A stretch of DNA of 64,000 nt, taken from NCBI RefSeq assembly GCF_024734405.1, contig NZ_CP059556.1, positions 1,860,001 through 1,924,000 on the forward strand, in the 5' to 3' direction. Under the pieces are notes generated by a model. That model was not told the origin of the DNA and ran no database searches. It worked only from the letters and a program-made list of their open reading frames with translations. The position numbers and the translations under genes are program-made. Below, one piece after another: positions 1 to 64,000 of this stretch (position 1 is the first letter of the stretch; every line of letters starts with the position of its first letter). The DNA comes from Saccharopolyspora gregorii. Its GTDB lineage: Bacteria > Actinomycetota > Actinomycetes > Mycobacteriales > Pseudonocardiaceae.

Positions 1-3000
1 CGCGGCTGGGACCTGGCGGAGCTGCGGGACGCGGGCACCGACGCGCGCGGCAACGAGGTGACCCGACGCGGCGGTTTCCTCGACGGCGTCGCCGACTTCG
101 ACCCCGGCTTCTTCGGCATCTCGCCCCGCGAGGCGCTGTCCATGGACCCGCAGCAGCGGCTGCTGCTGGAGGTGTCCTGGGAGGCCGTCGAACGCGCCGG
201 GATCGACCCGGCCGCGCTGCGCGGCACCCGCACCGGCGCGTTCATCGGCACCAACGGGCAGGACTACGCCTACCTGGTGGTGCGCTCGCTGGCCGACGCC
301 GACGGCGACGTGGGCACCGGCATCGCGGCAGGCGCCGTGTCCGGCCGGTTGTCCTACGAGCTGGGGCTGGAAGGCCCGGCGGTCACCGTGGACACCGCCT
401 GCTCGTCCTCGCTGGTGGCCGTGCACCAGGCGGTGCACGCGCTGCGGGCCGAGGAGTGCTCGCTGGCGCTGGCCGGGGGCGTGAACGTGATGTGCACGCC
501 GGGCGCGCTGCTGGAGTTCAGCAGGCAGGGCGGGCTCGCCACCGACGGCCGGTGCAAGGCGTTCTCCGACGCCGCGGACGGCACCGGCTGGGCCGAGGGC
601 GTCGGGGTGCTGGTGCTGGAGCGGCTCTCCGACGCGCGCCGCAACGGGCACCCGGTGCTGGCGCTGGTGCGCGGCTCCGCGGTGAACTCCGACGGTGCCT
701 CGAACGGGTTCACCGCCCCGAGCGGGCGTGCCCAGCAGCGGGTGATCCGGCAGGCCCTCTCCGCCGCCGAACTGTCCACTTCGGACGTCGATCTGGTGGA
801 GGCGCACGGCACCGGCACCTCGCTGGGCGACCCGATCGAGGCGAGCAGCCTGCTGGCGACCTACGGGCAGGATCGAGCCGAACCGCTGCGACTGGGGTCG
901 ATCAAGTCCAACCTCGGGCACGCGCAGGCCGCCGCGGGCGTCGCCGGGGTGATCAAAGTGGTGCAGGCGATGCGGCACGGCGTGCTGCCCCGCACGCTGC
1001 ACTGCGATCCGCCGTCCTCGCACGTGGACTGGTCGTCCGGCGCCGTCGAACTGCTCGCGGCCGCCGAACCGTGGCCGGAGACCGGCAGGCCGCGCCGTGC
1101 GGCGGTGTCCTCGTTCGGGGTCAGCGGGACCAACGCCCACGCGATCCTGGAGCAGGCCCCGGAGGACACCGCGGACGCCGCCGAAACGCCGCCGGACGAC
1201 GCCCCGTCCGGGGACGGCCGAGCCGGTGCGCTCGCGGACGCCGGTTCCGCCGTCGCCGCGTCCGCTGGTGGTCCCGCCGCTGCCCCGCCCGGCCCGGTGC
1301 CGTGGCTGGTCTCCGGCCGCACCGAGCAGGCGCTGCGCGACCAGGTGGGCGCGCTGCTCGCGCACCTCGACGCGCACCCGGGCGCCCGCGCCGAGGACGT
1401 GGCGTTCTCGCTGGCCACCACCCGCACCGCCTGCGAGCACCGGCTGGCCGCGGTCGGTGCCGACCGGACCGAGCTGCGGGACGCGCTCGCTGGGTGGCTC
1501 GACGGCACCGCGGCCGGCGCGCACCGCGGGCTGGTGGAGCGACCGGCGAAGCTCGCCGTGCTGTTCTCCGGGCAGGGCGCCCAGCGCGCCGGCGCCGGGC
1601 GGGAGCTCGCCGCGCGGTTCCCCGCGTTCGCCGAAGCGCTGGCGGAAGTGCTCGCCGAACTCGACCCGCACCTGGACCGGCCGCTGCGCGAGCTGCTGTT
1701 CGCCGAGCCCGGCAGCGCCGACGCCGCGCTGCTGGACCGCACCGGATACGCCCAGCCCGCGCTGTTCGCCGTCGAGGTGGCGTTGCACCGGCTGCTCGAA
1801 TCCTGGGGCGTCACCGCCGGTTTCGTGGCCGGGCACTCCCTCGGCGAGATCATCGCGGCGCACGTCGCCGGGGTGTTGTCGCTGCCGGACGCCGCCGCGC
1901 TCGTCGCCGCCCGCGGCCGCCTCATGCAGGCGTTGCCCGACGGCGGCGCGATGCTCGCGGTCCGCGCCACCGAGGACGAGGTGGCGCCGCTGCTGACCGA
2001 CCGGGTCGCGGTGGCCGCGGTGAACGCCCCCGGCTCGGTGGTGCTCTCCGGCGCCGCGGACGAGCTGGACGCGGTGCGGCAGCGGCTCGACGCGGACGGC
2101 CGCACGACCACCCGGCTCGCGGTCAGCCACGCGTTCCACTCGCCGCTGGTGGACCCGGTGCTCGACGAGTTCCGGGCCGTGGTGCGGCGCTGCACCTTCG
2201 GCCGGCCGCGGCTGCCGCTGGTGTCGAACCTGACCGGCCGGACCGCCACCGCCGCGGAGCTCGCCGACCCGGAGCACTGGGTCCGGCACGTGCGCGAACC
2301 GGTGCGGTTCGCGGACGGGGTGCGCGCGCTCGCCGCCGACGGCGCCTCGGTGTTCCTGGAGGTGGGCCCGGACAGCGCGCTGTGCTCGATGGCGCAGGAG
2401 ACCCTGGACCCGGACACCCCGGTGATCCCGGTGCTGCGCCGCGACCGCGACGACCGCACCAACGCGGCGACCGCGCTGGCCCGGCTGCACGTGGCCGGGG
2501 TCCCGGTCGACTGGGCCGAGTTCTTCGCCGGTGGCGCCGAGCGCGTCGCGCTGCCGACCTACGCGTTCCAGCACGAGCGGTACTGGCCGGACGCCGCGCC
2601 GCGAGCCGGGGACGCCGCCGGGCTGGGGCTGGCCGAGGCCGAGCACCCGCTGCTGGGGGCCGCGGTGGACGAGGCCGACGGCGGCGGAGTGCTGTTCACC
2701 GGCAGGCTCTCGCTGGCCACCCACCCGTGGCTGGCCGACCACGTGGTCGGCGGTCAGGTGTTCTTCCCCGGCACCGGTTTCCTGGAGCTCGCGGTGCGCG
2801 CCGCCGACCAGGTGGGCTGCGCCCAGGTCGAGGACCTGACGCTGGCCGCGCCGCTGGTGCTGCCGGCACCCGGAGCGGTGCAGGTGCAGCTGCGGGTGGA
2901 CGCGGCCGACGACGCGGGCCGCCGCGAACTGCGGCTGCACTCCCGGCCCGCCGACGACCCGGGCGCGCCGTGGACCCGGCACGCCACCGGGCTGCTCGCC

Positions 3001-6000
3001 GAACCGGAGCACGTGCTCGACTTCGACGCCTCCGCCTGGCCGCCGCCCGGCTCGTCCGAGGTGAACATCGCGTCGCTGTACGACGACTACGCCGCGACCG
3101 GGCTCGACTACGGGCCGGTGTTCCGCGGGCTGCGCGCGGTGTGGCGGCGCGGCGAGGAGCACTTCGCGGAGGTGCGGCTGCCCGCGGAGGTCCGCGACGC
3201 CGAGTCCTACGGCCTGCACCCGGCGCTGCTGGACGCGGTGCTGCACGCCACGGTGTTCGCCGCCGCCGAGCACGACGGCCGCGGGTTGCTGCCGTTCTCC
3301 TGGAGCGGTGCCTCGCTGCACGCCTCCGGTGCCGCGGTGCTGCGGGTGCGGATCACCCGCAGCGGCCGGGATTCCGTGCGGCTGGTCGCCGCCGACCCGC
3401 AGGGCATCCCGGTGCTGTCGGTGGACTCCCTGGTGCTGCGCGAGGCCGGCCCGGCTGCGGCGGCACCCGCCGGGCAGGACGAGCTGAACTCGCTGTTCCA
3501 CGTCGACTGGGTGCCGCACCGCGGCGCCGCCGCGATCCCGCCCGCCGCGCGCTGGGCGGTGCTGGGCCCGGACGAGTTCGGTCTCGGCGTCCCGGAGGTG
3601 ATCGCCTCCCTCGCCGAGCTGCCGGACCCGGTACCGGACTTCGTGGCGGTCCCGCTGCGCGGTGCGCGGACGAGCCCGGACGAGGTGCGCGCGTTGAACG
3701 GACGGGTGCTGGAGCTGGTCCGGCAGTGGCTCGCGGAGGACCGGTTCGCGGCCGCCCGGCTGGTGTTCGTCACCCGCGGCGCGGTGGCCGACGGCCCCGG
3801 CGCGGACCTCGCGGCGGCTTCCGCGTGGGGCCTGGTGCGGTCCGCGCAGGCCGAGCACCCGGGCCGGTTCCTGCTGCTCGACCTGGACGACCTGGACGAC
3901 CTGGGCGACCTGGGTGAGCCGGGCGGCGCGGGCGGCCTGGACGGCTCGGGCGAGCTGAGCGACTCGGACGACCTGGGCACCGCGAGTGGCGCGGCGCGCA
4001 GCGGTGCCGGACCGGACGGCGCGGTGCCCGGCGGTTCCGCCGCCGAGGTGCCCGCGGTGGTACCGGGGCTGGTCGCCGCCGACGAACCGCAAGCCGTGCT
4101 CCGCGGCGGCGAACCGCACGTGGCGCGGCTGGCGCCGCTGGCCACCGCGGGCTCGCTCGTCCCGCCCGCCGGGACGCCCTGGCACCTGGACAGCGCGGCC
4201 GGGGGCAGCCTGGACGACCTCGAACTCGTCCCGTTCCCGCAGGCCGCGGAACCGCTGACCGGCCGGGACGTGCGGGTGCGGATCGAAGCCGCCGGGGTGA
4301 ACTTCCGGGACGTGCTCAACGCGCTCGGCATGTACCCGGGCGAGACGGGCCCGTTCGGCTCGGAGGCGGCCGGGGTCGTGGTGGACACCGGCCCCGAAGT
4401 CGTCGACCTGCGGCCCGGAGATCGGGTGCTGGGCATGGTCTTCGGCGGTTTCGGTCCACTGGGGACGGTCGACGAGCGGTTCCTGGCGCGGGTACCCGCG
4501 GCGTGGTCCTGGCCGACCGCCGCTTCGGTTCCGCTGGTCTTCCTCACCGTCTACCACGGCCTGGTGGATCTGGCGGGCCTGCGCGCCGGCGAGAAGGTGC
4601 TCGTGCACGCGGGAGCGGGCGGCGTGGGCATGGCGGCGATCCAGCTGGCCCACCACCTCGGGGCGGAGGTGTTCGCCACCGCCAGCGAGGGCAAGCAGCA
4701 CGTGCTGCGGTCGCTGGGCGTCGCGGACGACCACATCGCCTCCTCCCGCGACACCGCGTTCGAGGCGGCGTTCGCGCGGGTCGCCGGGGACGGCGGCATC
4801 GACGTGGTGCTCAACGCGCTGTCCGGGGAGTTCATCGACGCCTCGCTGCGGTTGCAGCCCAGCGGCGGCCGGTTCGTCGAGATGGGCAAGACGGATCTGC
4901 GCGCGGACGTGCCCGGGGTGCGGTACCGCTCGTTCGACCTCGGGCTGGTCGACCCGGACCGCATCCAGGAGATGCTGCGCGCGGTGCTCGGCCTGTTCGA
5001 CTCCGGCGCGCTGCGGCCGCTGCCGGTGCGGACCTGGGACGTGCGGCGGGCGCCGGAGGCGTTCCGGCACATGAGCCTCGCCCGGCACACCGGCAAGATC
5101 GTGCTCACCGTCCCGCGCGGCTGGGACCCGGACGGCACCGTGCTGATCACCGGAGGCACCGGCGGGCTCGGGGCGGAACTCGCCCGGCACCTCGTCGCCG
5201 AACGCGGCGTCCGGCACCTGCTGCTGGCGAGCCGCCGCGGCCCGGAGGCGCCCGGGGCGGCGGAGCTGCGCGCCGAACTCGCCGAGCACGGCGCCGAGGT
5301 CGTCCTCGCCGCCTGCGACGTGGCGGACCGGGACGCCGCCCGCGAGCTGGTGGGCGCGGTGCCCGCCGCGCACCCGCTGACCGCGGTGGTGCACACCGCG
5401 GGCGTCCTCGACGACGGGATCGTCGACGCGTTGACCCCGCAGCGGCTGGACGCGGTGCTGCGGCCGAAGGTGGACGGGGCGTGGCACCTGCACGAGCTCA
5501 CCGCCGACCTGGACCTGGCGGCGTTCGTCGTCTACTCCTCGGTGTCCGGGGTGCTGGGCAGCGCCGGGCAGGCCAACTACGCGGCGGGCAACGTGTTCCT
5601 GGACGCCCTCGCCCGGTACCGCCGGTCGCGCGGGCTGCCCGCGACGTCCCTCGCGTGGGGGGCGTGGGAGCAGGGCGCCGGCATGACCGCGGGGCTCGAC
5701 GAGCGGGACCTGCGCCGCATCGGCGACAACGGGATGCCGCCGCTGCCGGTCGAGCGCGGGCTGGCCCTGTTCGACACCGCGATCGGCGCGGACGAACCGC
5801 TGGTGGTGCCGCTGGGCATCGGCTCGGCCGCGCCCCGCGCCCAGGGAGAGGTGCCCGCGCTGCTGCGCGGACTGGTGCGCTCGACGCGCCGGTCGGCGGC
5901 GGCCGCGGACCCCGCCGCGGAGCGGGCCGGGCTCGCCGAGCGCCTCGCCGGACTGCGCGGCCCGGAGCGCGAGCAGGAGCTGGTGCTGCTGGTCCGCGAT

Positions 6001-6522
6001 GCGGCCGCCGCGGTGCTCGGCCACGGCTCGGCGGCGGAGATCGGTGCGGAGCGGGAGTTCCGCCGCATCGGGTTCGACTCGCTCACCGCCGTGGAACTGC
6101 GCAACCGGCTCGCCGCGACGACCGGGGTGCGGCTGCCCTCCACGCTGGTCTTCGACCACCCGACGCCGCTCGCGGTGGCGGGAGTGCTCGCCGCCGAGCT
6201 CGGCGGCGCGGACGACGCCGACCACGCGGGCGGACCCGCCGGACCCGGCGGGCCGAACCGCTCCGCCGGACTGGGCGGGACGGCGCTGCTCGCCGAGCTG
6301 GACCACCTGGAGCACGCCCTCGCCGCCTCCGAGTCCGGCGCCGAGGTCCGCCGCGAGGTCACCACCCGGTTGCACGGCCTGCTGGAGCGCTACGGCGACA
6401 CCGCGCGGCACGGCGACGAGGAGACCGCGGAACCCGCGGTGGGCGAGCGCATCCAAGGGGCGAGCGCCGACGACCTGCTGACGTTCATCGACAACGAGCT
6501 CGGCAGGCGCACCCAGCCCTGA
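1..6522 (+). CDS. Type I PKS, 3' part: fully reducing penultimate module (KS-AT-DH-ER-KR-ACP)
   Basis: The gene enters from the left edge (open from base 1, inside the KS), so the start and any earlier modules are missing; residue numbers count from base 1. KS: Cys134 in TACSSSL. AT: GHSLGE with Ser613 and HAFH at 710-713, the malonyl-CoA signature. DH: His914 in [10 protein letters not shown] and Asp1078 in HPALLDA, so intact. ER: about 1395-1700, NADPH motif HAGAGGVG at 1536. [13 protein letters not shown] (B-type) and Tyr1860. ACP: Ser2027 in GFDSL. A C-terminal docking tail follows. The module should add malonate and reduce the incoming beta-keto group fully to methylene. The next gene starts 81 bases downstream and holds the TE module, so this is the penultimate step. 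A short Asp/Gly-rich low-complexity stretch (residues 1294-1350) lies in the structural part of the KR. Domain calls are firm; activity is inferred from motifs. Confidence 0.95.
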
Positions 6523-6603
6523 CCGCAGCCCGCCGACACCGAACCGGACCCGTGCCGTGGCGCCGCGCGCGCCACCGCGGTCGTTCGCAGAGAGGAACCG
6601 ACG

Positions 6604-9600
6604 ATGCCGGACGAAAGCACTCTCGTCGATTACCTGAAGTGGGTCACCGCTGATCTGCACGAGACGCGCCAACGCCTGCACGAGGCGGAGACCGGCAGGC
6701 ACGAGCCGGTGGCGATCGTCGGCATGGCCTGCCGGTTCCCCGGCGCCGACTCGCCGGAGCGGCTGTGGGAGCTGCTGTCGGCGGGCGAGGACGCGATCTC
6801 CGGGTTCCCCGCCGACCGCGGCTGGGACCTGGCGGCGCTCGGCCAGGGGCGCAGTGCCACCGGCCGCGGCGGGTTCCTGCCCGGTGCCGCCGACTTCGAC
6901 CCGGGTTTCTTCGACATCTCCCCGCGCGAGGCGCTCGCGATGGACCCGCAGCAGCGGCACGCGCTGGAGGTGTCCTGGGAAGCGCTGGAGCGGGCGGGGA
7001 TCGACCCGAAGTCGTTGCGGGGCAGCCGGACCGGCGTGTTCGTCGGCACCACCGGGCAGGACTACATCCACCTGGTGCTCGCCTCCGGGGAGGACCTGGA
7101 GGGGCACGCCTCGACCGGGATGGCGGCCAGCGTGCTCTCCGGCCGGGTGGCGTTCGCGCTGGGGTTGGAGGGCCCGGCGCTGACCGTGGACACCGCCTGT
7201 TCGTCCTCGCTGGTGGCGCTGCACCTGGCCGCGCAGGCGGTGCGCACCGGGGAGTGCTCGCTGGCGCTGGCCGGCGGCGTCACGATCATGACGACCGCGG
7301 CGAACTTCTCCTCGTTCAGCAGGCAGGGCGGGCTGGCGCCGGACGGGTTGTGCAAGGCGTTCTCCACCGACGCGGACGGCACCGCCTGGTCCGAGGGCGT
7401 CGGGATGCTCGCGGTCGAAACCCTCTCCGAAGCGCGGCGGCACGGGCACCGGGTGCTGGCGGTGCTGCGGGGCAGCGCGGTGAACCAGGACGGCGCGTCG
7501 AACGGCCTGACCGCGCCGAACGGACCCGCTCAGCAGCGGGTGATCCGCCAGGCCCTCGCCGGCGCCGACCTGTCCACTTCGGACGTGGACGTGGTGGAGG
7601 CGCACGGCACCGGGACCCGGCTGGGCGACCCGATCGAGGCGCAGGCGCTGCTGGCCACCTACGGGCGGGACCGGGAGCGGCCGCTGCTGCTGGGGTCGAT
7701 CAAGTCGAACCTGGGGCACACCCAGGCCGCCGCCGGCGTCGCGGGCGTGATCAAGGTGGTGCAGGCGATGCGGCACGGCGAGCTGCCACCGACGCTGCAC
7801 GTGCGCAGCCCGTCCGAGCACGTGGACTGGGACACCGGTGCCGTCGAGCTGGCGACCGGCCGCACCGCGTGGCCCGCCACCGGGCATCCGCGCCGCGCCG
7901 GGGTGTCCTCGTTCGGGATCAGCGGCACCAACGCGCACGTGGTCCTGGAGCAGGCACCGGAGCCGCCGGAACCGGAACCCGAGCAGGTGCCGCGCCCGGC
8001 CGCGGTGCCGTGGCCGGTGTCAGGCCGCACCCCGGTCGCGTTGCGGGCCCAGCTGGACCGGCTCGCCGACTTCCGCGCCGAGCACCCGGGGTGCGACCGC
8101 CTCGACGTGGCGCGGTCGCTGGCGACCGGCCGGTCCGCCTTCGAACACCGGGCGGTGCTGCTGGCCACCGACGACGGCGTCGAGGAGGTGGCGCGCGGGG
8201 CGGTGGCCGCCGATCCGGGCAAGCTGGCGGTGCTGTTCTCCGGGCAGGGTTCGCAGCGGCTCGGCATGGGCCGCGAGCTGCACGCCCGGTTCCCGGTGTT
8301 CGCCGCGGCGCTGGACGCCGTGCTGGCGGAGCTGGACCGGCACCGCGACGACCCGCTGCGCGAGGTGATCTGGGGCGACGACCCGGCGGCGCTGGCGGAC
8401 ACCGGCAACACCCAGCCCGCGCTGTTCGCCGTCGAGGTGGCGCTGTACCGGCTGGCCGAGTCCTTCGGCGTGCGGGCCGACCTGCTCGGCGGCCACTCGG
8501 TGGGGGAGATCGCGGCCGCGCACGTCGCTGGCGTGTTCGCGCTCCCGGACGCCGCGAAGCTGGTGTCCGCCCGAGCCCGGCTGATGAGCCGGTTGCCCGC
8601 CGGGGGCGCGATGGTCGCGGTGCAGGCGAGCGAGACCGAAGTCGCGCCGTGGTGCACCGGCGCCACCGCGATCGCCGCGATCAACGGGCCGCGGTCGACC
8701 GTGGTGTCCGGTGACGAGCGGGGCGTGCAGCACGTGATCGACCGGGCGCGGGCCGACGGGCGCGCGGCGAAGCGGCTCCGCGTCAGCCACGCGTTCCACT
8801 CGCCGCTGGTGGACCCGGTGCTGGCCGAGTTCCGCGCGGTGGTGCGGGAGTTGTCGTTCGCCCCGGCGGAGATCCCGGTCGTGTCCAACCTGACCGGTGA
8901 GCGGGCCACCGACGAGCTGAGCACCCCGGAGTACTGGGTGCGCCACGTCCGGGAGGCGGTGCGCTTCGCCGACGGGGTGCGGGCGCTGTCCGAGGCGGGC
9001 GCGCAGACCTTCCTGGAACTGGGGCCGGACGGCTCGCTGTGCGCGATGGCCCAGGAATCGCTGCCCACGACCGCGGTGGAGGTGCCCGCGCTGCGCCGGG
9101 ACCGCCCGGAGGAGGCGGCGTTCATGACCGCGCTCTCCCGGTTGCACGTGCGCGGACTGCGGGTGGATTGGGCGGAGCTGTTCGCCGGTACCGGGGCGCG
9201 CCGCGTCGACCTGCCCACCTACGCCTTCCAGCACGAGCGGTTCTGGCCCGCGCCGTCGGCCGGAGCCGCGGACGCGGCCGGGCTGGGGTTGCGCGCGGTG
9301 CACCACCCGGTGCTCGGCGCCGCGGTGGGGCTGGCCGGTTCCGGCGCGGTGGTGCTGACCGGCCGGATCGCGGCGGACGCGGCGCGCGGCGTCGTGCCGG
9401 CGGCCGCGTTCGCGGAGCTGGCGCTGCGGGCGGCCGACGAGGTGGGCTGCGACCAGGTGGCCGAGCTGGTGCTGGGCGCCGAACCGATGTCCGCGGCGGA
9501 ACCGGTCGCGGTGCAGCTGCGGATCGAGGAGGCCGACAGGTCCGGCCACCGGGAGTTCGCGGTGCACACCCGGCCCGCGGCGGCCGAGGACGCCGAGTGG

Positions 9601-12600
9601 GTCGAGCGCGGCACCGGCGTGCTGGCTATCGCGGCCGCACCGGAGGTCGACTTCGACGGGAAGGTGCCTGCCGGGGCCGAACCGCTGCCGCAGGACGAGC
9701 CGTCCGAGGTGCTGCACCGGGACGGCGCCGTGTTCGCCGAGGTCGCGCTGCCCGCCGGGGTGCCCGCCGCGGGCCATGACCTGCACCCCGCGCTGCTGGA
9801 CGCGGTGACCCGCGTCGCCGCGGCCGTGCCCGGTGCGGGCGGCGCGCGCGCCACCCGCTGGAGCGGGATGTCCTTGCACGCCACCGCTGCCGAGGTGCTG
9901 CGCGTGCGGGCGCGCCCCGGCGCGGACGGGACCGAGGTCGTCGCCGTCGACGGGCGGGGGAACCCGGTGCTGGTGGTGGCCTCGCTGCACCACGACGGGG
10001 AAACCCCGGCCGCTCCCCGGGAACCGGACACCGCCGCGGCCGCCGCGGACGTGGACGTGTCCCGCTCGCTGTTCGGGCTGAACTGGGTTCCCGGCCCCGC
10101 GCCGGAGCCGGTCGGCGGGCGGCGCTGGGCGATCGTCGGCGGCGACGAGTTCGACCTGGCGTACGCGCTGCACCGCGCGGACGAGGCGGTGGTGGGCTAC
10201 GGCGAGTCGCTGTCGGACCTGACGCGCGGCGGCACCGCACCGGACGTGTTCCTGGTCCCGGTGACCGGCGGTGCCGCGGCGGAACCGGACGCGGTGCACG
10301 AGCTGGCCCGCCGTGCGCTCGCCCTGCTCCAGGAGTGGCAGTCCGACCGGCGGCTCACCGGTTCGCACCTGGTGTTCGTCACCCGGGGCGCGGTGTCGGT
10401 GTCCGGCGAGGCGCTCGCGGACGTGGCCGCGGCGGCGGTGTGGGGCCTGGTGCGGTCCGCGCAGGCCGAGGAGCCCGCGGGGCGGTTGCTGCTGATCGAC
10501 CTGGACGACGCGTTCACCTCGGCGGCGGTGCTGCCCGGGTTGCTGGGCGCCGAGGAGCCGCAGCTCGCGGTGCGGCAGCGGGAGGTCCGGGTGGCCCGCC
10601 TGGTGCCGCTGCCCGCGGCCGGGCACGCTGTGGAGTCCACAGTGGACGATACTGGTGGCGGCGCGGGCGCGGCGAACGGCGGTGGCTCGACGGCCGCGCG
10701 GCGTCGCGACCCGGCGGCACCCGCGAACTGGCATCCCGAGGGCACCGTGCTCATCACCGGCGGCACCGGTGGGCTCGGCGCGGAACTGGCCCGGCACCTG
10801 GTCGCCGAGCACGGCATCCGGCACCTGGTGCTGGCGAGCCGCCGCGGTCCGGCGGCACCGGGTGCGCTGGAACTGCGCGCGGAGCTCACCGCGCACGGCG
10901 CCGAGGTGCGGATCGCCGCCTGCGACGCGGCGGACGCGGCGGCGGTGGCCGGGCTGCTGGCCGAGATCCCCGCCGCGCACCCGCTCACCGCCGTGGTGCA
11001 CACCGCGGGCGTGCTGGACGACGGCGCGATCGGCTCGCTCACCGCCGAGCGGCTGGACCGGGTGCTGCGGCCGAAGGTGGATGCCGCGTGGCGGCTGCAC
11101 GAGGCGACCCGGGACCGGGACCTGGCCGCGTTCCTGCTGTACTCCTCGGTCTCCGGCGTGATGGGCGGCCCCGGCCAGGGGAACTACGCGGCCGCCAACG
11201 CCTTCCTGGACGCCCTGGCGCAGCACCGCCGCGCGCAGGGCCTGCCCGCGCAGTCGCTCGCCTGGGGGCCGTGGGCGCCGGCGAGCGGGATGACCGCCGC
11301 GCTCACCGAGGCAGACCTGGAGCGGATGGCCGGGTCCGGGCTGCCGCCGCTGTCCGCGGCGCAGGGCCTGGCGCTGTTCGACGCCGCGCGCACCCGGGAC
11401 GAGGCCCTGGTGGTGCCGATCCGCACGAACGCCGCGGGCATGCGCGGGCAGGGGCACCTGCCGCCGGTGCTGCGGGAGCTGATCCCCGCGGCCCGCCGTC
11501 CCGTCGCCGCGGCGCGCCGTTCCGCTGGCTCGCGGGGCGAGCGGATCGCCGCGGCCGACGGCGCGGACCGGCACCGGCTGCTCACCGAGCTGGTGGTGGA
11601 GCACGCCGCCGCCGTGCTCGGGCACCGGGACGTGGCCGCGGTCGACCCGGAGCGGGACTTCCTGGAACTGGGCTTCGATTCGCTGATCGCCGTCGAGCTG
11701 CGCAACCGGGTGGGGGAGGAGCTGGACCTGCGGCTGGCGGCCTCGGTCGTGTTCGACGCCAGGACCCCGGACGCGCTGGCCCGGTGGCTGGGCGGCGAAC
11801 TCGACGCGCGGGTCGCGCCCGCCGCGGGCGGGGCCCGGTCCCAGGGCGGGCCGAACGACGGCCTGGTGAACCTGTTCCTGTCCGGCGTGCACTGCGGCAA
11901 GCGCAAGGAGTCGATGCGGATGCTGGGCGCGGTCGCCGCGACCCGCCCGACCTTCGAGACGCCCGCCGAACTGGCCGAACTGCCCGAGCCGGTGACGCTC
12001 GCCGACGGCCCGACCGATCCGCGGCTGATCTGCGTGAGCTCGCCGGGCGCGACCGGCGGGGTGCACCAGTACGCGCGGATCGCCGCGCACTTCCGCGGGA
12101 TCCGGCACGTCTCGGCGCTGCCGCTGGTCGGTTTCGAACCGGGGGAGGCGCTGCCGGAGCACGGCGCCGCGGCGGTCCGCTCGGTCGCGGAGAGCGCGCT
12201 GCACGGCAGCGACGGGGATCCGTTCGTGCTGATCGGGCACTCCACCGGCGGCACCATCGCCTACCAAGCGGCGGGCCTGCTGGAGGACACCTGGGGCGTG
12301 CGCCCGGAGGCGGTGGTCCTGCTGGACACGCTGAGCCTGCGCTACGACGACAACGACGACATCGACTACGACGAGGTGGCGAACTACTACCTGGCCGACA
12401 TCGACACCCCGTCGGTGAACCTCAACAGCGCCCGGCTCTCGGCGATGGTGCACTGGTACAACAAGGTCGCCGCGTTCGCGGACGCCCCGGTGACCACCGC
12501 ACCGACCCTGCTGGTGCGCTGCTCGGTGCCCGTCCCGGGCAGCCGCGGCACGAAGGCGCCGCCGGTGATCGACACCGATGCGGTGCGCACCATCGAGGCC

Positions 12601-12690
12601 GACCACCTCTCGCTGGCCAAGGAGCACTCGGAGCTGACCGCGCAGGTGGTGCGCGACTGGCTCGCCGAGCTGGTGCCCGCCCGAACCTGA
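6604..12690 (+). CDS. Type I PKS, final module with thioesterase (KS-AT-DH*-KR-ACP-TE)
   Basis: A 2,028-residue single-module PKS ending the assembly line. ATG at 6604 follows AGGAA at 6593. An N-terminal helical docking segment (1-32) should receive the preceding protein's C-terminal tail. KS Cys199; AT Ser632 in GHSVGE and HAFH at 729-732 (malonyl-type). The DH region (about 900-1120) is degenerate: the HPWLxxH and HxxxGxxxxP block is replaced by [10 protein letters not shown], so the catalytic His is gone. [10 protein letters not shown] near 1380, LDD (B-type), Tyr1528. ACP Ser1693 in GFDSL. TE about 1760-2028 with GHSTGG (Ser1880), likely Asp1908 and His2001 as the triad. Predicted outcome: C1-C2 from malonate, C3 left as a hydroxyl, then macrolactone release. 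The position and design match NysK/AmphK-type proteins of polyene clusters as I know them; no database search was possible. Confidence 0.95.
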
Positions 12691-12771
12691 TCCCCTCGCC
12701 GGTCCGCCGCTCCCCGCGCGGCGGCCCGCAGGTTGTCCGCGCAGTCGATCCGTACAGCGGAGGAATCGCCC

Positions 12772-13959
12772 ATGAGTCAATCCCTCGACCTGCCGAAGCT
12801 GGGCACCGGTCCCTCGGCCATGCTCCGCCCGCCGAAGGAGCTGCGGGACCTGCAGGAACAGGCTCCGGTCTGCAAGGTGCGCACGCCCGCCGGGGACGAG
12901 GCGTGGCTGGTGACCCGGCACGAAGAGGTCAAGCAGCTGCTCAAGGACGAGCGGATCAACCGCTCGCACCCCGATCCGCCCTCGGCGCCCCGCTACGTGG
13001 ACACCCCGTTCTTCAACCTGCTGATCACCGATTCCGACCCGGCGGAGGCGACCCGGCTGCACCGGGAGATGCGGTCGCTGCTGACACCGAGCTTCTCCGC
13101 CCGCAGGCTGGCCCGGCTGCGCCCGAAGGTGGTGGAGCTGGCCGAGGAGATGGTGCAGGCGCTGGTGGACAAGGGTCCGCCGGTCGACCTGCACGCCGAG
13201 TTCTCCCAGCCGTTCGCGCTGCAGGTGCTCTACGAGCTGATCGGCGTGCCGCCGGAGGACCGGATGCACATCGTGCGGATGCTGGGCCGGATGGCGGTGC
13301 TCGGCGACCCCGCGGCGGCGGAGGAGGGCGCCGCCGAGCTGTTCGGCTACATCTCCGAGCTGGTGGGCCGCAAGCGCGGCGACCCGGGCGAGGACGTGAT
13401 CTCCCGGCTCTGCGAGGCGGGCCTGGACGACGAGCGGATCGGCACCCTCGCCGCCGGCGTGCTGTTCGCCGGATTGGACAGCGTGATCAGCCACATCGAC
13501 GTCGGCGTGCTGGTGCTGGCGGGCAACCCGGACAAGCGGGACGCCGCGATGCGCGACGCCGGCACGATGGCGATCGCGGTCGAGGAGGTGCTGCGCGCGG
13601 CGAAGGCGGGCAGCTCGATGCTGCCGCGCTGGGCGGCCGAGGACGTGGAGATCGGCGGGGTGACGATCCGGACCGGCGAGCTGGTGCTGCTGGACTTCAC
13701 GCTGTCCAACTTCGACGAGCGCGCCTTCGACGACCCGGAGCGCTTCGACGTGGGCCGGGTGCCGAACCCGCACCTGACCTTCGGGCACGGGGTGTGGCAC
13801 TGCATCGGGGCCCCGCTGGCGCGCGTGGAGCTGCAGACGGCGTTCAGCACGCTGTTCGGCCGCATCCCGAACCTGCAGGTCGCGGTCGCGCCGGAGGACC
13901 TGAAGCTGGAGAGCGGCCAGCTCTCCGGCGGCGTCCTGGAACTGCCGATCACCTGGTGA
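12772..13959 (+). CDS. Cytochrome P450, macrolide ring hydroxylase/epoxidase type (NysL/AmphL/PimD-like position)
   Basis: A 395-residue soluble bacterial P450. ATG 12772 is chosen over an in-frame upstream GTG because GGAGG at 12759-12763 sits 8 bases before it. Heme ligand Cys344 lies in FGHGVWHCIG; the K-helix ExxR is Glu272-Arg275. The I-helix reads AGLDS (233-237), with Ser where most P450s have the oxygen-activating Thr. It lies 81 bases after the TE gene on the same strand, so co-transcription is likely. In nystatin and amphotericin clusters the P450 at this place hydroxylates the polyol side of the ring, and in pimaricin the related enzyme epoxidises C4-C5. Which reaction occurs here cannot be read from sequence. 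The penultimate module predicts a saturated C4-C5, which argues for hydroxylation over epoxidation. The ferredoxin at 14316 is a plausible electron donor. Confidence 0.9.
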   Translation: MSQSLDLPKLGTGPSAMLRPPKELRDLQEQAPVCKVRTPAGDEAWLVTRHEEVKQLLKDERINRSHPDPPSAPRYVDTPFFNLLITDSDPAEATRLHREMRSLLTPSFSARRLARLRPKVVELAEEMVQALVDKGPPVDLHAEFSQPFALQVLYELIGVPPEDRMHIVRMLGRMAVLGDPAAAEEGAAELFGYISELVGRKRGDPGEDVISRLCEAGLDDERIGTLAAGVLFAGLDSVISHIDVGVLVLAGNPDKRDAAMRDAGTMAIAVEEVLRAAKAGSSMLPRWAAEDVEIGGVTIRTGELVLLDFTLSNFDERAFDDPERFDVGRVPNPHLTFGHGVWHCIGAPLARVELQTAFSTLFGRIPNLQVAVAPEDLKLESGQLSGGVLELPITW

Positions 13960-14045
13960 GCGGGCGGGCGGTGCCGCGGCGGAACGCCCCGCCGCGGCGC
14001 TGTCGGGCCGGCGCGGTGGCGCCGCGCGGCCGATGCGGACACGAC

Positions 14046-14165
14046 CGGCGAGTGCCCGGTCGGCGAGTGCCCAGCCGACGGGTGCCCAGCCGAAGAGTTC
14101 GCGGCCGACGGGTGCCCGGCCGAGGGCGGCAGGGCCGACGAGGGTGCGGGCGAAGGCGCGGACGA
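14046..14165. repeat. 15-bp tandem repeat, about five clear units decaying into more
   Basis: Consecutive 15-base units start at 14046, 14061, 14076, 14091 and 14106, approximating CGRCGRGTGCCCRGC. Recognisable but weaker units continue to about 14165. The array lies in the 356-base gap between the convergent P450 and ferredoxin genes. I see no supported gene in the gap. The 15-base period keeps frames open on both strands, but none has a credible ribosome site or protein family. Confidence 0.8.
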
Positions 14166-14270
14166 GGTGCCGCGCGGCGAGTGCGGTGCTCCGGAGATCC
14201 ATACCTCCGATGCTGCCCGCGTCGAACACGGGTTCGCATCGCTGGATCGGGCGTGACTCGGACGGGGGAC

Positions 14271-14296
14271 GGCCCACCCGCCGCAACGGGTGGGCC
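14271..14296. terminator. Bidirectional hairpin terminator between convergent operons
   Basis: GGCCCACCCG (14271-14280) and CGGGTGGGCC (14287-14296) form a perfect 10-bp stem with loop CCGCAA. It lies about 310 bases past the P450 stop and 20 bases past the ferredoxin stop, so it can end both converging transcripts. There is no U-tract, as is usual in high-GC actinomycetes. Confidence 0.75.
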
Positions 14297-14315
14297 GCCC
14301 ACCTGCGGTGGAGCC

Positions 14316-14513
14316 TCAGGCCTCTTCGACGGTGATCGCCTGCGACGGGCAGATCAGGGCCGCCTGGCGCACGTCGTCCGCGTGCTCCGCGCCGGGCGTC
14401 TCGTCGAGCAGCGTCACGACGCCGTCGTCGTCCTGGTCGAACACGTCGGGCGCGGACAGTACGCACTGTCCGGCACCGACGCAGCGGTCCTTGTCCGCGG
14501 TGATCTTGAGCAT
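14316..14513 (-). CDS. [3Fe-4S] ferredoxin, P450 electron donor
   Basis: A 65-residue acidic ferredoxin. Cys11, Cys17 (CVGAGQC) and Cys55 in ICPS give the C-x5-C...CP pattern of single-cluster [3Fe-4S] actinomycete ferredoxins, which pass electrons from a reductase to P450s. The ATG is preceded on the minus strand by GGAG with 6-base spacing. It is the last gene of the four-gene minus-strand operon, 28 bases after the P450, and corresponds in place and type to NysM/AmphM/PimF. No ferredoxin reductase is present in the window; a housekeeping reductase probably serves. Confidence 0.95.
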   Translation of the reverse strand: MLKITADKDRCVGAGQCVLSAPDVFDQDDDGVVTLLDETPGAEHADDVRQAALICPSQAITVEEA

Positions 14514-14541
14514 GGCTGTCTCCTTCGGGAACGGTGCGTGG

Positions 14542-15708
14542 TCACCAGCGGACCGGCAGCGAGTGCAGCCCGAACAGCACGCCGTCGTACTTGAAGGGCA
14601 GCTCCGCCACCGGTACCGCCGGTTCCAGCTTAGGGATGCGCTCGAACAGGACCCGGTACGCGAGGTCCATCTCCCCGCGCACCAGGTTCTGCCCGAGGCA
14701 CTGGTGCACCCCGTAGCCGAAGGCCACGTGGTGCCGCGCGGCGCGCGTCGGGTCGAAGCGGTGCGGGCAGCCGAAGGCGGCCTCGTCGTGGTTGGCGGCG
14801 GCGACCAGCGGGACGATGCCCTCGCCCTTCGCGATGCGCTGGCCGCTGATCTCCAGGTCGTCGACGGCGACCCGCAGCGCCACCAGGTCGGCCACCGAGT
14901 GCAGCCGCAGCAGCTCCTCGACGATGCCGTCGGCGCCGATCCACTCGGGGTGCAGCAGCAGCGTCAGCACGCCCAGCGAGATGTTGTTCGCGGTCGTCTC
15001 GTGCCCGGCGATGAGCAGCAGCATCGCGACGCCGGACAGCTCGGCCGCGGACATGGTGCCCACCGCGAGCAGCCGGCTGATCAGGTCGTCGCCCGGCCGC
15101 TTCTCCTTGATCGAGATGAGCCTGCCGAGGTAGCGCAGCAGCTCCGTGGTGGCGGCCTCGCGCTTCTGGTCGGTGGCGGTGGTGCTGACCAGCGTCCGGG
15201 TCTTCGCCTCGAAGAAGTCCCGGTCCGCCTTCGGTACCCCGAGCAGGCTGGAGATCACCAGCGACGGCACCGGCAGCGCGAAGTCCGCCACCAGGTCCGC
15301 GGTATCGCCCGCGGCGAGCATGGCGTCCACCCGGTCCTGCACCACCTGCTCGATGGCGGGGCGCATGTCCCGGATGCGGCGCACCGAGAACTCGGAGATC
15401 AGCGTCTTGCGGAACCGGTCGTGGTCGGGCGGGTCGAGCGCCACGAACCAGCCGGGCATGGTGTCGGGGGAGGGCACGCCACCGGTCTTGCCGAGCAGGC
15501 TGGGGAACCCCTCGTGCGTCGGGTTGGAGCTGACGCGCGGGTCGGTGAGCACGGTGCGCACGTCCTCGTGCCGCGTCACCAGCCACACAACGGCGCCGGT
15601 GGGCAGCCGGGCGCGCACCAGCCCGGGCCGCGCGCGGAAGTCGGCGTACTCGGCGGGCGGGAACGACGCGCCGGGGCGGCGCATCGGGAAGTCGACCACG
15701 TCGGACAT
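14542..15708 (-). CDS. Cytochrome P450, probable exocyclic methyl oxidase (NysN/AmphN/PimG-like)
   Basis: A 388-residue P450. ATG 15708 is preferred to a GTG three codons upstream because GGAG lies 8 bases before it. The I-helix AGHETT (234-239) is canonical, ExxR lies in EELLR, and heme Cys337 is in FGYGVHQCLG. In polyene clusters the P450 placed between the ferredoxin and the sugar aminotransferase oxidises the ring methyl branch (C16 in nystatin/amphotericin) to the carboxyl group. Operon position is identical here, so I infer that role. It requires a methylmalonyl-specific module in the middle of the assembly line, which is not in this window. The gene ends 28 bases before the ferredoxin, supporting a P450/ferredoxin pair. 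Confidence 0.92.
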   Translation of the reverse strand: MSDVVDFPMRRPGASFPPAEYADFRARPGLVRARLPTGAVVWLVTRHEDVRTVLTDPRVSSNPTHEGFPSLLGKTGGVPSPDTMPGWFVALDPPDHDRFRKTLISEFSVRRIRDMRPAIEQVVQDRVDAMLAAGDTADLVADFALPVPSLVISSLLGVPKADRDFFEAKTRTLVSTTATDQKREAATTELLRYLGRLISIKEKRPGDDLISRLLAVGTMSAAELSGVAMLLLIAGHETTANNISLGVLTLLLHPEWIGADGIVEELLRLHSVADLVALRVAVDDLEISGQRIAKGEGIVPLVAAANHDEAAFGCPHRFDPTRAARHHVAFGYGVHQCLGQNLVRGEMDLAYRVLFERIPKLEPAVPVAELPFKYDGVLFGLHSLPVRW

Positions 15709-15738
15709 GATCCGCACTCCATCGTCGTCTGCTGGTGG

Positions 15739-16791
15739 TCAGTTCCGGCCGTAGAACTCGCGGATGCGGGCCACGACGTGCTCCTGGTCGGCGGCGGTGA
15801 GCCCGGTGTAGGTGGGCAGGTAGAGCCCGTCCGCGCTGAACCGGGCGGCGTTGAGCTCGGGCCAGGCGGCGTCGAAGTACCCGGGCTGGTGGCTCATCGG
15901 CTTGAAGAACAACCGGGTCTCGATGCCGTGCCCGGCGAGGTGGGCGCGCAGCCCCTCGCGGTCGCGGGCGCGCAGGTCGTACATCCACAGCACGTCGCGC
16001 GGCGGCATCAGCCCGATGCCGTCGACGTCGCGCAACCCCTCGTCGTAGCGCTGCTCGATCTCCTTCCGCAGCGCGAGGATCTCGTCGAGCCGTTCGGTCT
16101 GGGCGAGCGCGACGGCGGCCTGCATCGCGGTCATCCGGAAGTTGTAGGCCAGCTTCTTGTGCAGGAAGCTGTGATCCGCGGTGAAGGCCATGCCGCGCAG
16201 GTGCGCGAGCTGCCCGGCCAGCCACGGGTCGCCGGTGAGGCAGATCCCGCCCTCCCCGGCCGTGATGATCTTGTTGGCGAACAGCGAGAAGCAGGCGATG
16301 TCGGCGACCGGCGGCACCCCGTGCGCCTCCGCGGAGTCCTCCACGACGCGCAGGCCGTACTGGTGCGCCAACTCCATGATCGGGTCCATCGCGCAGCGCC
16401 TGCCGTACACGTGCACCGGCATGATCACCTTGGTGTGCGGGGTGATCTTCTCCTCGATGCGGTCCACGTCGATGTTCAGGTCGTCGCCGCAGTCCACGAA
16501 CACCGGGGTCGCGCCGTGGTAGGTGACCGCCCAGGCGGAGGCGATCATGGTGAACTCGGGGACGATGACCTCGTCGCCGGGCCCGACCCCGAGCGCGCGC
16601 AGCGCCAGCGTCAGCGCCGTGGTGCCCGAGGAGCAGGCCACGCCGTGCGCGGAGCCGTGCCTGCGGGCGAACTCCTCCTCGAAGCGCGGCACGAACGGGC
16701 CTTGCGAGGAGATCCAGCCCCCGGCGACGGCCTCGGTGACGTACTCCTGCTCGCGACCCTGCAACCAGGGCTGGGAGACCGGAACGCGCAT
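15739..16791 (-). CDS. PLP-dependent NDP-sugar aminotransferase (DegT/DnrJ/EryC1/StrS family), mycosamine-type
   Basis: 350 residues. Fold type I sugar aminotransferase: N-terminal GGWISSQG, SSGTTAL phosphate-binding segment, VEDSAEAHG with the PLP-contacting Asp, and Lys174 in FANKIITAGEGG as the Schiff-base lysine. The GWISSxG start is typical of perosamine-synthase-like members. NysDII/AmphDII of this type convert a GDP-3-keto-6-deoxymannose to GDP-mycosamine. ATG 16791 shares one base with the stop of the upstream glycosyltransferase (TGATG), so the two are translationally coupled. The expected partner, GDP-mannose 4,6-dehydratase, is not in the window. If it is absent from the genome, a different amino sugar would have to be considered. 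Confidence 0.92.
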   Translation of the reverse strand: MRVPVSQPWLQGREQEYVTEAVAGGWISSQGPFVPRFEEEFARRHGSAHGVACSSGTTALTLALRALGVGPGDEVIVPEFTMIASAWAVTYHGATPVFVDCGDDLNIDVDRIEEKITPHTKVIMPVHVYGRRCAMDPIMELAHQYGLRVVEDSAEAHGVPPVADIACFSLFANKIITAGEGGICLTGDPWLAGQLAHLRGMAFTADHSFLHKKLAYNFRMTAMQAAVALAQTERLDEILALRKEIEQRYDEGLRDVDGIGLMPPRDVLWMYDLRARDREGLRAHLAGHGIETRLFFKPMSHQPGYFDAAWPELNAARFSADGLYLPTYTGLTAADQEHVVARIREFYGRN

Positions 16792-18194
16792 CACAGCCCC
16801 GCCTTCTGCGCGGCGAGCGCGGGCAGTTCGGCCAGCAGGTCCGCGGCCGCCTCCCGGCCACCCGCGTCGCGCAGCAGCTGCCCGAACACCTCGGCGCGGT
16901 CCCGGAACGAGCGCTCGTCGAGCACCCGGGTGAGCTTGTCCAGCACGTCCGCGACGTCGATCGTCTCCGGCCGGTCCAGGGTGAGGCTCACCCCGAAGTC
17001 GCGGCCGCGCACCGCCTGGTCGTCGCAGTCCACCCACAGCGGCCGGACCACCAGCGGCTTGCCGAAGTGCAGGCCTTCGTGGAAGCCGTTGCCGCCCGCG
17101 TGCGTGAAGAACAGCCGCACCGAGGGGTGCGCGAGCACGTCCAGCTGCGAGGGCACCCAGGCCTCCACCCGCAGGTTCGCGGGCAGCTCGGCCGCGGGCG
17201 GTAGCAGGTGCTGCTGCTCGGCGGGCAGCTTCCACAGCACGTCGGTGCCGCGCTCGCCGAGCCTGCGGGTGACCTCCAGCAGCGAGCGCACCTGTTCGGC
17301 GGTGAGCCGCGTGATGGTGCCGAAACCCATGTACACCACGGAATCCCGCGCGGACAGCCAGGCGGCGAGCCCGTCGTCCTCGGGCGCCTGCGGCAGCGGC
17401 GGCACCATCGTGCCGACCAGCCGCAGGTGCTCGGGGGCGGAGAACGGGTAGTCCAGTTCGGCGACGGAGTAGCACAGCACCAGCTCCGCGTGCTCGATGC
17501 GGGACATGAACCCGCCCGCCTCCGGCGCGATGCCCAGCTCGTCGCGGATCCGCTGGTCCCGGGCGGCGCGTTCGCGCAGCTCCTTGGTGAGGAACATGCC
17601 GAGCGTGCGGAACTTGAACACCCGGTTCGCGAGCCGCTGCCACGGCGACATCTCGTAGGGCAACCCGGAGTGCGGGACGGGGAAGTCCGGTCCGGTGTAG
17701 GACTTCGCGAACGGGATGTGCGAGGTGAGCACGTTGCTCGGCATGAACGGCACGCCCAGCACGAACGGGATGCCCTTGGTGATGGCCAGTTCGCAGCCGT
17801 AGGAGCACATGCTCTCCACGACCAGCAGCGCCGGGCGGATCTCCTCGACGGCGGCCTCCAGCGCGCGGTACTTGTCGATGCGCGCCTCGGGGGAGAAGGT
17901 GTGCCGGATGACCGCGCGGTGCGCCTTGAAGCGGGACCGCTGCGTGACCTCCCGGTACACCTCGTCGTCCCAGGTGACCGCGGACATCTCCGGGACGACC
18001 GGGCCGAGCGGGACGAAGTGCACCGGGCTGTCCACCTGCTGCGCCGCCACCTCGTCGCGCCGGTTGTCGTCGGTGGCGAAGTGCAGGTCGGCGACACCGC
18101 GCCGGGACAGCTCCTGCGCCAGCACGAGCAGCGGGTTGAGCAGCCCGCTCTCCGGGTAGCTGACGAACAGGATCGGCCGCCGGGTCGATTCCAT
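16791..18194 (-). CDS. Family 1 glycosyltransferase, polyene aminosugar transferase type (NysDI/AmphDI-like)
   Basis: 467 residues, GT-B fold. The N-terminus (RPILFVSYPESGLLNPLLVL) with a Ser-rich acceptor half, and the donor-site segment HAGGNGFHEG at about residue 365, match UDP-glucuronosyltransferase-related enzymes that load mycosamine on polyene macrolactones. ATG 18194 is preceded by GGAGGG at 7 bases and is preferred over a GTG two codons upstream. It heads the minus-strand operon glycosyltransferase-aminotransferase-P450-ferredoxin and diverges from the loading PKS gene, sharing a 197-base promoter region. Similarity to AmphDI is from memory of the family; the linkage site is inferred, not seen. 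Confidence 0.9.
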   Translation of the reverse strand: MESTRRPILFVSYPESGLLNPLLVLAQELSRRGVADLHFATDDNRRDEVAAQQVDSPVHFVPLGPVVPEMSAVTWDDEVYREVTQRSRFKAHRAVIRHTFSPEARIDKYRALEAAVEEIRPALLVVESMCSYGCELAITKGIPFVLGVPFMPSNVLTSHIPFAKSYTGPDFPVPHSGLPYEMSPWQRLANRVFKFRTLGMFLTKELRERAARDQRIRDELGIAPEAGGFMSRIEHAELVLCYSVAELDYPFSAPEHLRLVGTMVPPLPQAPEDDGLAAWLSARDSVVYMGFGTITRLTAEQVRSLLEVTRRLGERGTDVLWKLPAEQQHLLPPAAELPANLRVEAWVPSQLDVLAHPSVRLFFTHAGGNGFHEGLHFGKPLVVRPLWVDCDDQAVRGRDFGVSLTLDRPETIDVADVLDKLTRVLDERSFRDRAEVFGQLLRDAGGREAAADLLAELPALAAQKAGL

Positions 18195-18254
18195 GGGCAC
18201 ACCCTCCAGAGTCGGCGTCCCGGCCGGGACGGGGAACTTTCTCCCACAGCGGGG

Positions 18255-18270
18255 TGCGGGGAATCCTTAG
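18255..18270 (-). promoter_or_regulatory. PAS-LuxR (PimM-type) operator-like sequence, glycosyltransferase side
   Basis: On the minus strand this reads CTAAGGATTCCCCGCA, matching 12 of 16 positions of the published PimM consensus CTVGGGAWWTCCCBAG known from polyene clusters. It lies about 60-75 bases upstream of the glycosyltransferase start. No PAS-LuxR regulator is in the window, so the assignment is tentative. Confidence 0.4.
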
Positions 18271-18305
18271 TCCTGCGCCCGCTTCCAGCCCCGCGACCTG
18301 CGGCT

Positions 18306-18321
18306 CTAGGGAAAAGTACAG
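18306..18321 (+). promoter_or_regulatory. PAS-LuxR (PimM-type) operator-like sequence, loading-PKS side
   Basis: CTAGGGAAAAGTACAG matches 12 of 16 positions of CTVGGGAWWTCCCBAG with a perfect left half. It sits about 70-85 bases before the loading PKS start. Together with the neighbouring site it would let one regulator control both divergent operons. Confidence 0.4.
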
Positions 18322-18391
18322 CGAATCGGCACCTACGCTGCGCACTCGAATGGTGCAGTCCCGCCCGACTTCTCCTGAGGTGGTGCAGCGC

Positions 18392-21559
<3,168 letters not shown>

Positions 21560-21576
21560 CCCACCGCCCCCCGTTC

Positions 21577-21733
21577 TTCCTGTCAGCGGCGAAGTCGCTG
21601 AGCAGCGACCGCGCACGTAGCAGGACCACCCGCGGGTTCTCAGCGCTTCCCTCGCGAGGACAGCGTTTTCTCCTGTGGCGGAGCCACCGGTGAAAACGAT
21701 CCCGCAGCGAGGGAAGCGCTGAGGTTCCGCCAC
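21577..21733 (+). repeat. Structured intergenic repeat, copy A
   Basis: About 157 bases. It has a small 5' hairpin (TCAGCGGC...GTCGCTGA), then a long hairpin. The outer 17-bp arms CTCAGCGCTTCCCTCGC (21639-21655) and its exact complement (21707-21723), an inner CGTTTTC/GAAAACG pair (21664-21670, 21692-21698) and a GTGGC-GGA-GCCAC tip form one extended structure. The same element recurs at 51617, 55424 and 59474. This copy lies between two same-strand PKS genes, where it could act as an attenuator or processing site. Confidence 0.9.
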
Positions 21734-21786
21734 CGGACCCGCAGAGCACGACGAGCCCGGAGACAAGCCGAGCAAAGGACTGACCG

Positions 21787-24700
21787 GTGCAGGATGACCA
21801 GCAGGACAAAGTCGTCGACTACTTGCGGCGGCTCACCGTCGACCTGCGCCACGCGCGCAGGCGCATCGAGGAGCTGGAGGACCGCGAGCGGGAACCGATC
21901 GCGGTGGTCGGCATGGCGTGCCGCTACCCGGGCGGGGTGCGTTCGCCGGAGGACCTGTGGCAGCTGGTGGCGGCGGGCGCGGACGCGGTGTCGGACTTCC
22001 CCGCGGACCGCGGCTGGGACCTGGCGGCGCTGCGCCGCGACAGCACCACCACGACCGGCGGTTTCCTGGACGACGCGGCGGGGTTCGACGCGGAGTTCTT
22101 CGGGATCTCCCCGCGCGAGGCGCAGGCGATGGACCCGCAGCAGCGGCTGCTGCTGGAGGTGTGCTGGGAGGCGGTGGAGCGCGCCGGGGTGGTACCGGCG
22201 GCGTTGCGCGGCACCCGGGCCGGGGTGTTCGTCGGCTCCTACCACTGGGGCCGGTCGCAGGCGGTGGCCGCGGACCTGGGCGGGCACACGATGACGGGTA
22301 CGGCGGCGAGCGTGCTGTCCGGCAGGCTCGCGTACGCGCTGGGCCTGGAGGGCCCGGCGCTGACGGTGGACACGGCGTGCTCGTCGTCGCTGGTGGCGCT
22401 GCACCTGGCGGCGCGGTCGCTGCGCGCGGAGGAGTCGTCGCTGGCGATCGTCGGCGGGGTGACGGTGCTGTCCGACCCGTCGTTGTTCGTGGAGTTCAGC
22501 AGGCAGGGTGGGTTGTCGGCGGACGGACGCTGCAAGGCGTTCTCGGCGGACGCGGACGGCACGGGCTGGGCGGAGGGGGCCGGGGTGCTGGTGCTGCAAC
22601 GGCTCGCCGACGCGCGGCGGGAGGGGCGCGAGGTGCTGGCGGTGCTGCGCGGCAGCGCGGTGAACCAGGACGGCGCGTCGAACGGGCTGACGGCGCCGAA
22701 CGGCCCGGCGCAGCGGCGGGTGATCGAGCGGGCGCTGGCGAGCGCCGGGCTCGAGCCGTCCGATGTGGACGCCGTCGAGGCGCACGGCACGGGTACTCCG
22801 CTGGGTGATCCGATCGAGGCGCAGGCGCTGCTGGAGGCCTACGGGACCGGCCGGGACCGGCCGCTGTGGCTGGGTTCGTTGAAGTCGAACATCGGGCACG
22901 CGCAGGCCGCCGCCGGCGTCGGTGGCGTGATCAAGGTGGTGCAGGCGATGCGGCACGGCGTGCTGCCGCGCACCTTGCACGCGGCGGAACCGTCACCGCA
23001 CGTGGACTGGAGCGCCGGTTCGCTGCGCCTGCTGACCGAGCAGGTGGACTGGCCGGGCACCGATCGGCCGCGGCGGGCCGCGGTGTCCTCGTTCGGGGTG
23101 AGCGGCACCAACGCGCACGCCGTGCTGGAGCAGGCGCCGCCGGTGGCGGCCGGCGAGCCCGGCGACGCGGCACCGGAGTCCGGTGGCACCGTCCCGTGGG
23201 TGCTCTCCGCCCGCACCGAGCGGGCGTTGCGCGCGCAGGCCGAGCGGCTGGCCGACCACCTCGGCTCCGCCGAGCCGGATCCGGTGGACGTCGGGCATGC
23301 GCTGGTGCGCACCCGCTCGTCGTTCGAGCACCGCGCCACCGTGCTCGGCGCGGACCGGGAGCGGCTGCTGTCCGGGTTGCGCTCGCTCGCCGCGGACACC
23401 CCGGACCCGTCGGTCGTGCGGGGCGTCGCGGACGTCGGCGCCGACGGCGGGATCGTGTTCGTCTTCCCCGGCCAGGGCGCCGCGTGGGCCGGGATGGGTC
23501 GCGCGCTGCTGGCCGAGTCACCGGTGTTCGCGGCGCGCATCGCCGAGTGCGAGCAGGTGTTCGCCGAGTTCGTGGACTGGTCGCTGGTGGCGGTGCTGCG
23601 CGGCGCGGACGGCGCCCCGTCGCTGGAGCGCGACGACGTGCAGCAGCCGGCGACGTTCGCGGTGATGGTGGCGCTGGCCGAGCTGTGGCGGTCCCGCGGC
23701 GTCGAACCCGATGCGGTGGTGGGCCATTCGCAGGGCGAGATCGCGGCCGCGGTGGTGGCCGGGGCGCTGTCGTTGCGGGACGGCGCGCAGCTGGTCGCGC
23801 GGCGCGGGAAGGTCATCGGCGAACGGCTCGCGGGCACCGGCGGCCTGCTCTCGGTGGCGCTGCCGCGCGACGAGGTGCAGCGCCGGATCGAGGGCCGGGA
23901 GCTGTCGCTGGCCGCGGTGAACGGCCCGGCGTCGGTGGCGGTGTCCGGTTCGGAGGCAGAGCTGGACGCGCTGGCCGCGGAGCTCGTCGCGGAGGACGTG
24001 CGGGTCCGCCGGGTCCCGATGGACTACCCGTCGCACTCCGCGCACGTGGAGCCGCTGCGGGAGGAACTGCTCGCCGGGTTCGCCGGGATCACCCCGCTGG
24101 TGCCGCGGGTCCCGTTCCGCTCCACCGTCACCGGCGAGTGGTGCACCGCGGCGGACACCGGACCCGAGCACTGGTTCCGGAACATGCGCGGCACCGTGCT
24201 GTTCGCCCCGGCCGTGGACGCCCTGCTGGCGGACGGTTTCCGGGTGTTCCTGGAGGTCGGGGCGCACCCGGTGCTGACCGCGGCCGTCCAGGACCTGATC
24301 GAGCGGCACGAGGTGCCCGCCGTCGCCACCGGCACGCTGCGCCGCGACGACGGCGGGCTCGACCGGTTCCTGACCGCGGCGGCCGAGGTGTTCGTCCGCG
24401 GCGCCGGGGTGGACTGGTCCCGCGACCTGCCCGGTGGCCGGGTGGTGGACCTGCCGACCTACGCCTTCCAGCACCAGCGGTTCTGGACCGGGCCGTCGCG
24501 GGCGGGCGATGCGGTGGACGCGGAGTTCTGGGCGGCGGTGGAGCAGCGGGACGCGCGGGCGCTGACCGCGAGCCCGGACGTGGACGAGCGGGCGCTGGCC
24601 GCGGTGCTGCCCGCGCTCTCGGCGTGGCGGGAGCAGCGCCGCGCGGCCTCGGCGGCCGACGCGTGGCGCTACGAGGTGGCCTGGACGCCGGTGGACGACC

Positions 24701-27700
24701 TGGGCGGGGTCCCGCCGGGCCGCTGGCTGCTGGTCGGCGCCGGCGAAGACGACGAGGTGGCGGACGCGCTCGCCGGGTGCGGCGTCCGGGTCGAGCGGCT
24801 GGTGCTCGACGAGTCCCACCTGGACCGGGACGTGCTCGCCGCCGGGCTGGCCGGTGCGGGCGGGGTCGCGGGCGTCGTCTCCACGCTCGCCGGCCACGAG
24901 GAGCCGGGGGAGCGGTACCCGGACCTGCCGCTGGGCTTGGCGTTGACCGTCTCCCTGGTGCAGGCGCTCGGCGACGCGGGAATCGACGCTCCGATGTGGA
25001 CGGTCACCCGGGACGCGGTGGCCGCGGCCGCGGACGACGCGGTGGCGAACCCGGTGCAGGCGCAGGTGCAGGCCGTGTCCTGGACGGCGGCGCTGGAACA
25101 TCCGCTGCGCTGGGGCGGGACCGTGGACCTGCCCGCGCGACCGGGCGAGCGGGACGCGTCGCTGCTGGCGGCGGTGCTCGCCGACCCGCGCGGTGAGGAC
25201 CAGCTGGCCGTCCGGGACGGCGCGGTGCTGGCCCGCCGCGTGGTGCGCGCCGCCGCACCGCACCCGGTGCGCAGCTGGGAACCGCGCGGCACGGTGTTGA
25301 TCACCGGCGGCACCGGCGCGATCGGGCCCGGCCTGGCGCGCTGGCTCGCCGAGCGGGGCGCGGCGCGCATCGTGCTCACCTCGCGGCGCGGCCCGGACGC
25401 CGAGGGCGTGCCGGAGCTGGTCGCGGAACTGGCCGAGCTCGGCACCGAGGTCACCGTCGAGTCCTGCGACGTGGCCGACCGGGACGCGCTCGCCGCGTTG
25501 CTGGACCGGCTCGCCGCCGCGGGCCACGAGATCCGCACCGCGGTGCACGCGGCCGTCACCATCGAGCTGGGCGCGCTCGACGAGCTCGACCTGGACTCGG
25601 TGCAGCGGGTGGTGCGCGCCAAGGTCGCCGGGGCGCGGCACCTGGACGCGCTGCTGGGCGACGACCTCGACGCGTTCGTGCTGTACTCCTCGATCGCCGG
25701 GATGTGGGGCAGCGGGTCGCACGCCGCCTACGCGGCCGGGAACGCCTACCTGGCGGCGCTGGCGCAGCAGCGGCGCGCTCGCGGGCTGACCGCCACCTCG
25801 TTGCACTGGGGGAAGTGGCCGGACTCCCCGGAGCTGGCCGCCGCCGACCGGCACGGGGCGCGCCGCAGCGGGCTGCGCATCCTCGACCCGGCCACCGCGT
25901 TCACCGCGCTGCACCGGGCGCTGGACGAGGACGCCGCGGTGCTCGCGCTGACCGACGTGGACTGGGCCGAGTACCACCAGGTGTTCAGCGCCGCCCGGCC
26001 CACCACCCTGTTCGACGACCTGCCCGAGGTGCGGGACCGGGCGGACGCTCCGGCCGAGACCGGCGGGTTCGCCGAGCGGCTGCGCGCGCTGCCCGCCGAG
26101 GAGCGGGCCGCGCTGCTGCTGGACCTGGTGCGCGCCGAGGCGAGCGCCGCGCTCGGCGGCTCCGGTGCGCTCGCCGACCACCGCGCGTTCCGCGAGGTCG
26201 GCTTCGACTCGGTGACCACCGTGGAGCTGCGGAACCGGCTGGTGCGCGCCACCGGACTCGCGCTGCCCAGCACCGTCGTGTTCGACCACCCGTCGCCCGC
26301 GGCGCTCGCCGACCACCTCGGGACCTGGTTCGACGGGGCCGGGCAGGCCCGCGTCGAGGTCCGCGGGCCCGCGGACGAACCGATCGCGATCATCGGCACC
26401 GGCTGCCGGCTGCCCGGTGGCGTCACCGGTCCCGACGAGCTGTGGCGGCTGGTGCGCGACGGCGTCGACGCGATCGGGCGAGCGCCGCAGGACCGCGGCT
26501 GGGACCTGGCCGAGCGCTACGACCCGGACCCGCAGCGGGCCGGGCGCACCTACTCGCTGCTCGGCGGTTTCCTGGACGACGCGGCGGGGTTCGACGCGGA
26601 GTTCTTCGGGATCTCCCCGCGCGAGGCGCAGGCGATGGACCCGCAGCAGCGGCTGCTGCTGGAAACCGGCTGGGAAGCGCTGGAACGCGCAGGCATCGAC
26701 CCGGCGTCGCTGCGCGGCACGGCCACCGGCACCTTCGTCGGCGCCACCCACCAGGGCTACAGCGCGAGCACCTTCGGCATCGACGACGGCACCGAGGGCC
26801 AGTACATCACCGGTGCCGCGGCGAGCGTGCTCTCCGGCAGGCTCGCCTACCTGCTCGGCCTGGAGGGACCGGCGCTGACCGTGGACACCGCGTGCTCGGC
26901 GTCGCTGGTGGCGCTGCACCTGGCGTGCCGCTCGCTGCGCTCCGGGGAGAGCTCGCTGGCGCTGGCCGCCGGATCGACCGTGATGGCCGGGCCGCAGGAC
27001 TTCCTCGGGTTCAGCAGGCTGGGCGCGCTGGCCGCGGACGGGCGCTGCAAGGCGTTCGCGGCGGGCGCCGACGGGATGAGCCTCGCCGAAGGCGTCGGCG
27101 TCCTCGTGCTGGAACGGCTGTCCGACGCGCGCCGCAACGGGCACCCGGTGCTGGCGGTGGTGCGCGGCTCGGCCACGAACCAGGACGGCGCCTCGAACGG
27201 GCTGACCGCGCCGAACGGGCCCGCGCAGCAGCGGGTCATCCGCGCCGCCCTCGCCGACGCCGGACTCGAACCGTCCGAAGTGGACGCCGTCGAGGCGCAC
27301 GGCACCGGCACCGCCCTCGGCGATCCGATCGAGGCGCAGGCGCTGCTGGCCACCTACGGCGCGGCCGAGCGGACCTCGCCGCTGTGGCTGGGGTCGCTGA
27401 AGACGAACATCGGGCACTCGCAGGCCACCGCGGGCATCGCGGGCGTGCTCAAGGTGGTGGAGGCGATGCGGCACGGTGTGCTGCCGCGCACCCTGCACGC
27501 CGCCGAACCGACCGGGCACGTCGACTGGTCCGCGGGCCGGGTGCGGCTGCTCACCGACGAGGTCGAGTGGAACCCGGGACGGCCGCGGCGGGCCGGCGTG
27601 TCCGCGTTCGGCATCAGCGGCACCAACGCGCACGTCGTCCTGGAGCAGGCCCCGGCGGAACCCGCCGCCGAGCAGGAACCGCCCGGCAGCCGCGACGGGA

Positions 27701-30700
27701 TCGTGCCGTGGGTGCTGTCGGCGAAGTCCGAGGCCGCGCTGCGCGAGCAGGCCGCCCGGCTCGCCCCGGTCGCGCCCGACGCCGACCCGGCGGAGCTCGC
27801 GTGGTCGCTGCTGACGACCCGCGCCCGGTTCGAGCACCGCGCGGTGGTGCTCGGTGCGGACGCCGGCGAACTGGCCGCCGGGCTGGACGCGCTCGCCGCC
27901 GGTGGCGCCGGGGACGCGGTGCGCGGCAGCGACGTCGGCGGCCCCGGCCCGGTGTTCGTCTACCCGGGGCAGGGTTCGCAGTGGCGCGGCATGGGGCGCG
28001 CGCTGCTCGCCACCTCCGCGGTGTTCGCGGACGCGGTCGACGAGTGCGAGCGCGCGCTGGCGCCGCACGTGGACTGGTCGCTGCGCGAAGTGCTCGACGG
28101 CACCGCCGCCCCCGAGCTGGCCGAGCGGGTCGACGTGGTGCAGCCCGCGCTGTTCGCCACCATGATCGCGCTCACCGAGCTGTGGCGGGCGCACGGCTGC
28201 ACGCCGTCCGCGGTGATCGGGCACTCGCAGGGCGAGATCGCCGCGGCCTGCGCGGCGGGCGCGCTGTCCCTGCCGGACGCGGCGCGGGTCGTGGCGCTGC
28301 GCAGCAAGGCGCTGCTGGCGCTGGCCGGGCAGGGCGGCATGGTGTCGCTGGCCGTGTCCGCGGAGCGCGCCACCGAGCTGCTCGAACCGTGGGCGCAGCG
28401 GGTGTCGCTGGCCGTGGTCAACGGGCCGTCCTCGGTGGTGGTCTCCGGTGAACCCGGTGCGCTGGAGGAGCTGCTCGCCGAGTGCGGGCGCCGCGAGATC
28501 CGCGCCCGGAAGGTCAACGTGGACTACGCCTCGCACGGCCCGCACGTCGAGCAGGTGCGGGCGGAGCTGGCCGAGGTGCTGGCCCCGATCACCCCGCGCC
28601 CGGCCGCGGTGCCGTTCTACTCCACCGTCACCGGGCAGCGGATGGACACGACCGGCCTGGACGCCGACTACTGGTTCGAGAACCTGCGCCGCACCGTGCG
28701 GATGGCCGAGGCGACGCGCGCCCTGCTGGCCGACGGCCGCCGCGCGTTCGTCGAGATCAGCCCGCACCCGGTGCTGGCCGCGGCCGTCGAGGAGACGGTC
28801 GAGGACGCCTGCCCGGAACCGGCGGTGGTGCTCGGCACGCTGCGCCGCGACGACGGCGGGCCGCGCCGGTTCCTGCGCTCGCTGGCGGAGGCGCACGCGC
28901 ACGGCGTCGAGGTGGACTGGACGCGCACCCTCACCGGCGCGCCCGCCCGGGCCGTGCCGCTGCCGACCTACCCGTTCCAGCACCGGCAGTACTGGTGGGC
29001 GCGGCGCGCGGAACGCGGCGGCGCACCCGATTCCGCGTTCTGGGAGCTGGTCGACCGCGGCGATCCGGCGGCGCTGTCCGCGGAACTCGGCGTGGACGGC
29101 GCGGCGGTGCTGCCCGCGCTGGCCCGCTGGCGGGATCGGTCCCGGCACCGCGCCGAGGCCGAGGAGCTGCGCTACCGGATCGGCTGGACCCGGCTGCCCG
29201 CGGCCGAGCGCGCGGGCACCCGGCTGGTGGTGGTGCCCGATTCCGCGGACGAGTGGACGTCGGCGGTGCTCGACGCGCTCGGGCCGGACGTCGACGTGCT
29301 CCGCACCAGCGCCGCGGACCGCGCCGAGCTCGCCGCCGAACTGCGCGCGGCCACCACGGACCGCGAGTTCCGCTCGGTGCTCTCGCTGCTCGCCGCGGCC
29401 GCGGCCGACCCGGCGCGCGCCGCGCTGCTGCAGGTGCAGGCGTTCGCCGACGCCGGTCCGGCCGCGCCGCTGTGGTGCGCGACCCGGGCCGCGGTGTCCG
29501 TGGCCGGTGAGGACGTGCGCCCCGAGCAGACCGCCGCGTGGGGCCTGGGCCGCGTCGCCGCGCTGGAGCTCCCGGACCGGTGGGGCGGCCTGCTGGACCT
29601 GCCGGAGGAGCTGGACGAGGCGACCGCGCGGCTGCTGCCCGGCGCCGCGTCCGGGGCGGAGGACCAGGTGGCGCTGCGCGGCGGGCTGGCGCACGGCCGC
29701 AGGTTGCTGCGCCCCGCCCCCGCGTCCGGCGACGGGTTCCGCACCGGCGGGACCGCGCTGATCACCGGTGGCACCGGTGGCGTCGGCTCGTTCGTCGCGA
29801 AGTGGGTCGTGGAGCGCGGCGCCGAGCACGTGGTGCTCGCCGGTCGCCGCGGCCCCGACGCGCCCGGCGCGGACCGGCTCGCCGCCGAACTGCGGGAACT
29901 GGGCGCGCGGGTCACCGTCGCCGCCTGCGACGTGGCCGACCGGGACGCGTTGGGGAAGCTGCTGGCCGAGGTCGGCGAGCTCCGCTCGGTGTTCCACGCC
30001 GCCGGGGTCGCCGACGGCGACGCCCCGGTGCTCGAACTCACCGGGCAGCGGCTGGACGCGCTGCTGCGCGCCAAGCGGGACGCGGCGCGGCACCTGCACG
30101 AGCTCACCGCCGGGCACCCGCTGGACGCGTTCGTGCTGTTCTCCTCCGGCGCCGCCGCCTGGGGCAGCGGCGGGCAGCCGGGGTACGCGGCGGCGAACGC
30201 CTTCCTCGACGGCCTGGCCGAGCACCGCCGCGCGCGCGGGCTGCCCGCCACGTCGGTGGCCTGGGGCACCTGGGGCGCGGCCGGGATGGCGGCCGACGAC
30301 GCGACGGGCGACCGGTTGCGCAGGCAGGGGGTGCCCGCGATGCGGCCGGACGTCGCGCTCGGCGGACTCGACCGGTCCATCGTGGACGGTGCGGCGACGG
30401 CGGTGGTCTCCGCGCTGGACTGGGAGAAGTTCGCCCCCGGCTTCACCGCCGCCCGGCCGAGCCCGCTGCTGGCCGAGCTCCCCGAGGCCCGCGCGGTGCT
30501 GGACACCGCACCCGCGGCCGCCGGCTCCGGCGGGCTGCGGGACCGGTTGCGGAGCCTGCCCGCCACCGAACGCGCCAAGGCGCTGCTGGAGGTGGTGCGC
30601 GGCGAAGCCGCCGCCACCCTCGGCCACGACGGCGCGCACGCCGTGCCCGCGTCCCGCGCGTTCAAGGACGTCGGCTTCGACTCGGTGACCGCGGTGGAGC

Positions 30701-31032
30701 TGCGCAACCGGCTGCGCACCGCCACCGGGCTGCCGCTGCCCGCGGCGCTGGTGTTCGACCACCCGACCCCGTCGGCGCTGGCCGCGCACCTGGCCGCCGA
30801 GCTGTTCGGCGACGCCGCGGACCGGCCGGACGATCCGGACGACCGCATCCGCGAGGTCCTCAGCACCATCCCGCTCGGCAGGCTGCGCCAGGCGGGCCTG
30901 CTGGACGTGGTGCTGCGGCTGGCCGAGGACGACCCGGAGCCCGCCGCGGCCGAACCCGCCGCGGCCGCGGACTCCATCGACGACATGGACGCCGAGAGCC
31001 TGCTGCGGCTGGCGACCGGCACCAGCGAGTGA
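21787..31032 (+). CDS. Type I PKS, extension modules 1-2: two KS-AT(methylmalonyl)-KR-ACP
   Basis: 3,081 residues; GTG 21787 after AAAGGA at 21774. An N-terminal coiled-coil docking segment (about 1-35) should meet the loading protein. Module 1: KS Cys198; AT Ser648 in GHSQGE with YPSH at 747-750; KR with Trp1307, His1312 and Tyr1315 and no LDD, an A2-like fingerprint; ACP Ser1475. Module 2 (from about 1531): KS Cys1703; AT Ser2147 in GHSQGE with YASH at 2247-2250; KR with Trp2792, Gln2797 and Tyr2800, A1-like; ACP Ser2966. GHSQGE and YxSH indicate methylmalonyl-CoA. No DH is present. The product is a chain with two methyl branches and two hydroxyls, as made by NysB/AmphB. The C-terminal tail ([19 protein letters not shown]) is a docking element. 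The next gene follows after 14 bases. Confidence 0.95.
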
Positions 31033-31046
31033 ACCGGGGGAACGGG

Positions 31047-34000
31047 ATGACCGACTCCAACGCCCAGTACGTCGAAGCGCTGCGTTCCTCGCTGAAGGAG
31101 GTCGAGCGGCTGCGCGAGCAGAACCAGCGGCTGGTGTCCGCGGCGGCCGAACCGATCGCCGTCGTCGGCATCGGCTGCCGGTTCCCCGGCGGCGTCGGCA
31201 CGCCCGAGCAGCTGTGGGACCTCGTCGCGGCCGAACGCGACGCGATCGGGCCGTTCCCCACCGACCGCGGCTGGGACCTGGAGCGGCTGCGCGGCGAGGG
31301 GCCCGGTTCCAGCCTCGCGCTCGAAGGCGGCTTCCTGGACGGCATGGCGGAGTTCGACGCCGAGTTCTTCGGCATCGCCCCGCGCGAGGCGGTCGCGATG
31401 GACCCGCAGCAGCGGCTGCTGCTGGAGACCGCGTGGGAGGCGCTGGAACGCGCCGGGATCGACCCGGCTTCGCTGCGCGGCTCGGCGACGGGCGTGTTCG
31501 CCGGCACCACCGGGCAGGACTACGGCAAGGTCCTCGACGCCTCCGACGAGGACGTGGAGGTGTACTCGACGACCGGGCACGCGGCCTGCGTGCTGTCCGG
31601 GCGGTTGTCCTACCTGCTGGGTCTGGAGGGTCCGGCGATCACGGTGGACACCGGCTGCTCGTCCTCCCTGGTGGCGCTGCACCAGGCGGTGCAGGCGCTG
31701 CGGTCGGGGGAGTGCTCGCTGGCGCTGATTGGCGGTGCCTCGGTGATGGCGACTCCGGGCCCGTTCACCTCGTTCACCGCGCAGCACGGGCTGGCCGCCG
31801 ACGGCCGGTGCAAGCCGTTCGCGGCGGGTGCCGACGGGACCGGCTGGGGCGAGGGCGCCGGGGTGCTGGTGCTGGAGCGGCTGTCCGACGCGCGCCGGAA
31901 CGGCCGCGAGGTGCTGGCGGTGGTGCGCGGCAGCGCGGTCAACCAGGACGGCGGTTCGAACGGGCTGACCGCGCCGAACGGTCCGGCGCAGCAGCGCGTC
32001 ATCCGCGCGGCGCTGGAGAACGCCCGCCTCGCACCGTCCGATGTGGACGTGGTGGAGGCGCACGGGACCGGGACCTCGCTGGGCGATCCGATCGAGGCGC
32101 AGGCGCTGCTGGCGACCTACGGGCAGGACCGGGACGAACCGCTGTGGCTGGGCTCGGTGAAGTCGAACATCGGCCACACCCAGGCCGCCGCGGGCGTCGC
32201 CGGCGTGATCAAGGTGGTGCTGGCGATGCGGCACGGCGTGCTGCCGCGCAGCCTGCACGCCGACGCGCCCTCCGGCGACGTGGACTGGTCCGCGGGCGAG
32301 GTCCGGCTGCTCACCGGACGCCGGGACTGGCCGCAGCGGGACCGGGCGCGCCGCGCGGGCGTGTCGTCCTTCGGGATCAGCGGCACCAACGCGCACGTCG
32401 TCGTCGAGCAGGCCCCGCCGGTCGAGCCCGCCCCGCGCGAGCGGCAGGTGGTGCCCGGCGCGGTGGCGCTGCCGGTGTCCGCCCGCGACCCGGAGGCCCT
32501 GTCCGCGCAGCTGGACCGGCTCGACGCGCACCTCGCCGCGCACCCCGACCTGGAACCGCTGGACGTGGCGCTGACCCTCGCCTCGGCGCGGTCCGCGTTC
32601 GAGCACCGCGCGGTGCGGCTCGCCGGACCGGACGGCGTGGTCGCGGTCGCGGAGGGCGAAGCGGCACCGGAGTGCGCGTCCGCCTTCCTGTTCGCCGGGC
32701 AGGGCGCGCAGCGGCTCGGCATGGGCCGTGAGCTGCACGTGCGGTTCCCGGTGTTCGCGGACGCGCTCGACGCGGTGTGCGCCGAGCTCGATCCGCACCT
32801 GCGACGCCCGTTGCGGGAGGTGCTGTGGGGCGAGGACGCGGACCCGCTGAACCGCACCGAGTTCGCCCAGCCCGCGCTGTTCGCCGTCGAGGTGGCCCTG
32901 TTCCGGCTGCTGGAGAGCCACGGCGTGCACCCGGACCACCTGGTCGGCCACTCCATCGGCGAGATCGCCGCCGCGCACGTGGCCGACGTGCTGTCGCTGC
33001 CGGACGCGGCGAAGCTCGTCGCCGCCCGCGGCCGGGTGCTGCAGGCACTGCCCGCCGGGGGCGGGATGCTCGCGGTGCGGGCCACCGAGGACGAGGTCGC
33101 GGACCTGCTCGACGAGCGGGTGGGCATCGCCGCGATCAACGGACCCGACTCGCTGGTGCTCTCCGGCGACGCCGCGCGCCTCGACGAGATCGCCGCGCGC
33201 TGGGCGGAGGACGGGCGCAGGACGACGCGGCTCGCGGTCAGCCACGCGTTCCACTCGCCGCTGATGGACCCGGCGCTCGCCGAGTTCCGGGCCGTCGTGT
33301 CCGAGCTGAGCTTCGGCACCCCGCGGCTGCCGATCATCTCCACCCGCACCGGCGGCACCGGTGCCGACTTCGGCGACGTCGAGCACTGGGTGCGGCACGT
33401 GCGCGAACCCGTGCGGTTCGCCGACGCCGTCGGCGTGCTGGGCGGGCGCGGCGTGCGCGCCTTCCTGGAGCTCGGCCCGGACGGCGCGCTGTCCGCCCTG
33501 ACCGCCCGGTTGCTGCCGGACGCGGTGGCGGTGCCGCTGCTGCGCGCCGACCGCGGTGAGGAGCGCACCGCGTTGACCGCGCTGGCCCGCGCGCACGTGG
33601 CGGGGGTGCCGGTGGACTGGGCCGCCGTGCTGGACGGCACCGGGGCCCGCCGGGTGGACCTGCCGACCTACCCGTTCCAGCGCCGCCGCTTCTGGCCTGC
33701 GACCTCCCGGACCCGCGGTGGTGCCGCACCCGCCGCGGGTCCGGGATCCCACCCGCTGCTGGGGGCCCGGGTGGAGCTCGCCGGCGGCGACGAGGTGCTG
33801 TTCGAGTCGGTGCTGTCGGTGGCGGCGCAGCCGTGGCTGGCCGGGCACGTCGTCGGCGGCCGGATCCTGCTGCCGGGCACCGCGTTCCTGGAACTGGCGC
33901 TGCGCGCGGCGGACGAGACCGGGTGCGCGGGGGTGGCGGAGCTGGCGCTGGCCGCGCCGCTGGTGCTGCCCGCCGATGGCGCGGTCCGGGTGCAGGTGCG

Positions 34001-37000
34001 GGTCGCCGCGCCCGGGCCGGACGGCAGCCGCACCGCCGACGTGTTCGCCCGCGCCGACGAGGACGCGCCGTGGATCCGGCACGCCACCGGTGTGCTCGGC
34101 GCCGCCACCGATCGCGGGGTGCCGCTGACCGAGTGGCCGCCCGCGGCGGAACCGGTGGACCTGGCCGGGTCGTACGAGCGGCTGGCGGAGCTCGGATTCG
34201 ACTACGGTCCCGCGTTCCGCGGGTTGCGGCGGGTCTGGCGCGGCGACGGCGAGGTGTTCGCCGAGGTCGAGTTGCCGTCCGATGTGGACGCCGACGAGTT
34301 CGGCCTGCACCCGGCGCTGCTGGACGCGGTGCAGCAGGCGGCCGCGTTCGCCGACCTGGGGCCGATCAGCCGGGGCGGGCTGCCGTTCGCCTGGGAGGGC
34401 GGCGCGCTGCACGCGACCGGTGCCGCCGCGGTCCGCGCCCGCCTTGCCCGCGCCGGCGAGGACGCGGTGTCGGTGGTCGTCGCGGACGCGCAGGGCGCAC
34501 CCGTCGCCACCGTGGATTCCCTGCTGGCGCGGGAGGTTCCGGCCGAGGGCGTCGGTGCCGCCGCCACCGCGCGCGAGGCGCTGTTCCGGCTCGACCACGA
34601 ACCGGTCCGCGCCGAGGAGCGGCCGGATCGGGTGACCGCGCTGGCGCCGATCGGGGCGGCGTGGGACCTGGCGGGCCTGCTCGGCGCGCCGGAGGTCCCG
34701 GACCTCGCCGCGCTCGCGGACGAGCCGGGGCCGGTCGTGGTCCCGGTGCGCGGTGGCCCCGACCTGGCGATCTCCGCGCACGAGCTCACCGCGGCCGCGC
34801 TGGCGCTGGTCCAGGACTGGCTCGACCGGTTCGACGACTCGCGGCTGCTGTTCGCCACCGCCGATCCGGCGGCCGATCCGGCGGCGGCCGCGGTGCACGG
34901 CCTGGTCCGCGTCGCGGAAGCCGAGCACCCGGGCCGGTTCGGTCTGCTCGTGCTCGACGACCCCGAGCCGGACGCGCTGGCCGCCGCGATCGCGACCGCC
35001 GAACCGGACGTGCTGGTGCGCGGCGACCGGGTGCTCGCGGCCCGGCTGGCCCGCGCCGACGTGCCCGCCGAACCGGCCACCTGGGACCCGGACGGCACCG
35101 TGCTCATCACCGGTGGCACCGGTGGGATCGGCGCCGAGCTGGCCCGGCACCTGGTGCGGGAGCGGGGCGTGCGGCACCTGCTGCTGCTGAGCCGCCGCGG
35201 CCTCGACGCCGACGGCGCCCCGGAACTGGCCGCGGACCTGCGCGAACTCGGTGCGGACGTGGTGGTGGCGGCCTGCGACGCGGCCGATCGCGCGGCGCTG
35301 GCGGAGGTGCTGGCCGGGGTTCCCGAACCGCACCCGCTGCGGGCCGTGGTGCACGCGGCGGGCGTCGTCGACGACGGCGTGCTGGCGGCGCTCGACGCGG
35401 AGCGGCTGGCGGCGGTGCTGCGGCCGAAGGTGGACGCGGCCTGGAACCTGCACGAGCTGACCCGCGACCTGGACGCGTTCGTGCTGTTCTCCTCGGTGGC
35501 GGCCGCCTTCGGCAGCGCCGGGCAGGGCAACTACGCGGCGGGCAACGCGTTCCTGGACGCGCTGGCCCGGCACCGGCACGCGGCCGGACTCCCCGCGACC
35601 GCGCCGGCCTGGGGGCCGTGGACGCGGGACGTGGGCATGACCGGGGTGCTCGGCGACGACGACGTGGCGCGCCTCGCCCGCTCCGGGATGCCGCCGCTGG
35701 ACGTCGCCGACGGCCTCGCGCTGTTCGACGCGGCCGTCGCGGGCGACGACCCGGCACCGCTGACCGTGCGCCTGGACCTCGCGGGCCTGCGCTCGCGCGG
35801 GGAGGTCGCCCCGCTGCTGCGCGGCCTGATCCGCACCCCCGGCCGCCGCACCCGCGCGGCCGGAGCCGCTACCACCGGGCTCGCCGCCCGCCTGTCCGGA
35901 CTGCCCGAGCCGGAGCGCCGGGAGGCGCTGCTGGAGCTGGTGCGCGGCCGGGTCGCCGTGGTGCTCGGGCACTCCGGCGCGTCCGCAGTGCCCGCGAGCA
36001 GGCGGTTCCAGGACCTCGGGTTCGACTCGCTGACCGCGGTGGAGCTGCGCAACGGCCTCGGCGCCGACACCGGGATGCGGCTGCCCGCGACGCTCGTGTT
36101 CGACCACCCGACCCCGGAGGCGCTCGCCGGTTTCCTGCACGAGGAGCTGTTCGGCGCCGAACCCGAGGCCACCGCCGCGGTGCCGGTGAAGTCCGATGTG
36201 GACGACCCAGTGGTGGTCGTCGGCATGGCCTGCCGCTACCCGGGCGGGGTGTCCTCGCCGGAGGACCTGTGGCGGCTGGTGTCCGAGGGCGCCGACGGCA
36301 TCACCGGGTTCCCCACCGACCGCGGCTGGGACCTCGACCGGCTCTACGACCCGGACCCGGACGTGCCGGGCCGCACCCACGTGCGCGCGGGCGGCTTCCT
36401 GCACGAGGCCGCCCGGTTCGACCCGGCGCTGTTCGGGATGAGCCCGCGGGAGGCGCTGGCCACCGACTCGCAGCAGCGGCTGCTGCTGGAGACGTCGTGG
36501 GAGGCCCTGGAGCGCACCGGGATCGACCCGATGTCGTTGCGCGGCAGCGGAACCGGCGTGTTCGCCGGGGTGATGTACAACGACTACGGCACGCTGCTGC
36601 CCGGCGCCGAGTTCGAAGCGCACCGCGCCAACGGCAGCGCGCCGAGCGTCGCCTCCGGCCGCGTCGCCTACACCTTCGGCTTCGAAGGACCGGCCGTCAC
36701 CGTCGACACCGCCTGCTCGTCCTCCCTGGTGGCGATGCACTGGGCGGCGCAGGCGCTGCGGTCGGGGGAGTGCTCGCTGGCGCTCGCGGGCGGGGTGACG
36801 GTGATGTCCACGCCCGGAACCTTCGTCGACTTCTCCCGGCAGCGCGGCCTCGCCGCGGACGGGCGCTGCAAGTCGTTCTCCGCCGCGGCCGACGGCGTCG
36901 GCTGGGCCGAGGGCGTCGGGATGCTGGTGCTGGAGCGCAAGTCCGACGCGGAACGCCACGGGCACGAGATCCTCGCGGTGCTGCGCGGCAGCGCGGTCAA

Positions 37001-40000
37001 CCAGGACGGGGCCTCGAACGGGCTCACCGCGCCGAACGGGCCATCGCAGCAGCGGGTGATCCGGCAGGCCCTCGCCGCCGCTGGACTGTCCACTTCGGAC
37101 GTGGACGCGGTGGAGGCGCACGGCACCGGCACCACCCTCGGCGACCCGATCGAGGCGCAGGCGCTGCTGGCGACCTACGGGCAGGACCGGGACGAACCGC
37201 TGTGGCTCGGTTCGGTGAAGTCGAACCTCGGGCACACCCAGGCCGCCGCGGGCGTCGCCGGGGTCATCAAGACCGTGCTCGCCATGCGGCACGGCACCCA
37301 CGCCCGCAGCCTGCACGCCGCGGACCCCAGCGGCCACGTCGACTGGGACGCGGGAGCGGTGCGGCTGCTCGCCGACGCGCGCCCCTGGCCGGACGACGCG
37401 CACCCGCGCCGCGCCGGGGTGTCCTCGTTCGGCATCAGCGGCACCAACGCCCACGTCATCCTCGAACAGGGCCCCGCGCCGTCCCCGGCGGAGCGGCCCG
37501 ACGAACCCGGCGTGCAGCCCTGGGTGCTGTCCGGGCACACCCCGCAGGCGTTGCGCGCCCAAGCCGCCCGGCTGCTCGCCCGGGTGCAGGCCGGGTCCGG
37601 ATCCCGCGCCGACCTCGGCTATTCGCTGGCCACCACCCGGGCCGAGCTCGAACACCGCGCGGTGCTGCTCGCCGCTGAACCGGACGAACTGCTCGGCGGG
37701 CTCGCCGCGCTCACCACCGGCGAACCCGACCCGCGGGTCGTCGCCGGTGCCGCGACCGGCGGCAAGCTCGGCGTGCTGTTCTCCGGGCAGGGCGCGCAGC
37801 GCCTCGGCACCGGCCGCGAGCTGCACGCCCGGTACCCCGCGTTCGCCACCGCCTTCGACGCGGCCGCCGCCGAGCTCGACCGGTACCTGGAGCGCCCGCT
37901 GCGGGAGGTGCTGTGGGGCGAGGACGCCGACCTGCTCGACGGCACCGGGTACGCGCAGCCCGCGCTGTTCGCCGTGGAAGTGGCGCTGTTCCGGTTGCTG
38001 GAATCTTGGGGCGTGCGCCCGGACCACCTCGCCGGGCACTCCATCGGCGAGGTGGCCGCCGCGCACGTCGCCGGCGTGCTCGACCTGCCCGACGCGGCCC
38101 GGCTCGTCGGCGCCCGCGCCCGGCTGATGGGGGCGCTGCCCCCGGGCGGAGCGATGATCGCGGTGCAGGCCACCGAGGACGAGGTGCGGCCGCTGCTGGA
38201 CGAGCGCGCCGACCTCGCGGCGATCAACGCGCCCGGCTCGGTGGTGCTCTCCGGCGACGCGGACGTGGTCGAGCGGCTCGCGCGGCGGTTCGCCGACGAC
38301 GGGCGCCGCACCCACCGGCTGCGCGTCTCGCACGCCTTCCACTCCCCGCTGGTGGAACCGGTCCTCGACGAGTTCGCCGCCGAACTGGCCGAGCTCACCT
38401 TCCACGCGCCGCGCATCCCGATCACCTCCGACGTCACCGGCGCCCCCGCCGGGCCCGAGATCGCCACCGCCGAGTACTGGGTGCGGCACGTCCGCGCCTG
38501 CGTCCGGTTCGCCGACGGGGTGCGAACCCTGCACGAGCACGGGGTGCGCACCTTCCTGGAGGTCGGGCCGGACGCGGCGCTGACCGCGCTCGTGGCCGAA
38601 ACCCTCGCCGACGAGGACGCCGCCGCGCTGCCCGCGCTGCGCCGCGACCACGACGAGCAGCGCGCGCTGCTCACCGCGCTCGCCCGATTGCACAGCCGGG
38701 GCGTCCCGCTGGACTGGGCCGCGCTGTTCCCCGGTGCCCGCCGCGTCGAACTGCCCACCTACGCGTTCCAGCACGAAGCGTTCTGGCCGGCGCCCGCCAC
38801 CGCCGCGGGCGACGCCACCTCGCTCGGAGTGCGGCCGGCGGAACACCCGCTGCTCGGCGGGACCGTGGAGCTCGCCGACACCGGGGAAACCCTGTTCACC
38901 GGCAGGCTCTCCACCGCCGCGCAGCCGTGGCTCGCCCAGCACGCTGTGCACGGCTCGGTGCTGCTGCCCGGCACCGCGTTCCTCGAACTCGTCACCCGCG
39001 CCGGGGACGAGGTCGGCTGCGACCGGGTCGACGACCTCACCATCGGCCGCCCCCTCGCGCTGCCCGCCACCGGGGCGCTGCAGCTGCAGGTGCGGCTCGG
39101 TGCCGAGCAGGCCGGGCGCCGCGTCGTCGAGGTCCACACCCGCCCCGAAGGGGACCCGGAACTGCCGTGGACCCGGCACGCCGCGGGCACCCTCACCACC
39201 GGTGCGGACGCCGAACCGGCCGTGCTCGCCGAATGGCCACCGGCCGGGGCGACGCCGGTGGACCTGGACGGCTGCTACGACGCGCTCGCCGACGCCGGGT
39301 TCGAGTACGGCCCCCTGTTCCGCGGGCTGACCGCGGCGTGGCGGGTCGGGGACGAGGTGTGCGCCGAGGTCCGGTTGCCGGAACCGGCGCTCGCCGACGC
39401 CGCCACCTACGGGATGCACCCCGCGCTCGCCGACGCCGCCCTGCACGCCATCGCGCAGCTCGACGGGGTGCGCCGCGGCCTGCCGTTCACCTGGGACGGG
39501 GTGTCGCTGCACGCGACCGGTGCCACCGCGCTGCGGGTGCGGATCACCCCGGTCGAACCGGACGTGGTGTCGCTGGCCGTCGCCGACGAGACCGGCGCCC
39601 CCGTCGCCTCCATCGCCGCGCTGACGTTGCGCGAACCCGAGGACGCGGCCGACGCCGCCGGGCGCGACGCGCTGTTCCGGCTGGAGTGGACCCCGATCCG
39701 CGCGAGCGCGGGCGGGGTGAGCGCCACGGCCGCCGGGGCCGACCACTTCGGCGTCGGCGAAGCGCTGCGCGCCGCCGCCGTCCCCGCCGGGCAGGACGTG
39801 GTGCTGCTGCCCGTGCAACCCGCCGGGACCGGGCCCGAGGCCGCGCACGAACTGGCCCGGGACGTGCTCGACACCGTGCAGCAGCACCTCGCCGCCGACG
39901 ACCCCGCGCGGCTCGTGTTCGTCACCCGGGACGCCACCACCGGCGGCGATCCGGCCGCCGCCGCGGTGTGGGGCCTGGTGCGGACCGCCGAACGCGAGCA

Positions 40001-43000
40001 CCCCGGCCGGTTCGGGCTGCTCGACCTCGACTCGGCGACCCCCGACCCGGACCTGCTCGCCCGGGCCGTCGCCGCCGCCGAACCGCAGCTGCGGATCCGC
40101 TGCGGAGTGCTCGCCGCCGCCCGCCTCGCGCGGCTGAGCGCCCCCACCGGGACCGCCCCCGGCTGGAACCCGGACCGGCCGGTGCTCATCACCGGCGGCA
40201 CCGGCGGGCTCGGCGCCGCCGTCGCCCGGCACCTGGTGCGCGACCGCGGCGTGCGCAGGCTGCTGCTGGTCAGCAGGAGCGGCGGGGAGGCCGACGGCGT
40301 GGTGCCGCTGGTCGCCGAACTCACCGCGATGGACGCCGACGTGCAGGTCGCCGCCTGCGACGTCGCCGACCGCGAGCAGGTGGCGCGGCTGCTGGACCGG
40401 CACGAGGTGGGCGCCGTGGTGCACACCGCGGGCGTCCTCGACGACGGCGTGGTGGACGCGCTGGACCCGGAACGGCTGGCGGCGGTGCTGCGGCCGAAGG
40501 TGGACGCCGCCTGGCACCTGCACGAGCTCACCCACGACCTCGACGCGTTCGTGCTGTTCTCCTCGCTGGCGGGCACCTTCGGCTCGCCCGCGCAGGGCAA
40601 CTACGCGGCGGCGAACGCCTTCCTCGACGCGCTCGCCCAGCACCGCCGCGCCGCCGGGCTGCCCGCGACCTCGCTGGCCTGGGGTCCGTGGGCGGCGGAC
40701 GGCATGACCGGCGGGCTCAGCGATGCCGACCGGGAGCGGATGGCCCGCTCCGGGATGCCGCCGCTGCCGGTGGAGCAGGGGCTCGCCCTGTTCGACCTGG
40801 CGGTGGGCGCCGGTGAACCGGTGGTGCTCCCGGCGCGGCTGGACCTGCCTGCGCTGCGCGCCCGCGGCGACGTGCCGAGCGTGCTGCGCGGGCTCATCCG
40901 CACCCGCACCCGCCGGGCCGGAGCCGGGACCGGCGTGGCCCGCGCGCTCGGCGACCGGCTCGCCGCGCTGCCGGAGGCGGAGCGCGCCACCGCGCTGCTC
41001 GACCTGGTGCGCGGCCAGGTCGCCACCGTGCTCGGGCATTCCGGGGCGGCCGCCGTGGAGCCGTGGCGCGCCTTCCAGGAACTCGGCTTCGACTCGCTGA
41101 CCGCGGTGGAGCTGCGCAACGGCATCAACGCGGCCACCGGGCTGCGGCTGCCCGCGACCGCCGTGTTCGACCACCCGAACGCCGAAGCGCTGGCCGGGTT
41201 CGTCGCCGAGGAGCTGTTCGGCGCCACCACCGCCGCCACCCCCGAGGAGGTGCTGCCGCCGGTCGTGGACGACCCGGTGGTGATCGTCGGCATGGCCTGC
41301 CGCTACCCGGGCGGGGTGTCCTCGCCGGAGGACCTGTGGCGGCTGGTGTCCGAGGGCGGCGACGCGACCTCCGACTTCCCGGCCGACCGCGGCTGGAACC
41401 TGGACGAGCTGTACCACCCGGACCCGGACCACCCCGGCACCTCCTACACCCGCCGCGGCGGATTCCTGCACCGCGCGGCCGAGTTCGACCCCGGCTTCTT
41501 CGGGATGAGCCCGCGGGAGGCGCTGGCCACCGACTCGCAGCAGCGGCTGCTGCTGGAGGTGTCCTGGGAGGCCGTGGAACGCGCCGGCATCGACCCGACG
41601 TCGTTGCGCGGCAGCAGGACCGGCGTGTTCGCGGGCGTGATGTACAACGACTACGGCACGCTGCTGGCGGGCACCGAGTTCGAGGGCTACCAGGGCAGCG
41701 GCAGCGCGGGCAGCGTCGCCTCCGGCCGGGTGTCCTACACGTTCGGCTTCGAGGGCCCCGCCGTCACGGTGGACACCGCCTGCTCGTCCTCGCTGGTCGG
41801 GATGCACCTGGCCGCGCAGGCGCTGCGCGCGGGGGAGTGCTCGCTGGCGCTGGCCGGGGGTGTGGCGGTGATGTCCACGCCGAGCACGTTCGTCGAATTC
41901 TCCCGGCAGCGCGGCCTGTCCCCGGACGGGCGCTGCCGTTCGTTCTCCGCCGAGGCCGACGGCGTCGGCTGGTCGGAGGGCGTGGGCGTGCTGGTGCTGG
42001 AGCGGCTCTCCGACGCGCGCAGGCACGGGCACCGGGTGTTGGCGGTGCTGCGGGGCAGCGCGGTGAACCAGGACGGGGCGTCGAACGGGCTGACCGCGCC
42101 GAACGGGCCGTCGCAGCAGCGGGTGATCCGGCAGGCGCTCGCCAGCGCCGGACTGTCCACTTCGGACGTGGACGTGGTGGAGGCGCACGGCACCGGTACC
42201 TCGCTGGGCGACCCGATCGAGGCCCAAGCGCTGTTGGCCACCTACGGCCAGGACCGGGAAACCCCGCTGTGGCTGGGATCCGTCAAGTCCAACCTCGGCC
42301 ACGCCCAGGCCGCCGCCGGGGTCGCCGGGGTCATCAAGATGGTGCAGGCGATCCGGCACGGCGCCCTTCCCGCCACCCTGCACGCCGACGAGCCCTCCCC
42401 CCACGTGGACTGGGAGGACGGCGCGGTGGAACTGCTCACCGAGCGGCGCCGCTGGCCCGAGCACGACCGGCCGCGCCGCGCCGGGGTGTCCTCGTTCGGC
42501 ATCAGCGGTACCAACGCCCACGTCATCCTGGAGCAGGCCGAACCGGAGCCGGTGCCCGCCGACCGGCCCCGGCCCGCGATCGGTGCGGTGCCGTGGGTGC
42601 TGTCGGCGCGCGACGAACCGGCGCTGCGCGCGCAGGCCGCCCGGCTCGCCGAGCACCTGGACGTCATCCCCGGCGCCGATCCCGCCGACGTCGGCTACTC
42701 GCTGGCCACCGCCCGCACCGGGTTCGAGCACCGCGCCGTGGTGTTCGCCGACGAACCCGTCGGGACCCTGGAGGCGCTGCGGGCCGTCGCCGAAGGCGGG
42801 CCCGAGGTGGTGCGGGGCCGGGTCGCCGACGGCGGGCTGGCCTTCCTGTTCGCCGGGCAGGGTGCGCAGCGGCTCGGGATGGGCCGGGAGCTGCACGCGC
42901 GGTTCCCGGTGTTCGCGGACGCGCTGGACGCGGTGTGCGCGGAGCTGGATCCGCGGCTGTCCCGCCCGTTGCGGGAGGTGATGTGGGGCGAGGACGCGGA

Positions 43001-46000
43001 CCTGCTGAACCGCACCGAGTTCGCCCAGCCCGCGCTGTTCGCCGTCGAGGTGGCCCTGTTCCGGCTCGTCGAGTCCTGGGGCGTGCGCCCGGACCACGTC
43101 GCCGGGCACTCCCTCGGCGAGATCACCGCCGCGCACGCCGCGGGCGTGCTCTCGCTGCCCGACGCGGCCCGGCTCGTCGCCGCCCGCGGCCGGCTGATGC
43201 AGGCGCTGCCCGCGGGCGGTGCGATGAGCGCGCTGCGGGCCGCCGAAGCCGAGGTGGCCCCGCTCGTCGAGGGGCGCGCGGACATCGGGATCGCCGCCGT
43301 CAACGGGCCCGGAGCGGTCGTGGTCTCCGGTGCCGACAGCGCCGTCGCCGAGGTCGAGCAGCGGTTCCCCGGTTCGACGCGGCTGCGCGTCTCGCACGCC
43401 TTCCACTCGCCGCTGATGCACCCGGTGCTCGCCGAATTCCGCGCGGTGGCGGCAGAACTCACCTACCACCCGGCGGCGATCCCCGTCGTGTCCGCGCTGA
43501 CCGGGCGGCGGGACGAGGTGCGCGAGCCCGAGCACTGGGTGCGGCACGTCTGCGAGGCGGTGCGCTTCGCCGACGCGGTGCGGGAACTGGTGACGCTGGG
43601 CGCGACGACGCTGCTGGACATCGGCCCGGACGGGTCACTGGCCGTGCTCGCGCAGCACTCGCTGGACGCGACCGCCGTCGCCGTCCCGCTGGTGCGCAAG
43701 GACCGCGCCGAGACCGACGCGGTGCGCGCGGCGCTCGCCGAGCTGCACGTGCGCGGGGTGGAACCGGACTGGGCGGCGCTGCTGCCCGGCGCGCGGCAGG
43801 TGGAGCTGCCGACCTACGCGTTCCAGCACCGCCGGTACTGGCCGGAACCGGCCGCCGGGGGCGGTGACGTGCGCGCCGCCGGGCTCAGCTCGGCCGGGCA
43901 CCCGCTGCTCGGCGCTGCCGTGGAACGCGCCGACGAGGACGGGTTCCTGTTCACCAGCAGGCTTTCCACCGGCAGCCACCCGTGGCTGGCCGAGCACGTG
44001 GTGCGCGGTGCGGTGCTGGTGCCGGGCACCGCGTTCGCGGAGCTGGCGTTGCGCGCCGGGGACGAGGCCGGCTGCGACCGGGTGGACGAGCTGACGCTGC
44101 TCGCGCCGCTGGTGCTGCCGGAGCGGGCGGCGGTCCGGGTGCAGGTGTGGGTCGGCGCCGACGAGGACGGGCGCCGCGGCGTGGAGGTGTACTCCCGCCC
44201 GGACGACGACGCGGACCGCGACTGGACCCGGCACGCCACCGGCGTGCTCACCGGCGGCGGTGCCCGCGTCGAGCCGCCGACCGGCGTGGGCACGGCGATC
44301 GAGCTGGACGGGTTCCACGACGGACTCGCCGCGGCCGGTTTCGACTACGGGCCGGTGTTCCGCGGCCTGCGCGCCGCCTGGCGCGACGAGGACGCGGTGC
44401 TCGCCGAGGTGGAGCTGCCCGCGGAGACCGGCGTCGCCGGGTTCGGCCTGCACCCGGCGTTGCTGGACGCGGCCGTGCAGGCGGCCGCGCTGCTCGGCGA
44501 GCTGCCGGCCGGGGCGCTGCCGTTCGCCTGGCGGGGCATGGCGCTGCACGCCACCGGCGCGCGGGCGCTGCGGGTGCGGATCGCCCGCACCGGCGCCGAC
44601 GAGGTGTCGCTCGCCGCCGTCGACCCGGCGGGGGAACCGGTGGTGTCGGTGGAGTCGCTGGTGCTGCGCGCGGGCGCGGCGCAGCGCTCGGCCGAGCAGG
44701 ACGGGCTGTACCGGCTGCGGTGGACCGAGGTCGAGCCCGGTGCCGTCGAGCCGTCGCTGGTGGTGCTGGGCTCCGCCGACTCCGCCGACTTCGCCGCCGA
44801 GCTGCGCGCCGCGGGCGTGGACGCGCGGCACGTGCCCGAACCCGCCGAGGTGCCCGGATCGCTCGGCGTACCAGGGGAATCCGCCTTGGTGCTCGTCCCG
44901 ATCATCGGTGGCGCGGACGTCCCGGGATCGGTGCGCGAGCTCTCCGCCCGGGTGCTGGAGCTGCTGCGGGAGCCCGCGCTGCGCGACTCCCGGGTGGTGT
45001 TCGCGACCCGGGGCGCGGTGGCCCGCGACGGCACCGAGGACGTGCGCGATCTCGCCGCCGCCGCGGTGCACGGTCTGGTCCGCGCGGCGCAGGCGGAGGA
45101 CCCCGGCGAGGTCGGGCTGGTCGACCTCGACGAGGACCCGGCCTCGCTGCGGGCGGCGGCGGAGTGGTCGTCCGAACCGCGCGTGGTGCGCGCGGGAGTC
45201 CCGCACGTCGGACGGCTCGCCACCGGCACGGCCGGCCCGAGTACGTCCTGGGCGTCCTGCGGCCGGGTGCTCATCACCGGTGGCACCGGTGGTCTCGGCG
45301 CCGCGGTGGCGCGGCACCTGGTGGCCGAGCACGGGGTGCGGGAGCTGCTGCTGGTCAGCCGCACCGGCCGCGCCGACGAACTCGTCGCCGAACTGTCCGA
45401 AGTGGATGTACTGGTGGAGTCCTGCGACGTCGCCGACCGGGACGCGCTGGCCGCGCTGCTCGACCGGCATCCGGTGGGCGCGGTGGTGCACGCGGCCGGG
45501 GTGCTCGACGACGGGGTGCTGGACTCGCTCACCCCGGAGCGGTTCGACGCGGTGCTGCGGCCGAAGGTGGACGCCGCCTGGCACCTGCACGAGCTGTGCG
45601 GGGACGTCGCCGAGTTCGTGCTGTTCTCCTCGCTGGCGGGCACCTTCGGCTCGGCCGGGCAGGCGAACTACGCGACGGCGAACGCCTTCCTGGACGCGCT
45701 GGCCGCGCACCGCCGCGCGGCCGGGCTGCCCGCGGTGTCCCTGGCCTGGGGCCCGTGGGTCGAGTCCGGCGGCATGGCGGGAACGCTGTCCGAAGTGGAC
45801 CGTCGGCGCCTGGAGCGCTCCGGCATCCCGCCGCTGTCGCAGGAACGGGGGCTGGCCCTGTTCGACGCGGCGACCGGCGGTGACGAGGCGGTCGCGTTCC
45901 CGGTGCGGTTCGACTTCGCCGCGCTGCGCGGCGGGGAGGAACTGCCGGGGCTGCTGCGCGGCCTGGTCCGCGCGCCCGCGCGGCGTGCGGTGGCCGCCGG

Positions 46001-49000
46001 GTCGGCGACCCTGGTGCAGCGGCTCGCCGGGCTCGCCCCGGAGGAGCGCCACCGGCAGGTGCTGGAGCTGGTGCGCGGCCAGATCGCCGCGGTGCTCGGG
46101 CACGCCACCGCCGGGGAGGTGGACCCGCGACTGGCGTTCCAGGACCTCGGGTTCGACTCGCTGACCGCGGTGGAGCTGCGCAACCGGCTCGCCGCCGACA
46201 CCGGGCTGCGGCTGCCCGCGACGCTGGTGTTCGACCACCCGACGGCGACCGCGCTGACCACCAGGCTGCTCGCCGAACTCCTCGGGGAGGAGGAGACCGC
46301 GCCGGCCGAGGTGCGGGTACGCGCGGTCGACGGCGATCCGATCGTCATCGTCGGCATGGCTTGCCGCTACCCGGGCGGGGTGTCCTCGCCGGAGGACCTG
46401 TGGCGGCTGGTGTCCGAGGGCGGCGACGCGACCTCCGACTTCCCGGCGAACCGCGGCTGGGACATGGACGCCCTCCACGGCCCGGACCCGGACGCCGCGG
46501 GCACGTCCTCGACGCGGCGCGGCGGCTTCCTGCACGACGCGGCCGAGTTCGATCCGGCCTTCTTCGGGATGAGCCCGCGCGAGGCGCTCACCACGGACCC
46601 GCAGCAGCGGCTGCTGCTGGAGACCTCCTGGGAGGCCCTGGAACGCACCGGCATCGACCCGGTCTCGTTGCGCGGCAGCGACACCGGGGTGTTCGCCGGG
46701 GTGATGTACAACGACTACAGCGACACCTTGACCGGTGCTGAGCACGAGGGCTACCAGGGGCACGGCAGCGCGGGCAGCATCGCCTCCGGCCGGGTCGCCT
46801 ACACCTTCGGGCTGGAGGGACCGGCGGTCACGGTCGACACGGCGTGCTCGTCCTCGCTGGTGGCGATGCACTGGGCGGCGCAGGCGCTGCGGTCGGGGGA
46901 GTGCTCGCTGGCGCTGGCGGGCGGGGTGACGGTGATGTCGACCCCGGCGGCGTTCATCGAGTTCTCCCGGCAGCGCGGGTTGTCCCCGGATGGGCGGTGC
47001 AAGGCGTTCTCCGCCGACGCGGACGGCGTCGGCTGGGCCGAGGGCGTCGGGATGCTGGTGCTGGAGCGGAAGTCCGACGCCGAGCGGCACGGCCACGAGA
47101 TCCTGGCGGTGCTGCGTGGCAGCGCGGTGAACCAGGACGGGGCGTCGAACGGGTTGACCGCGCCGAACGGTCCGTCGCAGCAGCGGGTGATCCGGCAGGC
47201 CCTGGCCGGCGCCGGGCTGTCCACTTCGGACGTCGATGCGGTGGAGGCGCACGGCACCGGAACCCGGCTGGGTGATCCGATCGAGGCGCAGGCGCTGCTG
47301 GCGACCTACGGGCAGGACCGGGAGATCCCGCTGTGGCTGGGATCCGTCAAGTCCAACCTCGGGCACACCCAGGCCGCTGCCGGTGTCGCGGGCGTGATCA
47401 AGATGGTGCAGGCCATGCGGCACGGCACCCTCCCGCGCACCTTGCACGCGGCCAGCCCGTCGTCCGAAGTGGACTGGACGGCCGGATCCGTCCGGCTGCT
47501 CACCGAACCCGCCGACTGGCCGGAGACCGGGCGGCCGCGCCGCGCCGCGATCTCCTCGTTCGGCATCAGCGGCACCAACGTGCACACCATCCTCGAACAG
47601 CCCGCCGCCGCGCCGCCGCCGGAGCGGGACCTCCCGGCCGGCCCGGTGCCGCTGGTGCTGTCCGCGAAGACCCCGGAGGCGCTGCGCGCCCAAGCCGGCC
47701 GCCTCGCCGACCACCTCGACGACGCCGCCGCCGAACCGGCGGACCTGGCGTTCTCGCTGGCCACCGGCCGGTCCCGGTTCGACCGGCTGGCCGCGGTGCT
47801 GGCCGCGGACGGTCCGTCGGCGGCCCGGTCGCTGCGCGCCCTCGCGGCCGGGACGCCCGACGCCGCCACCGTCGAGGGGCTAGCTGGTCGTGGCGGTCTG
47901 GCCGGTCGCGGCGGGCTCGCCGTGCTGTTCACCGGCCAAGGCGCGCAGCGGCTCGGAACGGGACGTGAGCTGCACGCCCGGTTCCCGGTGTTCGCGGACG
48001 CGCTCGACGCGGTGTGCGCGGAACTCGACCCGCACCTGCCGCGCCCGCTGCGGGAGGTGCTGTGGGGCGAGGACGCCGACCTGCTGCACCGCACCGAGTT
48101 CGCGCAGCCCGCGCTGTTCGCCGTGGAAGTGGCGTTGTTCCGGTTGCTGGAGTCCTGGGGCGTGCGCCCGGACCGCGTCGCCGGGCACTCCATTGGCGAG
48201 ATCACCGCCGCGCACGTCGCGGGCGTGCTCGACCTGCCCGACGCGGCCACCCTCGTCGCCGCGCGCGGCGGCCTGATGCAGGCGCTGCCCGCGGGCGGCG
48301 CGATGACCGCCGTGCAGGCCGCCGAGGACGAGGTGCTGCCGCTGCTCGCGGACCGCGAACTGGGCGTCGCCGCCGTCAACGGCCCGGAATCGGTGGTGCT
48401 CTCCGGCACCGCCGACGCCGTCGCCGAGGTCGCCGCGCACTTCCGGGAGCTCGGCCGCCGCACCACCGAGCTGCGGGTGTCGCACGCCTTCCACTCGCCG
48501 CTGATGGACCCGGTGCTCGACGAGTTCCGCGCGGTGGCGGCGGGCCTCACCTACCGCGGCCCGGAAATCCCGATCACCTCGACCAGCGGCGAACCCGGCG
48601 ACTTCGACGCCGAGCACTGGGTGCGGCACCTGCGCGCGCCCGTCCGGTTCGCCGACGCCGTCCAGGACCTGGCCGGCCGGGGCGCCACCGCGTTCCTCGA
48701 ACTCGGGCCGGACGCGGTGCTCACCGCCCTCGCCAGGGACACCGCCCCCGAGGACGCGGCGCTGATCCCCGCGCTGCGCGCCGGGCACCCCGAGGAACCG
48801 GCGGTGCTCACCGCGCTCGTCCGGCTGCGGATGCACGGCACCGAACCGGACTGGCGGGCGGTGCTGCCCGGGGCGCGGCGCGTCGACCTGCCCACCTACC
48901 CGTTCCAGCACCAGGAGTTCTGGCCGGACACCCCGCTCGCACCGGCCGGGAACATCGCCGCCGCCGGACTCCGCGCCGCCGGGCACCCGCTGCTCGGCGC

Positions 49001-51581
49001 CGCCGTGGAACTCGCCGAGGCGGGCACCGCGCTGTTCACCGGCACGCTGTCCCGCCGCACCCACCCGTGGCTGGCCGAGCACGTCGTCGGCGGCACCGCG
49101 CTGGTGCCCGGCACCGCGCTGCTGGAGCTGGCGCTGCGCGCGGGGGAGGAGACCGGCTGCGACCGCGTCGACGAGCTCACCCTCACCGCACCGCTGGTGC
49201 TGCCCGCGCGCGGCGGCGTGCAGGTGCAGGTCGCGGTCGCCGCCCCGGATGCGGACGGCCGCCGCACGCTCACCGTGCACGCCCGCGAGGACACCGGGCA
49301 GGACTGGCGGCTGCACGCCACCGGCTCGCTCGCCCCGGCCGCCGGGGAACCGGCCGAGCTCGGCGCCTGGCCGCCGCCCGGTGCGGAACCGCTCGACGTG
49401 GCCGATTGCTACCAGCGGTTCGCCGACCTGGGCTTCGACTACGGGCCGGTGTTCCAAGGGCTGCGCGCCGCCTGGCGCGACGCGGACGCGGTGTTCGCCG
49501 AGGTCGCCCTGCCCGCCGAGGTGGACGTCGCGGGCTACGGCCTGCACCCGGCGTTGCTGGACGCGGCGCTGCACGCGGCGATCCTCGCGAGCTCCGGCGA
49601 CGGCGAGCTCCCCTTCGAATGGCGCGGCGTCACCGCGCACGCCACCGGCGCCCGCGCGCTGCGGGTGCGGCTGACCCGCGACGGGGAGGCGCTGCGCCTC
49701 GCCCTGACCGACCCGGCCGGGGCGCCCGTCGCGACCGTCGAAGCGCTGCGCACCCGGGAAGCCGCACCGGTGCGGCGAGGCATCGGCCGGGACTCGCTGT
49801 TCCGCCGCGACTGGGCCGAACCCGCCACCACCGGTGCGCCCGCCGAGGTCCCGGCGCTGGCCGGACCCGACCCGTTCGGACTGGCCGAGCTGTTCCGCGC
49901 AGCCGGGCGGCCTGCCGAGAACCACGAGCGCCCCGGCGACGCGGCCGGGACGGTGCTGTGCTCGCTGGACGGCGGCGACGAGCCCGCCGCAGCGCACGCC
50001 CGCACCCGGCAGGTCCTCGACCTGGTGCGGGAGCACCTCGCCGCCGAGCGTGCCGGGACGCTCGTGTTCGTCACCCGCGAAGCCGACCTCGCGGCCGCCG
50101 CCGCGGCCGGGCTGGTGCGCACCGCCGCCACCGAACACCCCGGCCGGTTCGCGCTGCTCGACCTCGGCACCGGGACGGTCACCGCCGACGCGGTGCTGCG
50201 GGCGCTGGCCGTCGGCGAACCGCACGTGTCCCTCGTGGACGGTGCGCCGGGAGTGCCGCGGCTGGTGCGGGCCGAACCGGCCGAGCCGGTCGGCTGGGAC
50301 GCGACCGGCACCGTGCTCATCACGGGCGGCACCGGCGGACTCGGCCGCGTGCTGGCCCGGCACCTCGCCGGTCGAGGGGTGCGGCACCTGCTGCTGGCGA
50401 GCAGGCGCGGACCCGACGCCGAGGGGGCCGCCGAGCTGGTCGCCGAACTGGCCGAACTCGGCGCGCACGCCGAACTCGCCGCCTGCGACCTCGCGGACCG
50501 GGCCGACGTGGACGCGCTGCTCGCCGGGATCCCGGCGGACCGGCCGCTGCGCGCGGTGCTGCACGCGGCGGGCGTGCTCGACGACGGGACGCTCGACTCG
50601 CTCACCCCGGACCGGCTGGACGCGGTGCTGCGGCCGAAGGTCGACGCCGCCTGGCACCTGCACGAGGCCACCCGCGACCACGAGCTCATCGCGTTCGCCC
50701 TGTTCTCCTCGGTGGCCGGGATGGTCGGCACCGCCGGTCAGGGCAACTACGCGGCCGCGAACTCCTACCTCGACGCGCTGGCCCGGTACCGCCGGGAACG
50801 GGGCCTGCCCGCCGTCTCGATGGCGTGGGGCGCGTGGGAGAACGGCATGGCCGGGGCGCTCGACGAGCGGGACACCGCGCGGCTGGCCCGCGCCGGAACC
50901 CCGCCGCTGGACGAAGAACTCGGCCTCGCCCTGTTCGACGCGGCGCTCGCCGCGGACGACCCGGTGCCCGCGCCGGTGCGGCTCGACCTGGCCGCGCTGC
51001 GCGCCCAGGACGACCCGGCGCCGTTGCTGCGCGGCCTGCTGCGCACCTCGGCGCGGCGGACCGCGAGCACCGGCGAGGACCTGGCCGCGGCGCTCGCCGC
51101 CCAGACCGGACCGCAGCGCCGCGACACCCTGCTGGAACTGGTGCGCACCCACGCCGCCCAGGTCCTCGGGCACGCCGACGCGGCGGGCATCGAACCGCAC
51201 GCCGAGTTCAAGGGCCTCGGCTTCGACTCGCTCACCGCCGTCGAGTACCGCAACCGGATGGGCGCGGTGACCGGACTGCGGCTGCCCGCCACCCTGCTGT
51301 TCGACCACCCGACCCCGGCGGAGCTCGTCGAGCACCTGCTCGGCGAACTCGCCCCGGAACGCGGTGGGGCGGCGGCGCTGCTGGCCGAACTGGACCGGCT
51401 GCACCGGGCCTTCGACGGGCTCGACGTGGACGAGGAGCTGCACGAGCAGGTCACCGGACGGCTCGACGTGCTGCGCAGCAAGTGGAGTGCGCTGCGCGGC
51501 GGGGAGACCTCCGAGGAGTTCAGCTTCGACGAAGCCAGCGACGAGGACATCTTCCAGATGCTCGACGATGAGCTGTCTTGA
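31047..51581 (+). CDS. Type I PKS, four KS-AT(malonyl)-DH-KR-ACP modules (polyene segment, modules 3-6)
   Basis: 6,844 residues; ATG 31047 with GGGGG 6 bases upstream; helical N-terminal docking segment. All four modules are complete. KS Cys 204, 1890, 3579, 5267. AT Ser 636, 2332, 4022, 5715, each with HAFH (733, 2429, 4117, 5813), so malonyl-CoA. DH His 934, 2632, 4317, 6012 in HxxxGxxxxP, with Asp 1093, 2796, 4474, 6172. KR Tyr 1496, 3186, 4875, 6568 with LDD or VDD (B-type, giving trans alkenes after dehydration). ACP Ser 1661, 3350, 5038, 6728. No ER is present, so each module leaves a double bond: four in conjugation, extendable if the next protein starts with another DH module. The equivalent nystatin/amphotericin protein has six modules. 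The C-terminal docking tail is acidic. Repeat copy B follows the stop. Confidence 0.96.
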
Positions 51582-51616
51582 GGGGGTCTGTCGAACTCGT
51601 TCTGCGTTGGGGGCGG

Positions 51617-51775
51617 GTGGCGGAACCTCAGCGCCCTCCTCGCTGCGGGATCGTTTTCACCGGTGGCTCCGCCACAGGAGAAAACGCTGTCCTCGCGAGG
51701 AGGGCGCTGAGAACCCGCGGGTGGTCCTGTTGATCGGGTGGTCGGCGGCTCAGCGGCTTCGCCGCTGACAGGAAG
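51617..51775 (-). repeat. Structured intergenic repeat, copy B (inverted relative to A)
   Basis: About 159 bases downstream of the four-module PKS. Outer arms CTCAGCGCCCTCCTCGC (51627-51643) and its exact complement (51695-51711), inner CGTTTTC/GAAAACG (51652-51658, 51680-51686), tip GTGGC-TCC-GCCAC, and a separate perfect 8-bp hairpin TCAGCGGC-TTC-GCCGCTGA (51750-51768). The arms differ from copy A at three positions, each with the matching change on the other arm. It lies between convergent genes and may end PKS transcription. Confidence 0.9.
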
Positions 51776-52056
51776 GAAGACGACGAGATCGGGGTGGGAG
51801 GTCCGCTGCCGGGTGTCGAGCGCTCTGGTGGTCAGGAGGGGTGCCGGCGGAGCGGAGTCGAGGTTTGGCCTGCGCGGGTCTTGGAGCTTCGCATAGGGCG
51901 GATCTACGAGCACTCGGAAGCGTGACGGTGACGTTTCCGCTCGGAGCCGGAGATCGGCGGTGGCCGTCCGCTGGTATGGCGCAGCATCGTCCGGTGCCGT
52001 GCCCGGGAATCCGGTGTCGTGCCGGGGAATGCGGTGCCGAGGCTCGCCGAACCGGA
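51776..52056. other. Non-coding stretch without a recognised gene
   Basis: About 280 bases between repeat copy B and the exporter terminator. I see no open frame with both a ribosome site and a recognisable product. Around 51990-52040 there are loosely repeated GTGCCGKGSSYGGGGAAT-like words, too irregular to name. Confidence 0.5.
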
Positions 52057-52089
52057 ATCCGGGTCGGGCCGGATCGCCGGCCCCCGGAT
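52057..52089 (-). terminator. Hairpin terminator of the ABC exporter operon
   Basis: ATCCGGG (52057-52063) pairs with CCCGGAT (52083-52089), and GGCCGG (52067-52072) with CCGGCC (52077-52082) around an ATCG loop. This makes a strong interrupted stem that runs up to the last base of the permease stop codon. The leftward exporter transcript should end here. Confidence 0.65.
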
Positions 52090-52907
52090 CAGAGCGGGCG
52101 GCGGAAGCCGCGGACCGCGATGGCGGCGCTGGCGAGGGTGACCAGGACGCTGATCAGCAGCGACGGCACCACCAGCTGTCCGCCGTCGGCCAGGTCCAGC
52201 GCCACCGCGCGGGAGGCGTCCACCGCGTAGGTGAGCGGGTTCAACCGCGCCACGACCTCCAGCCAGTCCGGCAGCTGCTCGATCGGCACGAACGCGCTGG
52301 AGATGAACATCAGCGGCACCATCACCAGCACGCTGATGTTCTGCATCGGCTCGGTGCGCCGCATGCAGGCGCCCATCGCGAGGAACGCCCAGCTCAACGC
52401 GCTGCCCACGGCCAGCGTCAGCAGCGCGGACAGCACCATGCCGACGAGCCCGCCGCGCGGCGCGTAGCCGAGCAGCCCGACGGCCAGCGCCAGGATCATC
52501 ACCAGCTGCACCGCGGTGCGCACGAAGTCGGAGGTGCTGCGCGCCAGCAGCAGCGAACTCGGCATGATCGGCAGCGACCGCAGCCGCGCCACGATGCCGT
52601 TGCGCAGGTCCTCCACCAGCCCGACCCCGGTCTGCGAGGACGTCTGCACCACGTGGTTCACCAGCACCGCGGGCATCAGGAAGTCCAGGTACTCGGTGCC
52701 GGGCGGCAGCCCGTCGGCCAGCGGCAGGTTCCCGAAGATCTGGGTGAACACGAACAGCGTCATCACCGGCTGGATCAGCCCGACCAGCACCAGCCCGGGA
52801 TCGGTGAGGAACGCGCGCAGCGAACGGCCGGTCAGCACCACCACCTGGGTGACCGCGGAACTGCCGTTCCAGCGGTGCGGTGCGCAGCCGGTGATCGTGG
52901 TGGTCAT
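52089..52907 (-). CDS. ABC-2 type exporter permease (DrrB-like)
   Basis: 272 residues with about six hydrophobic membrane segments and the layout of the DrrB/ABC-2 permease family used for antibiotic efflux in actinomycetes. Visible segments include LVGLIQPVMTLFVFTQIFG near the N-terminus, VQLVMILALAVGLLGYA and MVLSALLTLAVGSALSWAF centrally, and VVPSLLISVLVTLASAAIAV at the C-terminus. Its ATG overlaps the ATPase stop (ATGA at 52907-52904), so the pair is translationally coupled and should form one inner-membrane complex. Likely substrate: the polyene of this cluster, for self-resistance or export. That is an inference from location only; polyene clusters more often carry larger fused ABC exporters (NysG/NysH type). 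Confidence 0.92.
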   Translation of the reverse strand: MTTTITGCAPHRWNGSSAVTQVVVLTGRSLRAFLTDPGLVLVGLIQPVMTLFVFTQIFGNLPLADGLPPGTEYLDFLMPAVLVNHVVQTSSQTGVGLVEDLRNGIVARLRSLPIMPSSLLLARSTSDFVRTAVQLVMILALAVGLLGYAPRGGLVGMVLSALLTLAVGSALSWAFLAMGACMRRTEPMQNISVLVMVPLMFISSAFVPIEQLPDWLEVVARLNPLTYAVDASRAVALDLADGGQLVVPSLLISVLVTLASAAIAVRGFRRPL

Positions 52908-53929
52908 GCTCGCTCCACAGCGGTCGGGGAGGGGGGCGCGTCGCGCGCGTGCCGGGCGAGCGCCAGGTACACGTCGTCCAAGGTCGGTTCGCCGAAGGCC
53001 AGCTCGGCCGCCTCGATCCCGGCTTCGTCGAGGACCCGGACCACCGCGGCCGTCTCCCGGGACTCCTCGATCGGCGTGACGACGGCGGCGCCGTCCTGCG
53101 CGACCGACGGGGCGAAACCGGCGCGCCGCAGCGCCGCGCAGCCGGTCTCCGCGGTGGAACCGGGGCCGAGCACGACGGTGACGGTGCGCGTGCCGACCTG
53201 CGCCTTGAGCTCCGCGGCCGACCCGGAGGCGACGACGGTTCCGGCGGAGAGCACGGTGATGGTGTCGGCGAGCCGGTCCGCCTCGTCGAGGTACTGGGTG
53301 GTCAGCAGCACCGTGGTGCCCTCCGCGACGAGGCGTTCCACGATGTCCCACATCGCCATCCGGCTCGACGGGTCCAGTCCGGTCGTCGGCTCGTCCAGGA
53401 AGATCACTTCGGGGTTCCCGACGAGGCAGGCCGCCAGGTCCAGGCGCCGCCGCATCCCGCCGGAGTAGGTGCCCGCCCGGCGGCTCGCGGCGTCGGTGAG
53501 GTCGAAGGCCTCCAGCAGTTCCGCGGCCCGCGCGCGGGCACGGCCTCCGTCGGCGCCGAGCAGCCGGGCCAGCATCACGAGGTTGTCCCGGCCGCTCATC
53601 TGCTCGTCCACCGAGGCGAACTGGCCGGTGAGGCCGATGCGCTTGCGCACCTCCCGCGGCTGCTCGGCGACGTCGAAGCCAGCGACCCTGGCCACCCCGG
53701 ACGTCGCGGGCAGCATCGCGGTCAGCACGTTCACCAGCGTCGTCTTGCCCGCGCCGTTGTGCCCGAGCAGGCCGAGGACCGAGCCGCGCGGCACGCTCAA
53801 CGTCACCGAATCCAGCGCGGGCACCGCGCCGAAGGACTTGCCGACGCCGATCGCCTCGATCATCGGAGTCCCGGCGCCGACGGCACCGCGGTCGGGCCGC
53901 TCGCCGGGTGCCGTTGGCAGCACGGTCAT
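52904..53929 (-). CDS. ABC exporter ATP-binding protein (DrrA-like)
   Basis: 341 residues. Walker A GHNGAGKTT (56-64), signature YSGGMRRRLDLA, Walker B VIFLDEP, switch His replaced by Gln-containing LLTTQYLDEADRL, and a DrrA-type C-terminal extension ending in EPTLDDVYLAL. ATG 53929 is chosen because GGAG lies 6 bases upstream; in-frame sequence further upstream has no ribosome site. It powers the adjacent DrrB-like permease, with which it overlaps by four bases, and diverges from the second glycosyltransferase gene. A role in exporting the macrolide is inferred from its place between PKS and sugar genes. Confidence 0.93.
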   Translation of the reverse strand: MTVLPTAPGERPDRGAVGAGTPMIEAIGVGKSFGAVPALDSVTLSVPRGSVLGLLGHNGAGKTTLVNVLTAMLPATSGVARVAGFDVAEQPREVRKRIGLTGQFASVDEQMSGRDNLVMLARLLGADGGRARARAAELLEAFDLTDAASRRAGTYSGGMRRRLDLAACLVGNPEVIFLDEPTTGLDPSSRMAMWDIVERLVAEGTTVLLTTQYLDEADRLADTITVLSAGTVVASGSAAELKAQVGTRTVTVVLGPGSTAETGCAALRRAGFAPSVAQDGAAVVTPIEESRETAAVVRVLDEAGIEAAELAFGEPTLDDVYLALARHARDAPPSPTAVERA

Positions 53930-54178
53930 GCGTGGCTCCCCCGCAACTGGTTCGTCGTGTGCCCCGGGGGACGTGCTCGCGTCTCCCCAGGATCCGCGAG
54001 CCGAGCATGCGGTACCGGTCCACGCCGGGCCAACGGCTAGCACCGAAACACTCGTGCGACGACTAGAACAGGCCGCGCCCCGGGCTCCGGCGGGTCGGAT
54101 TCCGCGCCATCTCTAGGGATTCGCCCACCGGGCCGCAACGTAGCTTGGCGGCGCCCGTCGAGCGAAAGGGAAACGCGC
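53930..54178. promoter_or_regulatory. Divergent promoter region of exporter and second glycosyltransferase
   Basis: 249 bases between outward-facing starts. It contains one operator-like 16-mer at 54113-54128 (listed separately) and, 11 bases further on, TAGCTT (54141-54146), a possible -10 for the rightward gene. The exporter side shows no clear promoter boxes by eye. Confidence 0.55.
54113..54128 (+). promoter_or_regulatory. PAS-LuxR (PimM-type) operator-like sequence upstream of second glycosyltransferase
   Basis: CTAGGGATTCGCCCAC matches 13 of 16 positions of CTVGGGAWWTCCCBAG, the best match I found in the window. It lies 51 bases before the glycosyltransferase ATG, overlapping the expected -35, which is where PimM binds in pimaricin promoters. 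Confidence 0.5.
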
Positions 54179-55420
54179 ATGCGAGTGCTGTTCGCGGTGT
54201 CCGCCTGGCCGGGGCACTACTTCCCGCTGGTCCCGCTGGGCTGGGCGCTGCGCGCCGCGGGCCACGACGTGCGGGTGCTGTGCGCGGAGTCCGAAGTGGA
54301 CCCGGTGTCGCGGGCGGGTCTGACCCCGGTCCCGGTGTTGCGCGGGCTCGACCTGCTGCTCGGCGCGCGGCTGATCAACCTGCTCGGCGCGCACCGGGGG
54401 AACTGGCCGTACCCGGCGCCGCCGCTGCACCCGCGGACGGGCGAACCGCTGGACCTGGCGTCCTTCGACTTCGGCGCCTGGCACGAGGAGCTGCGGCCGG
54501 TGCTGCTGGAGCACGCCACCCGCAGCACCGACGCCGCCGTCTCCTACGCCCGGGACTGGCGCCCCGACCTGGTCGTGCACGACCTGATGAGCGTGGAGGG
54601 CCCGCTGGTCGCGAAGGTGACCGGGGTGCCCGACGTCCTGCAGCTGTGGGGACCGGTCGGCACCGGCGACGACTACAGCCCCGTCGGCGGCGGTGCACCG
54701 GAACCCGCGGTGCCGGTGGACACCAGCGGCGCCTTCGCCCGCTACGGCGTCGGCGAGATGGGTTTCCACCACGTGGACCACGTGCTGGACCCGTGCCCGG
54801 CGCAGCTCCGCCCGAACGGGCCCGAACCCCGCATCCCGTCGCGCTACGTCCCGTACAACGGCCCCGGCTCGGCGCCGCTGGACGTGCCGCCGCGCGGCGG
54901 CCGGCCGCGGGTGTGCGTGGTGTGGGGCCGGTCGGCGACCCGCACGTTCGGCGCGACGGTGAACAAGATGCCGCAGGTGGTGGCGGCCGCGACCGGGCTG
55001 GGTTGCGAGGTGCTGCTGCTGGCCTCGCCCGCGGACGCGCGCGAGTGCGGGCCGCTGCCGGAGTCGGTGCACGTGCGGACCGACCTGCCGCTGAGCCTGG
55101 CGCTGCCCGGGTGCGACGCGGTGGTGCACTACGGCGGCGGGGGAGCGACGATGACCTCGGTGGTGGCGGGGGTGCCGCAGCTGGCGCTGCCGTGCGGGTT
55201 CGACCAGACGCTGATGGCCCGGCGGATCACCGGTTCCGGGGCGGGGCTGGACATCCCGAACTGGGAGGCCGACGCCGAGGGCATCGGCGGAGCGCTGCAC
55301 CGCCTGCTCACCGAACCGGCGTTCACCGGGTCGGCCGCGGAAGTGGCCTCCTCGGCGAACGAACTACCCGCCCCGGCCGAAGCGGTCCTCGCGCTTCGGG
55401 ATCTCGTCGCGGGGGGATGA
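54179..55420 (+). CDS. Second glycosyltransferase, EryCIII/macrolide deoxysugar family (GT1)
   Basis: 413 residues, GT-B fold. The N-terminus (MRVLFAVSAWPGHYFPLVPL) is that of activated-sugar transferases of the macrolide/anthracycline type. The donor-binding block HYGGGGATMTSVVAGVPQL with downstream LPCGFDQ is the variant of the HxGGxGT...P...DQ motif seen in that family. It differs clearly from the polyene transferase at 16791, so the product should bear two sugars. ATG 54179 is preceded by AAAGGG at 8 bases. It stands alone between divergent exporter genes and the convergent dideoxysugar operon, whose NDP-sugar is the likely donor. Acceptor (aglycone hydroxyl or the first sugar) cannot be told from sequence. 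An operator-like site lies 51 bases upstream. Confidence 0.9.
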   Translation: MRVLFAVSAWPGHYFPLVPLGWALRAAGHDVRVLCAESEVDPVSRAGLTPVPVLRGLDLLLGARLINLLGAHRGNWPYPAPPLHPRTGEPLDLASFDFGAWHEELRPVLLEHATRSTDAAVSYARDWRPDLVVHDLMSVEGPLVAKVTGVPDVLQLWGPVGTGDDYSPVGGGAPEPAVPVDTSGAFARYGVGEMGFHHVDHVLDPCPAQLRPNGPEPRIPSRYVPYNGPGSAPLDVPPRGGRPRVCVVWGRSATRTFGATVNKMPQVVAAATGLGCEVLLLASPADARECGPLPESVHVRTDLPLSLALPGCDAVVHYGGGGATMTSVVAGVPQLALPCGFDQTLMARRITGSGAGLDIPNWEADAEGIGGALHRLLTEPAFTGSAAEVASSANELPAPAEAVLALRDLVAGG

Positions 55421-55423
55421 GGT

Positions 55424-55578
55424 TCCGCCCCTTCGGGGGGACCTCAGCGCTTTCCTCGCCGCGGGATCGAGTGCACCGGTGGCTCCGCCACAGGCGACAA
55501 CGCCGTCCTCGCGGGGAAATCGCTGAGAAACCGCGGGCGTGCGTGGTCTCCGCTCAGCGGCGTCGCCGCCGACCGGAA
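55424..55578 (-). repeat. Structured intergenic repeat, copy C (degenerate, same orientation as B)
   Basis: Between the convergent glycosyltransferase and 4-ketoreductase genes. Outer arms CTCAGCGCTTTCCTCGC (55443-55459) and GCGGGGAAATCGCTGAG (55511-55527) pair with one G-U and one mismatch. The GTGGC-TCC-GCCAC tip is intact, the inner stem is lost, and the flanking hairpin TCAGCGGC-GTC-GCCGCCGA has one mismatch. It is the most decayed of the four copies. Confidence 0.8.
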
Positions 55579-55637
55579 GAGGGCACGGCCTCGCCGCGCG
55601 GTTTCCTGCGTCACGAGTTCCGCCGGATCGGCGGCGA

Positions 55638-56414
55638 TCAACCGGAGTGAAAGTCCACTGTGGACGTCAGTAGGTAGGAGTGCAGGTACCGGTCCAGGAG
55701 GTCGTCCAGGTAGCCGGGGCCGAAGTCGTGCTCGGCGAACGCGGGCACCAGCCGGTGCAGCTTCGCCAGGTCCACCCGGGTCAGCTGCGGTGGGCGCGAC
55801 AGCGCCCGCACCTCGGGGTCGGCGTCCAGCCGCCGCCGCAGCGCCGCCACCACGGCCGGCACCGGGATCGGCACCCCGGAGGCCACGTTCACCACCTCGT
55901 CGCGCACGCCCGCCGCGCACAGCGCGTCGAGCACCGGCGGCACGTGCCGCACGTCCAGCAGGTCGCGGTGCGCCTCGGGGTGCACCGTCACCACCCCGTC
56001 CAGCACGCCGCGCACCAGCGACGGCAGCAGCTGCGCGGGCTGCTGCCCGTCCCCGACCAGGTGGGTCAGCCGCAGCACCAGGAACCGCGCGCCGGAGAGC
56101 TCGCACACCCGCTCCAGCGCCAGCTTGTGCCTGCCGTAGGCGTTCAGCGGGAACACCGGGCCGTCCTCGCGCCCCGGCGTCCCGTCGGCGCCGTAGATCG
56201 CCGCCGAGGACGTGGACAGGAACACCGCGGTCCGCCCGTCCGCCCGGCAGCGCCGCAGCACCTCGCCGACCAGCGCCGCCTCCCGGTCGAACTCGGCGGT
56301 GTCCGCGGCGGCCGTGGTGGACACCCCGGCGGCGATCAGCACCACCTCCGGGTGCGCCGCGCCGAGCCGCGCGGTGCAGTGCCGGGCGAGGAAACCGCTG
56401 CCGACGACCTCCAT
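55638..56414 (-). CDS. NAD(P)-dependent NDP-hexose 4-ketoreductase/epimerase-like SDR
   Basis: 258 residues, short-chain dehydrogenase fold of the NAD-dependent epimerase/dehydratase class. N-terminal nucleotide loop GSGFLA is a shortened form of GxxGxxG; STSSAAIYG provides the Ser and NAYGRHK the YxxxK catalytic pair. In deoxysugar operons such proteins reduce the 4-keto group as the last step (EryBIV-like role). ATG 56414 shares one base with the stop of the upstream 3-ketoreductase (TGATG). It is the third gene of the operon 2,3-dehydratase, 3-ketoreductase, 4-ketoreductase. The stereochemistry, hence digitoxose versus olivose or another sugar, cannot be read from the sequence. Confidence 0.85.
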   Translation of the reverse strand: MEVVGSGFLARHCTARLGAAHPEVVLIAAGVSTTAAADTAEFDREAALVGEVLRRCRADGRTAVFLSTSSAAIYGADGTPGREDGPVFPLNAYGRHKLALERVCELSGARFLVLRLTHLVGDGQQPAQLLPSLVRGVLDGVVTVHPEAHRDLLDVRHVPPVLDALCAAGVRDEVVNVASGVPIPVPAVVAALRRRLDADPEVRALSRPPQLTRVDLAKLHRLVPAFAEHDFGPGYLDDLLDRYLHSYLLTSTVDFHSG

Positions 56415-57397
56415 CAGGCGGGCACCCGCACCGCGGCGGCCCGCACCTGCTCCACCAGCCGCGCGGTCTCCTCGGCCGCGTCCAGCCACGCCGGTTCGTC
56501 CGGCGCGCGGTCCAGCACGGCGCGGGCGAACGCGGCGATCGAGTCGCGGAACTGGTGGGCGGGGACGAGCACGAACTCCTCGGCGTGGTCCTGCTCGTCG
56601 ACGCGCAGCAGCGGCGGGTGCTCGGCGGGCGGGGTGAACGCGCGGTCCAGCCCCAGCGCGCCCGTCGCGCCCCACAGCCCGTAGCGGGACCGGTAACCGT
56701 GCTGGAAGCCGAACTCCAGGTCGGCGAACACGCCGTCCGGCGACACGAGCAGCGCGTGCCCGGCCAGGTCCACACCGCGCCGCTCGTCCATCCGCAGCAC
56801 CGCGCCGGACAGCGCCAGGCCCGGACCGAGCAGCAGCTGCGCCGCCCGGATCGGGTAGACCCCGACGTCGAGCAGGGCACCGCCGCCGAGCGCCGCGTCG
56901 TAGCGGATGTCGGAGTCCGGCAGCGGCGGGATCCCGAAGGTCGCGGTGAACGTGCGCAGCGCCCCGATCCGCCCGTCCGCGACGAGATCGGCGACGGTCC
57001 GGTGCTGCGGGTGGTGCAGGAACGCGAAGTTCTCCCGCAGCACCAGGTTCCGCTCCCGCGCCAGCGCGGTCAGCTCCCGGGTGCGGTCGGCGCGGTCGGT
57101 GAGCGGTTTCTCGCACAGCACGTGCTTCCCGGCGCGCAGCGCCCGCAGCGCCCACTCGTGGTGCAGCGCGGTCGGCAGCGACAGGTAGACGGCATCGACC
57201 TCGGGATCGTCCAGCAGCGCCGCGTAGCCGGTGGTGGCGGTGCCGCCGAAGCGGTCCGCGAACTCGGCCGCCTTCGCCGCGTCCCTGCTGGCGACCGCGG
57301 TGATCTCCAGCTCGGGGATCTCGGCGGCGGCGGGCAGCGTGCGGCGCCGCGCGATCGCCGAGCAGCCCAGCACGCCGAGCCGCACCCGCCGGCTCAC
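56414..57397 (-). CDS. NDP-hexose 3-ketoreductase (Gfo/Idh/MocA family)
   Basis: 327 residues. Rossmann start LGVLGCSAIARR, then CEKPL with the conserved lysine of the Gfo/Idh/MocA family, and a C-terminal sheet domain. Family members such as SpnN, UrdT and KijD10 reduce the 3-keto group formed by NDP-hexose 2,3-dehydratase, giving a 2,6-dideoxy-4-keto sugar. The GTG start at 57397 overlaps the dehydratase stop by four bases (GTGA), and the stop overlaps the next gene by one base, so all three are translationally coupled. The gene order dehydratase-ketoreductase fits channelling of the unstable 3,4-diketo intermediate. Confidence 0.9.
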   Translation of the reverse strand: MSRRVRLGVLGCSAIARRRTLPAAAEIPELEITAVASRDAAKAAEFADRFGGTATTGYAALLDDPEVDAVYLSLPTALHHEWALRALRAGKHVLCEKPLTDRADRTRELTALARERNLVLRENFAFLHHPQHRTVADLVADGRIGALRTFTATFGIPPLPDSDIRYDAALGGGALLDVGVYPIRAAQLLLGPGLALSGAVLRMDERRGVDLAGHALLVSPDGVFADLEFGFQHGYRSRYGLWGATGALGLDRAFTPPAEHPPLLRVDEQDHAEEFVLVPAHQFRDSIAAFARAVLDRAPDEPAWLDAAEETARLVEQVRAAAVRVPA

Positions 57398-58827
57398 CGC
57401 AGGCCCCGCAGGCAGGCGATGAGGCTGCGGGCCTGCACGTTCACGTAGTGGCTGTGCTCCAGCAGCCCGGTCAGCTGGCGCAGCGCCAGCCACCGGAAGT
57501 CCGGCAGGTCCGAGTCGGGGAAGTCCGCGTCCACCTCGATGATCTGGTACCGGTTGCGGGCCTGGTAGAACCGGCCGCCCTCCTCGGACAGCTCGGTGTC
57601 GAACAGCACCTGCTCGGGCCGCCTGCTCAGCACCACGTCCAGGTGCGGCGGCCGGTAGTCGACGCCGAGACCGGCGTAGTTCTCGGGGGTGCACTGCACG
57701 GTCGGCGCCAGCTCCACCACGTCCAGGTAGCCGGGTTCGACGCGGGCGTTCAGCAGCGCGTGCAGCACCCCGTCGACCCGCTTCACCAGCAGCGCCACCA
57801 CTCCGGTGCCGTGCGGGTGCAGCAGCGGCTGGGTCCAGCCGCCGACCTCGCGGCTGTTGCTGCGCACGTCCACGGCCAGCACGGTGAAGAAGGTGCCGAG
57901 CTCGTGCCGGATCTCCGCGTCGGTGCGCCGCCAGCCGCGCACCGCGTGCAGCGGGATCAGCGAGGCCCGGACCTGGTGCTCGGCCTGCCGGGAGGTGATC
58001 CAGCTGCGCACCTCGGCGGTGGTGTGCAAGGTGCCCGAGCGCGGATCCCGGGACCGCGCCAGCGCGCCCGCCAGGTCCGAACCGTCCACTTCGGACCCCT
58101 CGAACCCGCCGGGGAGGCAGGACAGCACGGTGCGGGCGTCCATGTTCACCAGGTCGTCCACCGCCAGCAGCCGGTGCAGCTGGCCGATCGTCACCCAGCG
58201 GAAGTCCTCGTGCTCCGCGACCGGTTCGCGCACCTCCACCAGCATGTTCCGGTTGCGCTTGCGGAAGAACCACGAGCCCTGCTCGGACTGCAGCACGTCG
58301 CTGAGCACCTGCTGACCCGCGGCGTCGCGGAAGTGCTCCAGGTACGGCACCGCGCCGCCCTCGTGCACCCGCGTGTAGTTGCTGCGGGTGGCCTGCACGG
58401 TGGGGGACAGCTGCACCCCGTTCACGTTGCCGGGTTCGGTCTTCGCCTGCATCAGGCAGTGCAGCACCCCGTCGATCTCGCGCAGCAGGATGCCGAGGAT
58501 GCCGATCTCCGGCTGGTTGATGATCGGCTGCGTCCAGGAGCGCACCGGGCCGTGGTCGCTGGACACGCGCAGCCCCTGCACGCTGAAGAACTTGCCGCTG
58601 GTGTGCCCGAGGTCGCCGGTGGCGTCGTCGAAGCGCCACTTGTCCAGCTCCGCGAACGGGATCCGCCGCACGTCGTGCAGCTGCGCGGCGCCGCGCTCCC
58701 GCACCCAGGCCAACAGCTCCTCGGTGGAGTGCAGCGCGTCCCGCTCGGCGCGCGCCGAGCGCGCCAACCGGTGCGGCAGGGTCGTGTCCGGCTTGCGCAG
58801 CAAGCCCGTTCCGGCGGAGGGCGCCAT
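57394..58827 (-). CDS. NDP-hexose 2,3-dehydratase (EryBVI/SpnO/TylCVI family)
   Basis: 477 residues built from two homologous halves, the hallmark of this family. WTQPIINQPEIGILGILL with MQAKTEPGN and SPTVQAT in the first half echoes WTQPLLHPHGTGVVALLV with LNARVEPGY and APTVQCT in the second. It removes the C2 hydroxyl of dTDP-4-keto-6-deoxyglucose, the committed step to 2-deoxysugars. ATG 58827 is preceded by AGGAG at 6 bases. It is the first gene of a three-gene coupled operon. dTDP-glucose synthase, 4,6-dehydratase and any 3,5-epimerase or C-/O-methyltransferase are not in the window, so a plain D-2,6-dideoxyhexose is the simplest product. Confidence 0.95.
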   Translation of the reverse strand: MAPSAGTGLLRKPDTTLPHRLARSARAERDALHSTEELLAWVRERGAAQLHDVRRIPFAELDKWRFDDATGDLGHTSGKFFSVQGLRVSSDHGPVRSWTQPIINQPEIGILGILLREIDGVLHCLMQAKTEPGNVNGVQLSPTVQATRSNYTRVHEGGAVPYLEHFRDAAGQQVLSDVLQSEQGSWFFRKRNRNMLVEVREPVAEHEDFRWVTIGQLHRLLAVDDLVNMDARTVLSCLPGGFEGSEVDGSDLAGALARSRDPRSGTLHTTAEVRSWITSRQAEHQVRASLIPLHAVRGWRRTDAEIRHELGTFFTVLAVDVRSNSREVGGWTQPLLHPHGTGVVALLVKRVDGVLHALLNARVEPGYLDVVELAPTVQCTPENYAGLGVDYRPPHLDVVLSRRPEQVLFDTELSEEGGRFYQARNRYQIIEVDADFPDSDLPDFRWLALRQLTGLLEHSHYVNVQARSLIACLRGLR

Positions 58828-59019
58828 CGGGATCTCCTCACGGCGGTGCTGCCGGCGATCCGCTGGCGCGGCAGGCCGGGTCGCGACCATTCCTACCCGG
58901 GAAAGATTAGGAGAAACCCCAAGCCCGGCCGGCGGTTCCACGATCGGATGATTGCGCGCGGAGCTCGCCGGGTAGCCGGGGGCTGATCGCGATTTCCGAA
59001 CGGGAGGAGGCGCAGCACC
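58828..59019. promoter_or_regulatory. Divergent promoter region, dideoxysugar operon and CBS gene
   Basis: 192 bases. It has a less GC-rich patch with CCCGGGAAAGATTAGG at 58896-58911, a partial (left-half) likeness to the GGGAWW sites near the other sugar and PKS promoters. GGAGGAGG at 59003 is the ribosome site of the CBS gene. This is probably the right border of the polyene cluster. Confidence 0.5.
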
Positions 59020-59433
59020 ATGACGACCGCACGGGAGATGATGACCGCGGGCGCCGAATGCGTGAACACCGATCAGACCGCCGCGGACGCGGCGCGCAAG
59101 ATGACCGACCTCGGCGTCGGGGCGCTGCCCATCTGCGGGCCGGACGAGAAGATCAAGGGAGTGATCACCGACCGGGACCTGGTCGTCAAGGTGGTCGGCA
59201 AGGGCCGCGACGCCGGGACCTTCCCCGCCGGGGACCTGAACCAGGCCGAGGCGATCACCGCGGGCGCCGACGACTCCGCGGAGGAGGTGCTCGCGACCAT
59301 GAAGGACCACCAGGTGCGCCGGGTGCCGGTGATCGACGGGCAGCGGCTCGTCGGCATGGTGTCGCTCGGCGACGTCGCCAAGGCGCTGCCGCACCACGAG
59401 GTCGGAGACCTGGTGGACACCCTGTCCACCTGA
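59020..59433 (+). CDS. Two-CBS-domain protein (Hrp1-like)
   Basis: 137 residues consisting almost only of two CBS motifs: first half AREMMTAG...GVGALPICG...GVITDRDLV, second half VRRVPVIDGQRLVGMVSLGDVA. Short stand-alone CBS pairs of this type are common in actinobacteria (mycobacterial Hrp1) and bind adenylates; their role is often tied to hypoxia or stress. ATG 59020 has GGAGGAGG at 59003-59010. Nothing links it to polyketide synthesis except adjacency, and it likely marks the genome flank. Repeat copy D follows its stop. Confidence 0.9.
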   Translation: MTTAREMMTAGAECVNTDQTAADAARKMTDLGVGALPICGPDEKIKGVITDRDLVVKVVGKGRDAGTFPAGDLNQAEAITAGADDSAEEVLATMKDHQVRRVPVIDGQRLVGMVSLGDVAKALPHHEVGDLVDTLST

Positions 59434-59473
59434 CCAGGTGTCTCGGAACCCGCGTGGCCGGTCCGGTCCGTCG

Positions 59474-59630
59474 TCCTGTCAGCGGCGAAGCCGCTGAGCT
59501 GACGACCATGCGGGCAACCCGCACCGCCGCGGGTTCTCAGCGGTTCCCCCGCGAGGACAGCGATTGCGCATGTGGCGGAGCCACCTGCGCAATCGATCCC
59601 GCAGCGGGGGAACCGCTGAGGTTCCGCCAC
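59474..59630 (+). repeat. Structured intergenic repeat, copy D (same orientation as A)
   Basis: Between the convergent CBS and monooxygenase-fold genes. 5' hairpin TCAGCGGC-GAA-GCCGCTGA is perfect (59479-59497). Outer arms CTCAGCGGTTCCCCCGC (59536-59552) and exact complement (59604-59620). Inner CGATTGCGCA/TGCGCAATCG (59561-59570, 59586-59595) and GTGGC-GGA-GCCAC tip. Relative to copy A the outer stem has two and the inner stem several changed pairs, all compensated. Confidence 0.9.
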
Positions 59631-59664
59631 CCGAGCACTACGCAGCGGGAGAAGACGCAGCCTT

Positions 59665-59991
59665 TCAGTTCTTCGGGGCGAGTTCGCCCATCTTGGACCA
59701 TCCGTCGCCGGGGACCTCGACGTTGATGATGTCCGGGGTCGCGGAGATGGCCTCGGACATGCGTTCCAGCGCGGCCTGGAAGTGCGCGGACTGCACGTGC
59801 TCGACGCCGGCCTCCTGCGAGGCGAAGCCTTCGGTGAGCACGAACTCGTTCGGGTCGTCGACGCTGCGGGCCCAGTCGAAGAACAGGTTGCCCGGCTCGT
59901 TCCGGGTCGCCCGGGTGAACTCGTCGACCAGCGAGAGCCACTGGTCGGCGTGGTCGGGCCGCACGTGGAACTTGACGACGATGAAGATCAC
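59665..59991 (-). CDS. Antibiotic biosynthesis monooxygenase (ABM)-fold protein, YgiN-like
   Basis: 108 residues with a ferredoxin-like alpha/beta barrel ABM pattern: VIFIVVKFHVRPDHADQW at the N-terminus, FDWARSVDDPNEFVLTEGF in the middle, HVQSAHFQAAL near the C-terminus. Such small dimers include quinol monooxygenases (YgiN) and heme-degrading or signalling relatives. The GTG at 59991 is chosen because GGGAG lies 8 bases upstream and the protein then starts at the first strand; an upstream in-frame ATG would add an unstructured Arg/Gly/Pro-rich tail over the divergent promoter. It diverges from the GAF regulator. A role in polyene synthesis is possible but unsupported. Confidence 0.82.
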   Translation of the reverse strand: MIFIVVKFHVRPDHADQWLSLVDEFTRATRNEPGNLFFDWARSVDDPNEFVLTEGFASQEAGVEHVQSAHFQAALERMSEAISATPDIINVEVPGDGWSKMGELAPKN

Positions 59992-60170
59992 TGGCTCGGC
60001 TCCCTGCGGGTTCGGTGGAGACGCGCCGGATTCGGCGCGGCCGAATCGTGGCCCGCGCGCACCGCGCCCGCCAACCCTCGTTGTCACATGCTGATAAGCC
60101 GTCGCGGTCTTCCGTCCCCCGGGTGCGGCGTGGTTATGGTGTGGGCCACACCCGGCGGCGGGAGGTGGCG
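59992..60170. promoter_or_regulatory. Divergent promoter region with a 15-bp palindrome
   Basis: 179 bases between the ABM gene and the GAF regulator. At 60138-60152 lies GGTGTGG-G-CCACACC, a perfect inverted repeat with one central base, 18 bases before the regulator's GTG. This is a good position for an autoregulatory operator. Confidence 0.55.
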
Positions 60171-61391
60171 GTGGACGACGCGCGATCGGTGCGCGAACGG
60201 GCCCGGACGCTCGCGCAGGTGCACGACGCCCTGTTCTCCGGAGGGCGCGCCCCGGCGCAGCCGCGTGCGCTGGTGGCCCGCTCGTGGCGGCGTGCCCGCG
60301 CCCAGGGCGTGGACCCGGACCTGCTGTTCCCGCCCGATCCGGCGGACGCGGCCGAGGTGCAGCGCCGCCGCGAGCGCAGCGGGCTGCGGCCGGTGCTGCC
60401 GGAGCTGCGGGCCGCGCTCACCGCGGTCGCCGAGGACTCCCGGCACGTGATGGTGGTGACCGACGCCGACGGCGTGGTGCTGTGGCGCGAGGGCGCGAAC
60501 CTGGTCCGGCACCGCGCCGACCGGATCGGCTTCGCCGAAGGCGCGCGCTGGTCGGAGGACGTGGTCGGCGGCAACGCGATCGGCACCGCGCTCGCCGAGG
60601 GCGCTGCGGTGCAGATGTTCGCCGCGGAGCACTTCCTGCGCGCCCACCACGTGTGGACCTGCACCGCCGCCCCGCTGCACGACCCGCGCACCGGGGACCT
60701 GCTCGGCATCGTGGACGTCAGCGGCCCGGTGGAGACCGTGCACCCGTTGACGGTGGCGCTGGTCGGCACCGCGGTGAAGGTCGCGGAAGCGGGTCTGCGC
60801 CGGGAGCACGCGCGCGGGCTCGACTCGCTGCGGCAGGTGGCCGGGCCGCTGCTGGCCGGTCTGCGCGGGCCGGGCCTGGTGGTGGACGAGCACGGCTGGG
60901 TCGCCGCGGCCACCGGCATGGCCGGGCCGGACCGGGTGGGGGCGCCGCGGTCCGGGGTACCGGTCGCGGTGCACGGCGTCGGCCACTGCCTGCCGGAACC
61001 GGTGCCGGGCGGCTGGCTGCTGCGCCCGGAACCCGCGCCGCGGATGCGGCTCGCGCTGGACCTCGGTTCGTCCCCGCCGCGCGCTGTTGTGGAGGGCACC
61101 GGCAGCTGGGTGCACCCGCTGCCGGTGCGGCACGCGGAGCTGCTGGTGCTGCTGGCGCACGCGGGACCGGCGGGGCTCTCGGCCGCGCAGCTGTCCGAGG
61201 CGCTCTACGGCGACCGCACCCACCTGGTGACCGTGCGCGCGGAGGTGTCCCGGCTGCGCAAGTCCCTCGGCGGCCTCGTGCTGGCCCGCCCGTACCGGAT
61301 CGCCCCCGGCGTGGAGGTCGCGCCGCCGGACCGCACCGGGCCGCTGCTGTCCCGCTCCACCGCGCCGGGGGTCCGCCGCCTCGCCCGGTGA
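60171..61391 (+). CDS. GAF-domain transcriptional regulator with C-terminal winged helix
   Basis: 406 residues from GTG 60171 (GGAGG five bases upstream). The N-terminal part (SWRRARAQGVDPDLLF) and the GAF domain (RHVMVVTDADGVVLWREG, FAEGARWSEDVVGGNAIGTAL, LGIVDVSGPV) resemble the sensory half of AcoR-type activators. There is no sigma-54 AAA+ domain and no Fis helix. Instead the C-terminus carries a winged-helix segment (LSAAQLSEALYGDRTHLVTV with RAEVSRLRKSLGG) of the OmpR/transcriptional-regulatory kind. This actinobacterial architecture often sits next to oxidoreductase genes that it controls. It converges on the flavin monooxygenase gene and diverges from the ABM gene, so either or both may be targets. 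The ligand is unknown. Confidence 0.88.
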   Translation: MDDARSVRERARTLAQVHDALFSGGRAPAQPRALVARSWRRARAQGVDPDLLFPPDPADAAEVQRRRERSGLRPVLPELRAALTAVAEDSRHVMVVTDADGVVLWREGANLVRHRADRIGFAEGARWSEDVVGGNAIGTALAEGAAVQMFAAEHFLRAHHVWTCTAAPLHDPRTGDLLGIVDVSGPVETVHPLTVALVGTAVKVAEAGLRREHARGLDSLRQVAGPLLAGLRGPGLVVDEHGWVAAATGMAGPDRVGAPRSGVPVAVHGVGHCLPEPVPGGWLLRPEPAPRMRLALDLGSSPPRAVVEGTGSWVHPLPVRHAELLVLLAHAGPAGLSAAQLSEALYGDRTHLVTVRAEVSRLRKSLGGLVLARPYRIAPGVEVAPPDRTGPLLSRSTAPGVRRLAR

Positions 61392-61401
61392 TCCCGGGCG
61401 G

Positions 61402-61443
61402 GGGCCGCTCCCGCGCCCGGTCGTGCGAGCGCGGGAGCGGCCC
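61402..61443. terminator. Bidirectional terminator, 15-bp perfect hairpin
   Basis: GGGCCGCTCCCGCGC (61402-61416) and its exact complement (61429-61443) flank a 12-base loop. It fills the 56-base gap between the convergent regulator and flavin monooxygenase stops. Confidence 0.85.
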
Positions 61444-61447
61444 GGAC

Positions 61448-63337
61448 TCACCTGGTGTGGTGCACCTCCTGCAGCCCGTAGACGGGAGTGGGGATCCCCT
61501 CGGCCCGCGCCTTGAGCTGCAACGCCAGGTACAGCGAGTAGTGCCGGGACTGGTGCAGGTTGCCGCCGTGGAACCACAGCGCCTCCTGCTGCGTGGGTTT
61601 CCACATGTTGCGCTGCTCGCCCTCCCACGGACCCGGGTCCTTGGTGGTGCCGGAACCGAGGCCCCACACCTTGCCGACCTTGTCCGCGACCTCCTGGCTG
61701 ATCAGGTCCGCGGCCCACCCGTTCATCGAGCCGTACCCGGTGGCGTAGACGACGAGGTCCGCGGGTAGCTCGGTGCCGTCGGCGAGCAGCACCGCGTCCT
61801 CGGTGAGCTCCGCGACCTGCCCGTGCGCGAGCGCCACCCGCCCGTCGGCGACGAGTTCGGCCGCGCCGACGTCGATGTAGTAGCCGGACCCGCGCCGCAG
61901 GTACTTCATGAACAGCCCGGAATCGTCGTCGCCGAAGTCGTGCCGGAACCCGGCGGCCTCCAGCCGCGCGTAGAAGTCGGCGTCGCGTTCCCGCATCGCG
62001 TCGCACGCGGGCCGCTGGAACCGGTCCATGATCCGGTACGGCTGGGAGGCGAACACCAGGTCGGCCTGCTGGGTGGTGATGCCCGCTTCGACCGCTTCCT
62101 CGGAGTAGAGCGGCGCCAGCGACAGCTCCATCAGCGAATCCGACTTGGAGATGTGCGTGGAGGAGCGCTGCACCATCGTCACGTCGGCGCCGACCTCCCA
62201 CAGCGCCCCGCAGATGTCGAACGCCGAGTTGTTGGAACCGATCACCACGGCCCGCTTCCCCCGGTACGCATCCGGCCCGGGGTGCCGCGAGCTGTGGTGC
62301 TGCTCGCCGCGGAACCGGTCCTGGCCGGGGAATTCGGGCACGTTCGGCTTGCCGGACACGCCGGTGGCGAGCACCAGCTGCCGCGGGCGCAGCTCGATCC
62401 GCTCGCCGTCGCGGTCCACCAGCACCGTCCACTCCCCGGTGCGCTCGTCGTAGGAGGCGGAGCGGCAGGTCGACGAAGACCAGTAGTTGATCTCCATGAC
62501 CTTGGTGTACATCTCCAGCCAGTCCGCGATCTTGTCCTTGGGCGCGAACACCGGCCAGTTCCGCGGAAAGTCCAGGTACGGCAGGTGGTCGTACCAGACC
62601 GGGTCGTGCAGGCACAGCGACTTGTACCGGCCGCGCCACTGGTCGCCGGGACGGGCGTGCGCGTCGAGCACCACGTGCGGCACCCCGAGCTGGCGCAGCC
62701 GCGCGCCCAGCGCGATGCCGCCCTGCCCGCCGCCGACCACCACCACGTACGGCTGGCGGGTGCGGCCGAGCTCGGCGGCCTCGGCGTCCCTGGCCTCCTG
62801 CCAGGTGGTCCGGTCCGGATCGACGCCGTGCTCGGCGCCCTTCGGGCGGCGGTGCCCGCTCGGCTCCTCGTGGCCGGTCAGCTCGTGCAGCGTCGTCAGC
62901 AGCGTCCACGCGCCCTCGTCGACGAGCCGCAGGTGCCCTTTCCCGCGCCCCGCGGCCGTCTCGAACCCGAGCCACGCCTCGACCACACCGTCGGCCTCGG
63001 TCGGTTCCGCGGTGAGGTGGAAGCCGCGGGCGTCGGTGGTCTCGGCGGTGGCGCGCACCAGGTCGGCGACGCCGTCCCGGTCCTCCACGGTCTTGAGGTT
63101 CCAGGTGAACGCGACCAGGTCGCGCCAGAACGAGGTGGTGGCGAACAGCCCGGCGGCGCGGTCCGCGTCGCGGGCCGCCAGCGCCGCCTCGAACTCGGCG
63201 AGCCAGTCCTCGGCGCGGGCGCGGGCGGCGGACCTCTCCGCCGGTGGCCGCGTCTCCCACCGCGCCTGGTCCGGCCGCGCCGGCCGGGTTTCCGAAGCAG
63301 TGCGGGTCGTCTGGTTCTCACCGAGCGTCTGGGACAT
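61448..63337 (-). CDS. Flavin-containing monooxygenase with N-terminal NTF2/SnoaL-like domain
   Basis: 629 residues. Residues about 40-170 look like an NTF2/SnoaL-type domain (FEAALAARDADRAAGLF, SFWRDLVAFTWNL, LRLVDEGAWTLLTTL). A complete FMO follows: FAD motif VVGGGQGGIALGARL near 200, NADPH motif VIGSNNSAFDICGAL near 385, and ATGYGS close to the C-terminus. Fused NTF2-FMO proteins are widespread in actinobacteria and fungi, and some relatives are YUCCA-like indole-pyruvate or ketone monooxygenases. The substrate here is unknown. ATG 63337 has GGGAGG 7 bases upstream. The cupin gene lies 129 bases upstream on the same strand, and the GAF regulator converges from the other side. A catabolic oxygenase cassette is more likely than polyene tailoring. 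Confidence 0.9.
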   Translation of the reverse strand: MSQTLGENQTTRTASETRPARPDQARWETRPPAERSAARARAEDWLAEFEAALAARDADRAAGLFATTSFWRDLVAFTWNLKTVEDRDGVADLVRATAETTDARGFHLTAEPTEADGVVEAWLGFETAAGRGKGHLRLVDEGAWTLLTTLHELTGHEEPSGHRRPKGAEHGVDPDRTTWQEARDAEAAELGRTRQPYVVVVGGGQGGIALGARLRQLGVPHVVLDAHARPGDQWRGRYKSLCLHDPVWYDHLPYLDFPRNWPVFAPKDKIADWLEMYTKVMEINYWSSSTCRSASYDERTGEWTVLVDRDGERIELRPRQLVLATGVSGKPNVPEFPGQDRFRGEQHHSSRHPGPDAYRGKRAVVIGSNNSAFDICGALWEVGADVTMVQRSSTHISKSDSLMELSLAPLYSEEAVEAGITTQQADLVFASQPYRIMDRFQRPACDAMRERDADFYARLEAAGFRHDFGDDDSGLFMKYLRRGSGYYIDVGAAELVADGRVALAHGQVAELTEDAVLLADGTELPADLVVYATGYGSMNGWAADLISQEVADKVGKVWGLGSGTTKDPGPWEGEQRNMWKPTQQEALWFHGGNLHQSRHYSLYLALQLKARAEGIPTPVYGLQEVHHTR

Positions 63338-63466
63338 GGGCGGACCTCCCGGAGCAGCGCGCGCCGTCGCCGGTGACGGCGCGTCCGGAACTCAGCGAAC
63401 CCGACCGCCACCGCGCCCGGAAGGGTTGCGACCCCGTTGCACCCCGCGGTTCCCCCGGATGCGGGA
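63338..63466 (-). promoter_or_regulatory. Spacer upstream of the flavin monooxygenase with tandem GTTGC repeats
   Basis: 129 bases between the cupin stop and the FMO start. GTTGCGACCCC (63425-63435) is followed directly by GTTGCACCCC (63436-63445), a pair of near-identical direct repeats about 90 bases before the FMO start. It could be an activator site; there is no other recognisable element. Confidence 0.4.
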
Positions 63467-64000
63467 TCAGCCGCCGATCGTCCTCCCGCGTGCCGGCGGC
63501 GGTCCGACGACCACGAGGTCGAGGTCGGTCGCGGCCAGCCGCGCCGGGTCCACCGCGAGGTCCGCCGGGAGCTCCGGGTGCACGTGCAGCTCGGTGGGGC
63601 GGCCGGTGAGGTCGAAGAACGGTTCGAACACGTCGGGGGTGAGGATGCCGAGCATCCGGGTGTTGTGCGCTTCGAACGCGAAGGTGTGGATGGTGCCCGC
63701 CGGGGCGTGCACGAAGTCCCCTTCGGTCAGCAGCACCTCCCGGCCGTTGACGTGCAGCCGGACGCGTCCCGACACGCACAGGAAGTTCTCGGTGTGCAGC
63801 CGGTGGAAGTGCCGGACGAAGTACTCCGACCGGGATCCGAGGGTGTCGATGGCGAAGTACCGGCCGCCGGTGTTCGCGCCGCGCGTCAGGTAGGTGTTCA
63901 GGCTCTCCCCGGTCTCCCGGCGGTCGCCCTCGCCGAGCCGCAGGAAGTACGGCCGCACGCCCTGCGGCAGCTCCGCGTCCCACTCGTCCAGCGCGTCCGT
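63467..64000 (-). CDS. Cupin protein, quercetin 2,3-dioxygenase-like, 5' end outside the window
   Basis: 178 residues visible; the frame stays open to the right edge, so the N-terminal part (probably the first cupin domain) is missing. The visible cupin has the metal-binding pattern HFHRLHTENF (H-x-H-x4-E type) and the second motif GDFVHAPAGTIHTF with the third His. The layout and the linker GRYFAIDTLGS resemble the C-terminal cupin of bacterial quercetinases (QdoI type), which cleave flavonols with O2. A GTG at 63958 could be read as a start, but sequence before it (EWDAELPQGVRPYFLRLGEG) continues the family pattern, so it is internal. It shares the strand with the FMO and could be in one transcript with it. 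Confidence 0.85.
   Translation of the reverse strand, partial: TDALDEWDAELPQGVRPYFLRLGEGDRRETGESLNTYLTRGANTGGRYFAIDTLGSRSEYFVRHFHRLHTENFLCVSGRVRLHVNGREVLLTEGDFVHAPAGTIHTFAFEAHNTRMLGILTPDVFEPFFDLTGRPTELHVHPELPADLAVDPARLAATDLDLVVVGPPPARGRTIGG

What the first reader, a model, noticed from the sequence alone, without database searches (positions are those of the whole stretch)
21577..59630. Four-copy structured intergenic repeat with compensated stem changes
Four copies (21577-21733, 51617-51775, 55424-55578, 59474-59630; A and D one way, B and C inverted) share a short GC hairpin plus a long hairpin with 17-bp outer arms and a GTGGC-loop-GCCAC tip. The outer arms of A, B and D are all perfect stems, yet differ: CTCAGCGCTTCCCTCGC, CTCAGCGCCCTCCTCGC and CTCAGCGGTTCCCCCGC. 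The inner stem changes from CGTTTTC/GAAAACG to CGATTGCGCA/TGCGCAATCG. Changed bases on one arm are matched on the other, while loops and the GGATCG and CGCGAGGACAG linkers stay fixed. This suggests the structure is maintained, as an RNA element, a protein-bound DNA hairpin or a small non-autonomous mobile element. Template-switch repair of quasipalindromes could also create paired changes and must be weighed.
Basis: partly seen in the sequence, partly recalled or inferred. Interest (0 to 1): 0.75.

Follow-up and report, generated by a model that had tools for sequence, protein, structure and literature searches.

The report
Mobile structured repeat of Saccharopolyspora genomes
The four repeats belong to a large family of short, non-coding, hairpin-forming DNA elements that have spread through Saccharopolyspora and related actinomycetes, often landing just after the stop codons of genes, and whose folded shape is kept by matched mutations although the enzyme that moves them is unknown.

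Summary
The four copies belong to a family with 126 good copies in this 6.34-Mb Saccharopolyspora genome, and matches in 39 of 150 family genomes. Covariation is strong: 99.0% of cells paired, 12 pairs changed on both sides, no shuffle of 500 as high on four of five measures. Linker motifs stay nearly fixed, which argues against whole-arm copying. In 41 of 72 usable comparisons the orthologous site is empty in a sister species, so it is mobile; inserts measure about 190-250 bp. In 90 of 126 copies its 3' end lies 20-43 nt from the stop codon of a gene running into it. Of 267 short hairpins with a clear stem, 241 have a GNA or GNNA loop, a known ultra-stable DNA hairpin motif; G.T wobbles favour the same strand. 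I prefer a REPIN-like element recognised as folded single-stranded DNA. But Y1, reverse transcriptase, IS110 and TnpB families were not found in this genome, so it is not filed as a REPIN. In Prauserella one copy behind gatB looks vertically inherited with compensated stems. Enzyme, exact ends and any RNA role are unproven.

The parts
21577..21733 (+). Copy A: element between two co-directional called genes (18380-21559 + and 21787-31032 +), element sense with the genes
   Evidence: (186.6 bits)
21583..21603 (+). Copy A short hairpin (one T in the stem makes a G.T pair), GAA loop
21632..21730 (+). Copy A long hairpin (48-nt arms, 77% complementary, GGA tip loop)
51617..51775 (-). Copy B: in a convergent gap; its 3' end (model end) lies 34 nt from the stop codon of the + gene ending at 51581
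   Evidence: (184.7 bits)
51748..51768 (-). Copy B short hairpin, GAA loop
51620..51718 (-). Copy B long hairpin
55424..55578 (-). Copy C: degenerate copy in a convergent gap, 11 nt (model end) from the stop codon ending at 55420
   Evidence: (118.6 bits)
55552..55572 (-). Copy C short hairpin, GAC loop
59474..59630 (+). Copy D: in a convergent gap; its 3' end (model end) lies 33 nt from the stop codon of the - gene 59665-59991
   Evidence: (170.8 bits)
59479..59499 (+). Copy D short hairpin, GAA loop
59529..59627 (+). Copy D long hairpin (48-nt arms, 79% complementary)

Best explanation
The repeats are copies of a short (inserts of about 190-250 bp), non-coding, non-autonomous mobile element. 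Its conserved two-hairpin fold (short hairpin with a GNA or GNNA loop, plus a long hairpin with nearly fixed linker motifs) is most likely recognised as folded single-stranded DNA by a recombinase or transposase encoded in trans and not yet identified. New copies settle in intergenic space downstream of genes, usually directly after a stop codon; in two cases read they lie before, in some others after, a hairpin that I take for the native terminator. Shown: the family, the covariation, presence or absence between species, the placement. Inferred: recognition as DNA rather than RNA, and the enzyme in trans. One copy in Prauserella appears to have been kept in shape after insertion.
For: 126 good copies, none inside a gene called by my own gene caller. 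Covariation above shuffles on four of five measures and above slid controls. Of 72 usable distinct comparisons (80 minus 8 dropped for flanks under 75%) 41 sites are empty and at least 150 bp shorter in the other species, 19 occupied, 12 unclear; 14 of 47 splits score 170 or more with inserts of 187-252 bp. Stems change in pairs while linkers hardly change. Short-hairpin loop GNA in 206 and GNNA in 35 of 267 copies with a stem of 5 bp or more; 26 other loops; 50 further copies of 317 had no such stem. Of the 35 GNNA, 28 are GNYA, unlike RNA GNRA loops; native intergenic hairpins show GNA/GNNA in 8 of 522 strand counts. GNA/GNNA loops with G-C pairs are described as exceptionally stable DNA mini-hairpins (PMC4686876, passages). 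G.T exceeds A.C on the same strand 70 to 41, and 38 to 3 at the three most variable pairs, with two pairs that are G.T in nearly all copies left out.
Against: No enzyme is identified and no movement was observed directly. With RNA parameters the opposite strand folds better in 99 of 126 copies; with DNA parameters the strands are nearly equal (70 to 54). The ends are poorly defined: conservation fades outward instead of stopping sharply. The orientation bias relative to replication is significant in this genome (92 of 126) but not in G003 (32 of 52, P = 0.13). Loop and wobble counts are on related sequences and so overstate independence. The compensated copy in Prauserella, with no second copy found in three genomes, suggests a host function that pure mobility does not need. 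Only four enzyme families were tested.
Confidence: 0.5

Rival explanations
1. A dispersed structured RNA: the element works at the 3' end of transcripts as a terminator, stabiliser or processing site, and copies are kept where useful.
For: 106 of 126 copies have a gene reading into their 3' end, 90 of the 106 at 20-43 nt after the stop codon. 75 of 126 lie in convergent gaps against 75 of 539 background pairs; in G001+G003 22 of 53 against 116 of 784. RNA energies favour the strand that would be in those transcripts in 99 of 126 copies. Compensated copy behind gatB in Prauserella.
Against: At two sites read, a hairpin that looks like the native terminator is retained beyond the element. In co-directional gaps of G000 orientation depends on the gene's strand relative to replication (antisense:sense 25:5 for leading, 6:10 for lagging genes, P = 0.003). 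The strand favoured by wobbles and loops is antisense to the gene that reads in. No Rfam family matches the copies in the window nor in 5 further loci at E<0.5.
Confidence: 0.27
2. A MITE of a conventional DDE transposon with terminal inverted repeats.
For: Weak inverted match TCTTCGAAC / GTTCGAAGA near the two ends in part of the copies; dispersed, non-coding, multi-copy.
Against: The ends are the least conserved part, no target duplication is evident in the splits (ends uncertain by several bases), and two internal hairpins are the conserved part.
Confidence: 0.08
3. A REPIN or IS200/IS605-derived element moved by a Y1 transposase (RAYT/TnpA).
For: Same layout idea: intergenic hairpins with compensatory changes and proposed single-stranded recognition (PMC3116915, passages). 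Y1 proteins do occur in four carriers, G004, G005, G010 and G017.
Against: PF01797 finds nothing in six carriers, G000-G003, G018 and G019; PF07282 nothing in G000, G001, G003 and G019.
Confidence: 0.08
4. Paired changes are an artefact of template-switch correction of a quasipalindrome, with no selection on the fold.
For: Arm-to-arm copying would also give perfect arms with new sequence; changes come in blocks.
Against: Linker and internal-loop motifs that differ between the arms are invariant or at least 90% conserved in 54 copies and recur in other genera; copying whole arms should erase them. G.T intermediates occur.
Confidence: 0.05

Closest known systems
REPINs / REP sequences with RAYT (PMC3116915, passages seen)
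   Same: Short intergenic non-autonomous hairpin elements in many copies, compensatory changes in the hairpin, proposed recognition of single strands by a transposase in trans
   Different: Here one long asymmetric hairpin plus one short hairpin, not a REP doublet; no Y1/RAYT protein in 6 of 10 carriers tested; placed against stop codons
IS200/IS605 derivatives (PATEs; recalled, one search listing)
   Same: Hairpins near both ends, no target duplication
   Different: No Y1 and no TnpB-like protein found in this genome
ERIC, BOX, RUP, Correia and MIRU repeats (recalled; BOX and RUP seen in an abstract start)
   Same: Small dispersed intergenic repeats with palindromes
   Different: Other hosts and, as recalled, other sequences; no sequence comparison was run here
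DNA mini-hairpins with GNA/GNNA loops (PMC4686876, passages seen)
   Same: Apex of the short hairpin has the same loop types
   Different: That work is on aptamers; no link to this element is known to me

Membership tests
REPIN/RAYT | Inverted pair of REP sequences forming one hairpin | tested here: not met
   One short and one long, different hairpin
REPIN/RAYT | RAYT (Y1) gene in the same genome | tested here: not met
   PF01797: 0 matches in G000 (the window's genome), G001-G003, G018, G019; present in carriers G004, G005, G010, G017
REPIN/RAYT | Compensatory changes in the hairpin | tested here: met
IS200/IS605 derivative | TnpA (Y1) and/or TnpB relatives in the host | tested here: not met
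   None in G000, G001, G003, G019; other carriers have one or both
IS200/IS605 derivative | Insertion without target duplication | tested here: inconclusive
   No duplication evident, but ends are uncertain by several bases
Retroelement or group II intron derivative | Reverse transcriptase in the host | tested here: not met
   PF00078: none in carriers G000, G001, G003, G005, G010, G018, G019; present in carrier G017
IS110 derivative with bridge RNA | DEDD transposase in the host | tested here: not met
   PF01548: none in carriers G000, G001, G005, G010, G018, G019; present in carriers G003, G017
Conventional MITE | Sharp, well conserved terminal inverted repeats | tested here: not met
   Conservation fades towards both ends
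Conventional MITE | Target-site duplication | tested here: inconclusive
   None evident; ends uncertain
Known Rfam RNA family | Match at curated score | tested here: not met
   Window: only ASpks matches at other places; 5 loci at E<0.5: one weak CRISPR-repeat match outside the element
Intrinsic terminator | Hairpin followed by a T run ending transcription | not testable with these tools
   I see no T run next to the long hairpin in the copies printed; no transcript data

The most novel reading that the evidence does not exclude
A previously undescribed class of mobile element of Pseudonocardiaceae whose mobility depends on a folded single-stranded DNA with a two-hairpin, fixed-linker code and a GNA mini-hairpin, moved by an enzyme outside the Y1, reverse transcriptase, IS110 and TnpB families, targeted to the edge of coding sequences at stop codons, and in Prauserella captured as a single-copy, selectively maintained element behind gatB.
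Probability: 0.3. Interest if true: 0.82.

Novelty: new variant of a known kind. Interest (0 to 1): 0.64.

Why it matters
If the partner enzyme is new, it would be a further way of moving DNA through folded single strands. If the element works as RNA, it is a large family not found in Rfam that sits at many gene ends, some next to polyketide synthase genes.

Tried and rejected
Rfam at curated and relaxed thresholds: no family for the element. Y1, RT, TnpB-like and IS110 families as partner: not found in this genome. A composite with a gene between short and long hairpin: one weak pair, cut by a locus edge, in the 3.7 Mb held, which include overlapping stretches. Proteins between copies less than 3.5 kb apart: no family recurring between different places among 31. 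Phages and plasmids by similarity and viral contigs by exact pattern: no match. TGA as a target motif: not supported, since TGA is the stop of 544 of 596 background genes. gatB as the ancestral site of the whole family: not supported; of the 13 low-copy genomes the copy lies next to gatB in 4 (G087, G114, G134, G165) and not in the other 9. Replication strand as a general rule: not replicated in G003. One search's reversed control pattern had more one-mismatch hits (272) than the query (125), so only exact hits and the covariance model were used. First alignments of occupied against empty sites by MAFFT were poor and were replaced by a split alignment. Literature: in the listings (75 and 78 were empty) I recognised no paper on this repeat; only PMC papers of the held library were searched. 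PMC3610266 (S. erythraea transcriptome, passages) reports 190 putative intergenic ncRNAs that I could not link; PMC12306157 (REP survey, passages) names three actinomycete genomes, none of this family as far as shown.
Full report
Observation. The four copies are present as described. Copy C is degenerate. The short-hairpin pattern occurs 4 times where dinucleotide shuffles give none, and copy A folds 8.2 standard deviations below shuffles.

The family. The window is G000:C1:1860001-1924000 of a single 6,344,421-base contig. A covariance model from 54 copies has 149 matches at E<=0.1 in this genome (150 candidates scored, the cap); I used the 126 with at least 76 bits. Five congeners gave 73, 73, 73, 53 and 51 matches, with 73 scored at most. 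In held stretches of 400 kb G001 has 23, G003 22 and G000 11 copies, so G001 and G003 may hold several hundred each (extrapolation). Of 150 family genomes 39 match at E<=1e-5, in 13 of 46 genera (strict filters). Contig lengths in G002 and G004 equal those of Saccharopolyspora sp. NFXS83 and HNM0986, so the host genus is Saccharopolyspora. G017 has the length I recall for S. erythraea NRRL 2338 (recall). Plasmids, phages and viral contigs gave nothing.

Structure. On the 54-row alignment 45 pairs are predicted, 12 with changes on both sides. Cells paired 99.0% (shuffles 92.9), pairs changed on both sides 12 (8.6), cells changed on both sides 138 (39.1), covariation score 0.167 (0.056), with none of 500 shuffles as high on these four; further pair types 26 against 23.4, with 32 of 500 as high. 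Sliding partners by 1-3 columns gives 40-51% paired, but the structure was derived from the same rows, so that control leans towards it, and shuffles do not keep relatedness. Linker and loop motifs (within CGCGGGTTCTCAG, CGAGGACAGC, GATCCCGCAGC, GAGGTTCCGC) are invariant or at least 90% conserved and recur in other genera while the tip changes. Arm-to-arm copying should have erased those that differ between the arms.

Which strand and which chemistry. At columns 81-83 G.T to A.C is 38 to 3. The short-hairpin loop is GNA in 206 and GNNA in 35 of 267 copies with a stem of at least 5 bp; 26 had another loop, and 50 further copies of the 317 had no such stem. Of the GNNA loops 28 of 35 are GNYA, unlike RNA GNRA loops. 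PMC4686876 (passages) describes GNA or GNNA loops closed by G-C pairs as extraordinarily stable DNA mini-hairpins. I read the whole as moderate support for a folded DNA strand.

Mobility. For 56 distinct copies with usable flanks, 38 have an empty site in at least one other species; over 72 usable copy-by-genome comparisons 41 are empty and at least 150 bp shorter, 19 occupied, 12 unclear; 8 more were dropped for flanks under 75%. The script counts a diverged copy as absent, hence the unclear class. Of 47 breakpoint splits, 14 score at least 170 with inserts of 180-260 bp (187-252). Example: G000 1927192 reads ctctga[211 bp]tcgg where G003 has ctctga|tcgg. At that site and at 5991022 a hairpin that I take for the native terminator is kept beyond the element; at others, such as 1253076 and 3332299, a like hairpin lies between stop codon and element. 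At occupied orthologous sites element identity is 52-85% (13 distinct values printed, some of the pairs repeats or PKS cross-matches). G003 1930285 lies opposite to its G001 and G002 counterparts by the strands; the orientation labels printed used a wrong rule and are not relied on. Re-insertion or replacement at the same gap is therefore likely.

Placement. My own codon-score gene caller was used; the contig starts with a gene that I recognise as dnaA, followed by dnaN and recF, by their translated starts. None of the 126 copies lies in a called gene; 75 are in convergent gaps, 46 tandem, 5 divergent; background pairs without a copy are 75, 356 and 108. In G001+G003, 22 of 53 are convergent, 28 tandem, 2 divergent, 1 inside a called gene; background 116, 533 and 135. 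In 106 of 126 copies the gene next to the element's 3' end runs into it, 90 of them with the model end 20-43 nt from the stop codon. In G001+G003, 37 of 52 have a stop on that side, 30 of the 37 at 23-42 nt; the other side is spread over 20-425 nt. Fifteen tandem copies of G000 lie the other way, 10 with the end 34-52 nt from the next start; in G001+G003 only 3 of 15 copies with a start on that side do. Why one end is so close to stop codons I cannot explain.

Replication. In G000 92 of 126 copies are oriented alike relative to replication, taking the contig start as origin and the opposite point as terminus (P = 2e-7; P = 0.001 against the leading-gene share 401 of 684); in convergent gaps 53 of 75 (P = 4.5e-4). 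In G003, whose contig also starts with dnaA, it is 32 of 52 (P = 0.13): held stretches plus the 20 best matches; the first 400 kb alone give 11 to 10. So it is not a general rule yet.

Partner. PF01797 (Y1), PF00078 (RT), PF07282 (TnpB-like) and PF01548 (IS110) have no match in G000 and G001; other carriers hold some of them. Only four families were tested, so another or a diverged enzyme is open. No gene recurs between close copies at different places.

A copy that looks vertically inherited. Six genomes of one genus, which I take to be Prauserella from locus L416 (P. aidingensis, same place), hold 1-3 matches each. In G087, G114 and G134 the only match lies right behind a gene that I recognise as gatB, with conserved neighbours; in G165 the coordinates put one there too (sequence not read); in G150 and G054 not. 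Counted by hand on the alignment, the 17-bp outer stem differs between G087 and G114 at 2 pairs and between G114 and G134 at 4 pairs changed on both sides, with 2 changes between Watson-Crick and G.T and none broken; in P. aidingensis (sequence) 3 of 17 pairs are broken. With no second match in G087, G114 or G134, exchange between copies is an unlikely cause. This is the best hint of a host function. G000 also has a copy behind gatB (1253076, in L135), but beyond a terminator-like hairpin, so probably independent.

Verdict. A real, large, mobile and structurally constrained family, REPIN-like in its working but failing tested membership features of REPINs. It was not found in Rfam 15 as searched, and I recognised no paper on it in the listings.

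Noticed in passing
7636-47351 (8 places, - strand): Rfam ASpks matches recur 8 times on the - strand inside large + strand genes that look like PKS genes; I take them for a model matching a conserved coding stretch, not eight sRNAs.
   Followed up: no
L025 1499-1855 (G000 4180262-4180601): Two copies head to head, their short hairpins facing each other.
   Followed up: no
L289 7219-7624 (G003 about 1867219 and 1867463) and L367 4558-4906 (S. rosea): Two copies in the same direction 185-245 bp apart, suggesting local duplication or repeated insertion at one site.
   Followed up: no
L299 (G002) at the site orthologous to G000 1927192: The site lacks the long hairpin but carries a short-hairpin-like remnant directly after the stop codon; solo short hairpins occur elsewhere too.
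   Followed up: partly
L094, L095, L104, L105, L113, L114 (G004, G005): A subfamily with a different tip of the long hairpin, similar in style to copies of G017 and G018.
   Followed up: partly
L135 about 5001-5160 (G000 1253076): The gatB-linked copy of this genome has a tip unlike most of its other copies and more like those of other genera.
   Followed up: partly
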